A DNA stretch of 64,000 nt, taken from NCBI GenBank assembly GCA_018780805.1, contig JADMJD010000112.1, forward strand, positions 62,001 through 126,000. The letters run 5' to 3'. The position numbers and the translations under genes are program-made. This document shows positions 1-64,000 of this stretch, piece by piece (positions within the stretch are counted from its first letter, which is position 1; each line of letters starts with the position of its first letter). The DNA comes from Rubrivivax sp. (GTDB taxonomy: Bacteria; Pseudomonadota; Gammaproteobacteria; Burkholderiales; Burkholderiaceae_C). Under the pieces are notes generated by a model, which worked only from the letters and a program-made list of their open reading frames with translations, ran no database searches and was not told the DNA's origin.

Positions 1-550
1 TGGCGGTGTGTTCGTCCCACACGGTGCGGCGCGCGGCGCCAGCCTGCAGCACGGCGCCCATGGCGCGGCGGATCTGGCACCAGTGCGGCGCCGCGCTGCG
101 TTCGATCAGCGGGTTGCCGCTGGCTGCGTAGAGTGCGCGGTGGAAGGCCAGGTCGGCGTCGATCATCGCCATCACGTCGCGGCCCTTTGCGGCGGCCCGG
201 CCGGCTTTCAGCAGCGCGGGGGGCAGCACGGCCCGGCGCTGCGCCGCCAGGCGCGCGGCCAGCGCATCGAGCGCACCGCGCACCGCGTAGACCTGGGCGA
301 TGCCGGCGGCGGACAGCGCCGCCACCTGCAAGCCGCGGCCCGGTGCGTCCTGCACCAGGCCGTCGGCCTTCAGCAGGCGCAGCGCCTGCAGCACCGGCTG
401 GCGAGACACGGCCAGGCGTTCCGCCAGGTCCTCCTGCGTGATGCGTTGACCGGGGGCGAGTGCGCCGCTGGCGATGGCATCCACCAGGGCGCGGTAGACC
501 TGGTCGACCAGGCCGGGCGCAGCGGCGATGCGGTGCAGTTCGGTGGCCAT
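1..550 (-). CDS. GntR-family regulator, FCD subfamily (C-terminus cut by window edge)
   Basis: A minus-strand reading frame starts at the ATG at 548-550 (MATELHRIAAAPGLVDQVY) and runs off the left edge, so about 183 residues are visible. Residues 10-75 form a GntR winged helix-turn-helix: a VYRALVDAIASG helix, LAERLAVSRQPVLQALRLL as the recognition region, and a wing around DAPGRGLQV. From about residue 80 an alpha-helical FCD effector domain begins, with the D-x-x-FH-x-x-(I/L) pattern (DADLAFHRAL). FCD regulators usually repress neighbouring catabolic or transport genes and are released by a carboxylic acid; the ligand here cannot be inferred. A GTATAC-centred palindrome just upstream suggests autoregulation. 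It is divergent from the buf genes, with a 162-base gap. Confidence 0.85.
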   Translation of the reverse strand, partial: MATELHRIAAAPGLVDQVYRALVDAIASGALAPGQRITQEDLAERLAVSRQPVLQALRLLKADGLVQDAPGRGLQVAALSAAGIAQVYAVRGALDALAARLAAQRRAVLPPALLKAGRAAAKGRDVMAMIDADLAFHRALYAASGNPLIERSAAPHWCQIRRAMGAVLQAGAARRTVWDEHTA

Positions 551-555
551 GGGCT

Positions 556-572
556 CTGTACTCCGTATACAG
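556..572. promoter_or_regulatory. Putative operator of the FCD GntR regulator
   Basis: CTGTA (556-560) and TACAG (568-572) form an inverted repeat immediately upstream of the regulator's ATG. It contains GTATAC at 565-570. The FCD/FadR subfamily is known to favour a short GT-x-TA-x-AC type palindrome, so this is a plausible autoregulatory site. The assignment is inferred from position and symmetry only. Confidence 0.45.
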
Positions 573-712
573 ACCATAGGCGAACACTGCCCTTGCAGCC
601 CCCGTGCTTTCCCGCAGCCCGGTGTAAGGACGGCCGCGACCGAACGACGCAGCCTCTGACCGGTTCACCGAGCCGGCCTGAAAAGCCTCAACCCCCCACA
701 GGAGTTCCCACC

Positions 713-1000
713 ATGACCCGTTCCAACCCCGCCCTGGCCGCCGCTGCAGCGATGTTTGCGTTGTCCACCGCCGCATTCGCCGCCACCCCGCCGGCTGGCA
801 GCAGCGGCCTGGCCGTGGCCGCCACCGACAAGGTGCACTGTTACGGCCTGCACAGCTGCAAGGGCAACGCCGATTGCAAGACCACGGAAAACGCCTGCAA
901 GGGCCAGAACGCCTGCAAGGGCCACAGCTTCAAGGGTGTGGCCGCGGCCGAGTGCCTGAGCAAGGGCGGCACCATCGGTGACCTGGTTGCCAAGAAGTGA
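713..1000 (+). CDS. bufA: BufA-type bufferin precursor (periplasmic copper-binding peptide)
   Basis: 95 residues with ATG at 713 and AGGAG at 700-704. A cleavable signal peptide covers about residues 1-23 (Ala-rich, ending STAAFA). The mature part carries six cysteines at 43, 49, 55, 62, 68 and 81 in CYG, SCKG, DC, ACKGQ, ACKG and ECLSKGG contexts, which is the pattern of bufferins, apparently nearer the BufA2 type. In this RiPP family, cysteines are converted by the BufB/BufC pair to thiooxazole-type groups that bind copper in the periplasm. The adjacent DUF692 and DUF2063 genes give strong contextual support. An in-frame upstream extension exists but lacks a ribosome site. Confidence 0.85.
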
Positions 1001-1004
1001 CCTG

Positions 1005-1811
1005 ATGTCCGGGATCTTCGGCCTGGGCCTGCGCACGGCGCATTACCGCGACTTCCTCGCGGACGAGGCGCCCGCGGTGGACTGGCTGGAGATCCTGTCC
1101 GACAACTACCTGGTGCCCGGCGGCAAGCCGCTGGTGATGCTGGACAACATCCGCGCGCGTTACCCGATGGCCATGCACGGCGTGGCCATGTCGCTGGGCA
1201 GCGTCGCGGGGCCGGATGCGCAGTACCTGCGCGACATCGCCGCGCTCGCACGGCGCGTGCAGCCGCTGTGGGTGTCGGACCATCTGTGCTGGACCGGTGT
1301 GCACGGCCGCCAGCTGCACGACCTGATGCCCCTGCCCTACACCGACGAAGCACTCGCCGTCGTGGTGCAAAACGTCAAACGAGTGCAGGACGCGCTGGGC
1401 CAGCGCATCCTGGTGGAAAACGTCTCCAGCTACCTCGAATTCAGCGCTTCGACGATGAGCGAAGCGCAGTTCCTGCACCACCTGTGCGAAGAAGCCGATT
1501 GCGAGCTGCTGCTGGACCTGAACAATGTGCACGTCAGCGCCGTCAACCACGGTTTTGACGCGGCCGAATTCCTGCGCGGCATCCCGCGCGGCCGCGTGCG
1601 GCAAATCCACCTGGCCGGCCACACCGACCATGGCGACCATTTGATCGACACGCACGACCACCCCGTGGCCGACCCGGTGTGGGCGCTGTACCGGCAGGCA
1701 CTGGCCCGCTTTGGCCCGGTGCACACCATGATCGAACGCGACGACCACATCCCGCCGCTGCCCGAGCTGCTGGCGGAGTTGGACATCGCCCGCCGCATGG
1801 TGGCGGCGTGA
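1005..1811 (+). CDS. bufB: BufB: DUF692 / MbnB-like multinuclear iron enzyme
   Basis: 268 residues from ATG 1005 ([18 protein letters not shown]), four bases after the bufA stop. An in-frame GTG at 978 lies inside bufA and would add nine residues not typical of the family. DUF692/MbnB enzymes are TIM barrels with two or three iron ions that oxidise peptide cysteines. Candidate metal ligands are seen in [44 protein letters not shown] and ERDDHIP. The length matches the family. It is expected to act in the cytoplasm on BufA together with BufC before export. Confidence 0.88.
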
Positions 1812-2593
1812 GTGCCTTGCTCGCGCTGCAGACGGCGCTGCAGCAGCATGTGCTGGACGCTGCCGAAGGCATCCGTGCGGCGATCGCGCCAGGCCCCGGC
1901 ATCGCGGTGGACCGCCGGCTGCAGATCTACCACCACGCCTACCGCGCACGCCTGGTCGAGACCCTGGCCGACACCTTCGGCCACACCGCCAGCTACCTGG
2001 GCGGCGACTGGTTCGAGGCCGACGCCCGGGCCTTCATCGAGACCCACCCGTCCACCCGCGCCAGCCTGCGCTGGTACGGCGCCGATTTCGCCGCCTGGCT
2101 GCAGCAGCGCCACCCGCAGGACGGCGACATCGGCGAGCTGGCCGCGCTGGACTGGGCGCTGCGCCGCGCCTTCGACGGCCCCGATGCCCCGGTGCCGACG
2201 CTGGCACACCTGGCCACGCTGCCACCCGAGGCCTGGGCCACGCTGGGTTTTGCCCTGCAGCCCACGGCCGAGCGGCTGACGCTGCACTTCAACACCCTGG
2301 CCATCTGGCAGGCGCTGGACGGCGACAGCACACCGCCCACCGCCGCGCCGCTGGCCGCACCGGGTGCCTTGCTGGTGTGGCGGCGCGACCTGCAGCCGCA
2401 CTTCCGCACGCTGGGGCCGGTGGAGGCACTGGCGCTGACGCACCTGGCGGCCGGCGACAGCTTTGCCGCCACCTGCGCGACGCTGGCCGAGGCCTTCGTG
2501 GCCGAAGACACGGCGGCACAGGCCGGTGCGCTGCTGCGGCGCTGGATCGACGAAGGCCTGCTGGCCAGCGTCACAGGCTGGCCGGCAGCCTGA
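1808..2593 (+). CDS. bufC: BufC: DUF2063 bufferin maturation partner
   Basis: 261 residues. The GTG at 1808 overlaps the bufB stop by four bases, as expected for translational coupling. The N-terminal half is DUF2063-like: the YHHAYRARL segment at about 38-46 is followed by [21 protein letters not shown]. The C-terminal half (about 130-260) looks like the second, winged-helix-like domain of HvfC/BufC/MbnC partners. These proteins deliver the precursor peptide to the DUF692 enzyme. The 3' end overlaps the convergent sensor kinase gene by 23 bases. Confidence 0.82.
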
Positions 2594-4058
2594 TCGTGAT
2601 GTGCATGCCCTGGTCGGGCGCGCTCTGCGCCTGCACCTGGCCGCCATGCAGGCCCACGATGCGGCCGACGATGGCCAGGCCCAGGCCGTGGCCACCTTCG
2701 CTCTTGCGGTAAAAACGTTCGAACAGCAGCGGCAACTGGTCGGCCGCGATGCCCGGGCCCGTGTCTGAAACGGCGACCACGACCTGGTCTTCCTCGTGCC
2801 GCGCGCTCAGCGTGATGTGGCCGCCGGCCGGGGTGAGCTTGAGTGCGTTGTCCAGCAGGTTGGCCAGCGCACGTTCGAAAAGCTCCACGTCCAGCGCAGC
2901 AATCACCGGATCGGCGGCGTGTTCGCAGCGCAGCAGGATGCCGGCCTGCGCCGCGCGGCCGGCAAACCGCATCGCCACGTCGTCCAGCAGTTCGCCCACG
3001 TCCATGGGCACCGGCTGCAGGCGGTAGGACGGCTCGTCCAGCAGCGCAAAGTCGGCCAGCGCCCGCACCATGCCGGCCGCGTGGGCGGTGTTGCGCAACG
3101 CCACCTGCAGCAGGGCACGGTCTTCGGCGCGCGCCGGGTCACCGGCCCAGCGGCGCTCCAGCGTCTCCAGCCCGGCGGTGGTGGCGGTGAGCGGAGAGCG
3201 CAGGTCGTGCGACAGGTTGCTGACACCTTCGCGGCGGAACTGGTCCAGCCGGCGCAGCCGGTCCCATTGCGCGTGCAGCCGCGCCAGCATGGCCTGGAAG
3301 CCGGCGCGCAGGCGGGTGAACTCGTCGTCGCCCCGCGGCGGCAGCGCGGCAGGCTGCACCTGTTGTGCGGCCTCGAAGCCGTCGCGCGCCGCGGCGTCCA
3401 CCGTGTCGCTCAGCTCCCGCAAGGGGCGGGTCACGGTGCCGATGACCCAGGTCGCGATCAACGAGCCCAGCAGCACCACCACCACCACGCCCATCAGCGC
3501 GGGCCCGGTGACGCTGCTGCGCAGCAGGTCCAGCCGGCCGGCCGGCAGCGGCGCTTTCTGGCAGACGAGGTAGAGGTAGCCGGCCACCTCGTCGGCGGCC
3601 CGGATCACGGTGGCGCGCAGCGGCCGGGCTGCGATCACCGTGTCGGCGCTCATGTACTCCGGGTCGTCGCCCATCACGTAGGCGGCACGGGCACGGTCAC
3701 CGGCCGTCATCACCGCTTCCTTGACCGGCGCCAGCTTGACCTTGAAACCGGGCGCCAGCGGCATCTGGCCGGAGCTGGCCAGCACGGTGCCGTCGGCCGC
3801 CAGCAGGTACAGCCGCGAGTTGGGCTCGAACAGCAGCAGGTTGCGCAAGAAGCCGGTGAACCCCTCAGGGTCGCGCATGTGCAGGTCCAGCAGATCGGGG
3901 TGCGTGGCCACCACACGCCCGATGAAGCCGTTGGCACGCTCCCAGGTGCTTTCGTGTTCAAAACGCTGGAAAGCCGTGGCCACCGTGAACAGCAGCGCCA
4001 GGGTGGTGGCCAGGCCGGTGAGCAGGATGGTCAGCGCCAGGCGCGCACGGACCGTCAT
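2571..4058 (-). CDS. Membrane sensor histidine kinase
   Basis: 495 residues. TM1 is about 7-29, followed by a periplasmic sensor region of about 150 residues, TM2 at about 190-210, and a HAMP linker (TRPLRELSDTVDAAA). The dimerisation box is SHDLRSPLTA, and the catalytic domain has N box NLLDNALKL, G1 DTGPGIAAD, F box LFERFY and G2 GHGLGLAIVG. All autophosphorylation motifs are intact. The gene lies downstream of its response regulator on the same strand; the roughly 94-base gap between them is filled by a repeat element. The stimulus is unknown. Its terminus overlaps bufC on the opposite strand. Confidence 0.9.
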   Translation of the reverse strand: MTVRARLALTILLTGLATTLALLFTVATAFQRFEHESTWERANGFIGRVVATHPDLLDLHMRDPEGFTGFLRNLLLFEPNSRLYLLAADGTVLASSGQMPLAPGFKVKLAPVKEAVMTAGDRARAAYVMGDDPEYMSADTVIAARPLRATVIRAADEVAGYLYLVCQKAPLPAGRLDLLRSSVTGPALMGVVVVVLLGSLIATWVIGTVTRPLRELSDTVDAAARDGFEAAQQVQPAALPPRGDDEFTRLRAGFQAMLARLHAQWDRLRRLDQFRREGVSNLSHDLRSPLTATTAGLETLERRWAGDPARAEDRALLQVALRNTAHAAGMVRALADFALLDEPSYRLQPVPMDVGELLDDVAMRFAGRAAQAGILLRCEHAADPVIAALDVELFERALANLLDNALKLTPAGGHITLSARHEEDQVVVAVSDTGPGIAADQLPLLFERFYRKSEGGHGLGLAIVGRIVGLHGGQVQAQSAPDQGMHITIRLPASL

Positions 4059-4060
4059 CA

Positions 4061-4150
4061 GAGGTCCCGCCGGGCCGCCCCAAGGGACCTGGCGCCCCCT
4101 CGGGGGGCTGCGAGCGAAGCGAGCGAAGCGAGCGAAGCGAGCTGGGCGGC
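4061..4150. repeat. Palindromic intergenic repeat with 9-bp tandem tail
   Basis: The gap between the response regulator and kinase genes holds CCGGGCCGCCCCAAGG followed by a C5/G6 hairpin and then a 9-bp tandem (GCGAGCGAA, about 3.7 copies, 4110-4142). The same core recurs at 16195-16262. In both places it fills the gap between two co-directional genes and ends right at the downstream start codon. Confidence 0.75.
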
Positions 4151-4152
4151 TG

Positions 4153-4860
4153 TCATGTCAATTCGCTGAACTTGTAACCCGCGCCGCGCACGGTGAGCAC
4201 GAACTCGGGCCGCATCGGATCTTTCTCCAACTTGTTGCGCAGCCGGTTGATGTGGGTGGTCACGGTGTGTTCGTAACCGTCGTGGCTGTAACCCCAAACG
4301 GCGTCCAGCAGTTGCGCGCGCGAAAACACACGCCCCGGGTGCTGGGCGAAGTGCAGCAGCAGATCGAACTCCAGCGCGGTCAGCTCCACCGCCGCACCGC
4401 GCACGGCCACGCTGCGTTTGGCGGGCCAGATCTGCAGCGCGCCGTGCTGCAGCGGGCGTTCCGACGCGGAAGCGCCGGCCGCCGTTTCACGCACATCGGC
4501 GCGGCGCAGCAGCGCCTTCACCCGCGCCAGCAGTTCGGCCATCGAAAACGGCTTGGTCAGGTAGTCGTCGGCGCCCAGTTCCAGGCCCAGCACGCGGTCG
4601 AGCTCGGTGCTCTTGGCGGTGAGCATCAGGATGGGCGTGTCGCGTTCACGGGCGCGCAGGCCCTTGCAGACCTCCAGCCCGTCCAGGCCCGGCATCATCA
4701 GGTCCAGCACCAGCAGGTCGCTGGGCTGTTGCGCCTCAGCGGCCAGCGCAGCGCCGCCGTCGGGCACGGCGTGCACGGCATAACCGGCCTGCTGCAGGTT
4801 CATCACCAGCAGGTCACGGATGTCGGCCTGGTCTTCGGCCACGAGGATGCGACGGGGCAT
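4153..4860 (-). CDS. OmpR/PhoB-family response regulator
   Basis: 235 residues from ATG 4860 (MPRRILVAEDQADIRDLL); an in-frame ATG at 4878 would add six residues. The receiver domain has acidic residues in VAEDQAD, phospho-acceptor Asp in LVLDLMMPGLDG, Thr/Lys in LTAKS and DDYLTKPF. The C-terminal winged helix (about 140-230) contains LTALEFDLLLHFAQHPGRVF, then VTTHINRLRNKLE and VRGAGYKF, typical of the OmpR subfamily. It pairs with the downstream histidine kinase. Three direct GTGATC repeats in the upstream intergenic region are a candidate binding site shared with the divergent sigma gene. Confidence 0.92.
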   Translation of the reverse strand: MPRRILVAEDQADIRDLLVMNLQQAGYAVHAVPDGGAALAAEAQQPSDLLVLDLMMPGLDGLEVCKGLRARERDTPILMLTAKSTELDRVLGLELGADDYLTKPFSMAELLARVKALLRRADVRETAAGASASERPLQHGALQIWPAKRSVAVRGAAVELTALEFDLLLHFAQHPGRVFSRAQLLDAVWGYSHDGYEHTVTTHINRLRNKLEKDPMRPEFVLTVRGAGYKFSELT

Positions 4861-4899
4861 GCGGGGGGGTCGCTGCATGGCGCGGCACCTTACACCGAT

Positions 4900-4926
4900 G
4901 TGATCTTCCCGTGATCTTCGGTGATC
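4900..4926. promoter_or_regulatory. Triple direct repeat, candidate OmpR-type regulator site
   Basis: GTGATC occurs at 4900, 4911 and 4921, spaced 11 and 10 bases, so one helical turn apart. Direct repeats with this period are typical of OmpR/PhoB regulators. The site lies in the 116-base region between the response regulator and the divergent sigma factor gene, so it could control both. The third repeat extends to GTGATCAC, itself palindromic. Confidence 0.5.
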
Positions 4927-4976
4927 ACCCCGTGAGTTCCGGCCGCGACAGTGCAGGCACACACAGGAGTTGCACC

Positions 4977-5468
4977 ATGACCACCTTGACCTGGCCTGAC
5001 CTGATCCCCCACCGCGGCGAGCTGGTGCGATACGCGCGCCGCAAGCTGATGGACCCCAGCCTGGCCGAAGACCTGGTGCACGACGTCTTCGAGGCCGTGG
5101 CCACGGGGCGGGCCGCGTTTGCCGGACGGTCGGCGCTGCGCACCTGGCTGGTGGGCATCCTCAAACACAAGATCGTCGATCTGGTGCGCGAGCGCAGCGG
5201 GCACGACCCACTGCCGGAGGGTGGCGACGACGACGCCGGTGTCGAACTGGTCTGCCCCCATGCCGGCCCCGAGGAGCAGGCCACCCAACGTGAGCGCCTG
5301 GCGCAGACGCTGCGCCGCGTGGAGGCATTACCCGCCGGCCTGCGCGACGCCTTTGTGCTGCGCGTGCTGCAGGACCGGTCGTCCGATGACGTCTGTGCCG
5401 CACTGAACATCAGCGAAGACAACCTGTTTGTGCGCCTGCACCGGGCGCGCAAGGCCTTGTCGGCCTGA
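4977..5468 (+). CDS. RNA polymerase sigma factor, ECF / sigma-70 family
   Basis: 163 residues from ATG 4977, with ACAGGAGT upstream. Region 2 is about residues 10-75 (AEDLVHDVFEAVATG, LRTWLVGILKHKIVDLVRE), and region 4 about 105-160 (LPAGLRDAFVLRVLQD, then SSDDVCAALNISEDNLFVRLHRARKAL as the -35-binding helix-turn-helix). A Cys-containing acidic linker separates them. ECF factors redirect RNA polymerase in response to envelope or other stresses. No zinc-finger anti-sigma gene follows directly, which is unusual. The divergent two-component system and shared direct repeats suggest it may be controlled by phosphorylation of the neighbouring regulator. Confidence 0.88.
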   Translation: MTTLTWPDLIPHRGELVRYARRKLMDPSLAEDLVHDVFEAVATGRAAFAGRSALRTWLVGILKHKIVDLVRERSGHDPLPEGGDDDAGVELVCPHAGPEEQATQRERLAQTLRRVEALPAGLRDAFVLRVLQDRSSDDVCAALNISEDNLFVRLHRARKALSA

Positions 5469-5566
5469 AATCCGCACAAAGCCCTGGAACTGGCAGGGAT
5501 CGTCACCATCTCAGGCTGCCGGGTCGCGCAGAATGCGGCCGCAAGTCAACGATGGAGACGCTTCGC

Positions 5567-6526
5567 ATGAAAAACTGGTTCGTGGGTGTGGTGATGGCCG
5601 CCGTGGCGCTGGCCGTGGTGCCCGAGTTCGCCGACGCCAAGCGCCTGGGTGGTGGTGCCTCCAAGGGCATGCAGCGCAGCACGCCCACCCAGCCGGCGCA
5701 GAACACGCCGCCCAGCCCGGCCACACCCGCCAACCCGGGCGCTGCTGCGCCGGCCGCTGCGGGCGCCACCGCGGGTGCCGCGGCCGCCGCAGGCAAACGT
5801 TCGTGGATGGGCCCGATCGCCGGCCTGGCCGCCGGCTTGGGGCTGGCCGCGCTGTTCAGCCACCTGGGCCTGGGCGCCGAGCTGGCCAACTTCGTGATGA
5901 TCGCGTTGCTGGTGGCCGCCGCTTTCTTCGCGTTCCGCTTCTTCATGGCACGCCGCAACGGTGGCAACACCGCCGGCCCACGCCTGGCGACGGCCACGGC
6001 CGGTGCCGGTGCCGGTGAGATGCAGCGCACGCCCTTCCAGCCGCTGCAGCCGCTGCAGCCGGCCCCGGTGCAACCCGTGCAGCCTACGGCTTCGGCCCAG
6101 CCAGCGGCCTTCACCGGCCTGGCCATCGGCTCCGGCGTCGCCGCGGCGCAGCTGCCGGCCGACTTCGACAAACCCGCGTTCGAGCGCCTGGCGAAGATGA
6201 TCTTCATCCGCATGCAGGCCGCCAACGACACGGCCGACATCAACGACCTGCGCAACTTCACGACGCCCGAGCTGTTTGCCGACCTGCGCCTGGACATCCA
6301 GGAGCGTGGCCCGGCCGCCCAGCACACCGACGTGGTGGAAGTGAACGCCGAGGTGCTGGACTTTGCGCAGGAGCCCGAGCGCCAGATCGTCAGCGTGCAC
6401 TACCAGGGCAAGGTCGTGGAAGCCGCGGGTGAAGACCCGGTGGCCTTCGACGAGATCTGGCACCTGGTGAAGCCGACCGACGATTCCCGCAACTGGGCCA
6501 TCGCCGGCATCCAGCAGAAGGTCTGA
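5567..6526 (+). CDS. Tim44-like domain membrane protein
   Basis: 319 residues. ATG 5567 (MKNWFVGVVMAAVALAV) is preferred because GGAGA sits nine bases upstream; ATG 5552 would add five residues. An N-terminal signal or TM segment (2-20) is followed by a low-complexity Pro/Ala/Gln linker. One or two membrane segments span about 80-130 (IAGLAAGLGLAALFS, FVMIALLVAAAFFAFRFF), and after a Gln/Pro spacer comes a C-terminal Tim44-like domain (about 195-319: FERLAKMIFIRMQAAND, LRNFTTPELFADL, VVEVNAEVLDF). Bacterial Tim44-like proteins are membrane-anchored and of uncertain function. It stands alone 98 bases after the sigma gene. Confidence 0.8.
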   Translation: MKNWFVGVVMAAVALAVVPEFADAKRLGGGASKGMQRSTPTQPAQNTPPSPATPANPGAAAPAAAGATAGAAAAAGKRSWMGPIAGLAAGLGLAALFSHLGLGAELANFVMIALLVAAAFFAFRFFMARRNGGNTAGPRLATATAGAGAGEMQRTPFQPLQPLQPAPVQPVQPTASAQPAAFTGLAIGSGVAAAQLPADFDKPAFERLAKMIFIRMQAANDTADINDLRNFTTPELFADLRLDIQERGPAAQHTDVVEVNAEVLDFAQEPERQIVSVHYQGKVVEAAGEDPVAFDEIWHLVKPTDDSRNWAIAGIQQKV

Positions 6527-6530
6527 GGAC

Positions 6531-7379
6531 CTACTCGTACCGCCGGCCTGCGGCCAGCAGGTCCGGCGTGCCGATCAGCCCGTTGAGCTGGTCAAAATCC
6601 AGCATCTGCCCCCGCCACGGGGTGGTGCTGCCGGCGGCGGCCAGGCTGGCGTAATAACCCTGCAGCGTGTGCGCCACCGCGCGCGCAGTACCGCCCGGGA
6701 AGATCACGATGCGGAAGCCCCGGGCGCCCAGCTCGGCGGCCGATTGCACCGGCGTCTGCCCCCCCTCCACCATGTTGGCCAGCAGCGGGATGCGCTGGGC
6801 AAACCGTGCGCAGGCGGCGTCCATCTGCTCGGCGCTGCGCAGCGCCTCGATGAAAAGCGCGTCCACGCCGCAGGCCAGGTAGGCCTCGGCCCGGTCCAGC
6901 GCGGCGTCCAGGCCTTCGATCGCCAGCGCGTCGGTGCGGGCCAGGATCAACGTCTGCGGGCTCTGGCGCGCGTCCAGCGCGGCGCGCAGCTTGCCGCACA
7001 TCTGTGCCACCGGCACCACGGTCTTGCCGTCCAGGTGGCCGCAGCGCTTCGGGAAACCCTGGTCTTCCAGCTGAATCATTGCCGCGCCGGCACGCTCGAA
7101 ACCGCGCACCGTGCGCTGCACGTTCAGCGCGTTGCCGAAGCCGGTGTCGGCGTCGACGATCACCGGCGTGGCCACGCGTTCGGTGATGCGCGCCAGCGTG
7201 TCCTGCACCTCGGGGTAGGTCGTCAGGCCGACATCGCTGCGGCCCAGGCGGGTGTAGGCGATGGACGCCCCCGAGAGGTACAGCGCCTCGAAGCCGGCCT
7301 GTTCGGCGATCAGTGCCGAGAGGGAGTCGTAAACACCCGGCGCCAGCAGCGGGCGATTTTCGTGCAAGCGGGTCTTCAT
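6531..7379 (-). CDS. Isocitrate lyase / PEP mutase superfamily lyase
   Basis: 282 residues. A complete TIM-barrel member of the ICL/PEPM superfamily: LYLSGASIAYTRLG, VDADTGFGN (metal-binding), QLEDQGFPKRCGH with the active-site Cys in the KRCGH loop, ARTDAL, and FIEALRS. Members cleave 2-methylisocitrate, dimethylmalate, oxaloacetate or carboxyphosphoenolpyruvate-like substrates by retro-aldol chemistry; the KRCGH loop is that of true lyases. It is the last gene of the minus-strand unit, overlapping the FAD oxidoreductase gene by four bases. Co-location with an aconitase-type hydratase suggests cleavage of a substituted malate, for example to pyruvate plus a carboxylic acid. The exact substrate is unknown. 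Confidence 0.85.
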   Translation of the reverse strand: MKTRLHENRPLLAPGVYDSLSALIAEQAGFEALYLSGASIAYTRLGRSDVGLTTYPEVQDTLARITERVATPVIVDADTGFGNALNVQRTVRGFERAGAAMIQLEDQGFPKRCGHLDGKTVVPVAQMCGKLRAALDARQSPQTLILARTDALAIEGLDAALDRAEAYLACGVDALFIEALRSAEQMDAACARFAQRIPLLANMVEGGQTPVQSAAELGARGFRIVIFPGGTARAVAHTLQGYYASLAAAGSTTPWRGQMLDFDQLNGLIGTPDLLAAGRRYE

Positions 7380-8650
7380 GCGAACACCTCCGTGATCGTT
7401 TGCGCGGCGATGTAACCACCGGCCACGGCGCTGAGCAGGCCGTTGCCCGAGAGGTAACCCCAGACCGCGTCACCGGACACCCCGCGCGCCGCGCCACCGG
7501 CGGCCAGCAGCGTGGGGAAAGCCGCGCCATCGGTACGCAAGACGCGGCACTGCGCGTCGATGGCCAGGCCACCCTGGGTGTGGAACAGCGCGCCGGTGAC
7601 ACGCACCGCGTAATACGGCGCAGTCAGCGATGCGCCGCCCAGGTCCACGTGCTCGCAGCCGATCAGGCGCGCCAGCGCGGGCAGGTCGGCCGCTTCACGC
7701 AGCGCACCCGCGGCTTCGGCCTCGCGGAAATCGGGGAACTCACGTGCCAGCGCCAGCTGCGGCGCGCTGAACACGTTCCAGGCCGTGGCGCCGGGCTGGG
7801 CCAGCACGTGCACTGCGGCTTCGCTGTACCCGGCGGTTTCGTCGTGGAAGCGTCGGCCCTGCACATTGAGCTGCACCCCGCCTTGCATCATCACGGCCCA
7901 GGTCATCAGCGCACCCTGCGGCACGACCCAGGAACCGTGGCCCTGGTAGCCGCCCAGGTCGGCCGTGGCGGCGCCCAGGGCCTGGCCGAAGTTGAGTGCG
8001 GTGCCATCGTTGCCGGCGTGGCCGGCAAACAGCGCGCCGCGCATCTCGGGCAGCAGCGTGTTCACCATCGCCGGGTTGCCGCCAAAGCCATTGCAGGCCA
8101 GCAGCACGGCGCGGGCGCTGAGCGTTTCTTCGGCGCCGTCGGGGCGTGCCACCGTCAGCCGCCAGCCCCCGGCCAGCGGCTGCAGCGCCGTGGCGCGCGC
8201 TTCGGTCAACAGATCGGGCTGTGCCGCGCGCTGCAGTGCGGCCATCAGCGCTGCGCCGGTGCGTTCACGCAGCGCGTGCATGCGGCGTGTGTGGTGGCCG
8301 GGGTAGAGAAAGCCGTCGAGAAGTTCGAACTGCACACCATGCCGCGCCAGCAGGTCCAGCGCCGGTGCGCTGGCGGCCGTGTAGGCCTGCACCAGGTGCG
8401 GGGCGGCGCGGCCTTTCGCCTTGGCCTGGATGTCGGCGGCAAAGGCCTCGGGGCTGTCGAGCACGCCCGCCTCGCGCTGCCAGCGGGTGCCCGCGGCCGG
8501 GATGAAACCGCTGGACAGCGCGGTGGAGCCGCTGGGCGTGGCGTCGCGTTCAATCAGCAGGCACTCGACGCCGGCCTCGCGCAGCGCGGTGGCCGCCGTC
8601 AGGCCGCAGGCACCGGCGCCGACGATGGCGACGGGGACATCGACATTCAC
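7376..8650 (-). CDS. FAD-dependent oxidoreductase, fumarate-reductase/ketosteroid-dehydrogenase-like
   Basis: About 425 residues from the GTG at 8650 (VNVDVPVAIVGAGACG); a GTG at 8674 is possible but less well placed. The N-terminal dinucleotide fold has VGAGACGLTAATALREAG followed by the acidic LIERD. Next comes SGSTALSSGFIPAAGT, as in flavocytochrome c/KstD-type enzymes, and the C-terminal FAD segment (LLAAGGAARGVSGDAVWGYLSGNGLL). Such enzymes reduce or oxidise an activated C=C bond next to a carbonyl. It lies between the amidohydrolase and lyase genes, overlapping the latter by four bases. The substrate is unknown; saturation or desaturation of a ring or dicarboxylate is a reasonable guess. 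Confidence 0.8.
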   Translation of the reverse strand: MNVDVPVAIVGAGACGLTAATALREAGVECLLIERDATPSGSTALSSGFIPAAGTRWQREAGVLDSPEAFAADIQAKAKGRAAPHLVQAYTAASAPALDLLARHGVQFELLDGFLYPGHHTRRMHALRERTGAALMAALQRAAQPDLLTEARATALQPLAGGWRLTVARPDGAEETLSARAVLLACNGFGGNPAMVNTLLPEMRGALFAGHAGNDGTALNFGQALGAATADLGGYQGHGSWVVPQGALMTWAVMMQGGVQLNVQGRRFHDETAGYSEAAVHVLAQPGATAWNVFSAPQLALAREFPDFREAEAAGALREAADLPALARLIGCEHVDLGGASLTAPYYAVRVTGALFHTQGGLAIDAQCRVLRTDGAAFPTLLAAGGAARGVSGDAVWGYLSGNGLLSAVAGGYIAAQTITEVFA

Positions 8651-8677
8651 TGGACGACCCTGTGTGCTGCGCACGCC

Positions 8678-8714
8678 GGGATGAGCGCTTGGGAACGGCC
8701 CAGCGCGCTCATGC
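8678..8714. repeat. Dispersed palindromic repeat, copy 1
   Basis: This 37-base element contains ATGAGCGCTTGGG and CCCAGCGCGCTCAT as near-perfect inverted arms. A second copy in opposite orientation, with two differences, lies at 56762-56798. In both cases the element begins at the stop codon of the gene it follows. It looks like a REP/BIME-like element or a transcript 3' stabiliser. Confidence 0.75.
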
Positions 8715-10181
8715 GGTCGGCCGGTGCAGGTACTGCCCGCGCGGTTTGCCGATCACCTCGCCGTTCTCGAAGATCTTCATGCCGCGCAGGAAGGTGGTGG
8801 TCACGGCCGCCGACATCTCCAGCCCTTCGAACGGCGTGTAACCCTGCGTGGAGGGCGAGTCCTTCGCGGCGATGGTCCAGGTCCGGGCCGGGTCCACCAA
8901 CGCGATGTCGGCGTCGAAACCTTCGGCGATGTCGCCCTTGTGGTTCAGGCCGTAGCGCTGCGCCGGGTTCCAGCTCGTCACACGCGCCATGTGGTTGTAG
9001 CCCATGCCGCGTCTGGTGCCTTCGCTCACCAGCGCCGGCAACAGGTACTCGGTGCCGCCGAAGCCACTCTTGGCCATCCAGATGTTGCCAAAATAACGCC
9101 GCGGGATCTTCATCTCCTGGCGGCAGCAGGCGTGGTCCGACACCACCCAGTCCAGCTCGCCGGCGAGCAGCGCCTCCCACAGGAACTCCACGTCTTCGCG
9201 TGGGCGGATCGGCGGGTTCACCTTGGCCAGCTCGGCGGCCTTGGAGCCGGTGTCCAGCATCAAATGGCCGATGGTCACCTCGCGCCGGAAGTCGATGTGC
9301 GGAAAGACATCGGCCATGGTCATCGCGGCCTGCACCGCCTTGCGCGAGCTCAGGTGCAGCAGGTTGATGTTGGGCAACGCGGTTTCGTTGGCGAGATACG
9401 CCGCGATGAACACCGCCAGGCCTTCAGAGTGCTGCGGGCGCGAGGCGCTGTACGCGGCCAACCCGCTCAGCGACTTGTCCTTTTCGACCAGCTTGGTGTA
9501 GGCCGTCATGATCTCGGCCGTCTCGCAGTGCAGGCTCAGCGAGATCTGGCGCGCCTTGTCCGGCATCGCCTCGCGCGCCGCCTGCAGGCCGCGCATGATG
9601 AACTCGAAGTGCGCGAGGTCGTAACGCTCGTCCTCGCCGATCATCAGGAAGTCGCGCTGCGAATCACTCTTGCCGTGCAGGCCGTGCGAGCCGTAGAACA
9701 TGAAGATCTTGAAGCTGCTGACACCGTGTTTGGCAATCAGCATCGGGATCTCTTCGATGTGTTTTTTGTCCATCGGCGCCAGGTGGTAGCCGTAGTCCAC
9801 GTGGAAGCGGTTCTTCGAGATCTTCAGCACCTCGGGGAAGAACTTGGCGTAGCTGCCGCCCTTGTTCAGGTAGTACTGGCCGGTGCGGAAGTAGTTCAGC
9901 GAGCTGGTCACGCCGCCCATCGCCGCGGCCTTGGATTCCGTCACCGCGTCTTCGGCCAGCGGCGAGTAGATGCCGGTGTGCATGTGCGCGTCCACCACGC
10001 CCGGGAAGGCCAGCTGGCCGCGGCCGTCGTGCACGGCCTTGGCGCGTGTGGGGTCGATGCCGGGTGCGACCTTGGCAAAGCGCCCGTCCTTGATCGCGAT
10101 GTCGGCGTCGAACACCACGTTGCCGTGCGGGCGCACGACACGCACGTTTTTCAGGAGCAGGTCAAATTCAGGCGTGGTCAT
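8709..10181 (-). CDS. Hydantoinase/dihydropyrimidinase-family cyclic amidohydrolase
   Basis: 490 residues from ATG 10181, overlapping the small hydratase subunit stop by four bases. A binuclear metal-dependent amidohydrolase: DAHMHTG (D64, H66, H68), a Lys for carbamylation in the SSFKIFMFYG region, and further His/Asp ligands in SLHCETAE, LLHLSSRKA and VVSDHAC. The family opens cyclic amides, imides or ureides (hydantoin, dihydrouracil, allantoin, cyclic imides). The phenylhydantoinase-like length fits. In this operon it probably performs ring opening of a heterocycle taken up by the ABC importer. A carbamoylase or amidase that would complete the reaction is not visible in the cluster. Confidence 0.85.
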   Translation of the reverse strand: MTTPEFDLLLKNVRVVRPHGNVVFDADIAIKDGRFAKVAPGIDPTRAKAVHDGRGQLAFPGVVDAHMHTGIYSPLAEDAVTESKAAAMGGVTSSLNYFRTGQYYLNKGGSYAKFFPEVLKISKNRFHVDYGYHLAPMDKKHIEEIPMLIAKHGVSSFKIFMFYGSHGLHGKSDSQRDFLMIGEDERYDLAHFEFIMRGLQAAREAMPDKARQISLSLHCETAEIMTAYTKLVEKDKSLSGLAAYSASRPQHSEGLAVFIAAYLANETALPNINLLHLSSRKAVQAAMTMADVFPHIDFRREVTIGHLMLDTGSKAAELAKVNPPIRPREDVEFLWEALLAGELDWVVSDHACCRQEMKIPRRYFGNIWMAKSGFGGTEYLLPALVSEGTRRGMGYNHMARVTSWNPAQRYGLNHKGDIAEGFDADIALVDPARTWTIAAKDSPSTQGYTPFEGLEMSAAVTTTFLRGMKIFENGEVIGKPRGQYLHRPTA

Positions 10182-10654
10182 CGGGAGGCCAATCGTTGCT
10201 TGAGTTGAGGCAGCAGGCCGCCGGCTTCGACCATGTCGAGCAGGAAGCCGGGGATGGGGTCCAGCGGCAGTTGCTGGCCGTCGGCGCGGGTCAGGACCCC
10301 GGCGCGGGCGTCGAAGCGGATGGCTTCGCCGTCGGTGATCTGGGCCGCACGGGGACAGCTCAGCAGCAGCAGGCCGACGTTGAAGGCGTTGCGGAAGTAC
10401 AGGCCGGCAAACGACGGTGCCACCACCGCCGCCACGCCCAGGTGCACCAGCACGCTGGCCGCCTGCTCGCGCGAGGAGCCGATGCCAAAGCCCGGCCCGG
10501 CCACGACCACGTCGCCCGCCCGCACACCACGTGCAAACTCGGGCCGCACCGCCTCCAGGCAATGGCGGGCCACGACGTCGAGGCCGAACTTCATCGTCGC
10601 GCCGGGCGCGAGCTGGTCGGTGTCGACATCGGCCGGCAAACGCCAGGTTCTCAT
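10178..10654 (-). CDS. Aconitase-family hydratase small subunit (LeuD-like)
   Basis: 158 residues from ATG 10654 (MRTWRLPADVDTDQLAPG). It shows the swivel domain of LeuD-type subunits: DVDTDQLAPG, GFGIGSSREQAASVLVHLGV with the substrate-binding GSSREQA loop, and SFAGLYFRNAFNVGLLLL. It lies 10 bases after the large subunit and overlaps the next gene by four. LeuD-like subunits also occur in maleate, dimethylmaleate and citraconate hydratases, and the catabolic neighbours favour one of those over leucine biosynthesis. The leuC stop and this start sit within a 12-base tandem duplication (10642-10667). Confidence 0.85.
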   Translation of the reverse strand: MRTWRLPADVDTDQLAPGATMKFGLDVVARHCLEAVRPEFARGVRAGDVVVAGPGFGIGSSREQAASVLVHLGVAAVVAPSFAGLYFRNAFNVGLLLLSCPRAAQITDGEAIRFDARAGVLTRADGQQLPLDPIPGFLLDMVEAGGLLPQLKQRLASR

Positions 10655-10664
10655 GGCCAGGTTC

Positions 10665-11924
10665 TCACTTGAGGAACTCCCGCGCATCGGCGATGCGCCC
10701 CGCCAGTGCCGACGCGGCCACCGTGTAGGGCGAGCCCAGGTACACCTGCGCCGTGGCCGCGCCCATGCGGCCCTTGAAGTTGCGCGCGGTGGAGCTGATG
10801 ACGGTGCTGCCTTCGGGGATGGCCGCACCGTAACCGGCGCAGGCGCCACAGGTGGTGGGCAGCAGCGTGGCGCCGGCTTCGCGCAATCGGTTCAGGATGC
10901 CTTCGCTTTCGGCGCGTTCACGGTCCTTCAGGCTGGCTGGCGCCACCAGCAGCTGCACATGCGGCGCCACGCGGTAACCCGCCAGCACCTGCGCGGCAGC
11001 GCGCAGGTCGTCGAGCTTCGCACCGGTGCAGGCGCCGATGTAGGCCACGTCGATGCGCGTGGGCTCCAGGTCGTCCACGGCACGCACGTTGGCCGGGCTG
11101 TGCGGCAGCGCCACCTGCGGCGCCAGCATCGACGCGTCGAAGTTGTGGCGCACACCGGGTGCGTCTTCGTCGCTGTGCCAGGGCGTGGTGTCCACACCGG
11201 GCGCGCCATGGCGGGCCAGCCAGTCGCGCGTGACGTCGTCCGGCGCCACCAGGCCCACCTGTGCGCCGAGCTCGGCGCTCATGTTGCACAGCGTCATGCG
11301 CTCGGCCATGGGCAACGCGGCCACCGCCTCGCCGCAGAACTCCACGGCCTGGTACTGGCCGCCGTTCATGCCGAAGCGGCCGATCATCGCCAGCACCATG
11401 TCCTTGGCCGCCACGCCATGCGCCAGGCGCCCGCTCCAGCGCATGAAGATCGTCTGCGGCACCTGCAGCCACAGCTCGCCGGTGACCACCACGCCCAGCA
11501 TCTCGGTGGCACCGATGCCGAACATGTAGGCGCCGAACGCGCCACCGGTGGGCGAGTGCGAATCACCGCCGACGCAGAACAAACCCGGCCGCAGGTGGCC
11601 GTGCTGCGGCACCACCACGTGGCAGATGCCCTGGCTGTCGTACACATGCGGCAGTTGCTGCGCCTGGGCCCAGTCGCGCGCGATCTTGACGATGCGGCGC
11701 GACTCGTCGTCCGACTCCGGCACGTAGTGGTCGATCACCAGCACCACGCGGTCCTTGTCCCAGATCTGCGCGCCGAGCTCGTCCAGCATCGGCTTCAGTC
11801 GCCGCGGGCCGGACGAGTCGTGGAACATCGCCAGGTCCACGCGGCAGGTGACGATCTCACCCGGCCGCACCGCCGCACGCCCGGCCGCGCGGGCGATCAG
11901 CTTCTGGGCCAGCGTGGCGGGCAT
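10665..11924 (-). CDS. Aconitase-family hydratase large subunit (LeuC-like, 4Fe-4S)
   Basis: 419 residues, the length of archaeal/HACN-type LeuC rather than the roughly 470-residue enterobacterial LeuC. Iron-sulfur cysteines are seen in IGACTGAKLDDL and in the TTCGACAGYG pair. Other aconitase signatures are DHYVPESD, GGDSHSPTGGAFGAYMFGIGATE and STARNFKGRMG. With the small subunit it should add or remove water across a dicarboxylate double bond. Linkage to an ICL/PEPM lyase recalls dimethylmaleate hydratase plus dimethylmalate lyase of nicotinate fermentation, but the substrate is not proven. Confidence 0.85.
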   Translation of the reverse strand: MPATLAQKLIARAAGRAAVRPGEIVTCRVDLAMFHDSSGPRRLKPMLDELGAQIWDKDRVVLVIDHYVPESDDESRRIVKIARDWAQAQQLPHVYDSQGICHVVVPQHGHLRPGLFCVGGDSHSPTGGAFGAYMFGIGATEMLGVVVTGELWLQVPQTIFMRWSGRLAHGVAAKDMVLAMIGRFGMNGGQYQAVEFCGEAVAALPMAERMTLCNMSAELGAQVGLVAPDDVTRDWLARHGAPGVDTTPWHSDEDAPGVRHNFDASMLAPQVALPHSPANVRAVDDLEPTRIDVAYIGACTGAKLDDLRAAAQVLAGYRVAPHVQLLVAPASLKDRERAESEGILNRLREAGATLLPTTCGACAGYGAAIPEGSTVISSTARNFKGRMGAATAQVYLGSPYTVAASALAGRIADAREFLK

Positions 11925-11937
11925 GGCCGACGTCCCT

Positions 11938-12903
11938 TCAGCCCGGTGTCGCGTTGGCGTAGCGCACCAGCTCGGCCCAGCGCGGGATGTCGGCCTTCAC
12001 GAACGCAGCAAACTCCTCGGGCGACGAGCCCACGGCCACGCCGGCATCGGCCTCCAGGCGCTTGCGGATGCTGTCGCTGCGCACCGCGGCACGTGCCGCG
12101 TCGCTGATGCGCTTGACCAGATCGGGCGCCATCCGGGCCGGGCCGAACAGCCCGAACCAGGCCTGCGACTGGAAACCCGGCAGCTGCTCGGCGATGGCCG
12201 GCACATCGGGGAACTGCGGCAAGCGCTGCAGGCCGGTGGTGCCCAGCGCACGCAGCTTGCCGGCCTGGATCAGGCCGCGGGTGTTGCCCACGGGCGCGAA
12301 CATCAGCGGCAGCGTGCCGGCCACCACGTCGGCGATCGCCGGTGCCGTGCCGCGGTAGGGGATGTTGACGATGAAGACCTTGGCCTGCAGCTTGAAAGCC
12401 TCGCCCGCCAGGTGCACCGACGAGCCGATGCCACCCAGGCCGAAGCTCAGCTTGCCCGGGTTGGCACGCGCGTAGGCCAGCAGCGACGCGAGGTCCTTGT
12501 AGGGCTGGTCGGGGTTGGCCACCAGCACCGAGGTGCTGCTGCTCAGCTGCGTCAGCGGCGTGAAGTCGGCCACCGGGTCGAAGGGCAGGTTTTTGTAGAG
12601 CGACGCGTTGATGCTGTGGCCGGTGAAGCTGACCAGCAGGTGGCTGCCATCGGGCACGGACTTGGCCACCTGGTCGGCCGCGAGGTTGCCCCCGGCACCG
12701 GAGCGGTTTTCGACCACCACGTTGCGGCCCAGGGCCTGGCCCATCTGCGGCGCGATCTCGCGGGCGATGGTGTCGGTGCTGCCGCCGGGGGTGACGCCCA
12801 CCCACAGCCGGATCGGCGGCAGGTTCTGGGCGCGCAGCAAGGCCGGGGTGGCCAGCGCGGCAGTGGCCGCCGTGGCGCTGGCCAACAGGGTTCTTCTTTG
12901 CAT
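11938..12903 (-). CDS. Bug-family periplasmic solute receptor (TctC-like), orphan
   Basis: 321 residues with a signal peptide (residues 1-25, MQRRTLLAS, Ala-rich, ending LLRAQ). Typical Bug/TctC features are IRLWVGVTPGGSTDTIAREIAP, VVVENRSGAGGNLAA, VNIPYRGTAPAIADVVAG and the FPDVPAIAEQLPGF segment. These proteins trap carboxylates or related small molecules in the periplasm of Burkholderiales. No TctA/TctB membrane genes are present here, so it may be a sensor or deliver to another porter. It sits between livF and the hydratase genes in the same transcription direction. Confidence 0.9.
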   Translation of the reverse strand: MQRRTLLASATAATAALATPALLRAQNLPPIRLWVGVTPGGSTDTIAREIAPQMGQALGRNVVVENRSGAGGNLAADQVAKSVPDGSHLLVSFTGHSINASLYKNLPFDPVADFTPLTQLSSSTSVLVANPDQPYKDLASLLAYARANPGKLSFGLGGIGSSVHLAGEAFKLQAKVFIVNIPYRGTAPAIADVVAGTLPLMFAPVGNTRGLIQAGKLRALGTTGLQRLPQFPDVPAIAEQLPGFQSQAWFGLFGPARMAPDLVKRISDAARAAVRSDSIRKRLEADAGVAVGSSPEEFAAFVKADIPRWAELVRYANATPG

Positions 12904-12937
12904 GCTGTTTGTCTCCTGTCGTTGTTGTCGTGTCGGC

Positions 12938-13648
12938 TCACAGGCCCAGGTAGGCCTGTTTCAGCTCGCGGCTGGCCAGCAGCTCGGCCGGGGTGCCACT
13001 GAACCGCAGGTGGCCGTTTTCCAGCACGTAGGCACGTTGTGCGATGTCCAATGACTGCGCCACGTTCTGCTCCACCAGCAGCACGGCCAGGCCATCGGCG
13101 TTCAGGCGCTGGATCAGCGTGAACATCTCTTCCACCAGCAGCGGCGACAGGCCCAGCGACGGTTCGTCCAGGATCAGCAGCCTCGGCTCGGCCATCAGGC
13201 CGCGGGCTATGGCCAGCATCTGCTGCTCGCCGCCACTCAGCGTGCCGGCCAGCTGCGGGCGGCGCTCGGCCAGGCGCGGGAAGATCTCCAGCACACGGGC
13301 CAGGTTGCGCGCGCGGTTGGCCCGGCCACGGGTGTAGGCGCCCAGCGCCAGGTTCTCGGCCACCGACAGGTTGGGGAAGACCTTGCGGCCCTCGGGCACC
13401 TGGATCAGGCCGGCGCTGACCACCGCGCGGTAGTGGGCGTTCGTCAGCTCGGCGCCGTCGAACACCACCCGCCCGCGCCAGGCCGGCACCAGGCCGCTGA
13501 CGGTGTTGTTCAGCGTGGTCTTGCCGGCGCCGTTGCTGCCGAGCAGCGCGACGATCTCACCCGCGTTGACGTGCAGGCTGACGCCGCGCAGCACCTCGAC
13601 ACGACCGTAACCGCTGGCGAGGTCTTCGATCTGCAGCAAGGTGCTCAT
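12938..13648 (-). CDS. livF: Branched-chain-amide/acid-type ABC importer ATPase LivF
   Basis: 236 residues with Walker A GSNGAGKTT, ABC signature LSGGEQQMLAIARGL, Walker B LLILDEPSLGLSP and H-loop VEQN. The length and C-terminus (ASRELKQAYLGL) are those of LivF. Its start overlaps the livG stop by four bases. It belongs to a complete HAAT-family importer (livK, H, M, G, F), which in Burkholderiales often imports amides, urea or aromatic acids rather than leucine. The catabolic genes downstream suggest a pathway substrate. Confidence 0.92.
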   Translation of the reverse strand: MSTLLQIEDLASGYGRVEVLRGVSLHVNAGEIVALLGSNGAGKTTLNNTVSGLVPAWRGRVVFDGAELTNAHYRAVVSAGLIQVPEGRKVFPNLSVAENLALGAYTRGRANRARNLARVLEIFPRLAERRPQLAGTLSGGEQQMLAIARGLMAEPRLLILDEPSLGLSPLLVEEMFTLIQRLNADGLAVLLVEQNVAQSLDIAQRAYVLENGHLRFSGTPAELLASRELKQAYLGL

Positions 13649-14397
13649 GCGGGTGTCTCCCGCAGGCGCTGGGCGGCCCCGGGACCGAGGTAGGCCTCGA
13701 TCACACGTTCATCCTGCGTCACCTGGCTGGGTGTGCCGGACGCGATCAGCTCGCCCTGCGCCAGCACCCACACGTGCTGCGCCAGGTTCATCACCGCCTG
13801 CATCACGTGTTCGATCATCAGCACCGTGACGCCGGATTCGGCGATGCCACGCACCACCGGGATCATCTCGGCGATCTCCTGCGGGTTCAGGCCGGCCAGC
13901 ACCTCGTCCAGCAGCAGCAGCTTCGGTTGGGTGGCGAGTGCACGTGCCAGCTCCAGGCGCTTGCGGCCGGCCACGGTGAGGTCGGCCGCTGGTTTGTCCA
14001 GCTGCGGCGCCAGGCCCACGCGCTGCGCCACCTGTTCGGCGGAGGCCAGCGCCGCGGCGCGACCGGGCAGGTGCAGGTGCGCGCCGACGGCGATGTTCTC
14101 GCGCACCGTCTGCGCGGCAAAGGGCTGCACGATCTGGAAGGTGCGCGCCAGCCCGGCCTGGGCGTTGAGATGCGGCGCATGGCCGGTGATGTCCTGCCCG
14201 CCGAAGTGCACCGTGCCGCTGTCGGGCTTCAGGAAACCCGACATCAGCGCAAACAGCGTGGTCTTGCCGGCACCGTTGGGGCCGATCAGCGCGGTCAGCG
14301 AGCCGGGTTTCACGTCCAGGCTCACGCGCTGCACGGCGCGCAGGCCGCCGAACGAGATGCTGAGCTCTCGCAGGCTCAGGAGCGGCGCTGTTTCCAT
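13645..14397 (-). CDS. livG: ABC importer ATPase LivG
   Basis: 250 residues from ATG 14397 (METAPLLSLRELSISFGGLR). Walker A is GPNGAGKTTLF, Walker B LLLLDEVLAGLNP, H-loop MIEHVM. The signature region reads LTVAGRKRLELARALA, the degenerate form often seen in LivG-type subunits (canonical LSGGQ replaced by LTVAG). It overlaps livM by 22 bases and livF by four, consistent with strict co-translation. Confidence 0.9.
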   Translation of the reverse strand: METAPLLSLRELSISFGGLRAVQRVSLDVKPGSLTALIGPNGAGKTTLFALMSGFLKPDSGTVHFGGQDITGHAPHLNAQAGLARTFQIVQPFAAQTVRENIAVGAHLHLPGRAAALASAEQVAQRVGLAPQLDKPAADLTVAGRKRLELARALATQPKLLLLDEVLAGLNPQEIAEMIPVVRGIAESGVTVLMIEHVMQAVMNLAQHVWVLAQGELIASGTPSQVTQDERVIEAYLGPGAAQRLRETPA

Positions 14398-15323
14398 TGG
14401 TTCCACAGGCCCGCGATGCCGCGTGGCATGAACATGACGATGAGCACCAGCACCACGCCGTAGATCACCAGGTTGATGCCCGGCAGCGCGCCGAAGAGGT
14501 TGCGCGTGACATCCGCCAAGGCGTGCAGCACCAGCGCGCCCAGCACCGGGCCCCAGAGCGTGCCCATGCCACCGACGATGGCGGCCACCAGCGCTTCCAC
14601 GCTGACATGCGGGCCGAAGGCGATGCCCGGGTCGATGTACTGGAAGACCTGCACGTAGAACGCACCCGCCGCGCCGGTGAACCCGCCCGAGAGCACCGTG
14701 GCGCCGAGTTTGGTGGTAAACGGGTTCACACCGACGGCGCGGGCCGCGTCTTCGTTGTCGCGCACCGCCTGCAGCCGGGCGCCGAAGCGCGAGTGCCGCA
14801 GCCACGCGGTGACGAGCAAGGCCGCAACCACGAAGCCCAGCATCAGCGCGATGTAACCCTTGCGCGAGCCGAACTGCAGGTTGGCCACCGATTCCGACAG
14901 CGGCAGCATCAGGCCGACACCGCCGCCGGTGAAATCCACCGACACCGCGATGATGCGGAAGACCTCGGCAAAGGCCAGCGTGACCAGCGCGAAGTACGAG
15001 CCCTTGAGCCCGTAGCGGAAGGCCAGCGCGCCGATGAAGGCGCCCACCGCCGCCGCCGCCACCACCGCCAGCAACAAGGCCACCCAGGCGTTGAGCCCGC
15101 CCTGCAATTGCGCCATGGCCTGCACATAGGCCCCGGTGCCGAAGAACACCGCGTGCCCGAAGCTGAACTGCCCGCCGAAGCCGCCCAACAGGTTCCAGGC
15201 CTGCGCCAGCAGCGCGCCGTAGAGCGTCAGCATGATGAAGGTGAGCCAGACGCCGGAATCGACGGCCAGCGTCAAGACGCCAATCACGGCGGCAAACACG
15301 GCGATGCCGATCAGGTCCTTCAT
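14376..15323 (-). CDS. livM: ABC importer permease LivM
   Basis: 315 residues with eight to ten hydrophobic segments. The cytoplasmic coupling loop RHSRFGARLQAVRDNEDAARAVGVN carries the EAA-like motif typical of LivM. The GGxGTLWGP-type segment (GGMGTLWGPVLGALVLHAL) is also family-specific. The ATG at 15323 overlaps the livH stop by four bases. Its inner-membrane partner is LivH. Confidence 0.9.
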   Translation of the reverse strand: MKDLIGIAVFAAVIGVLTLAVDSGVWLTFIMLTLYGALLAQAWNLLGGFGGQFSFGHAVFFGTGAYVQAMAQLQGGLNAWVALLLAVVAAAAVGAFIGALAFRYGLKGSYFALVTLAFAEVFRIIAVSVDFTGGGVGLMLPLSESVANLQFGSRKGYIALMLGFVVAALLVTAWLRHSRFGARLQAVRDNEDAARAVGVNPFTTKLGATVLSGGFTGAAGAFYVQVFQYIDPGIAFGPHVSVEALVAAIVGGMGTLWGPVLGALVLHALADVTRNLFGALPGINLVIYGVVLVLIVMFMPRGIAGLWNQWKQRRS

Positions 15324-16192
15324 GTCTTGGCCCCGAACAAGCCCTGCGGCCGCAGCAACAGCACCGCGATGAAGATCGCGAAGATGCCGATCTGACCCAG
15401 CGACTCACCCAGCACCAGACCGCCGATGGACTCCACCACGCCGATCAGCAGACCGCCGATCAGCGCGCCGGCAAAACTGCCCATGCCGCCCAGCACGACG
15501 ATGGTGAAGGCCACCAGCACAAAACCCGAGCCCACCTGCGGGTTGACGTAGTACGCCGGCAGCAGGAAACACGCGGCTGCGCCCAAGCAGGCCAGGCCGA
15601 TGCCAAAACACATCGCGTACACATGGTCCACGTCGATGCCCATCAGCCGCGCGCCCTGTTTTTCACGCGCCACCGCGCGGATGGCACGCCCCAGGTCGCT
15701 GCGGTTGAGCACGAACATCAACAGCGCCGCACACACCAGCGCGCCGGCAAAGGCCACCAGCTTGGGCACGGCGATGAAGGCCGGGCCGATCTGCACCGTG
15801 CTCAGCGTGTAGGCGGTTTCGATGGACCGTGTGTCGGACTTGAAGGCCAGCAGCGCCAGGTTTTCCAGCACGATGGAGATGCCCAGCGTCACGAGCAGGA
15901 TGTTTTGATCCTGGCCGTGGCTGGCGCGGTTGATCACGAGGCGCTGCAGCGCGTAGCCGAGCACGAACATGCCGGGCACGACGATGGGCAGCGCCAGATA
16001 GGGGTCGACACCCAGGTGCGTCTTCAGCAAATAGACGGCGTACAGCGCCACCATCAAGAGCGCGCCGTGCGCGAAGTTGATGATGTGCAGCACGCCGTAG
16101 ATCAGCGTCAGGCCGAGCGCGATCAAGGCATAGACCGCGCCCGTGGTCAGCCCGTTCAGGACCGACGGGAACAGGATGTCGAACTGGAGCAT
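15320..16192 (-). CDS. livH: ABC importer permease LivH
   Basis: 290 residues from ATG 16192 (MLQFDILFPSVLNGLTTGAV); a longer frame upstream is only repeat sequence. LivH hallmarks are GLTLIYGVLHIINFAHG, the coupling loop LGRAIRAVAREKQGARLMGIDV and GGMGSFAGALIGGLLIG. The start lies directly against the palindromic repeat at 16195-16262, which supplies the GGGGACC upstream of the ATG. Confidence 0.9.
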   Translation of the reverse strand: MLQFDILFPSVLNGLTTGAVYALIALGLTLIYGVLHIINFAHGALLMVALYAVYLLKTHLGVDPYLALPIVVPGMFVLGYALQRLVINRASHGQDQNILLVTLGISIVLENLALLAFKSDTRSIETAYTLSTVQIGPAFIAVPKLVAFAGALVCAALLMFVLNRSDLGRAIRAVAREKQGARLMGIDVDHVYAMCFGIGLACLGAAACFLLPAYYVNPQVGSGFVLVAFTIVVLGGMGSFAGALIGGLLIGVVESIGGLVLGESLGQIGIFAIFIAVLLLRPQGLFGAKT

Positions 16193-16194
16193 CA

Positions 16195-16262
16195 GGTCCC
16201 CGCCGGGCCGCCCCAAGGGGACCTGCGGCCCCCTTGGGGGGTAGCGACCATCGGGAGCTTGG
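16195..16262. repeat. Palindromic intergenic repeat, second copy of the 4061-4150 type
   Basis: It fills almost the whole 81-base gap between livK and livH. The core CCGCCGGGCCGCCCCAAGGG matches the element at 4061-4150, followed by CCCCCTTGGGGGG, which can pair internally. It lacks the 9-bp tandem tail of the other copy. Confidence 0.75.
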
Positions 16263-16273
16263 GGGCCAACACG

Positions 16274-17473
16274 TCAGGCTTTCCGCGGGAAAACCGGCTC
16301 CACTTCGCGGTACTCACGCGGAACGATCACCTTGATGTCGCCCTTCACCACCTGCGTCATCAGCGGCTGGGCGCCCATGTTCTGGCCGTTGACGAACTTG
16401 GTGTCGCTGTACGGCATGATGTGGTTCTTGAACGTGCTGCTGGCCAGCGCGTCGATGATGGCGGCACGGTCGGCGCTCTTGGCGCGCTCGATGGCATCGG
16501 CCAGCAGCATCGTGGCCGTGTAGGCCATGAAGAGCTCGTAGGTGAAGAACAGGTTCTTCGCTTCGGCGCGCTTCTTCAGCGCCTGGGCGCGCGGGTCCTT
16601 GGGGTTGAACCAGTGGTTGCAGTCGATGATGCCGTCGGCCGCGTCCGGGAACTCCTTGACGAACTTGTAGCTCGACGCCGCGCCGCCCAGCACCGAGTAG
16701 ATCGCTTTGGGCACCACCTTCTGCTGCTGCATCGTGCGCACCAGCAGCGCGTACTCGTTGTAGTAGTTGGCCGGGATCACGATGTCCGGGTTGATGGACT
16801 TCATGCGCAGCACGATGTTGTTGAAGTCGCGCGTCGGGTTCGCGTGTTTGATGACTTCCTTCACCTCGAAGCCGAAGCCCGGCAGTTCACGCGCCAGCAG
16901 GTTGGCGGTGCCGGTGCCGAACAGGCTTTCTTCGTGGATGATCATCACCGTCTTCGCGGGTTTGCCGGCGATGGTGTTGAGCACGTGCAGGTTGTTCACG
17001 GCCACCTGCGCGCAGGTGGCGTAGCCCGGACCGAAGCGGAAGGTGTTCTTCAGACCGCGGCTGACGATCTGGTCGGCCACGCCCACATCCACCACGTGCG
17101 GCAGGTTGTACTTGGCCGCGGCCTGCGTGGTGGCCAGGCAGATGGCCGAAGCGAACGCACCGACGATGGCCGAGACGCCGGCTTCGTTCATCTTCTCCAC
17201 CTCGGCCGTGCCGGCCTGCGGTGTGCTCTGCGCGTCGCCCAGCATCGCTTCCAGCTTGGCGCCGCCCAGGCTCTTGATACCGGTCTTGTTGATGTCTTCC
17301 AGCGCCATCAGCGCACCTTCGCGGCATTGCTGGCCGGAGTAGGCCAGCGCACCGGTGACCGGGTGCAGGATGCCCACCTTCACCGCCTTGGGCTGGGCCC
17401 CGGCGATGAGCGGGAAGGACAACGCAGACGCAGCCGCGGCCGACTGCTGGATGAAGGTGCGACGGTTGTTCAT
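16274..17473 (-). CDS. livK: ABC importer periplasmic substrate-binding protein LivK-type
   Basis: 399 residues. The N-terminus MNNRRTFIQQSAAAASAL has a twin-arginine-like motif and a cleavage region near IAGAQ. The body is a type I periplasmic-binding fold (VKVGILHPVTGALAYSGQQ, NLPHVVDVGVADQI, KTVMIIHEESLFGTG). The binding pocket cannot be assigned to a ligand by eye. It lies 25 bases downstream of the gntR stop and is the first transporter gene of the unit. Confidence 0.9.
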   Translation of the reverse strand: MNNRRTFIQQSAAAASALSFPLIAGAQPKAVKVGILHPVTGALAYSGQQCREGALMALEDINKTGIKSLGGAKLEAMLGDAQSTPQAGTAEVEKMNEAGVSAIVGAFASAICLATTQAAAKYNLPHVVDVGVADQIVSRGLKNTFRFGPGYATCAQVAVNNLHVLNTIAGKPAKTVMIIHEESLFGTGTANLLARELPGFGFEVKEVIKHANPTRDFNNIVLRMKSINPDIVIPANYYNEYALLVRTMQQQKVVPKAIYSVLGGAASSYKFVKEFPDAADGIIDCNHWFNPKDPRAQALKKRAEAKNLFFTYELFMAYTATMLLADAIERAKSADRAAIIDALASSTFKNHIMPYSDTKFVNGQNMGAQPLMTQVVKGDIKVIVPREYREVEPVFPRKA

Positions 17474-17498
17474 GGCGGGCTCCTGGGGTTGGAAGGGG

Positions 17499-18278
17499 TC
17501 AGTGAAACTGGGCGGACAGCTCTTTGCTGACCCACACCTTGGCGGCTATGCCGCCCACGCGGGAGAGCTGCATCTGGTACTGGTAACGGTCGGGCCGGTA
17601 CAGGCCTTGCAGCCACTGCACGGGTTTGTCGTCGGCGTCGAAGATCAGGCGGTGCACACACAGCAGCGCGCTGCCGACGGCCAGGTCCAGGTGCGGCGCG
17701 GTGTCGGCGTCGGCCAGGCGGGCGGTGATGCTCTGTTCGGCGCGGCCGATGCGCACGCCCTGCGCTTCCAGCAGCAGCAGGATGGGTTGTTTGGCCAGCT
17801 CGCGTTTGCCAAAGCCCTGGGCCAGCGCCGCCGGCACCCAGGTGGTGATGTGCGAAAACGGGCCCTCGCGTGTGGAGCGCACACGCACGGCCTTCTGCAC
17901 CGGCGCACCGGGCGCCAGGCCCAGCGGGCGCGCGGCCGATTCCGGCGCCGGCACCACGTCGCAGGCCAGCACCTTGACGGCGGTGCGCAGGCCCATGCTG
18001 ACGATGTTTTCCAGCAGGCCGGTGAGCTGCGCACGCTCCGGCATCGCCGCCGCCGCGGCACGTTTGACGGGCACCGTGCCACGGCCGGGGGCGCGCTCGA
18101 TCAGACCCTCGGCCACCAGGCGCTCCAGCGCCTTGCGGACCGTGACACGCGCCACGTCGAACTGCTCGGCCAGCACCAGCTCGGGCGGCAGGCCGGCGTC
18201 GAAGCGGCCTTCGGCCAGCTGCTCGCGCAGCACCAGGTAGACCTGGTGGTACTTGGGCAGAGGCAGGGGGCCGCGCAT
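17499..18278 (-). CDS. GntR-family regulator, HutC/UTRA subfamily
   Basis: 259 residues from ATG 18278 (MRGPLPLPKYHQVYLVLRE); a TTG at 18287 would add three. The winged helix-turn-helix at 10-75 includes LVLAEQFDVARVTVRKALERL and APGRGTVPVK. A UTRA ligand domain spans about 95-250 (HITTWVPAALAQGFGKREL, RLIFDADDKPVQWLQGLYRPDRYQYQ). It heads the transport and catabolic unit and probably represses it until a pathway intermediate binds. A strong palindrome lies 23-45 bases upstream. Confidence 0.9.
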   Translation of the reverse strand: MRGPLPLPKYHQVYLVLREQLAEGRFDAGLPPELVLAEQFDVARVTVRKALERLVAEGLIERAPGRGTVPVKRAAAAAMPERAQLTGLLENIVSMGLRTAVKVLACDVVPAPESAARPLGLAPGAPVQKAVRVRSTREGPFSHITTWVPAALAQGFGKRELAKQPILLLLEAQGVRIGRAEQSITARLADADTAPHLDLAVGSALLCVHRLIFDADDKPVQWLQGLYRPDRYQYQMQLSRVGGIAAKVWVSKELSAQFH

Positions 18279-18300
18279 GGGGCGCAAGACTGATCCTGTT

Positions 18301-18323
18301 CTATTGTCCTGTCAATAGGACAA
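18301..18323. promoter_or_regulatory. Operator palindrome upstream of the UTRA regulator
   Basis: TTGTCCT (18304-18310) and AGGACAA (18317-18323) are perfect 7-base arms with a 6-base spacer. CTATTG (18301-18306) and CAATAG (18313-18318) form a second, overlapping palindrome. HutC-type GntR operators typically have TTGT...ACAA ends, as here. The site is in the 97-base gap between the thiolase stop and the regulator start, so it would control the 11.7-kb unit. Confidence 0.65.
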
Positions 18324-18375
18324 ATGAGCCCTGAAAAAGGGCAGCGGTGGTGCCGCCGCCCTCGTCGCACGGGCT

Positions 18376-19563
18376 TCAGAGCCGCTCGAACACCGCCGCG
18401 ATGCCCTGCCCGCCGCCGATGCACATCGTCACCAGCGCGTAGCGCCCGCCGGTGCGGTGCAGCTCGTAGATCGCCTTGGTGGCGATGAAGGCACCCGAGC
18501 AGCCGATCGGGTGGCCCAGCGCGATGGCGCCGCCGTTGGGGTTGGTCTTGGCCATGTCCAGCTCCAGGCCGCGTGCGACGGCGATGGCCTGGGCGGCGAA
18601 GGCTTCGTTGCTCTCCACCACGTCGAGCTGGTCGATCGTCAAGCCAGCCTTCTTCAGCGCCAGCCGGGACGCCGGGATCGGGCCTTCGCCCATGATCTCG
18701 TTGGGCACACCGGCAACCGCGTAGCTGACCAGGCGCGCCAGAGGTTTGTGGCCATGGGCTGCGGCCACCGTGGCATCACCCAGCACGAAGAATGCTGCGC
18801 CGTCGTTGATGCCGGACGCATTGCCGGCCGTCACGCTCCCGCCTTCTTTCTTGAAGGCGGGCTTGAGCTTGGCCAGGCTTTCCATCGTGGTGCCGGCTTT
18901 CACGTGTTCGTCGGTCTCGAAGCTGACGTCGCCTTTGCGTGTCTTCAGCAGCACCGGCACGATCTGGCTCTTGAAGCGGCCTTCGGCGATGGCCGCGGCG
19001 GCGCGGCGGTGGCTTTCGACGGCCAGCGCGTCCTGCTCCTCGCGCGTGATGCCCCACTTGGCACACAGGTTCTCGGCCGTGATGCCCATGTGGCCGACAC
19101 CAAACGGGTCGGTCAGCGTGGCGACCATCATGTCGATGAGCTTGGTGTCGCCCATGCGCGCGCCGGTGCGCATCGCGGGGGAGAGGTAACCGCCGCGGCT
19201 CATCACCTCGACACCGCCGCCGACGCCGTAATCACAGTCGCCCAGCAGGATGTTCTGCGCGGTGGTGACGATGGCCTGCAGGCCCGAGCTGCACAACCGG
19301 TTGACCGACATGGCCACACTGTCCATCGGCAGCCCGGCCTGGATGCTGGCCACGCGCGCCACGTAGGCGAAGCGGCTTTCGGTGGGGATGGTGTTGCCCA
19401 CCGTCACGTAGTTGATCGCTTTCGGGTCGACGCCGGAACGCTCGACCGTCGCTTTCATCACCTGGCCGGCCAGTTCGGCCGGCTCGATGTCGGCCAGGCC
19501 ACCCCCGAAGGTGCCGATTGCCGAACGTGCTGCACCCAGCACCACCACGTCACGTTTGCTCAT
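18376..19563 (-). CDS. bktB: Acetyl-CoA C-acyltransferase (BktB-like thiolase)
   Basis: 395 residues from ATG 19563, chosen because GGAGA lies just upstream; a GTG at 19575 is in frame. All thiolase motifs are present: nucleophile Cys91 in VNRLCSSGLQAI, NEAFAAQ, GHPIGCSGA and the second catalytic Cys in MCIGGGQGIAAVFERL. The overall sequence reads closest to BktB of Cupriavidus (acetyl-CoA plus acyl-CoA to 3-ketoacyl-CoA, or thiolysis). It is in the same direction as the catabolic unit but separated from it by the operator region, so it may be independently transcribed. Confidence 0.85.
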   Translation of the reverse strand: MSKRDVVVLGAARSAIGTFGGGLADIEPAELAGQVMKATVERSGVDPKAINYVTVGNTIPTESRFAYVARVASIQAGLPMDSVAMSVNRLCSSGLQAIVTTAQNILLGDCDYGVGGGVEVMSRGGYLSPAMRTGARMGDTKLIDMMVATLTDPFGVGHMGITAENLCAKWGITREEQDALAVESHRRAAAAIAEGRFKSQIVPVLLKTRKGDVSFETDEHVKAGTTMESLAKLKPAFKKEGGSVTAGNASGINDGAAFFVLGDATVAAAHGHKPLARLVSYAVAGVPNEIMGEGPIPASRLALKKAGLTIDQLDVVESNEAFAAQAIAVARGLELDMAKTNPNGGAIALGHPIGCSGAFIATKAIYELHRTGGRYALVTMCIGGGQGIAAVFERL

Positions 19564-19644
19564 GTCAGTCTCCACAGGTCTGTTGGCCAGGGCGACACGA
19601 TAGCGCGCGGGGGCTGGCGCGGGGCTGACAAGCCGCGCCCCAAT

Positions 19645-19684
19645 TGAAAAACCCGCAAGGGCCGGAGCACATTGCGGGTTTTGG
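19645..19684 (-). terminator. Intrinsic terminator downstream of the cold-shock gene
   Basis: AAAACCCGCAA (19647-19657) and TTGCGGGTTTT (19672-19682) form a GC-rich hairpin flanked by A and T tracts on both sides. On the minus strand the run after the hairpin becomes TTTTT, right for terminating the cold-shock transcript. It may also work in the other direction. The thiolase gene starts about 80 bases beyond. Confidence 0.8.
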
Positions 19685-19730
19685 GCGCATCGGGCGGCGC
19701 GGTGAACCGCGCTGCCCGTGCCGGCCGGGT

Positions 19731-19952
19731 TCAGGCCAGCGCTTTGATGTTCGCGGCTTGCAGGCCCTTCTGGCCTTGCTTCACTTCAAACTCGACGCGC
19801 TGGTTCTCGGCCAGGCTCTTGAAGCCGGTGCCGCCCTGGATTTCGCTGAAATGCGCGAACAGGTCCTTGCCACCGGCGTCCGGCGTGATGAAGCCGAAGC
19901 CCTTGCCGTCGTCGAACCACTTGACGATGCCAGTTTGGGTGGTGGTGCTCAT
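19731..19952 (-). CDS. cspA: Cold-shock protein, CspA family
   Basis: 73 residues, a single OB-fold cold-shock domain. RNP1 is seen in [12 protein letters not shown] and RNP2 in [10 protein letters not shown], and the N-terminus TGIVKWFDD is canonical. It binds single-stranded RNA or DNA as an RNA chaperone. The gene has a long upstream non-coding region (19953-20151, about 200 bases, no other gene seen), consistent with a structured 5' leader, and a good terminator. The paralogue number, and hence cold versus constitutive expression, cannot be judged from one copy. Confidence 0.95.
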
Positions 19953-20151
19953 ATCGATTCCTTCGTTCAAAAATGCTCGCGCAGCACATGCCGACGCAAG
20001 TGCAGAAACACGCAAGATGATCAAACCGGGGGGGAAATCGACTGCAACACCGGCGGGGAGCCGGGGACAAACGGAAAACCTGCGACGAGAAGACGGTCTT
20101 GGTATGACTGACAGCGTTGAATGTACACCATCCCCGACATCGGGGTTGGAT

Positions 20152-21024
20152 TTATTCCAGCGGCTGCACGCGGCCCTGCTGGCGCAGGTTTTCCAGCACA
20201 GCGCCGCCAGGGTAGTAGTCGGCACTGCGACGGCCCAGCGCCAGGTCGGCCGCCCACACCGCGGCCAGCTCGCGCAGCACACGCACATTGGCCGGCCGCG
20301 GCGGGCCCTGGCGGCAGGCGGCCCAGGCCAGGACATCACTGTCGGGCCCTTCGGCGTCCACGTGGGTGGAGCGGTCGATCAGCTGCACGCCGACAAACAC
20401 ATCGGCACCGGCCGCCGCTGCATCGGCTGCCACGGCGCGCAGGCCCGGCAAGGCATTGAGCTGCGCGTTGCAGCCGCTGGCCAAGGCGCTGAGGCTGCGC
20501 ACCGGGCGCGCGCCGCTGCCGGCCAGTGCGCGGATCTGGTCGCTGAAACCTGCGGCCGCCACGGGGTCGAACAACACCGCGCCCGCCAGGCGCTGCGGCA
20601 CCAGCTGCGCCAGGGTGTAACCCAGGCGCACCGCAAACGCGCCGCCGGCACTGTGGCCCCCGACAACGATGCGCTCCGGCACCGGCACGCCATCGGGTGT
20701 GCTGAGGCCGGTCGCGATCAGCTGCGCCAGCGCATCGGCCAGCTGCGGGTTGCCGGCGGTCATGTTGGCGTCCACGCACAGCGTCAGCAGGCCCCGGGCG
20801 ACCAGCGCCTCCAGCGTGCCGGTGATGTTGGCGCAGCGGCGCGTGAAACCGTGCTCCACCACGGCCAGCCCCAGCGGCGCACCCGCGGGCAGGCCCCAGG
20901 CCACGTCGTATTCACTGCCGCCGATCACCAGCGTGCCGGGGACCTGGCGTGCCCCCTCGGCCGTTGCCGCGACCGCCGCCACAGACAACACGGCCGCGCA
21001 AACCAGGCGATGGCAGAACTTCAT
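20152..21024 (-). CDS. Secreted alpha/beta-hydrolase-like protein
   Basis: 290 residues with an N-terminal signal peptide ([20 protein letters not shown], cleavage near ATAEGA). The nucleophile elbow is [11 protein letters not shown] (G-H-S-A-G), preceded by [13 protein letters not shown] in the oxyanion position. Late candidate acid and histidine residues include [13 protein letters not shown]. Cys residues at several positions may form disulfides in the periplasm. It could be an esterase or lipase-like enzyme; the substrate is unknown. It lies 35 bases downstream of the ExeA-like gene on the same strand and may be co-transcribed with it. Confidence 0.7.
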
Positions 21025-21059
21025 GAGGCGGGCTCCAGACAGCGACCGCGCAGTATGGA

Positions 21060-22745
21060 TCAACGCCTGCTCAGTCGCGGCTCGTCCACACCCGCGGCGC
21101 GGTTGAGCTGCATCAGCGTCTGCGGGCCCACCAGGCCGTCGGGCGCCAGGCCCTGGGTGAGCTGGAAGGCCACGATGCGTTCGTCCAGCGGCCGGCGGCT
21201 GCCGCCGTCGATGGGGGCCAGGCGTTCGGCCAGCCAGCGCGAGATCGCGCCGTCTTCCGAGGTGATCAGCATGCCTTCGCGGTAACCCGGCGGGGCCCGC
21301 CACAGCGTGCCGAATTCGCCCCGCCAGTCGCGTGCCAGTGCGGCCAGCGGCAGCACCTGCTCGCGGTCGCCCACGCGCAGCGTCACGTCCTGCGCCGACA
21401 CCGCCGTCAGCAGCGCGGTGCTGCTGCGGCCCAAGGGATCGGTCAGCGTCACCAGGGCCGGGCGGTCGAGCTGGCGGATGGCGGCCAGGCCGCCGCGGCC
21501 GCGGTAACACTGCAGACCCAGCCCGGGCGCGGCCGCGCAGGGTTCAACGGCCGGCAAGGTGGCGCCCCACTGGCTGGCCAGCGCGCGCCAGGCCGAGGCT
21601 TCATCGCCGGGGCTGGCAAAGACGTCCAGCGGCGACAAGCTGGGCAGGGCAGGTGCCACGGCCGCCGATGCGGGCACGCCAACAGGCGCGGGGGCAGGGG
21701 CCAGTGCGGGCACCGGTGCCGCCACAGCGGCCGTGGGGCGGGCCGGCTCGGGCCCGGCCAGCCAGCTGCGCAGCCAGGGCGACACAAGCAGCCCGGCCAC
21801 CAGCGCGATGCCGGCCACGGCCCAGACGCCGCGGTGGTCGGCCCCGGCGGCCCCGGCCGGCGCTGCGGCGTTCGGCCCTGGCGGCGGCGTGGTGTCGGGT
21901 GCCGGGGCCGCGGCCTCTGCTGCCGGCTTGGGCGGCAGCGCACGCGCAAAGACCTCCTGGGCCGCCTGGTCGACCAGCTCCGGGGTCACGCGCAAGACCC
22001 GGGCCTCGAAGGCCGCCAGCAGCGCGCGGTCGCACAACACGTTGATGCGCCGTGGCACACCGCCGCACAGCGCATGGATGTGCGCCAGCGCCAACGCCTC
22101 GAAGGGCGGAAGACCCAGGGCCCCGGCCACGGCCAGGCGGTGCGCGATGTAGCGGCGCGTTTCTTCTTCGGGCAGCGCCGGCAGGTGGAACCGTGCCACC
22201 ACGCGTTGCGCCACAGGCTCCAGCACCGGGCGCTCCAGCATCTCGCGCAGCTCGGGCTGGCCGATCAGCAGCACCTGCACCAGCTTGCGGTCGGCGGTCA
22301 CCAGGTTGGTCAGCAGGCGCAGTTGCTCCAGCACGGCGTCGGACAAGGCCTGTGCTTCGTCCACCACGATCAGCGTGCGCCGGCCCTGGGCGTGCGCCAG
22401 CAGCAGGTGGCCGTGCAGCGCGTCGATGGGGTCGCGCGCCGGGCCGTCGGGCAGCGTGACCCCCAGGTCCTCGCACACGCGGGCCAGCAGCACGTCCACG
22501 CCCAGCTTGGGGTTCACCACGGTGGCGACATCGAAGTTCGGCGGCAGCTGCTCCAGGAAGCTGCGCCACACCGTGGTCTTGCCGGCGCCGATCTCACCCG
22601 TCAGCACCACGAAGCCGGCGCCACCGCGCAGGCCGATCTCCAGCTGGCGCAGCGCCTCGCGGTGCACGTCGCTGAGGTACATGAAGCGCGGATCCGGTGC
22701 GACGGAAAACGGCTCGGTCTGCAGGCCGAAAAAGGACTCGTACAT
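21060..22745 (-). CDS. ExeA/GspA-like AAA ATPase with peptidoglycan-binding domain
   Basis: 561 residues. N-terminal AAA ATPase: Walker A GEIGAGKTT (50-58), Walker B LIVVDEAQAL (about 124-133) and the arginine-rich GGVPRRINVLCDRALL. A Pro/Ala-rich linker (about 270-310) is followed by one TM segment (VWAVAGIALVAGLLVSPWL) and a periplasmic region ending in a peptidoglycan-binding_1 domain (about 500-555, IVAFQLTQGLAPDGLVGPQT). ExeA/GspA uses ATP hydrolysis and murein binding to help assemble the type II secretion secretin. No gspB partner is visible here. It is divergent from the transglutaminase-like gene, with a 40-base gap. Confidence 0.82.
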   Translation of the reverse strand: MYESFFGLQTEPFSVAPDPRFMYLSDVHREALRQLEIGLRGGAGFVVLTGEIGAGKTTVWRSFLEQLPPNFDVATVVNPKLGVDVLLARVCEDLGVTLPDGPARDPIDALHGHLLLAHAQGRRTLIVVDEAQALSDAVLEQLRLLTNLVTADRKLVQVLLIGQPELREMLERPVLEPVAQRVVARFHLPALPEEETRRYIAHRLAVAGALGLPPFEALALAHIHALCGGVPRRINVLCDRALLAAFEARVLRVTPELVDQAAQEVFARALPPKPAAEAAAPAPDTTPPPGPNAAAPAGAAGADHRGVWAVAGIALVAGLLVSPWLRSWLAGPEPARPTAAVAAPVPALAPAPAPVGVPASAAVAPALPSLSPLDVFASPGDEASAWRALASQWGATLPAVEPCAAAPGLGLQCYRGRGGLAAIRQLDRPALVTLTDPLGRSSTALLTAVSAQDVTLRVGDREQVLPLAALARDWRGEFGTLWRAPPGYREGMLITSEDGAISRWLAERLAPIDGGSRRPLDERIVAFQLTQGLAPDGLVGPQTLMQLNRAAGVDEPRLSRR

Positions 22746-22785
22746 GCCGCCAGCATAGCCGGCCGGCGAGTTACGCTAAGACCCC

Positions 22786-23469
22786 ATGACACCCAGCCCC
22801 GCCACCCTGGCCGCCAGCCTGGCAGCCACGCCGCTGATCGACAGCGACCACCCCGCCGTCATCTCCTTTGCGCAACAACATGCCCGAGGCAGCGACAACC
22901 GCGAACGTGCGGTGTCGCTCTACGCTGCCGTGCGCGACGGTTTCCGCTACGACCCCTACCGCATCGACCTGCGGCCCGCCGGCATGAAGGCCAGCGCCGT
23001 GCTGGCCACCGGCCACGGCTGGTGTGTGCCCAAGGCCACGCTGCTGGCCGCCGCCTGCCGTGCGGCCGGCCTGCCGGCACGCGTGGGTTTTGCCGACGTG
23101 CGCAACCACCTGTCCACCGAACGCATGCGCCAGACCATGCAGACCGATCTTTTCGTCTGGCACGGCTACACCGAGGTCTGGCTGGGTGAGCGCTGGGTCA
23201 AGGCCACGCCGGCCTTCAACATCGAGCTCTGCCAGCGGTTCGGCCTGCTGCCGCTGGACTGGGACGGCCGGGCCGATTCGCTCTACCACCCGTTTGACGC
23301 CAGCGGCCAGCGCCACATGGAGTACGTGCACGAACGCGGCGCTTTCGACGAGGTGCCGCTGGCCGCCATCGTGCAGAGCTTCCGCGACACCTACCCGGGC
23401 TGGGGCGACACCGGCTCAGCCCTGGCCGGCGACGACTTCGGCGCCGACGTGTTGCAGGAGACCCGATGA
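22786..23469 (+). CDS. Transglutaminase-like cysteine protein
   Basis: 227 residues. The core is a transglutaminase-like (papain-fold) domain: ATGHGWCVPKATLLAAACRAAG contains the catalytic Cys, WHGYTEVWLGERWVKATPAFN the His and following Asp-equivalent region. Proteins of this type are often peptidases or amidases, but many are uncharacterised. No signal peptide is evident. The stop overlaps the next start by four bases, so it forms an operon with the PaaI-type thioesterase. Confidence 0.78.
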   Translation: MTPSPATLAASLAATPLIDSDHPAVISFAQQHARGSDNRERAVSLYAAVRDGFRYDPYRIDLRPAGMKASAVLATGHGWCVPKATLLAAACRAAGLPARVGFADVRNHLSTERMRQTMQTDLFVWHGYTEVWLGERWVKATPAFNIELCQRFGLLPLDWDGRADSLYHPFDASGQRHMEYVHERGAFDEVPLAAIVQSFRDTYPGWGDTGSALAGDDFGADVLQETR

Positions 23470-23918
23470 GCAGCGCCGCATCGGCCGGCATCCCGGCCGG
23501 CTTCGCCGAGGTGCACATGGGCGGCGAGTTCATGCGCCACAACGGCCCGCTGTACCTGCGCAAGGCCGAAGGCCGGGTGTGGATGGGCTTCCGTGTCGAG
23601 GCGCGGCACTGCAACCCGGCCCAGATCTGCCACGGCGGCATGATGGCCAGCTTCTGCGACATGCTGCTGCCGGTGTGTGCCACCCACCTGGCGCCGTCGC
23701 TGCTGGGGCGTTTCATGCCCACCATCAGCCTGCAGCTGGATTACCTGGCGCCGACCTCCATCGGCGCCTGGGTGCAGGGCGAGGCCCAGTTGCTGCGCCA
23801 CACACCGGTGCTGGTCTTCCTGCAAGGCCTGGTGACGGCCGACGAGCTGCCGGTGGCGCGCGCCAGCGGCATCTTCCGGGTCGGCCCGGTGATGGCGGAA
23901 CACGCCGACCAGGCCTAG
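23466..23918 (+). CDS. PaaI-family hotdog-fold thioesterase
   Basis: 150 residues, a single hotdog domain. NPAQICHGGMMASFCDML is the characteristic HGG active-site region with the following acidic residue on the long helix. LQLDYLAPTSIGAWVQGEAQL is the central strand pair. Such enzymes hydrolyse aryl- or acyl-CoA thioesters. It is translationally coupled to the transglutaminase-like gene. The true substrate is not predictable. Confidence 0.85.
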   Translation: MSSAASAGIPAGFAEVHMGGEFMRHNGPLYLRKAEGRVWMGFRVEARHCNPAQICHGGMMASFCDMLLPVCATHLAPSLLGRFMPTISLQLDYLAPTSIGAWVQGEAQLLRHTPVLVFLQGLVTADELPVARASGIFRVGPVMAEHADQA

Positions 23919-23956
23919 GCTTGCGGGCATGCCGCGGCGGGCGACGCTGGCGATGC

Positions 23957-24499
23957 TCAGCCGCGCGCGTCGAAGATCAGGCAGGTGGTGGTGGCGTGGG
24001 CGTAGAGCTTGCCGTCGTGGCCCACCAGCCGGCCTTCGGCGGTGGCCACCTGCTTGCCGCCATGCACCACACGCCCTTCGGCGCGCACCAGGGGCACGCG
24101 GTCGCTGAGCGCACGCACGATGTTCAGCTTCAGCTCCAGCGTGGTGTAGCCCTTGCCGGCCGGCAGCGTGGTGTGCACGGCGCAGCCCACGGCGCTGTCC
24201 AGCAGCGTGGCAAACCAGCCGCCGTGCACGCTGCCCAGCGGGTTGTAGTGCGCCCAGCCTGGCCGGCCCTGGAACACGGCGAGGCCATGCTCCGCTTGCA
24301 CGAGGCAGAAATCCAGCGTCTGCCCGATGGGCGACGGTGGCAGGCGGCCGTCCATCATCGCGGCAAACACCTCCAGGCCGGTGAGGCCGGCCACCTGCTC
24401 GGGCCGGGCCACGCCGGTGGGCGCCAGGCGGGCACGGGCAGCGGCTTCATCGGCCTGCCATAACGCCAGCGTGGCGGCGTGGGGATCGGGGCTGTTCAT
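23957..24499 (-). CDS. PaaI-family hotdog-fold thioesterase (MarR-linked)
   Basis: 180 residues. The N-terminal about 60 residues are an extension (MNSPDPHAATLALWQADEAA...), followed by a hotdog domain with NPLGSVHGGWFATLLDSAVGC (HGG plus Asp) and TTLELKLNIVRAL. It is divergent from a MarR regulator, with two palindromes in the 52-base gap, so expression is probably repressed by MarR and relieved by a phenolic or acyl-CoA ligand. It is distinct in sequence from the thioesterase at 23466. Confidence 0.88.
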   Translation of the reverse strand: MNSPDPHAATLALWQADEAAARARLAPTGVARPEQVAGLTGLEVFAAMMDGRLPPSPIGQTLDFCLVQAEHGLAVFQGRPGWAHYNPLGSVHGGWFATLLDSAVGCAVHTTLPAGKGYTTLELKLNIVRALSDRVPLVRAEGRVVHGGKQVATAEGRLVGHDGKLYAHATTTCLIFDARG

Positions 24500-24517
24500 G
24501 GGCCGCCTCCAAGATCA

Positions 24518-24544
24518 TTGCAGATGCAACCATTGTAGATACAA
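24518..24544. promoter_or_regulatory. Twin MarR-type operator
   Basis: Two 12-base palindromes, TTGC-AGAT-GCAA (24518-24529) and TTGT-AGAT-ACAA (24533-24544), share the same centre sequence and are 15 bases apart. They occupy the gap between the divergent thioesterase and marR genes. MarR regulators often bind palindromes of this TTG...CAA shape near the -10/-35 region. The second site ends 8 bases before the first candidate marR ATG. Confidence 0.65.
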
Positions 24545-24551
24545 TCTTTTG

Positions 24552-24998
24552 ATGTCGTCCATGAGCACCCCGCGCGGCTGCACCAACCTGCAGCTGCGCC
24601 TGTTGTCCCACCGCGTGGACCGGGCGTATGCCGAGGCCCTGGCCGGTGCCGGGCTCACCACCTCGCAGTACGCGCTGCTGGGGCAGATCGAGGCCTTCGG
24701 GCCGCTGCGCCCGGCGGACCTGGCGGCACGCCTGGGCCTGGACCCGTCCACGCTCACACGCAACCTGCAGGGCCTGGTGGCCGCGGGCTGGGTGGCGCAG
24801 GGGCCGGGCCCGGACCGGCGCTCGCACCAGGTGCTGCTCACCGACGCCGGCCGCCGCCTGCGGCAGCAGGGCAAACGCGCGTGGAAGCAGGCGCAACTGG
24901 CGCTGAACGAGCGCCTGGGCGACGACCGGGTGCTGCGGCTGCATGCGCTGATCGCCGAGTGCATGGCGGCCCTGGACGCCGACACGCCGCCCCGCTGA
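24552..24998 (+). CDS. MarR-family transcriptional regulator
   Basis: 148 residues from ATG 24552 (MSSMSTPRG); ATG 24561 is an equally plausible start. The winged helix includes LTTSQYALLGQIEAFGPLRP, then ADLAARLGLDPSTLTRNLQGL as recognition helix, and wing PGPDRRSHQVLLTDAGRRL. The C-terminal helices for dimerisation follow. Its own operator-like palindromes lie directly upstream and are shared with the divergent thioesterase. Confidence 0.92.
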   Translation: MSSMSTPRGCTNLQLRLLSHRVDRAYAEALAGAGLTTSQYALLGQIEAFGPLRPADLAARLGLDPSTLTRNLQGLVAAGWVAQGPGPDRRSHQVLLTDAGRRLRQQGKRAWKQAQLALNERLGDDRVLRLHALIAECMAALDADTPPR

Positions 24999-25056
24999 GC
25001 ACAAACAGGCTTTGGGGCGACAATCCCCGCTCCCCTGACGGCCCGCCCGACCTGTG

Positions 25057-26145
25057 ATGTCCGAATCCGATCCTGTTGAACCCACCCCCGCGTTGGACGC
25101 CACACCGGCGCCGGCCACCGAACCTGTGGTGGAACCGATGGCGGCCGAAGCTGAGGCTGACAGTGCCGAATCCGTGGAGGCCGTGGAGGCCGTAGAGGCC
25201 GTGGAAACATCAGAAGCAGCAGAAACCGATGAGGCTGGCGTGGCCGACACCACACCGGCAGACCCGGCCACGCCCGGCATGACACCGGCCCAGTGCGGCG
25301 AGCAGCTGGCCGCGCGCTTCCCGGCGCTGTTTGGCCCCGAAGGCCCGCGCAAGCCGATCAAGCTGCGCATCCAGGCCGACCTGCAGCTGCGCGCGCCGGG
25401 TGTGTTCACCAAGCGGGTGCTGGGCCTGTTCCTGAGCCGCTACACCACCAGCACGGCCTACCTGAAGGGCCTGAGCACGGCGGCCACACGCTTCGACCTC
25501 GACGGCCAGCCGGCCGGCGAGATCGCCGAAGAACACCGCAGCGCCGCCACTGCTGAGTTGGCGCGCCGCAAAGCCATCGTCGACGAGCGCCGCGCCACCG
25601 AGCGTGCCGCGGCACGCGCCGCGCAAGGCCCGCGTGCCGAACGGCCGGCCGGTGCGGCCCCCACGGGCGACCGCCCACCGCGCGCCGATCGCCCGCCACG
25701 CGGGCCGCGCCCGGATGGGGCTGCCCGTGGCCCGCGCCCGGCAGGGCCTGGCAACGGCCCGCGCCCGGACCGACCCGACCGCGGCCCGCGCCCCGAAGGC
25801 CAGGCCCGGCCCGACCGCCCCAGCCACCCGCCGCAAGCCGATCAGCGTCCGCGCCCCGACCGGCCACCACGCGCTGACAACCGCCCTGACAACCGTCCGG
25901 AGCAGCGCCGTGGCGACCGCCGCGATGACCGCCCTGACGAGCGCCGCATGCGCCCGCCCATGCCCGACGCCGCCCCGCGCGAGCCGGAGGACCCGGCGCG
26001 CCGCGACCGTGCGGTGTTGTTGCGCCAATTCGAAAGCAGCCCGCTGACCAAGGCCAACTTCTGCGTGCTGCGCCGCATCAGCGAAGCCGAGCTCGACACC
26101 CAGCTGGCCCTGGCCCGTGCCGAACGGCCCGGCCCGCGGCGCTGA
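25057..26145 (+). CDS. ProQ/FinO-domain RNA chaperone with long Arg/Pro-rich tail
   Basis: 362 residues from ATG 25057. Residues 1-75 are an acidic, Ala/Glu/Val-rich leader with a near-perfect VEA repeat (9-base DNA repeats at 25173-25205). The ProQ/FinO domain follows at about 76-185 (FPALFGPEGPRKPIKLRIQADL, VLGLFLSRYTTSTAYLKGL). Then comes a low-complexity Arg/Pro/Asp-rich linker of about 130 residues (GPRPDRPDRGPRPEG-like repeats) and a short conserved C-terminus (LLRQFESSPLTKANFCVLRRI). ProQ proteins bind structured sRNAs and 3' ends. The disordered basic tail may add RNA affinity. It overlaps the next gene. Confidence 0.88.
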   Translation: MSESDPVEPTPALDATPAPATEPVVEPMAAEAEADSAESVEAVEAVEAVETSEAAETDEAGVADTTPADPATPGMTPAQCGEQLAARFPALFGPEGPRKPIKLRIQADLQLRAPGVFTKRVLGLFLSRYTTSTAYLKGLSTAATRFDLDGQPAGEIAEEHRSAATAELARRKAIVDERRATERAAARAAQGPRAERPAGAAPTGDRPPRADRPPRGPRPDGAARGPRPAGPGNGPRPDRPDRGPRPEGQARPDRPSHPPQADQRPRPDRPPRADNRPDNRPEQRRGDRRDDRPDERRMRPPMPDAAPREPEDPARRDRAVLLRQFESSPLTKANFCVLRRISEAELDTQLALARAERPGPRR

Positions 26146-26686
26146 GCCGCCAACGGTTCTGCCGCCCGCGCTGAGGTACCTGCAGGGCTACCCGCCCGAG
26201 CTGCAGGCCCAGGCCGCCGCGCTGCTGGCGCGCGGCGAGTTGGGGGCGGTGCTGAAGCGGCGCTACCCCGAGCCACACACCGTGCGCAGCGACCCGGCGC
26301 TGTACGACTACGTGGTGGCGCTCAAGCAGCGCCACCTGCGCAGCGCGCCGCCGCTGGCCAAGGTGCTGTACGACGGCCGGCTGCAGCGTGCGGCGCAGGC
26401 GCTGGGCACGCACACCGCGGTGTCGCGGGTGCAGGGCGGGCAGCTCAAGGCCAAACGCGAGATCCGCATCGCCAGCCTGTTCCGCGACGCGCCGGCCGAC
26501 TTCCTGCGCATGATCGCCGTGCACGAACTGGCGCACCTGAAGGAACGCGAGCACGACAAGGCCTTCTACGCGCTGTGCTGCCACATGGCGCCGGATTACC
26601 ACCAGCTGGAGTTCGACGTGCGGCTGTGGCTGACGGCGCTGGAGGCCGATGCACCGGCCGAACCCCCGGCCGAACCGGCCGCCTGA
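26117..26686 (+). CDS. YgjP-like (WLM/SprT-type) putative zinc metalloprotease
   Basis: About 189 residues from the GTG at 26117, which overlaps the proQ end by 29 bases; the first 15-20 residues may not be translated. The zinc motif is HELAHLKEREHDKAFYALC (HExxH plus downstream His), as in YgjP/DUF45 proteins. The catalytic Glu is present. It is probably co-transcribed with proQ. The gene ends directly against the convergent hypothetical gene; the two stop codons share the sequence TGATCA. Confidence 0.8.
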   Translation: MPNGPARGAEPPTVLPPALRYLQGYPPELQAQAAALLARGELGAVLKRRYPEPHTVRSDPALYDYVVALKQRHLRSAPPLAKVLYDGRLQRAAQALGTHTAVSRVQGGQLKAKREIRIASLFRDAPADFLRMIAVHELAHLKEREHDKAFYALCCHMAPDYHQLEFDVRLWLTALEADAPAEPPAEPAA

Positions 26687-27187
26687 TCAGCGTGGGCGGG
26701 CGAAGCCGGCCGCCACCCAGGCCTCGGCGTTGGCGGTGCTGAGCCGGTAGCTGGCCGCCACGCGCACGCGCGCCAGCTGATCGCCACCCGCATCGGTGGC
26801 GGCCAGCCAGGCGTGCGGGTCGTCGTCGTCGGGCACGATGTCCAGCGTCAGCTGCAGCGGGCCGTCGGCGGTGTTCAGCATCAGCGCCCTGTGCAGCGTG
26901 GCCTCGCGCTGCTGCTCGTGGCGGCGCAGCACCTCCTTGGCGGTTTTCACCAGGGTGTTGAAGGCGTTCACGTCCAGCGGCTTGGGATTTTTCTTGTCGC
27001 GGCCCATGGTCCAGGGGCCGACCAGCGCCGGCTCGGCCTGCCCCTGCAGCGTCATCGCCACCGCCCAGCCATCGTCATCTTCGTTTTTGATCACCTGGGC
27101 CGTCCAGCCCTTGTCACGCCAGCAGGTGGCGCTGTGCAGCGTGTCGTCGTCGGCGTTGCCGTGGCTCTTGTCGATGTCATCGTTCAT
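26687..27187 (-). CDS. Hypothetical protein, acidic
   Basis: 166 residues, not recognised as a named family. It begins MNDDIDKSHGNADDD and has a predicted alpha/beta composition with ITAQVIKNEDDDGWAVAM-like strands, a Lys-rich segment (GRDKKNPKPLDV), and an acidic PDDDDPHAW stretch. No signal peptide, membrane segment or cysteine pair is seen. The codon use matches the neighbours. It is convergent with the YgjP-like gene and divergent from the radical SAM gene. Confidence 0.7.
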   Translation of the reverse strand: MNDDIDKSHGNADDDTLHSATCWRDKGWTAQVIKNEDDDGWAVAMTLQGQAEPALVGPWTMGRDKKNPKPLDVNAFNTLVKTAKEVLRRHEQQREATLHRALMLNTADGPLQLTLDIVPDDDDPHAWLAATDAGGDQLARVRVAASYRLSTANAEAWVAAGFARPR

Positions 27188-27222
27188 GCGCTGATTCTGC
27201 CGGGCGCGGACAATCGCCCCCG

Positions 27223-29133
27223 ATGTCTGCCGCCGAACTGCGTGTGCTGTCGCTCATCCCGCCGATGACGCAGCTGAACACGCCTTACCCCTCCACCGCC
27301 TACCTCACCGGTTTCCTGCGCGGGCGCGGCGTGGCCGCAGTGCAGGAAGACCTGGCGCTGGCACTCGCGTTGGAGCTGCTGTCGCCCGCCGGGCTGGACT
27401 TGCTGCGCGACGCCATCGATGCGCTGCACGATGCACCCAACGGCCGCGTGGCCGCCTGGCGTGCGCAGTTCGACGCCTACCGCAGCACCATCGCGCCGGC
27501 CATCGCGTTTCTGCAGGGCCGCGACAGCACGCTGGCACACCGCATCGCCAGCCGCGCCTTCCTGCCCGAAGGCCCGCGTTTCACGACGCTGGACGTCTAC
27601 GTGGACCCGGACGATCAAACCGGCGGCGACCCGCTGGCCTGGGCCTTCGGCGCCCTGGGTGTGCAGGACCGTGCGCGCCACCTGGCCACGCTGTACCTGA
27701 ACGACATCGCCGACGTGCTGCGCGACGCGGTGGACCCGCGCTTCGAGTTCGTGCGTTACGCCGAGCGCCTGGCGATGAGCCAGCCCACCTTCGAGCCGCT
27801 GGCCACCGCGCTGGCCGCGCCGCCGAACCTGGTGGACACGCTGTTGCAGCGTCTCACACACGACGCGCTGGCGCGCCACCAGCCCACCGTGGTGCTGCTG
27901 TCGGTGCCGTTCCCGGGCGCGGTGTATGCCGCCTTCCGCATCGCGCAGGCGATCAAGGCGCAGGATCCGGCCATCGTCACCGTGCTGGGCGGCGGTTATG
28001 TGAACACCGAGCTGCGCGAGCTGGCCGAGCCTCGTGTCTTCGACCACTTCGACTTCGTCACGCTGGACGCCGGCGAGCGCCCGCTGCTGGCGCTGCTGGA
28101 ACACCTGCAGGGCCGGCGCAGCGCCAGCCGGCTGGTGCGCACCTACCGCCGCCATGAAGGCGCGGTGCAATACCTGAACTTCGTCGAGCCCGACCTGCCC
28201 TTCGACGACGTCGGCACACCCACCTGGGACGGCCTGCCGCTGGACCGTTACCTGAGCCTGCTGGACATGCTCAACCCCATGCACCGGCTCTGGAGCGACG
28301 GGCGCTGGAACAAGCTCACCGTGGCACACGGGTGTTACTGGAAGAAGTGCAGCTTCTGCGACGTGGGGCTGGATTACATCGGTCGCTACGACGCCGCCAC
28401 GGCCCAGACGCTGGCCGACCGCATCGAAGCAATAGTCGCCGAAACCGGGCAGACGGGTTTCCACTTCGTCGACGAAGCCGCGCCGCCCAAGAGCCTGAAG
28501 GCACTCGCGGCCGAGCTGCAGCAGCGGCAACTGGCCATCTCCTGGTGGGGCAACATCCGCTTCGAAAAGAGCTTCACGCCCGACCTGTGCCGGCAGCTGG
28601 CCGACAGCGGCTGCATCGCCATCAGCGGCGGGCTGGAAGTGGCCTCGGACCGGCTGCTGACGCTGATGAAAAAAGGCGTGTCGGTGGACCAGGTGGCGCG
28701 TGTCACCAAGGGTTTTGCCGACGCCGGCATCCTGGTGCACGCCTACCTGATGTACGGCTTCCCCACGCAGACCGCGCAGGACACCGTGGACGCGCTGGAG
28801 TACGTGCGCCAGCTGTTTGCCGAAGGCTGCATCCAGAGCGGCTTCTGGCACCGGTTCGCCTGCACCGTGCACTCACCGGTGGGCCAGCACCCCGAGGACT
28901 ACGGCGTGACGCTGCAACCGCTGCCACCCGGCACGTTTGCGAAGAACGACGTGGGTTTCACCGACCCCACCGGCACCGACCACGACCGCCTGGGCGTGGG
29001 CCTGAAGAAGGCGCTCTACAACTACATGCACGGCATCGGGCTGGAGGAAGACGTGCGCCAGTGGTTCGACCACCCGGTGCCCAAGGCACGGGTGGCGAAA
29101 AACCGCATCGCCAAGGCGCTGGCCGCCGGATGA
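27223..29133 (+). CDS. B12-binding-domain radical SAM protein
   Basis: 636 residues. The N-terminal part (about 1-330) ends in a cobalamin-binding-type Rossmann region (VVLLSVPFPGAVYAAFRIA, VTVLGGGYVNTEL). The radical SAM core begins at about 365 (KLTVAHGCYWKKCSFCDVG). The three cluster cysteines are C371, C376 and C379, so the spacing is CX4CX2C instead of the usual CX3CX2C. The barrel continues with FHFVDEAAPP and SGGLEVASDRLLTLMKKG. Related proteins methylate unactivated carbons or rearrange substrates; the substrate is unknown. It stands as a single gene between convergent neighbours. Confidence 0.85.
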   Translation: MSAAELRVLSLIPPMTQLNTPYPSTAYLTGFLRGRGVAAVQEDLALALALELLSPAGLDLLRDAIDALHDAPNGRVAAWRAQFDAYRSTIAPAIAFLQGRDSTLAHRIASRAFLPEGPRFTTLDVYVDPDDQTGGDPLAWAFGALGVQDRARHLATLYLNDIADVLRDAVDPRFEFVRYAERLAMSQPTFEPLATALAAPPNLVDTLLQRLTHDALARHQPTVVLLSVPFPGAVYAAFRIAQAIKAQDPAIVTVLGGGYVNTELRELAEPRVFDHFDFVTLDAGERPLLALLEHLQGRRSASRLVRTYRRHEGAVQYLNFVEPDLPFDDVGTPTWDGLPLDRYLSLLDMLNPMHRLWSDGRWNKLTVAHGCYWKKCSFCDVGLDYIGRYDAATAQTLADRIEAIVAETGQTGFHFVDEAAPPKSLKALAAELQQRQLAISWWGNIRFEKSFTPDLCRQLADSGCIAISGGLEVASDRLLTLMKKGVSVDQVARVTKGFADAGILVHAYLMYGFPTQTAQDTVDALEYVRQLFAEGCIQSGFWHRFACTVHSPVGQHPEDYGVTLQPLPPGTFAKNDVGFTDPTGTDHDRLGVGLKKALYNYMHGIGLEEDVRQWFDHPVPKARVAKNRIAKALAAG

Positions 29134-29151
29134 GCGGCAGGGCCGGGCCCC

Positions 29152-30510
29152 TCAGGGCCCCTTCTTCAGCAGCGTGACCCCACCGCGTGTGCCACCGTCG
29201 GTGACCATGATGGTCGAGAAGATCAGGCCGTCAGCGTCCTTGCCGACGAAGTTGCCACCAAAGCCCGAGGCGCCCACCAGGAAGCCGCTGCAGCCGGCGC
29301 AGCTGCCGCTGCTGTAGTTGCCCAGGAAGCCACCCGACAAGGCCTTGTCGCTGTAGCTGGCGCTGCCGTTCAGACCGCTGAAGACCAGGCCCTCCAGCGT
29401 GAAACCCAGGTTCTGCACCAGCACACCGCGGTTCAGGAAGTCCACCGCCACCTGGCCGCTCAAGCCCGTGAGGTTGCCGCCGCCCGCCGGGTTGAACACC
29501 GCGGTGCCGCTGCCCGGCATCTGGCGCGTGGCGTCGCCGGCAATCCAGTCCAGCGTGCTCAGCGCCGGCGCGGTGAACTCGGTGCCACCCACCGCCACCG
29601 TGGCCGTTGCACCGGTCACGGACAACCACTGCCCCCAGTAGACCGACGAACCGTCGGCCAGCGCCGTGCTGCTCACCGGCGCCTGCGTGGCGCCCCGGCG
29701 CACCGCGAAGAAGTTGCCGCTGCTGCCGACGGAATCGAGCGCGCCGCTGTTGACGCTGTACTCGCCGCCCTTCCATTCACCGCTGAGCGCCAGGCCCACG
29801 GTCGGCTGGCCCGCCACGCTGTTGGCAAAGGCCAGGCCGGCGGCCAGGTTGGGCACGTACTGCACGCCCGAGCCGGCGGCGTTGGTGCTGAACTCGTTGC
29901 TGCGGTCGCCGCTCAGCGCCGCGGCGTCGCTGGCCGGGGCCAGCACCACGGTCTGGCCGGCCTGGATGGCGGCCACGGCGCGCGCGGCGTCCAGCGTGTA
30001 GCCGGCCTTGCCGCGGTCCACCGCCTGGCCGGCGGCGGCAGCCACCACGGCGCGGATCTGCACCGTGCTGCCCAGCGTCACCTCGGGCATGGCCTGTTGT
30101 TGTTCCACCGCCAGCGCAAAACCGGGGTCGAGCTCGGCGGCACGCTGGAACTGCGCACGCGCCTCGGCAAAACGGCCCTGGTCCTTCAGGTCCAGGCCGT
30201 TGGAGTAGGCGCGGAAGGCCTCGACGTTGGTGGTCTGGAAACGTTCGATGCGGGCGCGCACATCGGCCGGCAGGCTGTCCAACGGGATGCCGGCGGCACG
30301 CAGGATGCCGAAGGTCAGCGCCTTCTGGGCGCGAAACAGCGCCGCCAGCTCGCCGCTTTCGCGTGTGATGCCCAGGCTGCTGGAGCTGCGGCTGTCGATC
30401 ACCGCGCCTTCCAGCACAAAACTCTGGCCGGCGGTCTGCGCGCCGGCTGAAGCGGTCAGCACGGTTTGCACGGCCAGCGCGGCCGGCAGGATCAGGCTCC
30501 GGTGTTTCAT
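29152..30510 (-). CDS. Secreted TPR protein with C-terminal TbpB-like beta-barrel domain
   Basis: 452 residues from ATG 30510, which overlaps the preceding stop by one base. A signal peptide covers 1-25 (MKHRSLILPAALAVQTVL, ending ASAGAQ, no lipobox). A CsgG/TPR-linked region lies at about 75-190 with a short TPR (YSNGLDLKDQGRFAEARAQF). The C-terminal roughly 230 residues are Gly/Ser-rich with VAVDFLNRGVLVQNLGFTL and Gly-Phe strands (GGFLGNYSSG, GGNFVGKDADGLIFS), the pattern of transferrin-binding-protein B-like eight-strand barrels. Such barrels are typical cargo of SLAM translocons, and a SLAM-like gene lies two genes upstream. The paired Cys (SCAGCSG) may form a disulfide. Confidence 0.65.
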   Translation of the reverse strand: MKHRSLILPAALAVQTVLTASAGAQTAGQSFVLEGAVIDSRSSSSLGITRESGELAALFRAQKALTFGILRAAGIPLDSLPADVRARIERFQTTNVEAFRAYSNGLDLKDQGRFAEARAQFQRAAELDPGFALAVEQQQAMPEVTLGSTVQIRAVVAAAAGQAVDRGKAGYTLDAARAVAAIQAGQTVVLAPASDAAALSGDRSNEFSTNAAGSGVQYVPNLAAGLAFANSVAGQPTVGLALSGEWKGGEYSVNSGALDSVGSSGNFFAVRRGATQAPVSSTALADGSSVYWGQWLSVTGATATVAVGGTEFTAPALSTLDWIAGDATRQMPGSGTAVFNPAGGGNLTGLSGQVAVDFLNRGVLVQNLGFTLEGLVFSGLNGSASYSDKALSGGFLGNYSSGSCAGCSGFLVGASGFGGNFVGKDADGLIFSTIMVTDGGTRGGVTLLKKGP

Positions 30511-31676
30511 CACTGCACCTCGAAGTTGCCGACGATGACCTTCTCGGCCCGCATCAGCCGGCCCGAGCGCACGGCGCCAGCGGGGTCGGCCAGGCCGGCG
30601 TCGCCGAGTTTCATCTCGTCCAGCAGCAGCTGCACCTTCTCGCGCTCCAGCACCTTCAGGCCGGGCACCTTGGACAGGTCGGCGATGATCATCGCGGCCA
30701 GGCCCTTGGCCATCGCCCGGAAGCTCTCGTCGCCGCGGTTCACGAAGGCCTGCACCGCGATGCTGCCGGGCTCGGGGGCGGCACCCACCAGTTCGCGCTC
30801 GCGCGAGACGGCGGTCTGCACCTCCTGCTGCAGCTGGGCCGAGCTGAGCAGGGTCAGCGTCTTGGGCAGCTCGCGCGCGGCGGCGCCTTCAGGATCCTGG
30901 CGTGCGTAGAGCTGCAGCTGCTGCAGCGCGGTGGCGTTGTCGCCCTGACGCAGCGCGATCAGGCCCAGGTAGTAGGCCACCAGAGGCTCCCCGGGCGCTG
31001 CGGCTTCCACCCGCTGCAGCGCGGCGCGGGCCGCGGGGTCGTCACCGCTGCCGAAGGCTTCGATGCCGGCTTTCAGCACCGCTGCGACCTCGCTGCGTGC
31101 GCGCAGCGCAGGCTCGCGCCGGGGTTCGTCCACCGCCAGCAGCGGCGGCTGCGCCAGCACCTCGGGCCGCACCGCCGGGCCGTCCCAGCGGAAGTGGCGG
31201 TTGCGCAGCACCGAACGGCCGCCGCGATATTCCAGCACCACCTCGCCCTGGGCCACGCTGCCGTACAGGCCGGGCGCCAGACGGCAATCCTCTTCGCACC
31301 ACTGCAGCTTGACGTAGCCGGTGGCACGCAACGAGCGGTCGCGCAGGTCCACCCACCAGTCGGGCGAGGCCGTGGCCAGGCGCAGCCCGCCGGCCTGCAG
31401 CGCCACCCGCTGCACACCTGCCTGCGGCAGGGCCACCTGGCTGGACGCGCCCAGCATCAGCAGCGTGCCGTCGGCAAAACGCAGCTGCGCCGCGCCGTCG
31501 GCACCGGTGCGCAGCGCGCCAGTCATCAGCTCGGTGCCGGCCACGGCCGGGCGGCCGTCGAGCTGCACCTCGCCTTGCACCTGCACCAGGCGCGCCTGCG
31601 CGGCGGCGGGGCCCGCACTCAGGGCCAGCACCAGCGGCAGCACGAACGGGATGGAGCTCAGGGCCAGGGTTCGCAT
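30510..31676 (-). CDS. FecR-like / TPR / CsgG-like periplasmic protein
   Basis: 388 residues from ATG 31676 (MRTLALSSIPFVLPLVLAL), with a signal peptide to about residue 26. A FecR-type beta domain spans about 28-150 (VQGEVQLDGRPAVAGTELMTG, AQLRFADGTLLMLGASSQV), with a Cys pair WCEEDC. A TPR-like helical part spans about 185-275 (YYLGLIALRQGDNATALQQL). The C-terminal CsgG/FlgO-like domain starts at about 300 (VQAFVNRGDESFRAMAKGL, MIIADLSKVPGLKVLEREK, LLLDEMKLGDAG). FecR domains often bind glycans or act in surface anchoring. It is co-directional with both neighbours and 8 bases after the SLAM-like stop. Confidence 0.7.
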   Translation of the reverse strand: MRTLALSSIPFVLPLVLALSAGPAAAQARLVQVQGEVQLDGRPAVAGTELMTGALRTGADGAAQLRFADGTLLMLGASSQVALPQAGVQRVALQAGGLRLATASPDWWVDLRDRSLRATGYVKLQWCEEDCRLAPGLYGSVAQGEVVLEYRGGRSVLRNRHFRWDGPAVRPEVLAQPPLLAVDEPRREPALRARSEVAAVLKAGIEAFGSGDDPAARAALQRVEAAAPGEPLVAYYLGLIALRQGDNATALQQLQLYARQDPEGAAARELPKTLTLLSSAQLQQEVQTAVSRERELVGAAPEPGSIAVQAFVNRGDESFRAMAKGLAAMIIADLSKVPGLKVLEREKVQLLLDEMKLGDAGLADPAGAVRSGRLMRAEKVIVGNFEVQ

Positions 31677-31684
31677 CGCGGGCC

Positions 31685-33043
31685 TCAATACTGGTAGCGG
31701 GTCTTGACGGCGAGCGAGTGGCGGTCGCTGTCGTACAGATCCTGGTTGGATCGGTTCCAGAACGACACCCACTCGGCACGCACCGACCACTTGGGGTCGA
31801 TGGCGTAACTGGCCACCAGGTCGAGGTTGAGCGCGGTGTCTTCGCGGGTGCTGCCAAAGCCGATGTCGGTGCCCCGGAACTTCTGGCCGTACAGCGTGAG
31901 CCCGCCCGACAGGCGCAGCCGCTCCTGCGGCGAAAAACTGCCAAAGGCGCGCACCAGCGGCACATCGCGGCTCAGGTCGTCGCGAAGGCGGCTGTTGCTC
32001 TCCACCGTCCAGCTGAAGCGCAGGCCCAGCGACGGCGCACCGGCCAGCTCGGAGAAGTTCTGCGTCAGGCTGCCGCCCAGCGTGACGGCCCGCGCATCAC
32101 GCGCCTGCTCGGCGCTGTTGTGGCGGTACTCGAAATACTGCGCAAAGGCCGTGAACGTGCGCTGGGGCCCGAGGTTGAAGCTGGACTCGCCGCCCACCGA
32201 CAAGGTGTCGCGGTAGCGCTGCCCGGCCACGCGCAACTCGCCCACACCCAGCGTGAAGCGGTACAGCGCTTCGTTGCGCAGCTGCGTGAAGCCGGCGTTG
32301 AAGCCGATGTTGCTGAGGTTGTAGTCCTTCTGCTGGGCGTTTTCGCGGTGGTCGATGTCGGCCCCGGCAAAGACCGAGAACTGCGGGCTCACGCGCAGCG
32401 TCTGCTGGCCACCGGCGGCCAGCTGCACAAAACCGTCGGCCACGCCTTGGGACGGTGAACCGGCCAGGCTGATGGTGCCGAAGACCAGCTGAAGCTCGTC
32501 GAGGTCGGTGCCGCCGTTGACGTTGCTGTCATGGCCGACGCCGGCCTCGACGTACAACCGCGACGCCGTCTGCCGGCGGCTGCTGTCGCGCAGCTGCATC
32601 GCGCTCAGGAAACCTTCGATGTTGCGGCGCACGCCGGCCGGCGGGTTGTAGCGCAACACGAACTCGAACTCCGAACGGGCCCGCGCAAATTCACCGACCA
32701 GAAAATAACCGCGCGCCAGCTCCAGCCGCGCGCGGTCGTTCGCCGGCACAGCGGCCAGGTGGCGCTCCAGCGCCAGCAGGCCTTCGGCGACACGCCCGGA
32801 CGACACCGCGGCCACGCCGTAGAGGAAGTCGAAGTGCACGCTGCCAATCAGCTCCGGGTGCGCCTGGCCCAAGCGCCAGGCCTGCTCGAACTGGCTGCTC
32901 TCGACCAGGCGGCGCAGGTCGTCCAGCGGTGCGGCCACCGCCGCCGGGCCGGTGAGCAGGGCGGCCAGCACCGCGGCCAGGCCCAGGGACCGCCAACCGG
33001 ACATCGAGCAGGACATCGGGCGTGACATCGGGCGGCTTTTCAT
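31685..33043 (-). CDS. SLAM-like TPR plus outer-membrane beta-barrel protein (DUF560-type)
   Basis: 452 residues. The signal peptide is about 1-38 (hydrophobic LGLAAVLAALLTGPAAVAA). Tetratricopeptide repeats span about 40-150 (LLALERHLAAVPANDRARLELARGYF, ARSEFEFVLRYNPPAG). The rest alternates polar and aromatic residues in a strand pattern with a terminal ...VKTRYQY, a classical outer-membrane insertion signal. The length and architecture resemble surface lipoprotein assembly modulators (Slam, type XI secretion; DUF560), normally 450-500 residues. The start overlaps the tpsA stop by four bases. It would export partner proteins with TbpB-like barrels. Confidence 0.7.
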   Translation of the reverse strand: MKSRPMSRPMSCSMSGWRSLGLAAVLAALLTGPAAVAAPLDDLRRLVESSQFEQAWRLGQAHPELIGSVHFDFLYGVAAVSSGRVAEGLLALERHLAAVPANDRARLELARGYFLVGEFARARSEFEFVLRYNPPAGVRRNIEGFLSAMQLRDSSRRQTASRLYVEAGVGHDSNVNGGTDLDELQLVFGTISLAGSPSQGVADGFVQLAAGGQQTLRVSPQFSVFAGADIDHRENAQQKDYNLSNIGFNAGFTQLRNEALYRFTLGVGELRVAGQRYRDTLSVGGESSFNLGPQRTFTAFAQYFEYRHNSAEQARDARAVTLGGSLTQNFSELAGAPSLGLRFSWTVESNSRLRDDLSRDVPLVRAFGSFSPQERLRLSGGLTLYGQKFRGTDIGFGSTREDTALNLDLVASYAIDPKWSVRAEWVSFWNRSNQDLYDSDRHSLAVKTRYQY

Positions 33044-36000
33044 CGCGAGGGCTGGGGCAGCGCGCCGCCGTCGAGCAGGCGTTGCAGTTGGGGGTCGATG
33101 GACAACATCGGCAGGCGCAGCAGCGTGGCCAGGGTGATGCGGCGGGTTTCGCCGCGCAGCACGGCGGCCAGCACCTCGGCGGGGTCGTCGTTGCCGGTGG
33201 CACGCGGGTCCGGGCCGGTGGGTGCCACCAGCGCTGCGGCGCGCACCGCCGCTGCGCTGCGGCGCAGGGCCTGGGCGGCAGCAGCCACCTGTTCGGGTGG
33301 CACGCTGTCGAGCACAAACTCCTGCCCACCGCCGCCGGTGGTGCCACCGTCTTCGTCGTCCACCTGCGGCGGACGCGGCAACACGATGAGCCGGCCGCTC
33401 TCGTAGCGGATGTCGTAGTTGGCCGCCAGCCCGCTGCCAAATTGCGCCGCGGCGGGCGGGGCCAGCGTGTACAGCCCGACGCCGGCCTCGGCGCCGGGTG
33501 CCGCCGGCTGCTGCACCGACAGCAGCGTGTCGCCGTTGACCAGGCCACCTTCAGCGCTGGAAAAACCCCAGGGCACGGGGTTGGCATCGCCCGCGTAACG
33601 CAGCACGGTCTGGCTGGCGATGGTGAGCGGGCGCGGCGTGACGGTGAGCCGGCCGTCCACGTAGGTGAGCGCGTAGTTGGCCGGGTCGAAACCTGCGCCC
33701 TGGGCATCACGCGCCGTGATGGCGTAGGTGCCCACGTTGTCGGCCGCCGCCAGGCCGCCAGGGCTGAGCGTGACGCCGTCGATGCGTTCGCCATCGGCCA
33801 AGCTGCCCGCCAGCGCGAAGCCCAGCGCCGGCACCGGCACGGTGCTGCCGTAGACCTTGCTGGCGTCGCCCGCCGTGACCGTGACCGGACGTGGCGTGAT
33901 GTCGGCCGCGAGCGTGAGTGCATCGCCGGCCAGCACGTAGTTCGCGGCATCGGCACCGCTCAGGCCCAGGCCGCTGACGTTGACCACCTTGGCGGTGCCG
34001 GCGTTCTTGTCGGCAAACTGCGCCGCCGTCTGGCCGATGCCGAGCTGGTCGTCGGCCACGCGGTCGTCGGTGTAGGCCACGGCCGCGGCCACGCTGCCGT
34101 CGTAGACCTTGGCCTGCGCCGTGCCCACCACAGTGAGCAGGCGCGGGGCGATGTCCACCTGCAGGCCCGAGACCTGCACCGTGTAGTTGCTGGCGTCGGT
34201 GCCGGCGAAAGCCACGCCGTCGAGCGCCACGGCCTTGGCGGTGCCGGCGGCCTTGTCGGCCATGCTGCCGGTGACGCCGCTGGCCAGCAGCTGCAGGTCG
34301 TCACCCGCCAACACACCGGCGATGCTGCCGGCGGCGGTGTTGATGGCCACGGTGCGCGTGCCGTCGTAGACGCGGTTCACGGCCAGCAGGCCGCTCAAGG
34401 CCACCGGCAGCGGGGCGATGTCCACCGTCAAGCCGACCACCCCACCCAGCAGGTAGTTGCCGGCGTCGGCGCCGCTCAGGCCCAGGCCGTCCACCACCAC
34501 GGCCTTGGCGAGGCCGGCGTTTTTGTCGGCCAGCGTGCCACTGGTGGGCGCGCTGTCGCCCTGGGCCAGTTGCACGTCGTCGTTGCCCAGCACGCCTTGC
34601 AGGCCACCCTGGCCCTGGGCGCTGCCGGTGAGCTGCACGTTGCGCGTGCCGTCGTAGGTGCGCGCCACGGCGGCCAGCCCGCTCAGGCCCGTGATGTCCA
34701 GCGGGCGCGGCGTGATGCTGGCCATGGTGCTGGTTTCGGTGGTGGCCAGGCGGTAGTTGCCGGCGTCGGCACCGTCCAGCGCGATGCCCGCCACCAGCAC
34801 GGGTTTGTCGGCACCGGCGTTTTTGCCGCTGCTGAAGACGGCGCTCTGCGAGAGGCTGAGCGCATCGCCCGCCACCAGGCCGTCGATCTGGCCCGTCACC
34901 TGGGCCGCCGTGCCACCGTCGTAGACCTTGTCCACGCCGGCGTACACCGCCGCCACGGTCTTGGGCAGGATGCTGGCGGTGGTGGTGCCGGTAGGGTTGT
35001 CGAGCGCGTAGTTGCCGGCATCGGCACCGATCAGCAGCGTTGAGTTCAGCGTGATGGCCAGGCCGTTGCCGACGTTTTTGCCGGCGTCGAACAGACCGCT
35101 GGCCGCCAGGCTCAGCGCGTCGCCCGTGACGATGCCGCTGGCCGCGCCGGTGGCGTTGGCCGTGGCCGTGCCGTCGTAGACCTTGTCGACGCCGGTCCAG
35201 ACCGCTGTGAGCATGCGCGGCGTGATGTCGACGGTGACACCGTCCACGCCCACGATGCGGTAGTTGTCCGCGTCGGCGCCGCTCAGGCCCAGGCCGCTGA
35301 TGACCACGGCCTTGCCGGTGCCCACGCGTTTGTCGGCCATCGTGCCGACGGTCTGGCCCGTGTCCGGCACGTTGACCGTGACGTCGTCCCCCGCGATCAG
35401 GTCGCCCGCGCGGGGCGCCACGCCAGCCGCGGCGATGAGGTCCACCGCGACCGCGGTCGTGCCGTCATACACCCGGCTCACCGCCGTGGCGCTGAGGCCA
35501 TCGATGACGATCTCCCGCGGCGTGATGCTGCCGGTGGTGTTGGTGGCGGCGATGTCGCTGCGGTAGTTGCCGGCGTCGGCACCGCCGAGTGCGATGTCGG
35601 TGACGCTGATGGCCTTGTTGTCGCCCACGTTCTTGCCACCGCTGAAGACCGCGCTCTGGCCCAGCGTGACCGCGTCACCGCCGATCAGGCCGCCCAGCGT
35701 GCCCTGCACCGGCGCTGCCGTGCTGCCGTCGTAGGCGCGACTGCCGCCGGTGTAGGCCACCTGCAGCGTGCGCGGCGTGATGTTGGCCGTGGCGTTGCCG
35801 GTGCTGCTGTCCAGCCCGTAGTTGCCGGCGTCTGCGCCGGCCAGCAGCAGCGACTGCAGCTCGATGGCCAGACCACTGCCAACGTTTTTGCCGGCCGTGA
35901 ACACACCGCTGGCGCTGAGGCTCAGCGCGTCGCCCGCCACGATGCCGGTGGCGCTGCCGGTGGCGCTGGCCGTGGCCGTGCCGTCGTAGACCTTGTCGAC

Positions 36001-39000
36001 ACCCGTCCAGGTGGCGCTGAGCGTGCGCGGGCTGATGTCCACCGTCAGGCCGTCGGCGCCGACGATCCGGTAGTTGATGGCGTCGGTGCCGGACAGCGAC
36101 AGCTCGGTCAGGGTGAGCGTCTTGCCGAGGCCGGCATTTTTGTCGGTCATCGTGCCGGTGGTCTGGCCGGTACCCGGCAGGTTGACTGTCACCTGGTCGC
36201 CGTCGATCAGGTCGCCCGCGCGCACACCCGCGCCTTCCGTGGCCTGCACCTGCACCACCACCTGGGTGCTGCCGTCGTAGACACGGTCTTCGGCGCTGAT
36301 GCTCAGGCCCTCCACCACCACGGGGCGCGACGTGACGTTGCCGCTGGCCACGGCCGTGGTGTTGTTGAGCTGGTAGTTGCCGCCGTCGGTGCCGGCCAGC
36401 GTGATGGCGCTGACCGCGATGGCCTTGTTGTCGCCCGCATTCTTGCCACCGCTGAACACCGCGGTCTGGTCCAGCGCGACGCTGTCGCCGGACACCAGGC
36501 CGTTGACGCTGCCGGTGACCGGCGCCGTGCTGCTGCCGTCGTAGACCTTGCTGCCACCGGTGTAGACCGCCGTCACGCTGCGCGGCGTGATGTTGGCACC
36601 CGTGGCACCGGTGGGATTCAGCAGCGTGTAGTTGCGCGCATCGGCCCCGGCCAGCGCGCCGCCGCTGACGGCCACCGCCAGGTTCTGGCCCACGTTTTTG
36701 CCAGCCGTGAACACCCCTGTGGCGCTGCCGGTGAGCACGTCGCCCGCCAGCGCGTCGTCCAACCGCACCTGCACCTGGGCCGCAGTGCTGCCGTCGTAGA
36801 CCTTGTCCAGCCCGTTGTAGAACGCGCTGATGCCCAGGCGGCTGATGTCCACTGTGACACCGGTGGCGCTGGCGATGGCGTAGTTGCCGGCGTCGGTGCC
36901 ACTCAGGCCCAGGCCGGCCACCTGCACCGGCTTGGCGGTGCCGGCGTGTTTGTCGGCCATCGTGCCGGTGGTGGTGCCGGGGGCGGGCACCTGCACCAGC
37001 ACCTGTTCGCCGGCCAGCACATCCCCTTCGCGCGGCGTGCCGGTGATGCCCTCGGGCACGGTCACCTGCACCAGCGTCGTGCCGTCGTAGACCCGCGGCG
37101 TGGCCAGCAGGCCGCTGACACCTTCCACCACGATCAGCCGCGGCGTGATGCTCGCCGTGGTGCTGCCGCTGGTGGTGCTGAGCACGTAGTTGCCGGCGTC
37201 GGCGCCGGCCAGTTGCACGTCGCTCACGGCCACCGGTTTGGCGCTGCCCACGTTTTTGGCGTCGTCGCCCGTGAACACCGCGCTCTGCGCCACGCTGACG
37301 GCATCGCCGCCGACCAGGCGGCTCAACACCACGTTCACCGGCGCAGCCACGCCGCCGTCGTAGGCACGGGTGCCGCCGGTGTAGACCGGCGTCACGCTGC
37401 GCGGCGTGATGCTGGCGGTGGTGCTGCCGTCGCGGTTGAGCAGCACGTAGTTGAAGCGGTCGGCGCCGGTCAGCAGCGCGTTGCTGACGGCCACGGCCTT
37501 TTCGTCGCCGACGTTGCGTGCACCGGCGCCGGTGAACACCGCGTTGGCCGACACACCCAGGCTGTCGCCGGTATTGAAGCCGATGGCCGTGCCCAGCACC
37601 TGGGCCGTGGTGCTGCCGTCGTACTCCTTGTCGATGCCGGTGAAGGCCACGTTGATGCCCAACGTGCTGATGTCCACCGTCAGCGCATCGGCGCCGGTGA
37701 GTGCGTAGTTGGCCGCGTCGCTGCCGCCCAGCAGCAGCCCGGTCACGCTGACCGGCTTGTTCTGGCCGACGTGTTTGTCGACCATGCTGCCGGTGGTGAT
37801 GCCTTCCGGCGGCAGGCTGACAGTGACCTCGTCACTGCCCAGCACCCCGGTGAGGTCCACCGCGGCACCGGTCACGTTGACCTGCACCGTGGTGCTGCCG
37901 TCGTAGACCCGGTTCACGGCCGCCATGCCGGCCACGCCCAGCAGGCGCGGGGTGATGCTGGCGCTGGTGGTGGCGGTGGTATTGCCCAGCAGGTAGTTAC
38001 CGGCCAGCACACCCGCCAGGCTGATGTCGGTGACGTTGATGGTCTTGTTCGAGCCCGCGTTGCCGTCGCTGGCGTAACGCGCCGTCTGGTTGAAGCCGAC
38101 ACTGTCGCCCGGCTCCAGGTCGTTGGTCGCGGGCTGCACCACGGCGCTGAGGTCGTCGCCACCGTTGTAGACCCGAGGGATCCCGATGTAAGCCACGGTG
38201 ATGGGTTTGGGCGTGATGTCGGCGCTGGTGCTGGCGCTGGTGGCCTCCAGCACATAGTTGTCGCGCTGCGCGCCGGTGAGCGTGATGTTGCTGACGGCGA
38301 TGGGTTTGTCGGTGCCCACGTTGCGGCCGTCGGTGCCACTGAACAGCGCCGACTGCGTGAAGCCGACACTGTCACCCACCCCTTGCACGATGCCGGTGGC
38401 CACGCCAGTGACCGTGGCCACATCGCTGCGGTTGTAGACCTTGTCCACACCGGTGTAGGCCACACTGATGGGCTTGGGCGTGATGTTGACCGTGCCCCCC
38501 GAACTGCCCAGCGTGTAGTTACCGGCATCGCTGCCACTGAGCGACAGGCCGGTCACGGCCACGGGCTTGTTGGTGCCCACGTGGCGGTCGGCCATCGTGC
38601 CGCTGCTGATGCCGTCGACCGGCAGCACGGCCTGCACGTCGTCCAGCGCGACCAGGCCTTCGACCGTGGGGTTGCTGATCTGCACCGCCACGATGGTGGT
38701 GCCGTCGTAGACCCGGTCCACGGCGGCGATGCCCGTCACATTGACGAGTTTGGCCGTGATGTTGGCGCTGGTGTTGGCCGTGGTGGCCGCCAGCGAGTAG
38801 TTGAAGGCGTCGGTGCCCGACAGCGTGATGTCGCTGACGGCGATGGCCTTGCCGTTGCCGACGTTTTTGCCGGCCGTGAACACCGCGTTCTGCGTGCCCA
38901 GGCTGACGCTGTCACCGCTGACGATGCCGGAGGCGCCGGTGTTGAGCGTGACGCTGGCGACCGCCGTGCCGTCGTAGACCTTGCTGATGCCGCTGACGCT

Positions 39001-42000
39001 GGGCGTGATGGGGCGTGCGGTGATGTCCGCGGTGGCCGCGCGTTCGCCAGGGTTCAGCAGGTTGTAGTTGTTCGCGTCGCTGCCGTACAGGTAGTTGTAG
39101 TAGGACTGGACGATGACGGGCTTGTCGGTGCCCACGTTCTTGGCGCCATCACCGGTGAAGTAGCTGCACCCGTAGCAGTTGCTGGCACCGAAAAACACCT
39201 GATCGCCGCCGATGATGTCGGCCGACGCACCCGTGACCGTGGCGTAAGTGCTGCGGTCGTAGACCCGGTCGACCCCGGTGTAGACAACCGTGAGGTCCTT
39301 GGGGCTGATGTCCACCGTCACGCCGTTGGCGGCATTCAGGGTGTAGTTCAGGGCCTCGGTGCCCGTGAGCGTGAGGCCGGGGACGGTGACGGCCTTGCCG
39401 GTCCCGACGGCCTTGTTGAGCATCGTGCCGACCACCGCACCCTCGACGGGAATCTGCACCGCAACATCGTCGCTGCCGACCCGGTTGGACAGGTCCACTG
39501 CGGCACCGGCCACGTTGACCACCACGTTCAGCGTGCCGTCGTAGACGCGGTCCACGGCCTCCACCCCGCTGACCGCCAGCGGCCGGGGGTCGATGCGGCC
39601 GCTGGTCGTGGCAGTGAGCGTGCGCAGCAGGTAGTTGCTGGCGTCGTCGCCCGTGAGTGCGATGCCGCCGACGGTGATGGTCTTGTTGATGACCTGGCCG
39701 CTGCCGTTGTAGGCCACGTTCTTGTCGGCAAACGTCGTGCTGGTGCTGGTGATCGCCACCGCATCGCCGCCGATCAGGTAATAACCGTAGTCGACCAGCG
39801 TGGCCCGGGCCTCGTTGCTGCCGTCGTACACCTTGTAGGAGACGTTCTGCCCGTTGACGTAGGCCGTGGTGGCATAGACGTAGACATCACGCGGCAGCAC
39901 GTTGACCGCCAGGCCGGCGGCCTGGGCGGTGTAGTTGGCCGCATCCGGGCCCACCAGGGCCAGGCCACTCAAGGTGACCGGCTTGGCCGTGCCCACATGT
40001 TTGTCGGCCATCTGGCCGCGCAGGTTGTCGTTGTCAGGCAAAACCAGGTCGCCGGGCAGCAGGCCGCTGAGCGTGATTGCGCTGCTGTTCACCGTCACGG
40101 CCGTGCTGGCGTTGTAGACCTTGTCGGGTGCCTGCAGTCCCAGCAAGTCCAGCGGGCGCGGGCTGATGTTGACGGTGACGGCGTCGATGCCGGCCAGCGT
40201 GTAGTTGCCGGCATCGGCACCCGTCAGCGACACACCGCCCACCGCCACCGGCTTGGCACTGCCGACATGTTTGTCGGCCATGGTGCCGCTGGCACTGCCG
40301 GCGTTCAGCGCCACCACGTCGCTGCCCACCACACCACTCAAGCCGCCGGCATCGGTGAAGCCCACCACCACCGCCGTGCCGCCGTCGTAGACCCGGTCTT
40401 GGGCCTGGAAGTTGCCCGCCGTGATGGGCTTGGGCGTGACGGCCGCTTCCGCTGTGCCCCCCACGCTGTAGTTGGCCGCGCGGCCATTGGCGCCGTCGGC
40501 GACCTGGAATCCACTGACGGTGACCGCCTTGCCGGTGCCCACGTGGCGGTCGTCGAAGCTGGCGCTGGCGCCGGAGAAGTTCAGCGTCAGCGATTCGCCG
40601 GCCACCAGGCCCGCCAGCAGGGGCGTGGCCACGAAGCTGGCGGCGGTGCCACCGTCATAGACCTTGTCGGCCACCGCGCCGGTGAGCGTGATGCTGCGCG
40701 GCGTGATGTCCAAGGTGCTGGTCTGGCCGCTGTGCAACACGTCCAGGTCGTAACCCAGCTGCGAGGAGTACAACGCGGCCGCATTGAAGCCGTAGCTGCC
40801 GGCGTCGGGGCCGGCACCGGCCACAAAGATGCGGTCCAGGTCGGTGATGGGGTCGCCGATGGTGTCGAGTGTGCCCGTGCCGGCCAGCGAGTTGCTACCG
40901 TCGTAGGCCTTGCTGGCGTCGCCCTGGGTCAGCGTGAGCGGGCGCAGGAAGCTGCGCAGCAGCGGTGCGGTGTGGCCCTCGTAGATGCGCCAGGTGGTGC
41001 CGGTGTCGTGTGCGTCCGAGACATCCCAGCCATCGAAGCTGGCGGCCTGCCGCATCTGGGCCGTGCTCAGGCCGGTACCGGCTGCACTGAAGGGCTGGCC
41101 GCTGGTGTCGGTGTCCCAGTAGCTGCTGGTCACCGTGCTGTTGCTGGCCTGAGCCACCAGACCCCCGACCTCGCTGTACAGCGCGCCCGTGGCGACCACG
41201 GCGCCGCTGCTGTAGGTGCGGGTCAGGTCCATGCCCTCCAGGTAGCCGATCAGGCCGCCGACGGCGGTGTACGCGTCCGGCACGTCCACCTCGACCCGGC
41301 CGGTGGCGTAGCTGTCCCGCACCTCGGCGCGCTGCATGCCTGGGTAGCCGTAGTCGGTGGCATAGACCTGACCGATCAATCCGCCCGCATACACGTAGCC
41401 ATAGGTGCCGGTCACCGCCGTGGCGCGCACGGATCCACTGGCGAAGCTGCGATCGATGCGCAGCCCGGCGTCGGGGTCGGTATCGCTGTAGTAGTAGGTG
41501 TAACTGTCCAGCCGCCCCACCAGACCGCCGATCTGGAAGTTGGGGTAGCTGCTGTCACTGCCGGCCGTCACCGCACCGCTGGCGTGGCTGTCCTCCAGCC
41601 GGGCGTTGTTGCCTTCCCAGCGGCCCAACAGACCACCGCCGATGTTCTGCGTCTGCACCGCCCCGCTGGCAGACACCCCGTTGATCACAAAATCCGGCTG
41701 GCCGTCGCCGCGGTAGGAGTAGGTGTACAGGTTGCCCACCAGGCCGCCGGCGACGGACTGCGCCGTCACCGCACCGGTGGCATGGCTGTTGGACAAGGTG
41801 CCACCGCCCGTTGCGTACCAGTAGCCGACCAGCCCCCCGGCATTGCTGTACGCCTGCACCTGGCCCGACGCCGTGCTGTCGGTGATGCCGTTGCTGGCGG
41901 ACGAATAACCGTAGGCATAACCCACCAGGCCACCGGCGTAGCTGGCCTGGGGCACCAGGACGTCGCCGCTGGCGCTGCTGGCCGTGATGGCGCCATAGCC

Positions 42001-44673
42001 AAACTCGCCCACCAGGCCGCCGGCCGAACCACCGCTGGTGTCGCTGAGCGTGACCGCGCCACTGGCGCTGCTGGCGTTGATGTCGCTGTTGTCGGCCGTG
42101 CCCACCAGGCCGCCGGCGCGGTACTGACCGCGCACCTCGCCCTCGGCCTGCCCGCGCGTGATCGTCGACTGGGAGGCGTCGCCCACCAACCCGCCCGCTT
42201 GGCCATTGCGGCTTTCCACCGGACCGGTGGCACGCACGTCGGTCATGGGGCTGTTGCTGGCATCGCCCACCAGGCCACCGCTGCTGTATTCACCGGAAAC
42301 AGCGCCCTGGGCCAGCGCCGACTGCAGCGGCGTGTAGTAGGCATAACCCACCAGGCCCCCCGCATAACCCTGGCCGACGACGTCGCCGTCGGCGCGGGCG
42401 TTGCTCACGCTGCCGGAGCTGGCATAACCCACCAGCCCGCCGGTGTAGCTGCCGTCGCCCGCCACCTGGCCGCTGGCGGTCACGTTGTTTAACGCGACCG
42501 AACCCAACCGGCCCGCCAAGCCGCCCGTGTAGGCGCCACCGCCCACGCTGCCGGTGGCCAGCACGTTGTCGATGCTGAGGTTGTTGGCCTCGCCGAAGGC
42601 GCCGCCGACGTCGGCCCCGGCACTGCCGTTGGCCACCCGGCGCGCTGTCACGTCGCCGCTGGCCTGGCTGTTGCGAAAGCCGGTGCTGGCGTAGTCCAGA
42701 CGCCCGGCCAGCCCACCGACGGCGCCGTACAAGGACGCGGAACTCACGGTTCCGCTGGCCTGCAGCCCGTCGAAACCCGCCGCGTACTGCCACAGGCCGG
42801 TCAGCCCGCCCACGTAGACGGTGTTGTTGGTCAGGGCCGAGTCCACCGCAACACTGCTGCTCAGCTGGCGCAGGCCGCCCAGGTAGATGCCGTTGTTGTA
42901 GCCGTAGCCATAACCCACCACCGCGCCCACATAGGTGCCGCCCGTGACACTGCCGCCATCGAGCGTGAGGTGGGACACCGTGGTGTTGCGCACCTGGCCA
43001 AACAGACCGACGTAACTTTCTGCCGGGCGGTTGATGTGCAGGCCGGTGATGCTGTGGCCCAGGCCCTCGAAGTCGCCGCTGAACGCGCCGCTGTTGTTGC
43101 CCACCGGCGCAAAGCCTGCGCCGTCGTTCCAGTCCACGGTGGCGCTGGCGTCGATGGAGGCCCCCAGCGCGTAGCTCAGCGCCCGCGTGGTGGTGTTCAG
43201 GCCCATGCCTTGCAGCTCGTCCAGCGTGTTGATCACGACGAAGGCCCTGCCGTTGATCGACAGGCTGGGGCTGCTGCCCGGCAGCGAGACGGTCACGCCG
43301 TCCGCCAGCGTGTAACGCCCACTGCCAGCGCTGATGGTCAGGCCGGCGGCGTTGCCGGTGGCCGTGAGGTTGGCGTTGATCTCGACATCGGCGATGGCCG
43401 AGAGTGTCAGCGTGGTGCTGGCCGTCCAGCTCACCGGGGCTTCGATGCGGATGTCGCCCGCCTCGCTGCCGCTGCTGGCTGTCAGCAGCGTGACGTTGCC
43501 CGATTGCAGGTTGGTGGCCAGCGTGCTGGCGCCGATGCCCGATTCCGTCTGCGTGGCGCCCCCGGCACTGACGACGAAGTCCGTCGGGTCGATCAGCCAC
43601 TGGCCGTGCCGGCCATCGGCCGCCAGCGTGGACACGCGCGTGTTGTCGTCGATGCGCACCCGGGCAGCCGAGGTCTCGACCTGGCCACCGCTGCCGCCCG
43701 CGTCCAGCGCCTGCGCGCTGATGCTGCCGGCCAGGTCCAGGCTGCCGCTGGCCATGCCGCCACGCACGACGATGCGCCCGGCTGAGGCCCCGCCGCGGCC
43801 GTCGGCCTGCAACTGGCCGCTGTTGCTGACGGCGTCGCCGGTGATGTGGATCTCACCAGCGCGTTCGACGATGCTGTTGGCGCGCACCAGACCGCTGTTG
43901 TTGACCAGTGAGGCCGCCAGGCCCTGTGCCGACTCGGCCGACAGCCGCACACTGCCGCCGTCGGCGGCGATGCGGCCACTGTTGAGCACGCTGCCGGGGT
44001 CACCCGGCACCATCACGGCCGACAGCAGGCCGCTGTCGCTCAGGCTGACGGTGGCGCTGCGGCCCGAGGCCAGCACCACGCTGCCCGCCGGCACCGTGAT
44101 CTCGCCTTCGTTGCCCACGTCGGCACCGAACAGCGCCACGTAGCCCCCGGCGGTGATGCTGCCCTGGTTGATCACGCTGCCACCGGCACCGCTGAACACC
44201 AACTGGCCCGCGGCAAAGTGGTCCTGCGACAGGTCGAGTGTGGACGCCACCAGGCTGCCCACGTCCACCTGCGCACCCGGCGCAAACAGGATGCCGTTTG
44301 GATTGCTCAGGAAGACCTGGCCGTTGGACACCAGGCGGCCGAAGATGCTGCTGGCCTCGGGGCCGATGACGCGGTTCAGCGCGATCGACGACGTGCCGGG
44401 CTGGCGGAACTCCACCGTCGCGTCGCGGCCGATGTTGAAGCTCTGCCAGTCCAGGCCCAGGCGCGGCGTGAGCTGCTGGATCAGCAGCAGGTTGCCCTGT
44501 TGCGTGAGCTGGCCTGCGCCCACCTTGACCTGCCCGCCTTGCGGCAGGGCGTTCGGGGCCGGCGCGGTCTGTGCAAAGGCAAACGCGCCGACAAACGGCG
44601 CCAGCAGCCAGGCCAGCAGGCGCGACACGGTGCGCACACGGCGCGGATGGTGGGTGACACGCGGGGTGGCCAT
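33040..44673 (-). CDS. Giant two-partner-secretion (TpsA) adhesin with GLUG and YDG repeats
   Basis: 3,877 residues in one uninterrupted frame. A long signal sequence (1-35) is followed by a filamentous-hemagglutinin TPS domain (about 38-300) containing NPNGILF at 124-130. About residues 570-1165 form GLUG-type repeats (GGLVGYA-like motifs). About 1245-3560 hold 26 YDG modules (VYDGSTAAQV-like, each about 80-100 residues, usually ending with D/ITPRxL). Two MBG-like modules close the chain (KVYGSTVPVPALGFA, LRYAGDANPVPWGF), then a short Pro/Arg-rich tail. TpsA proteins leave the cell through a TpsB barrel and form surface filaments for attachment. The gene lies 23 bases after tpsB. A huge complementary open frame on the plus strand is a coding shadow. 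Confidence 0.92.
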   Translation of the reverse strand: MATPRVTHHPRRVRTVSRLLAWLLAPFVGAFAFAQTAPAPNALPQGGQVKVGAGQLTQQGNLLLIQQLTPRLGLDWQSFNIGRDATVEFRQPGTSSIALNRVIGPEASSIFGRLVSNGQVFLSNPNGILFAPGAQVDVGSLVASTLDLSQDHFAAGQLVFSGAGGSVINQGSITAGGYVALFGADVGNEGEITVPAGSVVLASGRSATVSLSDSGLLSAVMVPGDPGSVLNSGRIAADGGSVRLSAESAQGLAASLVNNSGLVRANSIVERAGEIHITGDAVSNSGQLQADGRGGASAGRIVVRGGMASGSLDLAGSISAQALDAGGSGGQVETSAARVRIDDNTRVSTLAADGRHGQWLIDPTDFVVSAGGATQTESGIGASTLATNLQSGNVTLLTASSGSEAGDIRIEAPVSWTASTTLTLSAIADVEINANLTATGNAAGLTISAGSGRYTLADGVTVSLPGSSPSLSINGRAFVVINTLDELQGMGLNTTTRALSYALGASIDASATVDWNDGAGFAPVGNNSGAFSGDFEGLGHSITGLHINRPAESYVGLFGQVRNTTVSHLTLDGGSVTGGTYVGAVVGYGYGYNNGIYLGGLRQLSSSVAVDSALTNNTVYVGGLTGLWQYAAGFDGLQASGTVSSASLYGAVGGLAGRLDYASTGFRNSQASGDVTARRVANGSAGADVGGAFGEANNLSIDNVLATGSVGGGAYTGGLAGRLGSVALNNVTASGQVAGDGSYTGGLVGYASSGSVSNARADGDVVGQGYAGGLVGYAYYTPLQSALAQGAVSGEYSSGGLVGDASNSPMTDVRATGPVESRNGQAGGLVGDASQSTITRGQAEGEVRGQYRAGGLVGTADNSDINASSASGAVTLSDTSGGSAGGLVGEFGYGAITASSASGDVLVPQASYAGGLVGYAYGYSSASNGITDSTASGQVQAYSNAGGLVGYWYATGGGTLSNSHATGAVTAQSVAGGLVGNLYTYSYRGDGQPDFVINGVSASGAVQTQNIGGGLLGRWEGNNARLEDSHASGAVTAGSDSSYPNFQIGGLVGRLDSYTYYYSDTDPDAGLRIDRSFASGSVRATAVTGTYGYVYAGGLIGQVYATDYGYPGMQRAEVRDSYATGRVEVDVPDAYTAVGGLIGYLEGMDLTRTYSSGAVVATGALYSEVGGLVAQASNSTVTSSYWDTDTSGQPFSAAGTGLSTAQMRQAASFDGWDVSDAHDTGTTWRIYEGHTAPLLRSFLRPLTLTQGDASKAYDGSNSLAGTGTLDTIGDPITDLDRIFVAGAGPDAGSYGFNAAALYSSQLGYDLDVLHSGQTSTLDITPRSITLTGAVADKVYDGGTAASFVATPLLAGLVAGESLTLNFSGASASFDDRHVGTGKAVTVSGFQVADGANGRAANYSVGGTAEAAVTPKPITAGNFQAQDRVYDGGTAVVVGFTDAGGLSGVVGSDVVALNAGSASGTMADKHVGSAKPVAVGGVSLTGADAGNYTLAGIDAVTVNISPRPLDLLGLQAPDKVYNASTAVTVNSSAITLSGLLPGDLVLPDNDNLRGQMADKHVGTAKPVTLSGLALVGPDAANYTAQAAGLAVNVLPRDVYVYATTAYVNGQNVSYKVYDGSNEARATLVDYGYYLIGGDAVAITSTSTTFADKNVAYNGSGQVINKTITVGGIALTGDDASNYLLRTLTATTSGRIDPRPLAVSGVEAVDRVYDGTLNVVVNVAGAAVDLSNRVGSDDVAVQIPVEGAVVGTMLNKAVGTGKAVTVPGLTLTGTEALNYTLNAANGVTVDISPKDLTVVYTGVDRVYDRSTYATVTGASADIIGGDQVFFGASNCYGCSYFTGDGAKNVGTDKPVIVQSYYNYLYGSDANNYNLLNPGERAATADITARPITPSVSGISKVYDGTAVASVTLNTGASGIVSGDSVSLGTQNAVFTAGKNVGNGKAIAVSDITLSGTDAFNYSLAATTANTSANITAKLVNVTGIAAVDRVYDGTTIVAVQISNPTVEGLVALDDVQAVLPVDGISSGTMADRHVGTNKPVAVTGLSLSGSDAGNYTLGSSGGTVNITPKPISVAYTGVDKVYNRSDVATVTGVATGIVQGVGDSVGFTQSALFSGTDGRNVGTDKPIAVSNITLTGAQRDNYVLEATSASTSADITPKPITVAYIGIPRVYNGGDDLSAVVQPATNDLEPGDSVGFNQTARYASDGNAGSNKTINVTDISLAGVLAGNYLLGNTTATTSASITPRLLGVAGMAAVNRVYDGSTTVQVNVTGAAVDLTGVLGSDEVTVSLPPEGITTGSMVDKHVGQNKPVSVTGLLLGGSDAANYALTGADALTVDISTLGINVAFTGIDKEYDGSTTAQVLGTAIGFNTGDSLGVSANAVFTGAGARNVGDEKAVAVSNALLTGADRFNYVLLNRDGSTTASITPRSVTPVYTGGTRAYDGGVAAPVNVVLSRLVGGDAVSVAQSAVFTGDDAKNVGSAKPVAVSDVQLAGADAGNYVLSTTSGSTTASITPRLIVVEGVSGLLATPRVYDGTTLVQVTVPEGITGTPREGDVLAGEQVLVQVPAPGTTTGTMADKHAGTAKPVQVAGLGLSGTDAGNYAIASATGVTVDISRLGISAFYNGLDKVYDGSTAAQVQVRLDDALAGDVLTGSATGVFTAGKNVGQNLAVAVSGGALAGADARNYTLLNPTGATGANITPRSVTAVYTGGSKVYDGSSTAPVTGSVNGLVSGDSVALDQTAVFSGGKNAGDNKAIAVSAITLAGTDGGNYQLNNTTAVASGNVTSRPVVVEGLSISAEDRVYDGSTQVVVQVQATEGAGVRAGDLIDGDQVTVNLPGTGQTTGTMTDKNAGLGKTLTLTELSLSGTDAINYRIVGADGLTVDISPRTLSATWTGVDKVYDGTATASATGSATGIVAGDALSLSASGVFTAGKNVGSGLAIELQSLLLAGADAGNYGLDSSTGNATANITPRTLQVAYTGGSRAYDGSTAAPVQGTLGGLIGGDAVTLGQSAVFSGGKNVGDNKAISVTDIALGGADAGNYRSDIAATNTTGSITPREIVIDGLSATAVSRVYDGTTAVAVDLIAAAGVAPRAGDLIAGDDVTVNVPDTGQTVGTMADKRVGTGKAVVISGLGLSGADADNYRIVGVDGVTVDITPRMLTAVWTGVDKVYDGTATANATGAASGIVTGDALSLAASGLFDAGKNVGNGLAITLNSTLLIGADAGNYALDNPTGTTTASILPKTVAAVYAGVDKVYDGGTAAQVTGQIDGLVAGDALSLSQSAVFSSGKNAGADKPVLVAGIALDGADAGNYRLATTETSTMASITPRPLDITGLSGLAAVARTYDGTRNVQLTGSAQGQGGLQGVLGNDDVQLAQGDSAPTSGTLADKNAGLAKAVVVDGLGLSGADAGNYLLGGVVGLTVDIAPLPVALSGLLAVNRVYDGTRTVAINTAAGSIAGVLAGDDLQLLASGVTGSMADKAAGTAKAVALDGVAFAGTDASNYTVQVSGLQVDIAPRLLTVVGTAQAKVYDGSVAAAVAYTDDRVADDQLGIGQTAAQFADKNAGTAKVVNVSGLGLSGADAANYVLAGDALTLAADITPRPVTVTAGDASKVYGSTVPVPALGFALAGSLADGERIDGVTLSPGGLAAADNVGTYAITARDAQGAGFDPANYALTYVDGRLTVTPRPLTIASQTVLRYAGDANPVPWGFSSAEGGLVNGDTLLSVQQPAAPGAEAGVGLYTLAPPAAAQFGSGLAANYDIRYESGRLIVLPRPPQVDDEDGGTTGGGGQEFVLDSVPPEQVAAAAQALRRSAAAVRAAALVAPTGPDPRATGNDDPAEVLAAVLRGETRRITLATLLRLPMLSIDPQLQRLLDGGALPQPSR
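33880..40960. repeat. YDG-module DNA repeat array inside the TpsA gene
   Basis: About 26 degenerate units of roughly 240-300 bases, recognisable by the recurring complement of GTCTACGACGG and by D-I-T-P-R / Y-N or N-Y blocks every 80-100 residues. Some neighbouring units are near-identical, so unequal recombination could change the copy number. The first unit is near 40915 and the last near 34090. Boundaries are approximate. Confidence 0.85.
41180..42960. repeat. GLUG-module repeat region inside the TpsA gene
   Basis: About 20 short units encode G-G-L-V/A-G-Y/F-A motifs, spaced 25-45 residues apart, alternating with variable T-x-S-x-A-S-G-x-V strands. This is the classical GLUG pattern found in surface-attached and IgA-protease-like adhesins. 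It forms the first repeat block after the TPS domain. Confidence 0.75.
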
Positions 44674-44696
44674 GGTGGTGCTCCGTCCCGATGCGC

Positions 44697-46436
44697 TCAG
44701 GGCGCGGCAAACAGTTGCAGGTACAGGCGCGGCTTGGGGTCGCCGCCTTCGGCCTGTGGTTCATGCGGACCGCGCCAGGCCACCGAGGCCGCGACGCCGA
44801 ACTGGCCATCGCTCCACTGCAGCCCGAAGCCGCTGCCGCGCAGCGTCACGCGCTGGGCGGCACCCGGCACGTAACTGCCGGCCTGCAACGCGATGGGGCG
44901 CCGCAGCAGCAGGCCCTCGGCCTGGTCGTGGAACAGGCTCAGCGTGGCCTGGCCGCCCAGGTGTTCGACGGCGTAACGCAGCTCCAGCGACCACAGCCGG
45001 CCCTGGTCCACCGAGGCTTCACCGGGCGCGTAGGCGCGCACGCCGGCCGGCCCGGCGAGGCCCAGTTTTTCGCTGCTGTCCAGGTTGCCGCCGCTGTACT
45101 GGCCCAGCCAGCGGCCGTACAGGCTGACGGGCCCGAACAGCGCCTGCTGGCGCGCCAACTGCAGCGTGGCCTTGCGGTAGACCCGGGCGGTGTTCAAGGC
45201 CAGCGCCGCAGAATCACCCGGGTCGGTGGCCGTGGCCGGCTTCAGCGGGTCCACGAAGCTCAGGTCACCCTGGGTCAGCGTGACGCTGGCGGCCGTGGCG
45301 CCGCCGCCGAACAGGCTGTCGCGCAGATCGCCGCTGGCACTGAGCGCCAGCGTGGTGTTGCGCTTGCGCTGGCCCTGGCCTTCGATCAGTTCCAGCTTTT
45401 CGTCGTTCAGGCGCTGGTGTTCGGCCGCGGCGCGCAGCGTCAGGTTGGCCTGCGTGCCTCGCAGCAGCGGGTAACTGGCGTTCAGGCCCAGGCTGTTGGC
45501 CACGCCCGTGGCGCCCAGGCTCGCAAACTCGCCACCCAGAAAGTACGTCAGCCGCGACAGGCTGGCGCCGAGCTTGAAGCCGTCGCCGCCCACCGGCAGC
45601 TCGCTGCTGATGCTGCCGCTGACCAGGCCACCCCCGTTGGACACCCGCGCCTGCAGCTGCGTGCTGTCGCCATAACCCGAGATGTTGCGCAGCTGCAGGC
45701 CCAGGCCGGCGCGGAACTCGCCGGTGCTGCGGCTGCCGTGGTTGTCGGCCTCCACGCGCACGGCCAGCGGCTCGTCTTCGGCCACGCTGACCACCACGTC
45801 GGCCGTGCCGGTGCTGGCACCGGGCGTGAAGGCGGCGCGGGCCACGACGCCGGGCATGTCGTTGAGCAGCAGCAGCTTGCGTTCCACGTCGGCCTGCAGC
45901 ACGGGCTGGGCCTGGGTGAGCGCATCGGTGTGGGCCTGCACCACCTCGTCCCGCAGCCGCACCTCTTGCGCGGTGACCACCTGCACGGCGTCGACCTTGC
46001 CCTCCAGCACCGCGATCTCGACCATGCCGCCGTCCACACGCTGCGCCGGCAGGTAGGCGTAGCTGAGCACATGGCCGCCTGCCTGGTACAGCCGCGTCAA
46101 CGCGCCCGCGGCTTCGTTCAGGCCTTTCAGGTCCAGCGTGCGGCCGACCCAGGGCGCCACCAAGGCGTCCAGCTGCGCGGCCGGGTAGCTGCGCGCGCCG
46201 GTGATGCGGAAGGCCTTGACTTGCACCGTGGCGCCTTCAGGCAGTTCCACCGTGGGCCGGGCCGGTGCGTCCAGCAGCTTGGGCGCGGCGGTGGGCGGCT
46301 GCAGCGGGCGCTGGGTCTGGCGCGATTGATCCAGCAGCCGGCCGGCATCGGGCGTGGTCTGGGCCAGCGCACTGACGGACAACACCGACAGCACCGCCAG
46401 CGCGGCGGCAGAGGGGGAATGCGGAGGCATCGGCAT
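44697..46436 (-). CDS. TpsB outer-membrane transporter (ShlB/FhaC/HecB type)
   Basis: About 579 residues from ATG 46436; ATG 46430 is two codons inside. Signal peptide 1-26. An N-terminal POTRA domain starts at about 65 (VKAFRITGARSYPAAQLDALV), followed by a second POTRA-like region (VEIAVLEGKVDAVQVVTAQ). The barrel occupies about 230-579. The conserved loop-6 motif VRGY is here VRAY (GVRAYAPGEASVDQG), and FHDQAEG stands for the F-x-D-x-G motif. It translocates the adjacent TpsA, which starts 23 bases downstream. It lies 10 bases after the CsgG-like gene. Confidence 0.9.
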   Translation of the reverse strand: MPMPPHSPSAAALAVLSVLSVSALAQTTPDAGRLLDQSRQTQRPLQPPTAAPKLLDAPARPTVELPEGATVQVKAFRITGARSYPAAQLDALVAPWVGRTLDLKGLNEAAGALTRLYQAGGHVLSYAYLPAQRVDGGMVEIAVLEGKVDAVQVVTAQEVRLRDEVVQAHTDALTQAQPVLQADVERKLLLLNDMPGVVARAAFTPGASTGTADVVVSVAEDEPLAVRVEADNHGSRSTGEFRAGLGLQLRNISGYGDSTQLQARVSNGGGLVSGSISSELPVGGDGFKLGASLSRLTYFLGGEFASLGATGVANSLGLNASYPLLRGTQANLTLRAAAEHQRLNDEKLELIEGQGQRKRNTTLALSASGDLRDSLFGGGATAASVTLTQGDLSFVDPLKPATATDPGDSAALALNTARVYRKATLQLARQQALFGPVSLYGRWLGQYSGGNLDSSEKLGLAGPAGVRAYAPGEASVDQGRLWSLELRYAVEHLGGQATLSLFHDQAEGLLLRRPIALQAGSYVPGAAQRVTLRGSGFGLQWSDGQFGVAASVAWRGPHEPQAEGGDPKPRLYLQLFAAP

Positions 46437-46446
46437 GGTGGCAGTG

Positions 46447-47148
46447 TCAGCGACGGGCCATTTTCTGGAGCACGGCGCCCAGCAGGCGCTCGGCCGGCTC
46501 GAAACCCGGCCGCGCCTGCAGCAACTGTTGCAATGCGGCCACGGCTTCGTCCAGCTGGCCGGCATCGGCCAGGGCCAGGGCGCGGTCGTGGGCCTGCCAG
46601 ACCGCGGCCGGGTGGTCGGCCAGCGCAGCACCACGGCCACCCAGGGCCTGGGCCACCCGCGCGGCCAGGGCCGGCTGCTGCTGCATCACCTCGGCCAACG
46701 GCGCGGTCTGTTCTTCGGAGAACAGCACGCGCGACGAGCCGGTGTCAACCACCCGCACGTTGACCTGCACCGCGTCACCGACGACAAAAAAGCCGCCAAA
46801 GACCATGCGCTCGGCCCCCGCGATGCGGCCCAGCCGCAGTCGCGTGTTTTCGTCGGCCAGGCTGCCGCTGGCCAGCTTCTGCTCGGCCAGCACTTCCTGC
46901 AGGCGCAACCGGTCCACCACGGTCTGGCCGGGGGTTTGCAGCAGGGCCGAAACCAGGCTCTCCGACAGCGTGCGCTGCAGCCAGTCGGCCTGGTTGCGTG
47001 GCACGGCCGACAGCGCGGCGACGGTCTGGTTGTCGAAATCCCACACCACCACGGCAGGCAGGCGGGGAGCGGTCTGCGCGGCAGCGGCCTGCAGCGCCAC
47101 GGCCGCCCCGGCGGCGAGCAGGCACAGCGCGCGCCGGGTGGTGTTCAT
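46447..47148 (-). CDS. CsgG/FlgO-like periplasmic protein with short TPR tail
   Basis: 233 residues with signal peptide 1-25 (MNTTRRALCLLAAGAAVAL). The CsgG-like core spans about 30-160: VVVWDFDNQTVAAL, LSESLVSALLQTPGQTVVDR, LQEVLAEQKLASGSLAD, then GAERMVFGGFFVVGD and VNVRVVDTGSSRVLF. The C-terminus (AHDRALALADAGQLDEAVAAL) resembles a TPR pair. No lipobox Cys is present, unlike true CsgG, so it is probably not a curli pore. Its start overlaps the caspase gene stop by four bases. Confidence 0.75.
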   Translation of the reverse strand: MNTTRRALCLLAAGAAVALQAAAAQTAPRLPAVVVWDFDNQTVAALSAVPRNQADWLQRTLSESLVSALLQTPGQTVVDRLRLQEVLAEQKLASGSLADENTRLRLGRIAGAERMVFGGFFVVGDAVQVNVRVVDTGSSRVLFSEEQTAPLAEVMQQQPALAARVAQALGGRGAALADHPAAVWQAHDRALALADAGQLDEAVAALQQLLQARPGFEPAERLLGAVLQKMARR

Positions 47149-49361
47149 TCGCTGCGCGCGACGATGCGCTGGTTTTTCTCGATCGCGCCGCTCAGCTCGG
47201 CGGCGCTGGCGTAGGCCAGGCCGTCGTCCACCTCGGTCACGGTCAGGCGCGCAATGCGGTTTTCCTTGTAGCCCAGCACCCGGCCGTTCAGCTCGATGGG
47301 CTCGCCACGGGTCAGCACGTTGAAGCTCTGGCCCGCCTTGACACCGTGTTTTTTGCCGAGGTTGATGATCACGCGGGTGCCATCGAGTGCCGCCACCCGC
47401 CCTTTCAGCGGGTACTTCTCGGCCACGGCGCGCGCGATCTGCTGCGCCATCGCCGCGGCCAGCCGGGCCGGGTCGGCCGGGCTGGGGGTGGTCTCGGTGC
47501 GCACCAGGGCCAGCTGCGTGGTTTCGGTGTCGATGGCGCGCAGCGCGGCGGCGAGCTGGTTGCCCTGGGTGTTGAGCACCCCCGACACCATCAGCCGCGC
47601 CGCCAGAATGCGGCCCAGGCGGATCTGCGCGTCCTGGTCGGCCAGCTGCGACGAACCCAGCTTGATCTCGGCCATCAGCTTGTCCAGCAGTCGGCGCTCC
47701 ACCAGGGTGTAGCCGCGCGCCTGCAGCTCGCCGATCAGTGCCTCTTGCAGCAGGCTCTCGAAGCCGATGCGGCCGGTCAGCGATTCCAGCGTGCGGTCCT
47801 GGAAGGGCAGCACGGTGATGGCCAGCACCGGCGAGGTCCAGTCGTCGGCACCGGCAGCCGGTTTGGCGGCCGGCTGCGCCATCCGCGCCGCCAGCTCGCG
47901 CACGCTGTCGTCGATGAATTTCTGCTTCGCGCCGTCCTGCTCGGCGGCCAGGTTCTCGCGCACCTGGCGCAACAGCGCGGCGGTCATCGGGTCCTGCGGG
48001 TCCAGCGCCTGGGCCCGCTCGAGCACCGCCTTGGCCTGGCTGCCCTGGCCGGTCTGGTTGAGGGCCACGGCCAGATTGGACAAGGCCTCCACCGACTGGC
48101 GGTCTTCTTTCGCGGCCTTCTGGTAGGTCTGCGCCGCGGCCTTCGGGTCGCCGGCGCGCTGCAGGTTGCCCACGGCCACCAGCGCCTTGGACTTCTGCCA
48201 GGAAAAATCGGCCTGCGTCTGCGGGGCCGCGGCCTGCTGCAGCGCCGCGGCACTGTCGGCCGCCTGGCCGCTGGCGGCCAGGGCCCGGCCGCGGATCAGG
48301 TAGGCCGCGCTGCGCGCCGGTGAACCGGCGATGATGGCGTTGGCCTCGGCCAGCGCGCCCTGCGCATTGCCCCGCGACAGCAGGATCTCGGCCAGGCCCT
48401 CGCGGCCCATCAGCGCCACCTCGGGGTGGGTGCTGACGCTGGCCAGGGCACGGAACATCTTGTCCGCCTCGTCCAGCTGGCCCTTGCGCAGCAGCTCGTA
48501 GGCCTGCTCGGTGCGCAGGATGTGTTCGACGCTGGGCGGTGGCGGCAGCAGCGCCGCGGCCGCCTTGGCACTGCCCGGCGTGGGCGGGAAGAAGTAGAAA
48601 TCACCTTCCAGCGAGGTGTTTTCCCAGGGCACCTGCTGGCCACGTGAATCCAGCCGCACACCCAGCCGCGTGCGCTTGAAGACCTCTTCCACCGGCAGGC
48701 CCGGGCGCTCCAGGTTGGCCAGCAGGTGCTGGGTGTAGAGGCCGTTGCTGCCCTTGCCGTCGCTGGCCACGCTGCCGGGCGCGGTGGCAAAGGCCAGCAG
48801 CGAGCCGCTGGGCGCGTCCATCTGCGAGAGGCCGCCGCTGCCCGCGGTGGAACGCGAGGCCTTGGCAAACGGGTTGTCGCGGCAGGCGTCCAGGATGACG
48901 ACGTTGATGCGGTTCTTGGCCGCGTCCATCTTGTCCAGCACCTGCTGCGCGTCGATGGCCTTGAACGGCACCTCGTCTTCGCGCTGCACGGTGGCGCCCA
49001 CGGGCAGCAGGAAGTTGCGGCCCTTGACCTGCACACCGTGGCCGGCGAAGTAGAACAGCCCGACCGAATCGCCCTTCAATCGGTCGCCGAAAGCGCGGAT
49101 GGCGGCGTCCATCTGGCGCTGGTCGGCGTCGAGCTTGAGGTCGACCGTGAAACCGGCGCGCGTGAGCACCTTGGCCATGGCCGCGGCGTCGTTGGCCGGG
49201 TTGCTGAGCGGCACCTGGGCGTATTTGCTGTTGCCGATGACCAGCGCATGGCGCGCCTCGGCGGCCTGCGCCACCTGGGCAGCCGCGGCCAGCAGCAGGC
49301 CACCCACCAGCAGGGCCAGTGAGCGCAAGGACATCGATGGGGAGATGGTGAGGAGCTGCAT
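47145..49361 (-). CDS. Caspase-family (peptidase C14) protein fused to TPR, CsgG-like and FlgT-like domains
   Basis: 738 residues from ATG 49361, chosen for GAGG eight bases upstream; ATG 49334 is an alternative. Signal peptide about 10-33. A caspase domain spans about 36-275: catalytic His108 in YFAGHGVQ and Cys160 in VVILDACRDNPF, so the dyad is intact. TPR-like helices lie at about 300-490. A CsgG-like domain spans about 545-670 (LAITVLPFQDRTLESLTG, LVERRLLDKLMAEIKLGSS). A C-terminal beta domain follows (VAALDGTRVIINLGKKHGVK), as in FlgT. It is the first gene of the seven-gene unit. Confidence 0.85.
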   Translation of the reverse strand: MQLLTISPSMSLRSLALLVGGLLLAAAAQVAQAAEARHALVIGNSKYAQVPLSNPANDAAAMAKVLTRAGFTVDLKLDADQRQMDAAIRAFGDRLKGDSVGLFYFAGHGVQVKGRNFLLPVGATVQREDEVPFKAIDAQQVLDKMDAAKNRINVVILDACRDNPFAKASRSTAGSGGLSQMDAPSGSLLAFATAPGSVASDGKGSNGLYTQHLLANLERPGLPVEEVFKRTRLGVRLDSRGQQVPWENTSLEGDFYFFPPTPGSAKAAAALLPPPPSVEHILRTEQAYELLRKGQLDEADKMFRALASVSTHPEVALMGREGLAEILLSRGNAQGALAEANAIIAGSPARSAAYLIRGRALAASGQAADSAAALQQAAAPQTQADFSWQKSKALVAVGNLQRAGDPKAAAQTYQKAAKEDRQSVEALSNLAVALNQTGQGSQAKAVLERAQALDPQDPMTAALLRQVRENLAAEQDGAKQKFIDDSVRELAARMAQPAAKPAAGADDWTSPVLAITVLPFQDRTLESLTGRIGFESLLQEALIGELQARGYTLVERRLLDKLMAEIKLGSSQLADQDAQIRLGRILAARLMVSGVLNTQGNQLAAALRAIDTETTQLALVRTETTPSPADPARLAAAMAQQIARAVAEKYPLKGRVAALDGTRVIINLGKKHGVKAGQSFNVLTRGEPIELNGRVLGYKENRIARLTVTEVDDGLAYASAAELSGAIEKNQRIVARSE

Positions 49362-49466
49362 GCGGGGCCTCTTTGGACGTCGCTCCATGGCAGGCCCTGT
49401 CAGAGCCCGACTGCTTTGCATTCCACCACAGCCCACCGGTCCGGCCTACCCCCTTGTAGAGGGCAA

Positions 49467-50084
49467 TCAGGTCGTGACGGACTTGGCAAACCGCCAGCGC
49501 AGCATCAGGTTGTTGGCCGGCATGTCGGCCCGGCCAACACGTTGCAGGCCGGCCGCGGCCGCCACTTCGTCCACCGCCGCCAGCCGGCGCAGGCCCCAGG
49601 CCGGGTGGCGCTGGCGCAGGTCGGCATCAAAGGCCTGGTTGCCGGGCGCCAGCGGCTCGCCGTCCACGATGTAGGGCCCGTACATCACCAGCTGGCCCTG
49701 CGGTGCCAGCACCGAGGCCGCGCCGCGCATCAACGCGGGCGTGACGGCCCAGGGCGCGATGTGCACGAGGTTGGCGCAGAACACGGCGTCCCAGCCGCCC
49801 GGGCGTGTGGGCCAGGGGCCGTTCAGCACGTCCAGGTGCTGCGGCACGGCCACGTTGGCCAGGCCGGCGCACCGCAAGGCCAACGCCGGCAGGGCCGCCG
49901 CTTCGGCCTCGGTGGGCTGCCAGGTCCAGTCCGGGCGTACAGCGGCCAGGTGGGCGGCGTGCTGGCCGGTGCCGCTGGCCAGCTCCAGCACCGCTGCGCC
50001 GCGTGGCAGCCACTGCTGCAGCATGTCACCGATGGGGCCGCGGTTGCGGTCGGCGGCCGGGCTGAAGGGGAGATCAGGGTTCAC
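49467..50084 (-). CDS. DUF938 family SAM-dependent methyltransferase-like protein
   Basis: 205 residues from GTG 50084 (VNPDLPFSPAADRNRGPI). The SAM-binding motif I is VLELASGTGQHAAHLA, and the acidic residue follows as TEAEAAALP. The middle reads VFCANLVHIAPWAV, and DUF938 signatures include YGPYIVDGEP and PGNQAFDADL. The substrate is unknown. Its start overlaps the preceding gene on the same strand by 11 bases. Confidence 0.88.
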   Translation of the reverse strand: MNPDLPFSPAADRNRGPIGDMLQQWLPRGAAVLELASGTGQHAAHLAAVRPDWTWQPTEAEAAALPALALRCAGLANVAVPQHLDVLNGPWPTRPGGWDAVFCANLVHIAPWAVTPALMRGAASVLAPQGQLVMYGPYIVDGEPLAPGNQAFDADLRQRHPAWGLRRLAAVDEVAAAAGLQRVGRADMPANNLMLRWRFAKSVTT

Positions 50085-50442
50085 CGTCGCTCACCTCTTC
50101 GGCGTCCAGGCGCAGCCGCTGGCGGCGCACGCCGCCGCCCACCTGCGTGACGGCGCGCAGGCGCAGGGCCTGGCCTTCGGCCACGGTGCGGCGGCAATGG
50201 AACTCCAGGTTGTCGGTTTCGCCCGGGCATTGGGCCGGGATGCGGCGCTGCCAGGCCTGGGCGCCGTTCAAGTCCAGCCGCACGGCCAGCCAGGGGGCAG
50301 ACCCGGACTCGGGTGTCTGCACGACAAATCGCAGGTCGATCTCGAACACCCGGTCGCGGCCCAGCACGGCGGGCACGGTCAGGGTGGCGACATCGGCGTC
50401 GCCGGCGTCGACGGACCAGTGTTCGGGACGGGTGGCACGCAT
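50074..50442 (-). CDS. Hypothetical protein, all-beta
   Basis: 122 residues from ATG 50442 (MRATRPEHWSVDAGDADVATL). No family is recognised. Alternating strands such as RVFEIDLRFVVQTPESGS and WLAVRLDLNGAQAW suggest a small beta-sandwich; one His-Cys-Arg segment (EFHCRRTVAEGQ) is present. There is no signal peptide. It overlaps the DUF938 gene and follows, on the same strand, the 29-bp repeat array behind the Nudix gene. Confidence 0.6.
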   Translation of the reverse strand: MRATRPEHWSVDAGDADVATLTVPAVLGRDRVFEIDLRFVVQTPESGSAPWLAVRLDLNGAQAWQRRIPAQCPGETDNLEFHCRRTVAEGQALRLRAVTQVGGGVRRQRLRLDAEEVSDGEP

Positions 50443-50459
50443 GGCGCCGGATGTTAGGT

Positions 50460-50579
50460 CAGGCCGCCAGCGCGGCCTGGGGCCAGTTCAGGCCGCCAGC
50501 GCGGCCTGGAGCCGGTTCAGACCGCCAGCGCGGCCTGGAGCCAGTTCAGGCCGCCAGCGCGGCCTGGGGCCGGTTCAGG
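50460..50579. repeat. 29-bp tandem repeat array with internal hairpin
   Basis: Units start at 50460, 50489, 50518 and 50547, exactly 29 bases apart, with only transitions between copies. A fifth, partial unit at 50576 overlaps the end of the Nudix coding region. Each unit contains AGGCCGC-CAGC-GCGGCCT, a perfect 7-base-arm hairpin. The array therefore looks like serial duplication of the gene's own 3' end, giving repeated stop-codon tails and hairpins. Confidence 0.9.
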
Positions 50580-51051
50580 CCACCAGCTCGGCCTGCGGGG
50601 CGCGCAGCTGCTGCAGCAGCGCGGCCAGGTCCAGCCGTTCGCACAACACGGCCGCCAGACGTGGCGTCACACGCGGGCGCACCTGGTCGATGGCAAACCA
50701 GTCAAAACCGTCCATCTCCGGCAGGCGCTGCCCGCTGGCGCTGGAAAAGCGGCTTTCGCAGACCAGCCCGGCCGGGTCCCAGCGCGGCTGCAAGGCGGCG
50801 AAGAGGTGCAGGTCCTTGCGCGGGCGGTAGTCCAGGCGGCCCAGGTCCAGCAGCGGCGTGTCGTCCAGCACCAGGCCGGTTTCTTCCTGCGTTTCGCGCA
50901 GCGCGGTGGCGCGCGGGCTTTCGCCCGGCGCGGGGCCGCCCTTGGGCAGGTCCCAGTGGTCGTGGCCGGTCACGTGGCACAGCAACAGCTCCGCCGCATC
51001 GTTGAGGATCACGATGCCGCAGCTGAGCTTGCGCGCCGGCAGGAAGGACAT
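50575..51051 (-). CDS. Nudix hydrolase
   Basis: 158 residues from ATG 51051 (MSFLPARKLSCGIVIL). The Nudix box is intact: GGPAPGESPRATALRETQEETGL, with RE-x-x-EE-x-G. Flanking features are HDHWDLPKG upstream of the box and PRKDLHLFAAL downstream. Substrates could be (d)NTPs, dinucleoside polyphosphates or a related pyrophosphate. The last codons encode PQAELVA and coincide with the partial fifth copy of the 29-bp repeat. Confidence 0.9.
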   Translation of the reverse strand: MSFLPARKLSCGIVILNDAAELLLCHVTGHDHWDLPKGGPAPGESPRATALRETQEETGLVLDDTPLLDLGRLDYRPRKDLHLFAALQPRWDPAGLVCESRFSSASGQRLPEMDGFDWFAIDQVRPRVTPRLAAVLCERLDLAALLQQLRAPQAELVA

Positions 51052-51141
51052 GCGTCCAGCATGCCGCAAGCGCACGACATGCGCATGACCGAAGTGAGTG
51101 CCCATCACCCGTCAAATGCCTTCGGCCGTGACGGAGTGCTG

Positions 51142-51409
51142 GGAGTCTGTCGGACTTTGGGTGGGGCCTGCGCCGGGGCGAGTTGTGGTGGTGGGCTGGG
51201 CGCTGGCGAGGCGTGTGGCGGGTCCACACCACGAGCCAGCAACGACGCCCGGCGCCGCAAATCGCCCCGGCCCTGTGGGTTGGGCCTGGAAACCGGCTGA
51301 TTCGTCGTTGAAAATGCTCGCCATACCGCCCGGTATGGCTGCGCTTTTCGCCTAGCCTCAGCCGGTTTCCAGGCCCAACGCAGGCCCCACCCAAAGTCCA
51401 ACAGACTCC
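51142..51409. repeat. Nested inverted-repeat element in the intergenic region
   Basis: The gene-free stretch 51052-51424 (373 bases) is largely filled by this structure. Outer arms of 30 bases (51142-51171 and 51380-51409) match with one mismatch. Inner arms of 21 bases (51280-51300 and 51358-51378) match perfectly. The core 51310-51349 is a hairpin with GCCATACCG/CGGTATGGC arms. Between the left outer and inner arms lie 108 extra bases absent from the right side. It resembles a MITE-like or structured-RNA element rather than a gene. Confidence 0.85.
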
Positions 51410-51424
51410 TACGCTGCGGCCCCC

Positions 51425-52276
51425 ATGCTGATCACCATCGCCCCGGGCGTGCGCCTGTTCGTCGACGTGCAGGGCCCGTCCCACGTGCCGGACGGGCCGC
51501 TGCTGCGCGAAAAGCCCACGCTGATCCTGCTGCACGGCGGCCCGGGTTACGACCACTCCAGCTTCAAGCCGGCCTTCAATGCGCTGGCCGATCGGGTGCA
51601 GATCGTCTACGTGGACCACCGCGGCCATGGCCGCAGCGACCGCCGGCCCGAAGCCGAATGGACGCTGGACACCTTCGCCGATGACGTGGTGCGGTTGAGT
51701 GATGCGCTGGGCCTGGTGAAACCCATCGTGCTGGGCCAGTCCTTCGGCGGCTTTGTGGCACAGCGTTACCTGGCGCGCCACCCGGGCCACGCGGCCAAGG
51801 TGGTGCTGTCCAGCACCAGCCCGCACCTGGGGCTGGACCGCAAGCTGGCGATGTTTGAGCGCCTGGGCGGGCCGGTGGCACGTGAGCTCGCCCGCGCCTT
51901 CTGGACGGCGCCCAGCGCCGCCACCTGGGCGCCCTACGTGCAGACCTGCCTGCCGCTGTACAACACCCGCCCCGGCGACGCGCTGGCACGCCAGCGCACA
52001 CTGTTCAACGAGCCCATCCTGTTTGCCTCGGCCAGCGGCGAGCAGCAGACCATGGACCTGCTGCCCGGCCTGGCCGCCGTGCGTTGCCCGGTGCTGGTGC
52101 TGGCCGGCGCCGACGACCCGGTCTGCCCGCTGGCCGATGCGCAGGACATCGCCGCGGCCATCCCCGCGCCCTGGGGCCGGCTGGCCGTGGTGCCCGACGC
52201 CGGCCACGGCACCTGGCGCGACCAGCCCGAAGCTGCGTTTGCGCTGCTGCGCCAGTTCATCACGGAACCCGCCTGA
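51425..52276 (+). CDS. Alpha/beta-hydrolase, proline-iminopeptidase-like
   Basis: 283 residues. The oxyanion motif is LLHGGPGYDHSS, the nucleophile elbow GQSFGGFVAQRYLA, and the catalytic His is in DAGHGTWRDQ, with Asp in LAGADDPVCPLAD. HGGPG plus GQSFGG is characteristic of prolyl-iminopeptidase-type enzymes, but ester or lactone hydrolases share it. No signal peptide is seen. It is followed two bases later by a small membrane protein gene. Confidence 0.85.
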   Translation: MLITIAPGVRLFVDVQGPSHVPDGPLLREKPTLILLHGGPGYDHSSFKPAFNALADRVQIVYVDHRGHGRSDRRPEAEWTLDTFADDVVRLSDALGLVKPIVLGQSFGGFVAQRYLARHPGHAAKVVLSSTSPHLGLDRKLAMFERLGGPVARELARAFWTAPSAATWAPYVQTCLPLYNTRPGDALARQRTLFNEPILFASASGEQQTMDLLPGLAAVRCPVLVLAGADDPVCPLADAQDIAAAIPAPWGRLAVVPDAGHGTWRDQPEAAFALLRQFITEPA

Positions 52277-52278
52277 AC

Positions 52279-52542
52279 ATGGCAACCCCGCAACCGCCCG
52301 TCGAACCCTTCCGCCCCGTCAACCGGCGCCAGCGGCTGCTGATCGCGCTGCTGGCCGTGGGCACCACGCTGGCCATCGGCGTGGGCATGCTGTCGCCGCA
52401 CGTGGAGTTCCTGCGCGCCCAGCTGAAACGGCTGCTGGCCGACGTGCCGGCCTGCGCCCCAGGCCAGCTGCGCGGCTGCACCGGCGGCATCCAGGACGTG
52501 TTCGTGGTGGAACCGCCGGCGCCGGCGTCGGCCCCGCCCTGA
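52279..52542 (+). CDS. Small single-pass membrane protein
   Basis: 87 residues from ATG 52279. A basic stretch (NRRQR) precedes one hydrophobic segment (LLIALLAVGTTLAIGVGML, about 20-38), so it probably has cytoplasmic N-in topology. The remaining part contains two cysteines (PACAPGQLRGCTGG) that may form a disulfide outside, and ends in a Pro/Ala tail. No family is recognised. It is only two bases behind the hydrolase stop, so it is probably co-transcribed. Confidence 0.6.
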   Translation: MATPQPPVEPFRPVNRRQRLLIALLAVGTTLAIGVGMLSPHVEFLRAQLKRLLADVPACAPGQLRGCTGGIQDVFVVEPPAPASAPP

Positions 52543-52603
52543 GGCCCTCAACCCCGGTGGAACAGGGCCGATAAGCAGGGTTCCAGCACCAGGAGCCCTG
52601 CGC

Positions 52604-53572
52604 ATGACCGAGCTTGCCCCGACCACTTACCGCCTGTTGACCCGCAGCGACATGGACGGCCTCGTCTGTGCCGTTCTGCTGAAAGAGCTGGGCCTGCTGG
52701 GTGACATCGTCTTCCACCACCCCAAGGACGTGCAGGACGGCAAGGTGGCCGTGGGCCCGCGTGACATCCTGACCAACCTGCCCTACGTGCCCGGGTGCGG
52801 CATGTGTTTCGACCACCACGCCAGCGAGGCGGTGCGCAACGGCGGCCGCGACACACCGAACTACATCCTGAAGGCCGAGGCCAAATCGGCCGCGCGGGTG
52901 GTGTACGACCACTTTGGCGGCAAGGCGCGTTTTCCGCGCATCGCCGACGCCATGATGGACGCCGTGGACAAGGCCGATTCCGCCGGCTTCAGCTTTGATG
53001 ACGTCTTGACGCCGGCAGGTTGGGAGTTGCTGTCCTTCCTGATGGACGCGCGCACCGGCCTGGGCCGCTTCCGCGACTTCCGCGTCTCGAACTACCAGCT
53101 GATGATGATGCTCATCGATTGCTGCCGCGACCTCAGCATCCAGCAGATCCTGGCCCTGCCCGACGTGCAGGAGCGCGTGGACCTGTTCTTTGCGCAGCAC
53201 GCGTTGTTCCGCCAGCAGATCCAGCGCGTGGCGCGTGTGCACGGGCCACTGGTGGTGCTGGACCTGCGGGCCGAGGAGACGATCTACGCCGGCAACCGCT
53301 TTGTGGTCTACGCGATGTTCCCGCAGTGCGACATCAGCATGCACGTGATGTGGGGCCGCGAGAAGATGAACACGGTCTACACCGTGGGCAAGAGCATCTT
53401 CGACCGCGGCAACCCGATGAACGTGGGCAACCTGATGTTGTGCCACGGCGGCGGTGGTCACCCGGCCGCCGGCACCTGCCAGGGCCCGAACGACGAAGCC
53501 GACGCGATGAAGGACGAACTGATCGAAGAGATCCTGACGCTGTCGCGACGCGGCGTGGCCGAGCTGGCCTGA
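52604..53572 (+). CDS. DHH-family phosphoesterase
   Basis: 322 residues. The N-terminus has TRSDMDGLVCAVLLKELG in place of the usual DHD/DxDG motif, followed by CFDHHASE (DHH), a middle DAVDKADSAG motif, and a C-terminal GGGGHPAAGTC as in DHHA1 domains. Such enzymes hydrolyse oligonucleotides, cyclic dinucleotides or pyrophosphate chains with manganese. The exact substrate is not predictable. It is followed by slyX. Confidence 0.85.
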   Translation: MTELAPTTYRLLTRSDMDGLVCAVLLKELGLLGDIVFHHPKDVQDGKVAVGPRDILTNLPYVPGCGMCFDHHASEAVRNGGRDTPNYILKAEAKSAARVVYDHFGGKARFPRIADAMMDAVDKADSAGFSFDDVLTPAGWELLSFLMDARTGLGRFRDFRVSNYQLMMMLIDCCRDLSIQQILALPDVQERVDLFFAQHALFRQQIQRVARVHGPLVVLDLRAEETIYAGNRFVVYAMFPQCDISMHVMWGREKMNTVYTVGKSIFDRGNPMNVGNLMLCHGGGGHPAAGTCQGPNDEADAMKDELIEEILTLSRRGVAELA

Positions 53573-53618
53573 GCCCGCCTATGCCCGCCTGAGCCCGGTC
53601 AACCTCTAACATCGGGGC

Positions 53619-53843
53619 ATGACAGCCGATGCCCTGACGCAGATCGACGACCGCCTGGTCGACCTGGAGACCAAGGCCGCGTTCACCGAGGACCTGCTGG
53701 ACCGGCTGAACGAGGTGCTGGTGCAACAACAGCAGCAGATCGACCGCCTGATGCTGGAAGTGACGCGGCTGAACCACCAGGCCGCCGGTGCCGAAGCCGG
53801 CGGCCCGCGCAGCCTGCGCGACGAGCTGCCGCCGCACTACTGA
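53619..53843 (+). CDS. slyX: SlyX family protein
   Basis: 74 residues, a coiled-coil of about 55 residues (DDRLVDLETKAAFTEDLLDR, LNEVLVQQQQQIDRL) followed by the family's conserved C-terminal PPHY. SlyX has no known biochemical role. The pattern and length are unmistakable. It is followed by a small membrane protein gene. Confidence 0.92.
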   Translation: MTADALTQIDDRLVDLETKAAFTEDLLDRLNEVLVQQQQQIDRLMLEVTRLNHQAAGAEAGGPRSLRDELPPHY

Positions 53844-53870
53844 AGCGGCACCACTGAAGCCACCCCCGCC

Positions 53871-54086
53871 ATGACCGTCTTCTACTGGCTGATGGGCCTG
53901 CTCATCGTGGGCACCTTCGTGCCGTCGGTGCTCTACCTGCTGCTGTACGCCTTCACCAGCGAGCCGGCCTGTCTGAGCCGCGCGCGTGTGCTGTGGAACA
54001 TCAGCCGCGTGTTCACGATGCTGTCGATCAACCTGCTGATCTGGGGCCATGTGCTGGCCGGGCTGTGGGGCCTCTGGTTCGGCTGA
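53871..54086 (+). CDS. Small double-spanning membrane protein
   Basis: 71 residues with two predicted TM helices: about 4-28 (FYWLMGLLIVGTFVPSVLYLL) and about 45-70 (FTMLSINLLIWGHVLAGLWGL). A short polar loop with CLSRAR lies between. Not recognised. The start has no strong ribosome site. Codon use fits the genome. Confidence 0.6.
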   Translation: MTVFYWLMGLLIVGTFVPSVLYLLLYAFTSEPACLSRARVLWNISRVFTMLSINLLIWGHVLAGLWGLWFG

Positions 54087-54132
54087 CAAGGTGTAGAGTG
54101 CTGGGTTTTTCGCCCATCTGACCCCGCCCAGC

Positions 54133-54803
54133 ATGGAACTACCGCGCACGGCCCTGAATGGCTCGGCGCTGATGGGATTGTTGTCCCAGCTGGCCCTTGT
54201 CGACCGCCCGGCCGGGCGGCCCCTTCCCTCGTCAAGGGCCTGGGCCGCTGGCTGGGCTGGAAAGAATCCATCCCGCTCGCCGCCGTGCTGCAGGCACCGC
54301 CCACGGTGGCCGCCACGGCATGTGCCTCGGCGGCCCACGCCGCGCTGCAGCGCGAGCTGCAGCGTGTCCAGGCCGAGCTGGCACGCTTGATCGCCGACGA
54401 CAGCAGCACCCGCAGCGAGGACGGCTGGGATTTCCTGCCCTTTCGCCGCCACTGCTTTGCGATGCAGCAGGCCATGGGCGCGGCCATCACGCCGCTGCGT
54501 GCCCAGACACGCGCCGCCGTGGCCCGGCTCTCGCCCGCGATGGCGCAGCTGGCCGCGCTGGACGCCGTGATGGCCAACCTGCTGGCGCCGCGCGAACAGG
54601 CCCTGCTGGCCCAGCTGCCGGTGCTGCTGGACAAACACTTCACCCAGCTGCGCGACGCCGCGGTGCCGGGCGGGCCGCCCTGGCTGCCCCGCTTCGACCA
54701 CGACATGCGGCGCCTGCTGCACGCCGAGCTGGACCTGCGCCTGCAACCCGTGCTGGGCCTGCTGGCCACGCTGCAGCGCGCCGCTGAAACTCAAATCCCA
54801 TGA
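54133..54803 (+). pseudogene. DUF3348 family gene, apparently frameshifted near 54205-54222
   Basis: The N-terminal DUF3348 segment (MELPRTALNGSALMGLLSQL) reads from ATG 54133 in frame 1. The rest (SLVKGLGRWLGWKESIPLAAV and LQAPPTVAATACASAAHAAL onward) is in another frame, reading through to the stop at 54801-54803. Between them is the run CCGGGCGGCCCC (about 54209-54222), where a one-base change would fuse both parts. The two pieces together match the full length of the family (about 220 residues). It is either a natural frameshift or a sequencing error. The downstream motor-like gene overlaps it by four bases, so coupling was functional in the ancestor. Confidence 0.7.
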
Positions 54804-56767
54804 ACCGACACCTGTTTCACGCCGCCGGCGCCGCCGGCCTGGTGGCCATCGGCTGGGTAGCCGCCGGCTACCTGCCCGGCAGCCCGCTGGCCCTGGGCAT
54901 GACGCTGCTGATCGCCGCCTTCTACGCGATGGGCGTGCACGAGCTGTGGCGCTACCAGCAGGCCACAAAAGGCCTGGACGCGGCGCTGGGCACGCTCACC
55001 GCGCCGCCCACCGCGCTGCCCGAATGGCTGCAGCAGCTGCCCGCCCCGCTGCAGCAGCCGGTGCGGCTGCGCGTGGCTGGGGACCGTGTGGCCTTCGCCG
55101 GCCCGGCGCTGGCGCCTTACCTGTCGGGCCTGCTGGTGCTGCTGGGCATGCTGGGCACCTTCCTGGGCATGGTGGTCACGCTCAAGGGCACGGGCGTGGC
55201 GATGGCGCAGGCCGGCGACGTGAACGCGCTGCGCGAATCGCTGGCCGCCCCGGTGCGTGGCCTGGGGCTGGCGTTTGGCACCAGCGTGGCCGGTGTCGCC
55301 GGCTCGGCGATGCTGGGCCTGATGTCGGCGCTGTGCCGGCGCGCGCGGCAACAGGCGGCGCAGCGGCTGGACGCCCAGATCGCCGGCCCGCTGCAGCGCT
55401 TCGGCCGCGCCTGGCTGCAGGCCGAGCAGGCTGCGCAGGCCCGACTGGAGGCCCAACAACAGGCGCAACAACAGGCCCGCGAGCAGGCCCAGAGCCAGGC
55501 CCAGCTGCTGCAGCCGCTGGTGGAGCGGCTGCAGACGCTGGCCGAACAGCTGGCCCGCCAAGGCCAGCAAACGGCCGAGCATCTGACACAGCAGAGCCAA
55601 CACAGCGCAGCCAAACTGACCGCCATGGCCGAGCAGACCGCCGGGCAGCTGTCTCAGCACGGCCAGCAGATGGCCGAGCAGCTGTCCCACCTGAGCCAGC
55701 AGACAGCGGCGCAGCTGCTGGCCACCCAGCAGCAGGTGCAAGCGGGCCACGAGCAGGTCTTCCGTGAGCTCGCCGCCGCCGTGCAGGCCAGCCTGCAGCG
55801 CAGCCTGAGCGACAGCGCCCGCCTGGCGGCCGACACGCTGCAGCCGGCCGTGGCCGCCACGCTGGACGGCATCACGCGCGAGACCGCGGCGCTGCACGGC
55901 CACATCAGCGCCACGGTGCAGCAGCAGCTGGACGGCCTGGCGCAGCGCTTCGAGCAGCACAGCAGCCGCTGGGCCGACACGCTGGGCGCGCAGGCCCGGC
56001 AGCAGGCCGCGGCCCTGGTGCAGACGCTGGCCGAGGCCCAGGCCCAGCAGTCGGCCCAGGCCGCGGCGCTGGGCCGCATGACCGAGCAGACGGCGGCGCT
56101 GCACAACGGCCTGGCCGAGCGCCTGGCGCAGCAGACCCACCGCTGGCTGGACGAGGCCGCGGCCCGTCAGCAGGCCCAGGCCAGCACGCTGCTGGACATG
56201 CTGGCGCAGGGCCAGGCCACGCAGATGGCGGCCTGGGAAGACGTGGTCACCCAGCTGCGCGGCAAGCTCAGCGAGAGTCTGGCACACGACAACAGCCTGC
56301 TCGCCGAGCGCACCCAGATCATGGGCACGCTGCACACCTTGCTGGGCGCGGTGCAGCACACCTCCACCGAGCAGAAGGCCGCGATCGACGCGCTGGTGGC
56401 CGCCAGCGCCCACTGGCTGGAGACGGCCGGCGCGCGTTTCACCGAGCAGGTGAACACCGAATCGGCGCGGCTGGAGGCCGTGGCCGCACAGCTGGGTGCC
56501 AGCGCGGTGGACGTGGCCAGCCTGGGCGAGGCCTTTGGAGCCGCAGTGGGGCAGTTCGGCGACGCCAGCGCCCAGGTGCTGGCCCACCTGCAGCGCGTGG
56601 AAGAAACCTTGGCCAAGGCCAGCACGCGCAGCGACGAACAACTGGCCTACTACGTGGCCCAGGCGCGTGAGGTGATCGACCTGAGCCTGCTGTCGCAGAA
56701 GCAGATCGTGGAAGACCTGCAGCGGCTGGCGCGGCGCCAAGTGGCCGCCGCGAGCGAAGCGGCATGA
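54800..56767 (+). CDS. DUF802 protein: MotA/ZorA-like membrane core with long coiled-coil tail
   Basis: 655 residues. N-terminal TM segments are at about 8-30 and 30-48, then the MotA/TolQ/ExbB-like pair at about 110-132 (YLSGLLVLLGMLGTFLGMVV) and 160-185 (GLAFGTSVAGVAGSAMLGLM). From about 200 to 645 the chain is a Gln/Ala-rich coiled coil with heptad character. This architecture is that of ZorA: a stator ring with a long cytoplasmic tail. The next gene encodes an OmpA/MotB-like partner. The start overlaps the DUF3348 stop by four bases. The physiological role is unknown. Confidence 0.78.
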   Translation: MNRHLFHAAGAAGLVAIGWVAAGYLPGSPLALGMTLLIAAFYAMGVHELWRYQQATKGLDAALGTLTAPPTALPEWLQQLPAPLQQPVRLRVAGDRVAFAGPALAPYLSGLLVLLGMLGTFLGMVVTLKGTGVAMAQAGDVNALRESLAAPVRGLGLAFGTSVAGVAGSAMLGLMSALCRRARQQAAQRLDAQIAGPLQRFGRAWLQAEQAAQARLEAQQQAQQQAREQAQSQAQLLQPLVERLQTLAEQLARQGQQTAEHLTQQSQHSAAKLTAMAEQTAGQLSQHGQQMAEQLSHLSQQTAAQLLATQQQVQAGHEQVFRELAAAVQASLQRSLSDSARLAADTLQPAVAATLDGITRETAALHGHISATVQQQLDGLAQRFEQHSSRWADTLGAQARQQAAALVQTLAEAQAQQSAQAAALGRMTEQTAALHNGLAERLAQQTHRWLDEAAARQQAQASTLLDMLAQGQATQMAAWEDVVTQLRGKLSESLAHDNSLLAERTQIMGTLHTLLGAVQHTSTEQKAAIDALVAASAHWLETAGARFTEQVNTESARLEAVAAQLGASAVDVASLGEAFGAAVGQFGDASAQVLAHLQRVEETLAKASTRSDEQLAYYVAQAREVIDLSLLSQKQIVEDLQRLARRQVAAASEAA

Positions 56768-56798
56768 GCGCGCCGGGCCGCTCCCAAGCGCTCATCCC
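56762..56798. repeat. Dispersed palindromic repeat, copy 2 (inverted)
   Basis: This 37-base element is the reverse complement of the element at 8678-8714 with two base differences. It begins at the stop codon of the DUF802 gene (GCATGAGCGCGC) and fills part of the 58-base gap before the OmpA gene. It has the same hairpin-forming arms as copy 1. Confidence 0.75.
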
Positions 56799-56825
56799 GC
56801 AGCGCGCAACGCGGAGGGTAGTCCA

Positions 56826-57509
56826 GTGACCACGGCCGACGACGCCGTGGACGGCGGTGCCGAGCCCGGCGCCCCGGTGTGGGCCGTGTTCGGCGACCTG
56901 ATGGCCGGGCTGCTGGGCGCGTTTGTGCTGATCCTGGTGGCCACGCTGGCGCTGCAGCTGGACCTGGCCACACGGCTGGACGACGCCGTCAAACAACGGC
57001 AAGCCGAAGCACAGCGCCGCACGGCGCTGGAGCAGGCGCTGGCCATCCCGCTGGCCGTCCTTTTGAAGGAAGGCCGTGTGACCCTGGACAACGGCCGCAT
57101 CGGCATCAGCAGCAGCCTGCTGTTTGCCTTCAACTCCGACCAGCTGGAGCCCGAGGGCCGGCAGCTGCTGCAGGGCCTGGCGCAGACACTGGCGCCCTAC
57201 CTGGCCGCGCGCAACGAGATGCTGATGGTGAGCGGCTTCACCGACGACCGCGGCGTGCGCGGCGGCAGCCGCAGTTTTGCCGACAACTGGGAGCTCTCGG
57301 CCCAGCGCGCGCTGACGGTGACCCGCGCACTCATCGACGCCGGCGTGCCGCGCAGCGCGGTGTTCGCCGCGGCCTTCGGCGCCGAACAGCCGGTGGCGCC
57401 CAACAGCAGCGCCGACGGCCGCGCGCTGAACCGGCGCGTGGAAATCACGCCCACGCCGCGGCCGGTGGTGAATGCGGTGAACGCCGCCTCCGCGCCTGCC
57501 GGCCGATGA
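56826..57509 (+). CDS. OmpA/MotB/ZorB-like stator partner
   Basis: 227 residues from GTG 56826. One TM helix (about 20-45) carries Asp24 at its start (VFGDLMAGLLGAFVLILVAT), the position of the proton-carrying Asp of MotB/ZorB. A short coiled linker follows, then an OmpA-like peptidoglycan-binding domain at about 105-215 (FAFNSDQLEPEGRQLLQGLA, VSGFTDDRG, LNRRVEITP). It should form an ion-driven 5:2 type complex with the DUF802 protein. It overlaps the DUF2894 gene by four bases. Confidence 0.82.
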   Translation: MTTADDAVDGGAEPGAPVWAVFGDLMAGLLGAFVLILVATLALQLDLATRLDDAVKQRQAEAQRRTALEQALAIPLAVLLKEGRVTLDNGRIGISSSLLFAFNSDQLEPEGRQLLQGLAQTLAPYLAARNEMLMVSGFTDDRGVRGGSRSFADNWELSAQRALTVTRALIDAGVPRSAVFAAAFGAEQPVAPNSSADGRALNRRVEITPTPRPVVNAVNAASAPAGR

Positions 57510-57970
57510 ACACCCCGCCGTCGCCGGGGCAGGCTGCGCGCCAGCGCCACATCGACGCGCTGGCCCGGCGCGCCGCCACGCAGCCCGGCCCCACGCGGCA
57601 GCTGCTGGCGCAGCGCCTGGCCACGCTGCGGGCAGCGCAGCACCAGACAGCACCTGGCCGCGCGCAGGTCATGGCACAGCCCGCGCCGCCGGCATCCCCG
57701 CGCCCGCTGGCCGAGCTGCTGGCCCACATCCAGCGCCACGCCGCCGCACCCGGCGAGCTGCGCGCCGTGCACCAGGACCGCGGCACCTGGTCGCGCCTGC
57801 ACGTGCAGCACCGGTTGGTGCAATCGCTGGCGCAGGTGCCGGCGCAGGCCGGGCCTCTGAACACCGAGCACCTGCTGCACCAGGCGTTGACGCTGATGCA
57901 GGCCACCTCGCCCGACTACCTGCAGCACTTCATGGTGCACGTGGAAGCGCTGCTGGCGCTGGAGCGTTGA
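57506..57970 (+). CDS. DUF2894 family protein
   Basis: 154 residues from ATG 57506. Basic, helix-rich N-terminus (RQRHIDALARRAATQPGP), a Pro-rich break, then LAELLAHIQRHAAAPGELRA and the C-terminal YLQHFMVHVEALLAL. The family occurs with DUF3348, DUF802 and OmpA genes, as here; the function is unknown. No signal peptide or TM is seen, so it is likely cytosolic and could contact the coiled-coil tail. Confidence 0.75.
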   Translation: MNTPPSPGQAARQRHIDALARRAATQPGPTRQLLAQRLATLRAAQHQTAPGRAQVMAQPAPPASPRPLAELLAHIQRHAAAPGELRAVHQDRGTWSRLHVQHRLVQSLAQVPAQAGPLNTEHLLHQALTLMQATSPDYLQHFMVHVEALLALER

Positions 57971-58155
57971 CAAGGGAGCCGCTGCACGCACAGGCCATCC
58001 CTGCAGATTTAACACGCGCTAAAGGACATAAAGGTGGGTCGCCGGACATGCTTCGTCCCATGCACCGTGCATCGACGTTGGCACCCGCCGCGCCGCCATC
58101 CGGCCACAAGAAGCGCATTGAACTTGCGGCCCTTTGAGTCCTTTTGGAGTTCAAC

Positions 58156-58581
58156 ATGACCAAGACCTTCCTCCAGCGCAGCGTTCAAACCGGATGCGCC
58201 GCATTGCTCGCCGTGTGTGCAGCCGCCGTGAGCGCGCAGACCACCACGCTGTCTGTCGATGCCCTGGCCAATTGCGTCGGCATCTTCGGCGGCACGAACA
58301 ACCCTGTGCCCTCCGTGACGCTGCAGCCCGGCACCTATTCGGTGAAGGTGAAGTCGAGCACCGCCACCTATTGCGCCGACGGGACCTGCCCGCACCCGGC
58401 CACCGCCGTCACCATTTTCGATGGCAACAGCTACGTGTCGGAGACGTTCATCATCAAGGCCACCGGCCTGGGGACCAAGCTGACCTTGCCGGCCACGGCC
58501 TTTGTCTGGGCCTACTTCCTGGACACGGAGTGCTCGGACAACGCCGGCGGTTCGTCGCTGCAGTTCACGCTGAGGAACTGA
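58156..58581 (+). CDS. Small secreted beta-rich protein
   Basis: 141 residues from ATG 58156 with GGAG six bases upstream. Signal peptide 1-28 (FLQRSVQTGCAALLAVCAAAV, cleavage near VSAQ). The mature part has LSVDALANCVGIFGGTNN, YSVKVKSSTATYCADGTC and a C-terminal SSLQFTLRN strand, with four cysteines suitable for two disulfides. No family is recognised. The 185-base region upstream contains no gene. A strong hairpin follows it. Confidence 0.65.
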   Translation: MTKTFLQRSVQTGCAALLAVCAAAVSAQTTTLSVDALANCVGIFGGTNNPVPSVTLQPGTYSVKVKSSTATYCADGTCPHPATAVTIFDGNSYVSETFIIKATGLGTKLTLPATAFVWAYFLDTECSDNAGGSSLQFTLRN

Positions 58582-58613
58582 CCCACCCGCGCGGGGCTTG
58601 ATTCACCCCCGCC

Positions 58614-58647
58614 AGCAGGTCGGGCAGCGGGCGCTGCCCGACCTGCT
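58614..58647. terminator. Perfect 15-base-arm hairpin
   Basis: AGCAGGTCGGGCAGC (58614-58628) and its exact complement (58633-58647) flank a four-base loop GGGC. It lies 33 bases after the secreted-protein stop and 31 before the next start. It lacks a T-run, so it is either a factor-independent-like terminator variant, an attenuator or an mRNA-protecting hairpin. Confidence 0.6.
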
Positions 58648-58677
58648 AGCGCTGGAACGCCGGACAATTCGGGCACC

Positions 58678-59493
58678 ATGATGAACGCCCAGGCCCTCAC
58701 GCTCGGCCCCTTGCTGCTGCCGCTGCCCCTGCTGCTGAGCCTGGGCACCGCCATGCTGACGCTGGTGCTGGCCAAGGCCCTGGGCCGCCGCGCGGGCGTG
58801 GACGCCGAGGCCGTGGCCTGGCAGGCCCTGCTGGTGGCCGCCGTGGTGGCGCGGCTGGCGTTTGTCTTTGAATACAAGACGCTGTACTTCTCGGCCCCGC
58901 TGAGCATCGTGGACATCCGGGACGGCGGCTGGAACGCGCCCGCCGGCCTGGCCGGCACCTGGCTCTACGCGCTCAGCCGCATGCGCAAGACGCCGGCCCT
59001 CGTCAAACCGCTGCGCTGGTCCCTGGCCGCGGGCACGCTGCTGTTCGTCAGCGGCACCGCGGTGCTGGCGCTGCAAGGCCCGCGCGGCCAGCCGCTGCCC
59101 GATCTGCAGTTCAGCAACCTGCAGGGTGAGCCGGTGGCGCTGCGCAGCTTCGTCGGCCAGCCCACCGTCATCAACCTCTGGGCCACCTGGTGCCCGCCCT
59201 GCGTGCGCGAGATGCCGGTGTTCCAGCAGGCGCAGGCCCAGCACCCGGGCGTGCACTTCGTGTTCCTGAACCAGGGCGAAGACAGCGCTCGCGTGGCGCG
59301 CTGGTTGCACGCGCAGCAACTGGACCTGCACCACGTGCTGATCGACCCGAAGCGCCAGGCCAGCGCCAGTTTTCAGCAGCAGGGTTACCCGACGACGTTG
59401 TTCTTCAACGCGCGTGGGGAGCTGGTGTCGATGCGGATCGGGGAGTTGTCGGCGGCGACGCTGGGGGAACGGCTGCAGGCACTGGCGCCCTGA
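58678..59493 (+). CDS. Membrane-anchored TlpA-like thioredoxin-fold protein
   Basis: 271 residues; ATG 58678 or 58681. The N-terminal roughly 125 residues have four to five hydrophobic segments (LGPLLLPLPLLLSLG, AVAWQALLVAAVVARL, WSLAAGTLLFVSGTAVLAL) reminiscent of Lgt-like membrane domains. The C-terminal thioredoxin-like domain has WATWCPPCVREMP (CxxC) and the cis-Pro in GYPTTLFF. It should reduce or oxidise periplasmic disulfides, as in cytochrome c maturation or redox defence. Confidence 0.85.
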   Translation: MMNAQALTLGPLLLPLPLLLSLGTAMLTLVLAKALGRRAGVDAEAVAWQALLVAAVVARLAFVFEYKTLYFSAPLSIVDIRDGGWNAPAGLAGTWLYALSRMRKTPALVKPLRWSLAAGTLLFVSGTAVLALQGPRGQPLPDLQFSNLQGEPVALRSFVGQPTVINLWATWCPPCVREMPVFQQAQAQHPGVHFVFLNQGEDSARVARWLHAQQLDLHHVLIDPKRQASASFQQQGYPTTLFFNARGELVSMRIGELSAATLGERLQALAP

Positions 59494-59506
59494 TTCGGCC
59501 GCTGAT

Positions 59507-59986
59507 TCAGCCCCGAACGGCTGTTTCGATCTGGGCGGTGTCGATCTTGCCCATCTGCATCATCGCGGCAAAGGCGCGCTGGGCCGCGGCCGGGTCTGGA
59601 TTGGCGATCGCCGCGGTCAGAACACGCGGCGTGATCTGCCAGGACAGGCCCCACTTGTCCTTGCACCAGCCACAGGCGCTGGCCTGGCCGCCGTGGCCGA
59701 CGATGGCATCCCACAGGCGGTCCGTCTCCGCCTGGTCGTCGGTGGCCACCTGGAAGGAGAACGCCTCGCTGTGCGGGAAAGCCGGCCCGCCGTTGAGCCC
59801 CAGGCAGGGGATGCCCATCACGGTGAACTCGACGGTGAGCACATCGCCTTGCCGCCCCGAGGGGTAGTCCGCCGGCGCGCGGTAGACGGTGCCGACATGG
59901 CTGTCGGGAAACGTGGCCGCGTAGAATTGCGCGGCTTTGACGGCGTCGCCGTTGAACCAGAGGCAGATGGTGTTCTTGGGGGGCGT
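59507..59986 (-). CDS. VOC-family (PhnB/YdhM-like) protein with ACG as the only plausible start
   Basis: 159 residues if translation starts at the ACG at 59984-59986, which reads T/M-PPKNTICLWFNGDAVKAA. A GGAG motif lies exactly seven bases upstream, as for a normal start. No ATG, GTG or TTG occurs in this frame between the upstream in-frame stop near 60078 and the GTG at 59842, which would remove half of the domain. Body motifs are FYAATFPDSHVG, GIPCLGLNGGPAF, ACGWCKDKWGLSWQI and the C-terminal AAQRAFAAMMQMGKID. It is a glyoxalase-fold protein, likely metal-dependent, of unknown substrate. Confidence 0.75.
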   Translation of the reverse strand, partial: TPPKNTICLWFNGDAVKAAQFYAATFPDSHVGTVYRAPADYPSGRQGDVLTVEFTVMGIPCLGLNGGPAFPHSEAFSFQVATDDQAETDRLWDAIVGHGGQASACGWCKDKWGLSWQITPRVLTAAIANPDPAAAQRAFAAMMQMGKIDTAQIETAVRG

Positions 59987-60076
59987 GGTCGTTCTCCGGG
60001 GCGGGCGGGGGAGGCCTGTGGTGTACGACGAGTGACGCGGGGTGGCATCGACAAACGGCCTGGAGCAACGACCGCT

Positions 60077-60397
60077 TCAGTCTTCGTCGAGCCAGGCCGG
60101 AATGTCACGCTGCGCATGCAACACGCGCAAGACATCGATGTCATCGGCACGTTCGACGTAGAACACCAAGTAGGGGAAGCGCTGGACACGCCAGAAACGC
60201 AAGTCTGCAAATCCGAGCTGGTGGGCATAACGAGGTGAGCCGGTCGCCGGATGGCGCGCGATGTGCATGTATGCCCGTTCCAACTCATCCACGAAGCCCA
60301 GCGCCACTGCCGTACCACCATCGCGCAAGTAGTGCTCGATGGCGTCTTCCACATCCAGATGGGCCAGCTCGCGCAGAACGACCGGCTTCATGGCCAT
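60077..60397 (-). CDS. ParE/RelE-family toxin
   Basis: 106 residues from ATG 60397. ParE features are LRELAHLDVEDAIEHYLRDG, HIARHPATGSPRYA and the conserved RFPYLVFYV with late RVLHAQRDIPAWL. ParE toxins usually inhibit DNA gyrase. The start overlaps the stop of the RHH antitoxin by four bases, as expected for a type II toxin-antitoxin operon. An ATG two codons in (60391) is possible. Confidence 0.88.
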   Translation of the reverse strand: MAMKPVVLRELAHLDVEDAIEHYLRDGGTAVALGFVDELERAYMHIARHPATGSPRYAHQLGFADLRFWRVQRFPYLVFYVERADDIDVLRVLHAQRDIPAWLDED

Positions 60398-60636
60398 CAG
60401 GGCTGGCTGCGTTTTCCGATCTTGCTGCGCAGCGCCGAGAAGTAGGCCCCGTCGGCCACCGCGGCAGGCTTCGAGCTGGCACCTGCCAACAGAAGGCCTC
60501 GAAGCTGGAGACGCTCCTGGTCCTTGCGGATCAGTTCTCGAACGTACTCGCTGCTGGTCCCGAACCCTCGGCTGTTCACCTGTTCATCAACAAACGACTT
60601 CAACGCGTCGGGCAGCGAGATGTTCATCGTGCTCAT
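60397..60636 (-). CDS. ParD-like ribbon-helix-helix antitoxin
   Basis: 79 residues from ATG 60636 (MSTMNISLPDALKSFVDEQV). The N-terminal MNISLPDALKSF is the RHH strand-helix, followed by GTSSEYVRELIRKDQERLQ. The C-terminus is a flexible toxin-binding tail (YFSALRSKIGKRSQP). It neutralises the adjacent ParE and autoregulates the operon. It is the last gene before the lower-GC methylase island. Confidence 0.88.
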   Translation of the reverse strand: MSTMNISLPDALKSFVDEQVNSRGFGTSSEYVRELIRKDQERLQLRGLLLAGASSKPAAVADGAYFSALRSKIGKRSQP

Positions 60637-60939
60637 GGACTGATGGTAGAAGGCTTGGCAAAGTTTGGCAAACAGGGCAGGGGGACGTTGGGAGGCCTGC
60701 GCTCGCACTGACGATGGCGTGCATCGTTTGTGGCCTCGGCCGGCCGTCGCCATTTGAACCGTGGGACTCTTGCCGGTCGGTTTTATGCATGTTGGCCGCC
60801 TTGTGTATAGGAATCCCGCCTTTTCTATACAAGTTGGCCAGCACTTGCAAAGCGGCGCGGATGCCGGACAGGTTGCTCTGCGGCGTGAGGGGCGACAACG
60901 ACCGAGAGGCGCTGACCAAAATCGGGCGGCCGCGTGGGC
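60637..60939. other. Non-coding stretch at the island boundary
   Basis: About 300 bases with no convincing gene on either strand. It contains the parD promoter region and an imperfect inverted repeat CTTGTGTATAG (60800-60810) / CTATACAAG (60825-60833). Base composition changes here toward lower GC. No integrase, transposase or tRNA remnant is visible. Confidence 0.6.
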
Positions 60940-62559
60940 TCAGGCAAGCTTGGCCCGCTTTAGCAGATCGCCTACTACCTCAGCAATTTGCTGGGCAAGC
61001 AACGGAGGCACCGCGTTTCCGACCTGGGTGTACTGCGATGTTCGGTTCCCAAGAAACACGTAGGAGTCCGGAAATGTCTGCAGCCGGGCAGCCTCTCGAA
61101 CAGTGAGGCTTCGGCATTGGTTCGGTTTGGGATGGATAAAGGCATGACCATCCTTGGCAATGTGACTCGTCACGGTCATGCTGTGGTGATCGGCCAGCTG
61201 CACTCGAAACCGGTCCTTGAAGATCGAGTCGCCGATATTGTCCGGGTCGACGTTCTTGTGGGCAGGCAACAGACACTTTGGGAAATCCATCAGCCGAGGA
61301 CTGGCCTTCGTAACTTCGCCGAAGGCCGCGGCGAAAAGATAGCGCACCAGATCAGTAGGCATATGGGCTCGGCTCTCGTGATTTGTCAGCAGATCGAGCG
61401 GCCGATCGCGATACCAGTCCGCCAGACGTTTGGGCAGGCGATCCTTTGACGCGGCGTTCAAACGCGTGCGATCTCCTCCGAACCCGGGATCTAGTAAGCG
61501 CTGCCGAAACTTATCGCGCACCGCCATCAACTTCTCCGCAACCGCGGACTCAACCTCGCGGCCAGAGCCTTTCAGCTCCTTCACCGCCTTGTCGAAGAAA
61601 GAGGAGTGAAACGCATCGAGCCAAGTCTGGCCCTTGCCTCGATACGAAAGCCGAGGACGGAGCGGCGGCAAATCGCAAATCACGTCCCACATGGTGGGGG
61701 GCCTCGACCGGACAAGCGTGCCAACACACTTGGCAATCTCGAAAACGTCCTTTCGAACCCCCAAGATGATCACTCGATGGCGGGCCTGGGGGACGCCGTA
61801 CTCCTCGGCCTTCACGATGAAGTCTTCCGGTCTCGGATCGACGAGCACTCCTTCAGTAGCAGAGAGCGCAAACAAGACGTACTCGACTCCAGAACCCGAG
61901 AGGCCAGACACGCTTGGCCTCTTGAGGTCCTGCATGATCGTTTCAAAGATGTGCCTGTCTAGAACGCGAGAAGTCAAGATTCCCTTGACGTTCTCCATAA
62001 CGAAGACTGCCGGCTCAAACTCGCTGATCACACCCAAATACTCGCGATAGAGGAAGTGTCGATGGTCCGCCTCTGCCGCGTAGCCTTTCGTGCCCCTATT
62101 TCGGGATCTTCCGACGATCGAGTACGCCTGACATGGGGGTCCTCCAATCAGCACCGCATTCCGCGGCAAACCTCCATTTCTAGAGTAAACGGCCAAGCGG
62201 TCGCGGATCATGGACGATGCAAGCTGGCGCGCCTCGGGACCGAGCTCAAAATTCAACGCCTCTCTATCGGCAGCGATACACGCTTGGGTGATAGCGGGAT
62301 CACCTGACTCGCGCAACTGGTAAAAAACGATGTTCCAAGGCTCGGACTCGATGATGGCGTCCCACTTCCGCCACGTCTCCGCAGTCGCTTTATCGCAGCG
62401 CTGGAGGGCGCGATGCGCGGCCCTGAGCCTGAGGGTCTCGTGGGCCATTTCGTCCTTCTCGATCGACACGGCGATCTCGAACTGAACCGACCGAACGCGC
62501 GAAAATCCCTCCCCTAACCCTCCTGGTCCCGCAAAGAGGTCAATGATTGGTACCGACAT
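60940..62559 (-). CDS. C5-cytosine DNA methyltransferase
   Basis: 539 residues, longer than average because of an insertion before the target-recognition and final motifs. Motif I is DLFAGPGGLGEGF (7-19), motif IV GGPPCQAYS with Cys143 as the nucleophile, motif VI MENVKG (189-194), motif VIII QARHRVIILG (258 onward), and the late motifs TVREAARLQTFPDSY and QVGNAVPPLLAQQIAE. It methylates cytosine C5 in a specific target, which cannot be deduced. Divergent from vsr with a 171-base gap holding both promoters. Lower GC and rarer codons mark it as recently acquired. Confidence 0.93.
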   Translation of the reverse strand: MSVPIIDLFAGPGGLGEGFSRVRSVQFEIAVSIEKDEMAHETLRLRAAHRALQRCDKATAETWRKWDAIIESEPWNIVFYQLRESGDPAITQACIAADREALNFELGPEARQLASSMIRDRLAVYSRNGGLPRNAVLIGGPPCQAYSIVGRSRNRGTKGYAAEADHRHFLYREYLGVISEFEPAVFVMENVKGILTSRVLDRHIFETIMQDLKRPSVSGLSGSGVEYVLFALSATEGVLVDPRPEDFIVKAEEYGVPQARHRVIILGVRKDVFEIAKCVGTLVRSRPPTMWDVICDLPPLRPRLSYRGKGQTWLDAFHSSFFDKAVKELKGSGREVESAVAEKLMAVRDKFRQRLLDPGFGGDRTRLNAASKDRLPKRLADWYRDRPLDLLTNHESRAHMPTDLVRYLFAAAFGEVTKASPRLMDFPKCLLPAHKNVDPDNIGDSIFKDRFRVQLADHHSMTVTSHIAKDGHAFIHPKPNQCRSLTVREAARLQTFPDSYVFLGNRTSQYTQVGNAVPPLLAQQIAEVVGDLLKRAKLA

Positions 62560-62730
62560 GAGGACTTGTAGCTGTTCTTTGCTTCTGAGTGTTGACGGTC
62601 GGTGCCTCGCGTGCGGTAGTAGCCAGGCTCAACCGAGCATCGTACCAAGCGGCCTGATGCGACCCGGACGCGGCACCATGCGACCACGCGGTGCCGGGAC
62701 GTTCTCCAAGGCTGAACTTGCGAGCCGGCC

Positions 62731-63144
62731 GTGGTTGACGTAGTAGACAGAGCAACGAGGTCCCGCATGATGGCCTCGATCAAGACGAAACACACCAAGC
62801 CGGAGCAGCTAGTGCGGCGCTACCTGCACGCATCCGGCCTCAGGTTCCGGCTACACGACCGTCGCCTGCAAGGAACCCCCGACCTCGTTCTGAAGAATTA
62901 CAACGCGGTCATCTTCTTCAATGGCTGCTTCTGGCATCGCCATCTTGGCTGCGCAGACGCGACCACGCCGGCAACGCGTCAAGACTTCTGGCAACCCAAG
63001 TTCGCCAAGAACGTTGCCCGCGACCAAGCCAAAAGCGCACTACTCAACGCCTCAGGCTGGCGTGTCTTCACCGTCTGGGAATGTGAGTCGCACGATGAGC
63101 TCGCGCTTGACCGGCTCTTCTGGAAGATCGTCGCTTTGCCCTGA
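62731..63144 (+). CDS. vsr: Very short patch repair endonuclease Vsr
   Basis: 137 residues from GTG 62731 (VVDVVDRATRSRMMASIK). It aligns with E. coli Vsr by eye: catalytic Asp51 in QGTPDLV, Trp68-His69 in NGCFWHRH, and zinc ligands Cys66, His71, Cys74 and Cys118. The E. coli His64 is Asn64 here. Vsr nicks next to T:G mismatches caused by deamination of methylcytosine, and so protects the target of the divergent methylase. It may instead act as the restriction nuclease of the island. The start lacks a strong ribosome site. Confidence 0.92.
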   Translation: MVDVVDRATRSRMMASIKTKHTKPEQLVRRYLHASGLRFRLHDRRLQGTPDLVLKNYNAVIFFNGCFWHRHLGCADATTPATRQDFWQPKFAKNVARDQAKSALLNASGWRVFTVWECESHDELALDRLFWKIVALP

Positions 63145-63246
63145 TCGATTCGGTGAAATCAGCACCCCTGTACGCGAGGGATGGACTTGCTACAGATCAT
63201 TTATGTAGCCACAATATGCTCTTCAGACGCACCATGGCGAGGCCAC

Positions 63247-63504
63247 ATGGCCAAGGTACCGCAGCAACGAGGAACGACGCCGACTCGGGATCCGCGCGAG
63301 CGATTCGTGAGCCTTGCGAACAGCAGGGTCACGTCCGCGATCCACCAGATTCGTCTCATCGGTAACCTGTCCAACAAGAAAAACTATGAGTACGGGCCGG
63401 AGGACGCGGCAAAGATCACGCGGGTGCTCCAGAGAGAGCTGGACGAACTCAAGGCGAAATTCAAGGGGGAAGACCGGAGTGAATCAACCTTCTTCAGCCT
63501 CTAG
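63247..63504 (+). CDS. Small helical protein of the methylase-Vsr-GHKL island
   Basis: 85 residues from ATG 63247, with GAGG upstream; an in-frame ATG at 63181 would add 22 residues. The core is FVSLANSRVTSAIHQIRLIG followed by NLSNKKNYEYGPEDAAKI and a charged helix (LQRELDELKAKF). It resembles small proteins found beside MORC/MutL-type ATPases in restriction-like operons, from memory of the pattern only. It overlaps the next start by 26 bases. Confidence 0.65.
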   Translation: MAKVPQQRGTTPTRDPRERFVSLANSRVTSAIHQIRLIGNLSNKKNYEYGPEDAAKITRVLQRELDELKAKFKGEDRSESTFFSL

Positions 63505-64000
63505 CGCCGTTGCAGCGCGCTGGGACTACATCCGTACCGGCCCAGGGAGATCGGGACGCAGTCTGTCGGAGAACAACTTCGCCAAGGAGCGTCGCGACTG
63601 GCTTTCCATCCTGCTGCGAGAGATCCTGCAGAACGCACTGGATGCACGAGTCCCGGCTTCAGCGCCTGTCGTGGTATCCGTTCAACATCGCGAGCTGGAT
63701 ACAGAGGCCAGAACCTTTGTAGAAGGCCTCATCACGCCAGAACACCACGAGCGTTTCAAGAAGTCCGTACCACATGTCCACGCCGGGCAAGCGTCGACCG
63801 TGAGCACTTGTTTGGTTGTAGAGGATTTCGGGACAAGTGGGCTAACAGGCGTGACCAACAAGCCTGATCTGGACGGCAAGGGCCAGAACTGGAATGCCTT
63901 CTGGTTTCGTGAGGGAGAAGGTGGCAAAGAGAACACCTCGGGGAACGGAGGGGCAGGCCAGGGGAAAATCACCTATTTCAGCACGAGTGGAATCAGGACG
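63479..64000 (+). CDS. GHKL-type ATPase (MORC/paraMORC-like), cut by window edge
   Basis: Starts at GTG 63479 and runs off the window (174 codons visible). It has the GHKL ATP-binding boxes: N box LLREILQNALDA (Glu48, Asn52, Asp55), G1-like VVEDFGTSGLTG (Asp116, Gly118, Gly121), and G2 GNGGAGQGKITYF (Gly160, Gly162, Lys163). Intact N, G1 and G2 boxes argue for ATP binding and hydrolysis. In prokaryotes such ATPases are known partners of restriction enzymes. Its overlap with the small gene implies one operon with vsr. Confidence 0.82.
   Translation, partial: MNQPSSASSAVAARWDYIRTGPGRSGRSLSENNFAKERRDWLSILLREILQNALDARVPASAPVVVSVQHRELDTEARTFVEGLITPEHHERFKKSVPHVHAGQASTVSTCLVVEDFGTSGLTGVTNKPDLDGKGQNWNAFWFREGEGGKENTSGNGGAGQGKITYFSTSGIRT

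What the first reader, a model, noticed from the sequence alone, without database searches (positions are those of the whole stretch)
29152..49361. Seven-gene surface locus combining two-partner secretion, a SLAM-like translocon, three CsgG-like proteins and a caspase
Every gene is on the minus strand with overlaps or gaps of at most about 23 bases: caspase-TPR-CsgG, CsgG-like, TpsB, TpsA, SLAM-like TPR barrel, FecR-TPR-CsgG, TPR/TbpB-like barrel. Type Vb secretion is normally just tpsB-tpsA, and SLAM systems just slam plus cargo. Here both outer-membrane export routes and a repeated CsgG/TPR scaffold share one transcript. I infer a dedicated surface-structure assembly system in which CsgG-like proteins form a periplasmic or membrane scaffold and the caspase matures or quality-controls components. 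I do not know of a described system with this gene set.
Basis: partly seen in the sequence, partly recalled or inferred. Interest (0 to 1): 0.85.

Follow-up and report, generated by a model that had tools for sequence, protein, structure and literature searches.

The report
Giant-adhesin locus with split adaptor protein
A Rubrivivax-like bacterium carries a conserved row of seven genes that appears to place a giant adhesive protein and a smaller partner on its surface through two different export gates, with an adaptor domain split between two of the proteins; the papers searched describe no such set.

Summary
The seven genes are there, on one strand, with junctions of -4 to +23 bases: a caspase-TPR-CsgG-FlgT_C protein, a CsgG-TPR protein, TpsB, a 3877-aa YDG-repeat TpsA, a Slam-like outer-membrane protein (TPR plus predicted 14-strand barrel), a FecR protein and a cargo whose C-terminal domain takes the fold of fHbp, TbpB, NHBA and hemophilins (type 11 secretion, T11SS, cargo). 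TpsA-Slam-FecR-cargo is kept in 14 of 14 related loci; all seven genes were read in order in 8 genomes of the genus. Ten more split pairs lie in six genomes of five other families, and six natural one-piece homologues show the intact domain. (2) In 47 of 50 loci elsewhere in the order a FecR gene lies within 500 bases downstream of this Slam-like family, in at least 29 with C-terminal cargo-like domains: apparently an undescribed T11SS partner. A CsgG-type export pore is not supported. Mechanism (inferred): the halves join in the periplasm and couple cargo display to the TpsA adhesin; two independent exporters sharing an operon is the main rival.

The parts
47145..49361 (-). CASP: signal-peptide-like start, caspase domain with GHG and DACR motifs, TPRs, CsgG/FlgO-like domain, FlgT_C domain (start may be 49331)
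   Evidence: orthologues in 16 of 81 genus genomes
46447..47148 (-). CSGG2: small CsgG-like plus TPR protein (233 aa), signal-peptide-like start, no lipobox found
44697..46430 (-). TPSB: ShlB/FhaC-type two-partner transporter with POTRA_2
   Evidence: start uncertain
33040..44673 (-). TPSA: 3877-aa exoprotein, TPS domain, 7 GLUG and 26 YDG stretches
33049..33180 (-). conserved C-terminal tail of TPSA (RITLxxLxRLPLxSxDPxLRRL), strong matches in the same 14 of 81 genus genomes as the cargo
31685..33043 (-). SLAM-like outer-membrane protein: N-terminal TPR, predicted 14-strand barrel; relatives match SlipAM
30510..31676 (-). FECR: FecR domain, TPR, first half of a CsgG-like domain (ends ...VGNFEVQ)
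29152..30510 (-). CARGO: signal-peptide-like start, second half of the CsgG-like domain, TPR, C-terminal T11SS-cargo-fold domain (residues about 206-452)

Best explanation
A surface-assembly locus that joins a two-partner secretion adhesin to a type 11 secretion module. Shown by sequence and predicted structure: a TpsB/TpsA pair; a Slam-like outer-membrane protein; a cargo with the T11SS-cargo fold; a FecR protein between them; one CsgG-like domain divided between FecR protein and cargo; and accessory proteins with export signals by eye (caspase-TPR-CsgG-FlgT_C and CsgG-TPR). Inferred: after Sec export the two half-domains join in the periplasm and tie the FecR protein to the cargo; the Slam-like barrel moves the cargo's C-terminal domain to the surface, where the pair tethers, caps or licenses the giant TpsA exported by TpsB, perhaps through TpsA's conserved tail; the caspase and CsgG proteins act as a periplasmic checkpoint on assembly.
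Against: No experiment. The half-domain in the cargo model has pLDDT under 50. Joined halves gained nothing over a reversed control in Pfam for the window (32.4 against 33.0 bits), and hhalign of the hairpin against CSGG2 gave nothing. No TPS gene was seen at the five Slam-linked split loci outside the genus, though only L118 and L122 show both flanks, so TPS is not needed by the module. G027 and G030 have CASP-CSGG2 and no TPS, Slam or cargo hit in the fetched stretch. The C-terminal domains of the distant split cargoes were not matched to the cargo barrel.
Confidence: 0.5

Rival explanations
1. Two independent systems in one operon: TpsB exports TpsA as a free-standing adhesin, and the Slam-like/FecR/cargo set exports its own surface protein; they share regulation only.
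For: The Slam-like/FecR pair occurs in 47 of 50 loci of the order and no TPS hit was found in those stretches; the split module with CASP-like and CSGG2-like genes exists without TPS beside it in G464 and G321.
Against: Cargo and this TpsA (by its tail) are found in the same 14 of 81 genus genomes; related split pairs adjoin other giant surface proteins.
Confidence: 0.3
2. The FecR protein and the cargo do not pair; the CsgG-like fragments are remnants of gene fission, and the FecR protein is a periplasmic sensor that regulates the locus.
For: Half-domain poorly modelled alone; direct sequence tests of the joined domain inconclusive.
Against: Both halves are strongly conserved (most of FECR residues 321-388 invariant in 15 sequences; for the cargo), and the same split is kept in ten pairs of six genomes of other families, unlikely for remnants.
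Confidence: 0.15
3. One reading: CsgG-like proteins form a curli-type channel or scaffold for the surface structure.
For: Pfam CsgG matches in three genes.
Against: Best stretches end at position 96-97 of 210; no lipobox; FlgO, FlgT_C and weak LpoB matches fit periplasmic accessory domains better.
Confidence: 0.05

Closest known systems
Type 11 secretion system (Slam/NilB/DUF560) with TbpB, fHbp, NHBA or hemophilin cargo
   Same: TPR plus 14-strand barrel exporter, cargo with the C-terminal cargo fold one gene away
   Different: FecR gene between exporter and cargo; cargo N-terminus is half a CsgG-like domain plus TPR; no lipobox; TPS pair in the same locus. The main texts of two T11SS papers hold no mention of FecR, CsgG or two-partner
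Two-partner (type Vb) secretion, FhaB/FhaC type
   Same: TPS domain, adhes_NPXG N-terminal domain, ShlB barrel, POTRA
   Different: set among five further genes; TpsA carries a tail found, at strong scores, only in genomes with this locus
CsgG/FlgO/FlgT/LpoB-type periplasmic domains
   Same: CASP ends in CsgG/FlgO plus FlgT_C; CSGG2 matches CsgG, FlgO and weakly LpoB
   Different: fused to caspase and TPR, no flagellar domains but these among the seven
TolC-like OEP with DUF4347 giant protein
   Same: short split FecR-half/CsgG-half pairs sit between them in L119 and L121
   Different: no Slam-like gene in the stretch seen, short second protein

Membership tests
Type Vb two-partner secretion | TpsA with N-terminal TPS domain beside a TpsB with POTRA and ShlB barrel | tested here: met
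   TPS 6.5e-34, ShlB 4.1e-21, POTRA_2 3.9e-16; adhes_NPXG 1.4e-23
Type 11 secretion (Slam) outer-membrane protein | sequence match to SlipAM/DUF560 | tested here: inconclusive
   window protein does not match SlipAM at E up to 1; 9 of 17 aligned relatives do, best 8.1e-16, and 4 of 17 match TPR_Slam
Type 11 secretion (Slam) outer-membrane protein | N-terminal TPR and 14-strand barrel | tested here: met
Type 11 secretion (Slam) outer-membrane protein | exports its cargo to the surface | not testable with these tools
   needs deletion and surface assay
T11SS cargo | C-terminal cargo barrel fold | tested here: met
T11SS cargo | encoded near a T11SS outer-membrane protein | tested here: met
   14 of 14 loci, one gene between
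CsgG curli export channel | complete CsgG domain with pore hairpins and lipobox | tested here: not met
   best Pfam stretches end at 96-97 of 210 (CSGG2 has a second stretch whose range is not shown); no lipobox in the first 45 residues. Hairpin positions are recalled
Peptidase C14 (caspase) | caspase domain with catalytic His and Cys | tested here: met
   Pfam 4.3e-40; GHG and DACR motifs in the window and in 8 of 9 relatives, only DACR found by pattern in L045; motifs recalled
Peptidase C14 (caspase) | protease activity | not testable with these tools
   needs an assay
FecR-domain protein | FecR domain above the Pfam cut-off | tested here: met
   27.4 bits against cut-off 24

The most novel reading that the evidence does not exclude
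A CsgG-like domain that is encoded in two halves and rebuilt between two separately exported proteins couples a FecR adaptor to a T11SS cargo, and this couple makes T11SS and two-partner secretion work as one machine that displays a giant adhesin under the control of a periplasmic caspase. FecR proteins would then be a large, so far unrecognised class of T11SS partners.
Probability: 0.35. Interest if true: 0.87.

Novelty: new variant of a known kind. Interest (0 to 1): 0.72.

Why it matters
It would link two outer-membrane export routes thought to work alone, predict a partner (FecR proteins) for environmental T11SS-like exporters that lack any characterised member, and offer a natural case of a protein domain kept as two exported halves beside one-piece paralogues in the same genomes. 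Each step can be tested by gene deletion in cultured Rubrivivax.

Tried and rejected
Joined-halves Pfam test: no gain over a reversed control for the window (33.9 bits alone, 32.4 joined, 33.0 control); small gain for L060 (35.5 to 36.3); L063 joined reached model position 120; no conclusion. The joined sequence had no meaningful PDB sequence match (best E 0.47). hhalign of the cargo hairpin with CSGG2 failed; with the TPR included only the TPR aligned. Natural one-piece homologues were used instead.

Of the 14 rows, 1 is the window, 7 are split pairs, 2 are one-piece lipoprotein-like ORFs, and 4 are weaker relatives that look by eye like adenylate cyclase- or regulator-TPR proteins. Such hits are rare: apart from the window's genome, 9 of 298 genomes of the phylum at 1e-6 and 2 of 368 of the class at 1e-10. 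The four weak second rows (E 1e-12 to 1e-14) were read and proved to be one-piece paralogues; the fragment in G574 is a lone piece of cargo C-terminus.

PHROGs gave no useful match. Promoter scan: none found, 0.5 expected; 20 terminator-like sites against 8.8 expected, most on the strand opposite to the genes; neither settles one transcript. Not shown: a cargo-like domain in 18 of 47 FecR proteins, at least two of them cut by contig ends, or in the distant split cargoes. The tree does not settle whether the split arose once; one-piece rows have long branches (the four ORFs are not in it). No solved Slam structure appeared in the rows listed.

Paper searches for the combination listed nothing describing it; they cover only the held open-access library. 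Seen: passages and section 5 of PMC8406197; a term search without hits, outline and abstract of PMC12282271; all others as search listings only.
Full report
Observation. The window holds seven intact minus-strand genes between 29152 and 49361 with junctions of -4, +16, +23, -4, +8 and -1 bases. In order of transcription: CASP, CSGG2, TPSB, TPSA, SLAM-like, FECR, CARGO. A convergent radical SAM gene ends at 29133. Upstream, a co-directional DUF938 gene ends 105 bases before CASP, so the upstream limit of the unit is open. No sigma-70-like site was found in 29000-48900, which in this GC-rich DNA says little.

Domains. Pfam: CASP has Peptidase_C14, TPR, CsgG/FlgO and FlgT_C; CSGG2 has CsgG and TPR; TPSB has POTRA_2 and ShlB; TPSA has the TPS domain, 7 GLUG and 26 YDG stretches; FECR has FecR, TPR and the first part of CsgG (positions 12-96 of 210). 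SLAM and CARGO have only TPR or weak barrel-type matches, all below Pfam's cut-offs. By eye six starts look like signal peptides and TPSA has a longer leader; no predictor was available. No lipobox was found in the first 45 residues of any of the seven, and the caspase carries GHG and DACR motifs.

The cargo. AlphaFold2 gives a confident C-terminal domain (residues 221-452, block means of pLDDT 73-93) and an N-terminal half below 50. The 50 listed Foldseek rows and the 50 listed VIA rows are all of one kind: hemophilins, TbpB/LbpB, fHbp, NHBA, which I recall as Slam/T11SS cargo.

Conservation. One genome-contig scan with the cargo alignment returned 14 loci; all those named to genus or species are Rubrivivax. 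All 14 have TPSA-SLAM-FECR-CARGO in this order, at 51-78% identity for the three smaller proteins. In 81 genomes of the genus, CARGO is found full-length in 14 (a 15th, G574, has a fragment), the TPSA tail in the same 14 (two other genomes only at E about 0.002; its model was built from these loci) and the CASP C-terminal part in 16, which include all 14. In G566 CASP and CARGO lie about 21 kb apart on the same strand but CSGG2 and TPSB were not read. In the other five, CASP and CARGO lie on different contigs. No genome with a different order was seen. G027 and G030 have CASP-CSGG2 and no TPS, Slam or cargo hit in the stretch fetched.

A split CsgG-like domain. FECR ends at ...VGNFEVQ; CARGO starts, after its own signal-peptide-like leader, with a stretch that looks like the rest of a CsgG-TPR domain. 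With the nearest start codon, the two genes overlap by 1-4 bases in 11 of 14 loci and are 1 base apart in 3. Direct tests were weak. The decisive evidence is natural. In six one-piece ORFs the FECR end is directly followed by the CARGO start: L117 (E 5e-19 and 1.7e-11) and L109 (3e-17 and 7e-14) from other families, and L156-L159 (5e-15 to 1e-14 and 4e-16 to 8e-12) from G022, G014, G007 and G570, genomes of the genus that also carry the split pair. In ten other loci, from six genomes of five families, the two parts are in two neighbouring ORFs; the first ORF ends within 4 residues of the same point in nine and 17 residues later in L135, and all ten second proteins start with a signal-peptide-like stretch by eye. 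The split is thus old and kept, not an accident of this genome.

Two kinds of split pair. Five (L118, L122, L124, L125, L135) follow a Slam-like gene and have long second proteins (571-923 aa by ORF). Five (L119, L120, L121, L133, L134) have short second proteins (293-441 aa) and no Slam-like gene in view; L134 is cut by a contig end. L119 and L121 have TolC-like OEP, split pair and a DUF4347 protein in a row; L133 lies beside a Calx-beta/FG-GAP/RTX protein on the other strand. The tree puts the five Slam-linked pairs with the genus pairs, and with two long-branched one-piece rows, apart from the other five (92/94, below that tree's mark for strong support). L118 and L122 also carry, downstream of the cargo, a trypsin-TPR protein, a Ser/Thr kinase with PEGA, a thioredoxin-like-TPR-CsgG-FlgT_C protein that aligns with CASP from its TPRs on (2e-127, 2e-118) and CSGG2 (1e-48, 4e-44). 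So the core, in these two and in Rubrivivax, is Slam-like, FECR, CARGO, [X]-TPR-CsgG-FlgT_C and CSGG2, where X is a caspase here and thioredoxin-like there; the TPS pair was seen only in the Rubrivivax version. TpsB relatives exist in four of those six genomes, on other contigs.

A wider FecR-Slam-like module. The Slam-like profile matches 89 of 250 genomes of the order at 1e-10, the window's included. I looked at 50 loci: 10 (fetched) and 40 picked from the stronger rows. In 47 of 50 an ORF with a FecR domain starts within 500 bases downstream on the same strand; exceptions are L041, L096 and L084 (FecR on the opposite strand). Only five other FecR ORFs occur among 5304 six-frame ORFs of these stretches. 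In 29 of 47 the FecR protein has one to four copies of a C-terminal domain (18 of 36 when seeds are left out), and this domain aligns with the CARGO barrel (hhalign 96.5%, E 1e-9). So in at least 29 loci FecR and barrel are on one protein, while in Rubrivivax they are on two that share a CsgG-like domain. In 18 of 47 no barrel was detected.

Literature. PMC8406197 (passages and section 5) says nine of ten T11SS clusters are mostly from water and soil and hold no characterised protein; whether the present family falls in one of them was not tested. PMC12282271 (outline, abstract, term search) ties cluster 1 cargo to a C-terminal barrel; its main text does not hold the words FecR, CsgG or two-partner. 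Searches for the combination found no paper describing it; most subscription papers are not in that library.

Mechanism. Shown: gene content, order, folds, split and co-occurrence. Inferred: the halves join in the periplasm; the Slam-like barrel exports the cargo domain; the pair anchors or licenses TpsA; the caspase is a checkpoint. The likeliest rival is two export systems that share an operon without touching.

Noticed in passing
window 60943-63141: C5 cytosine methylase and a Vsr mismatch endonuclease on the other strand, in a stretch where GC drops from about 0.70 to 0.59: a likely acquired island.
   Followed up: partly
window 27223-29133 and 49467-50084: Flanking genes: convergent radical SAM protein and co-directional DUF938 protein.
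   Followed up: partly
L035:1907-7066 and 7776-14291: Two giant repeat-rich surface-type ORFs (DUF11-like by eye) stand upstream of a Slam-like/FecR-barrel pair in another family.
   Followed up: no
L064:10477-14400, L072:7630-10644, L074:6264-9875, L033:16254-19901: FecR proteins with three or four tandem copies of the C-terminal cargo-like domain.
   Followed up: partly
L118:3407-6018, L122:12138-14990: Trypsin-TPR and Ser/Thr kinase-PEGA genes inside the split-T11SS locus, hinting at control by proteolysis and phosphorylation.
   Followed up: partly
L119, L121: TolC-like OEP, short split pair and DUF4347 protein in a row: a possible type I-like relative of the system.
   Followed up: partly
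L131, L132: Caspase-TPR-CsgG gene plus CSGG2 without TPS or T11SS hits in the fetched stretch in two genomes of the genus.
   Followed up: partly
L156-L159: One-piece CsgG-TPR paralogues with lipobox-like starts (by eye) in genomes that also carry the split pair; their own neighbourhood was not studied.
   Followed up: partly
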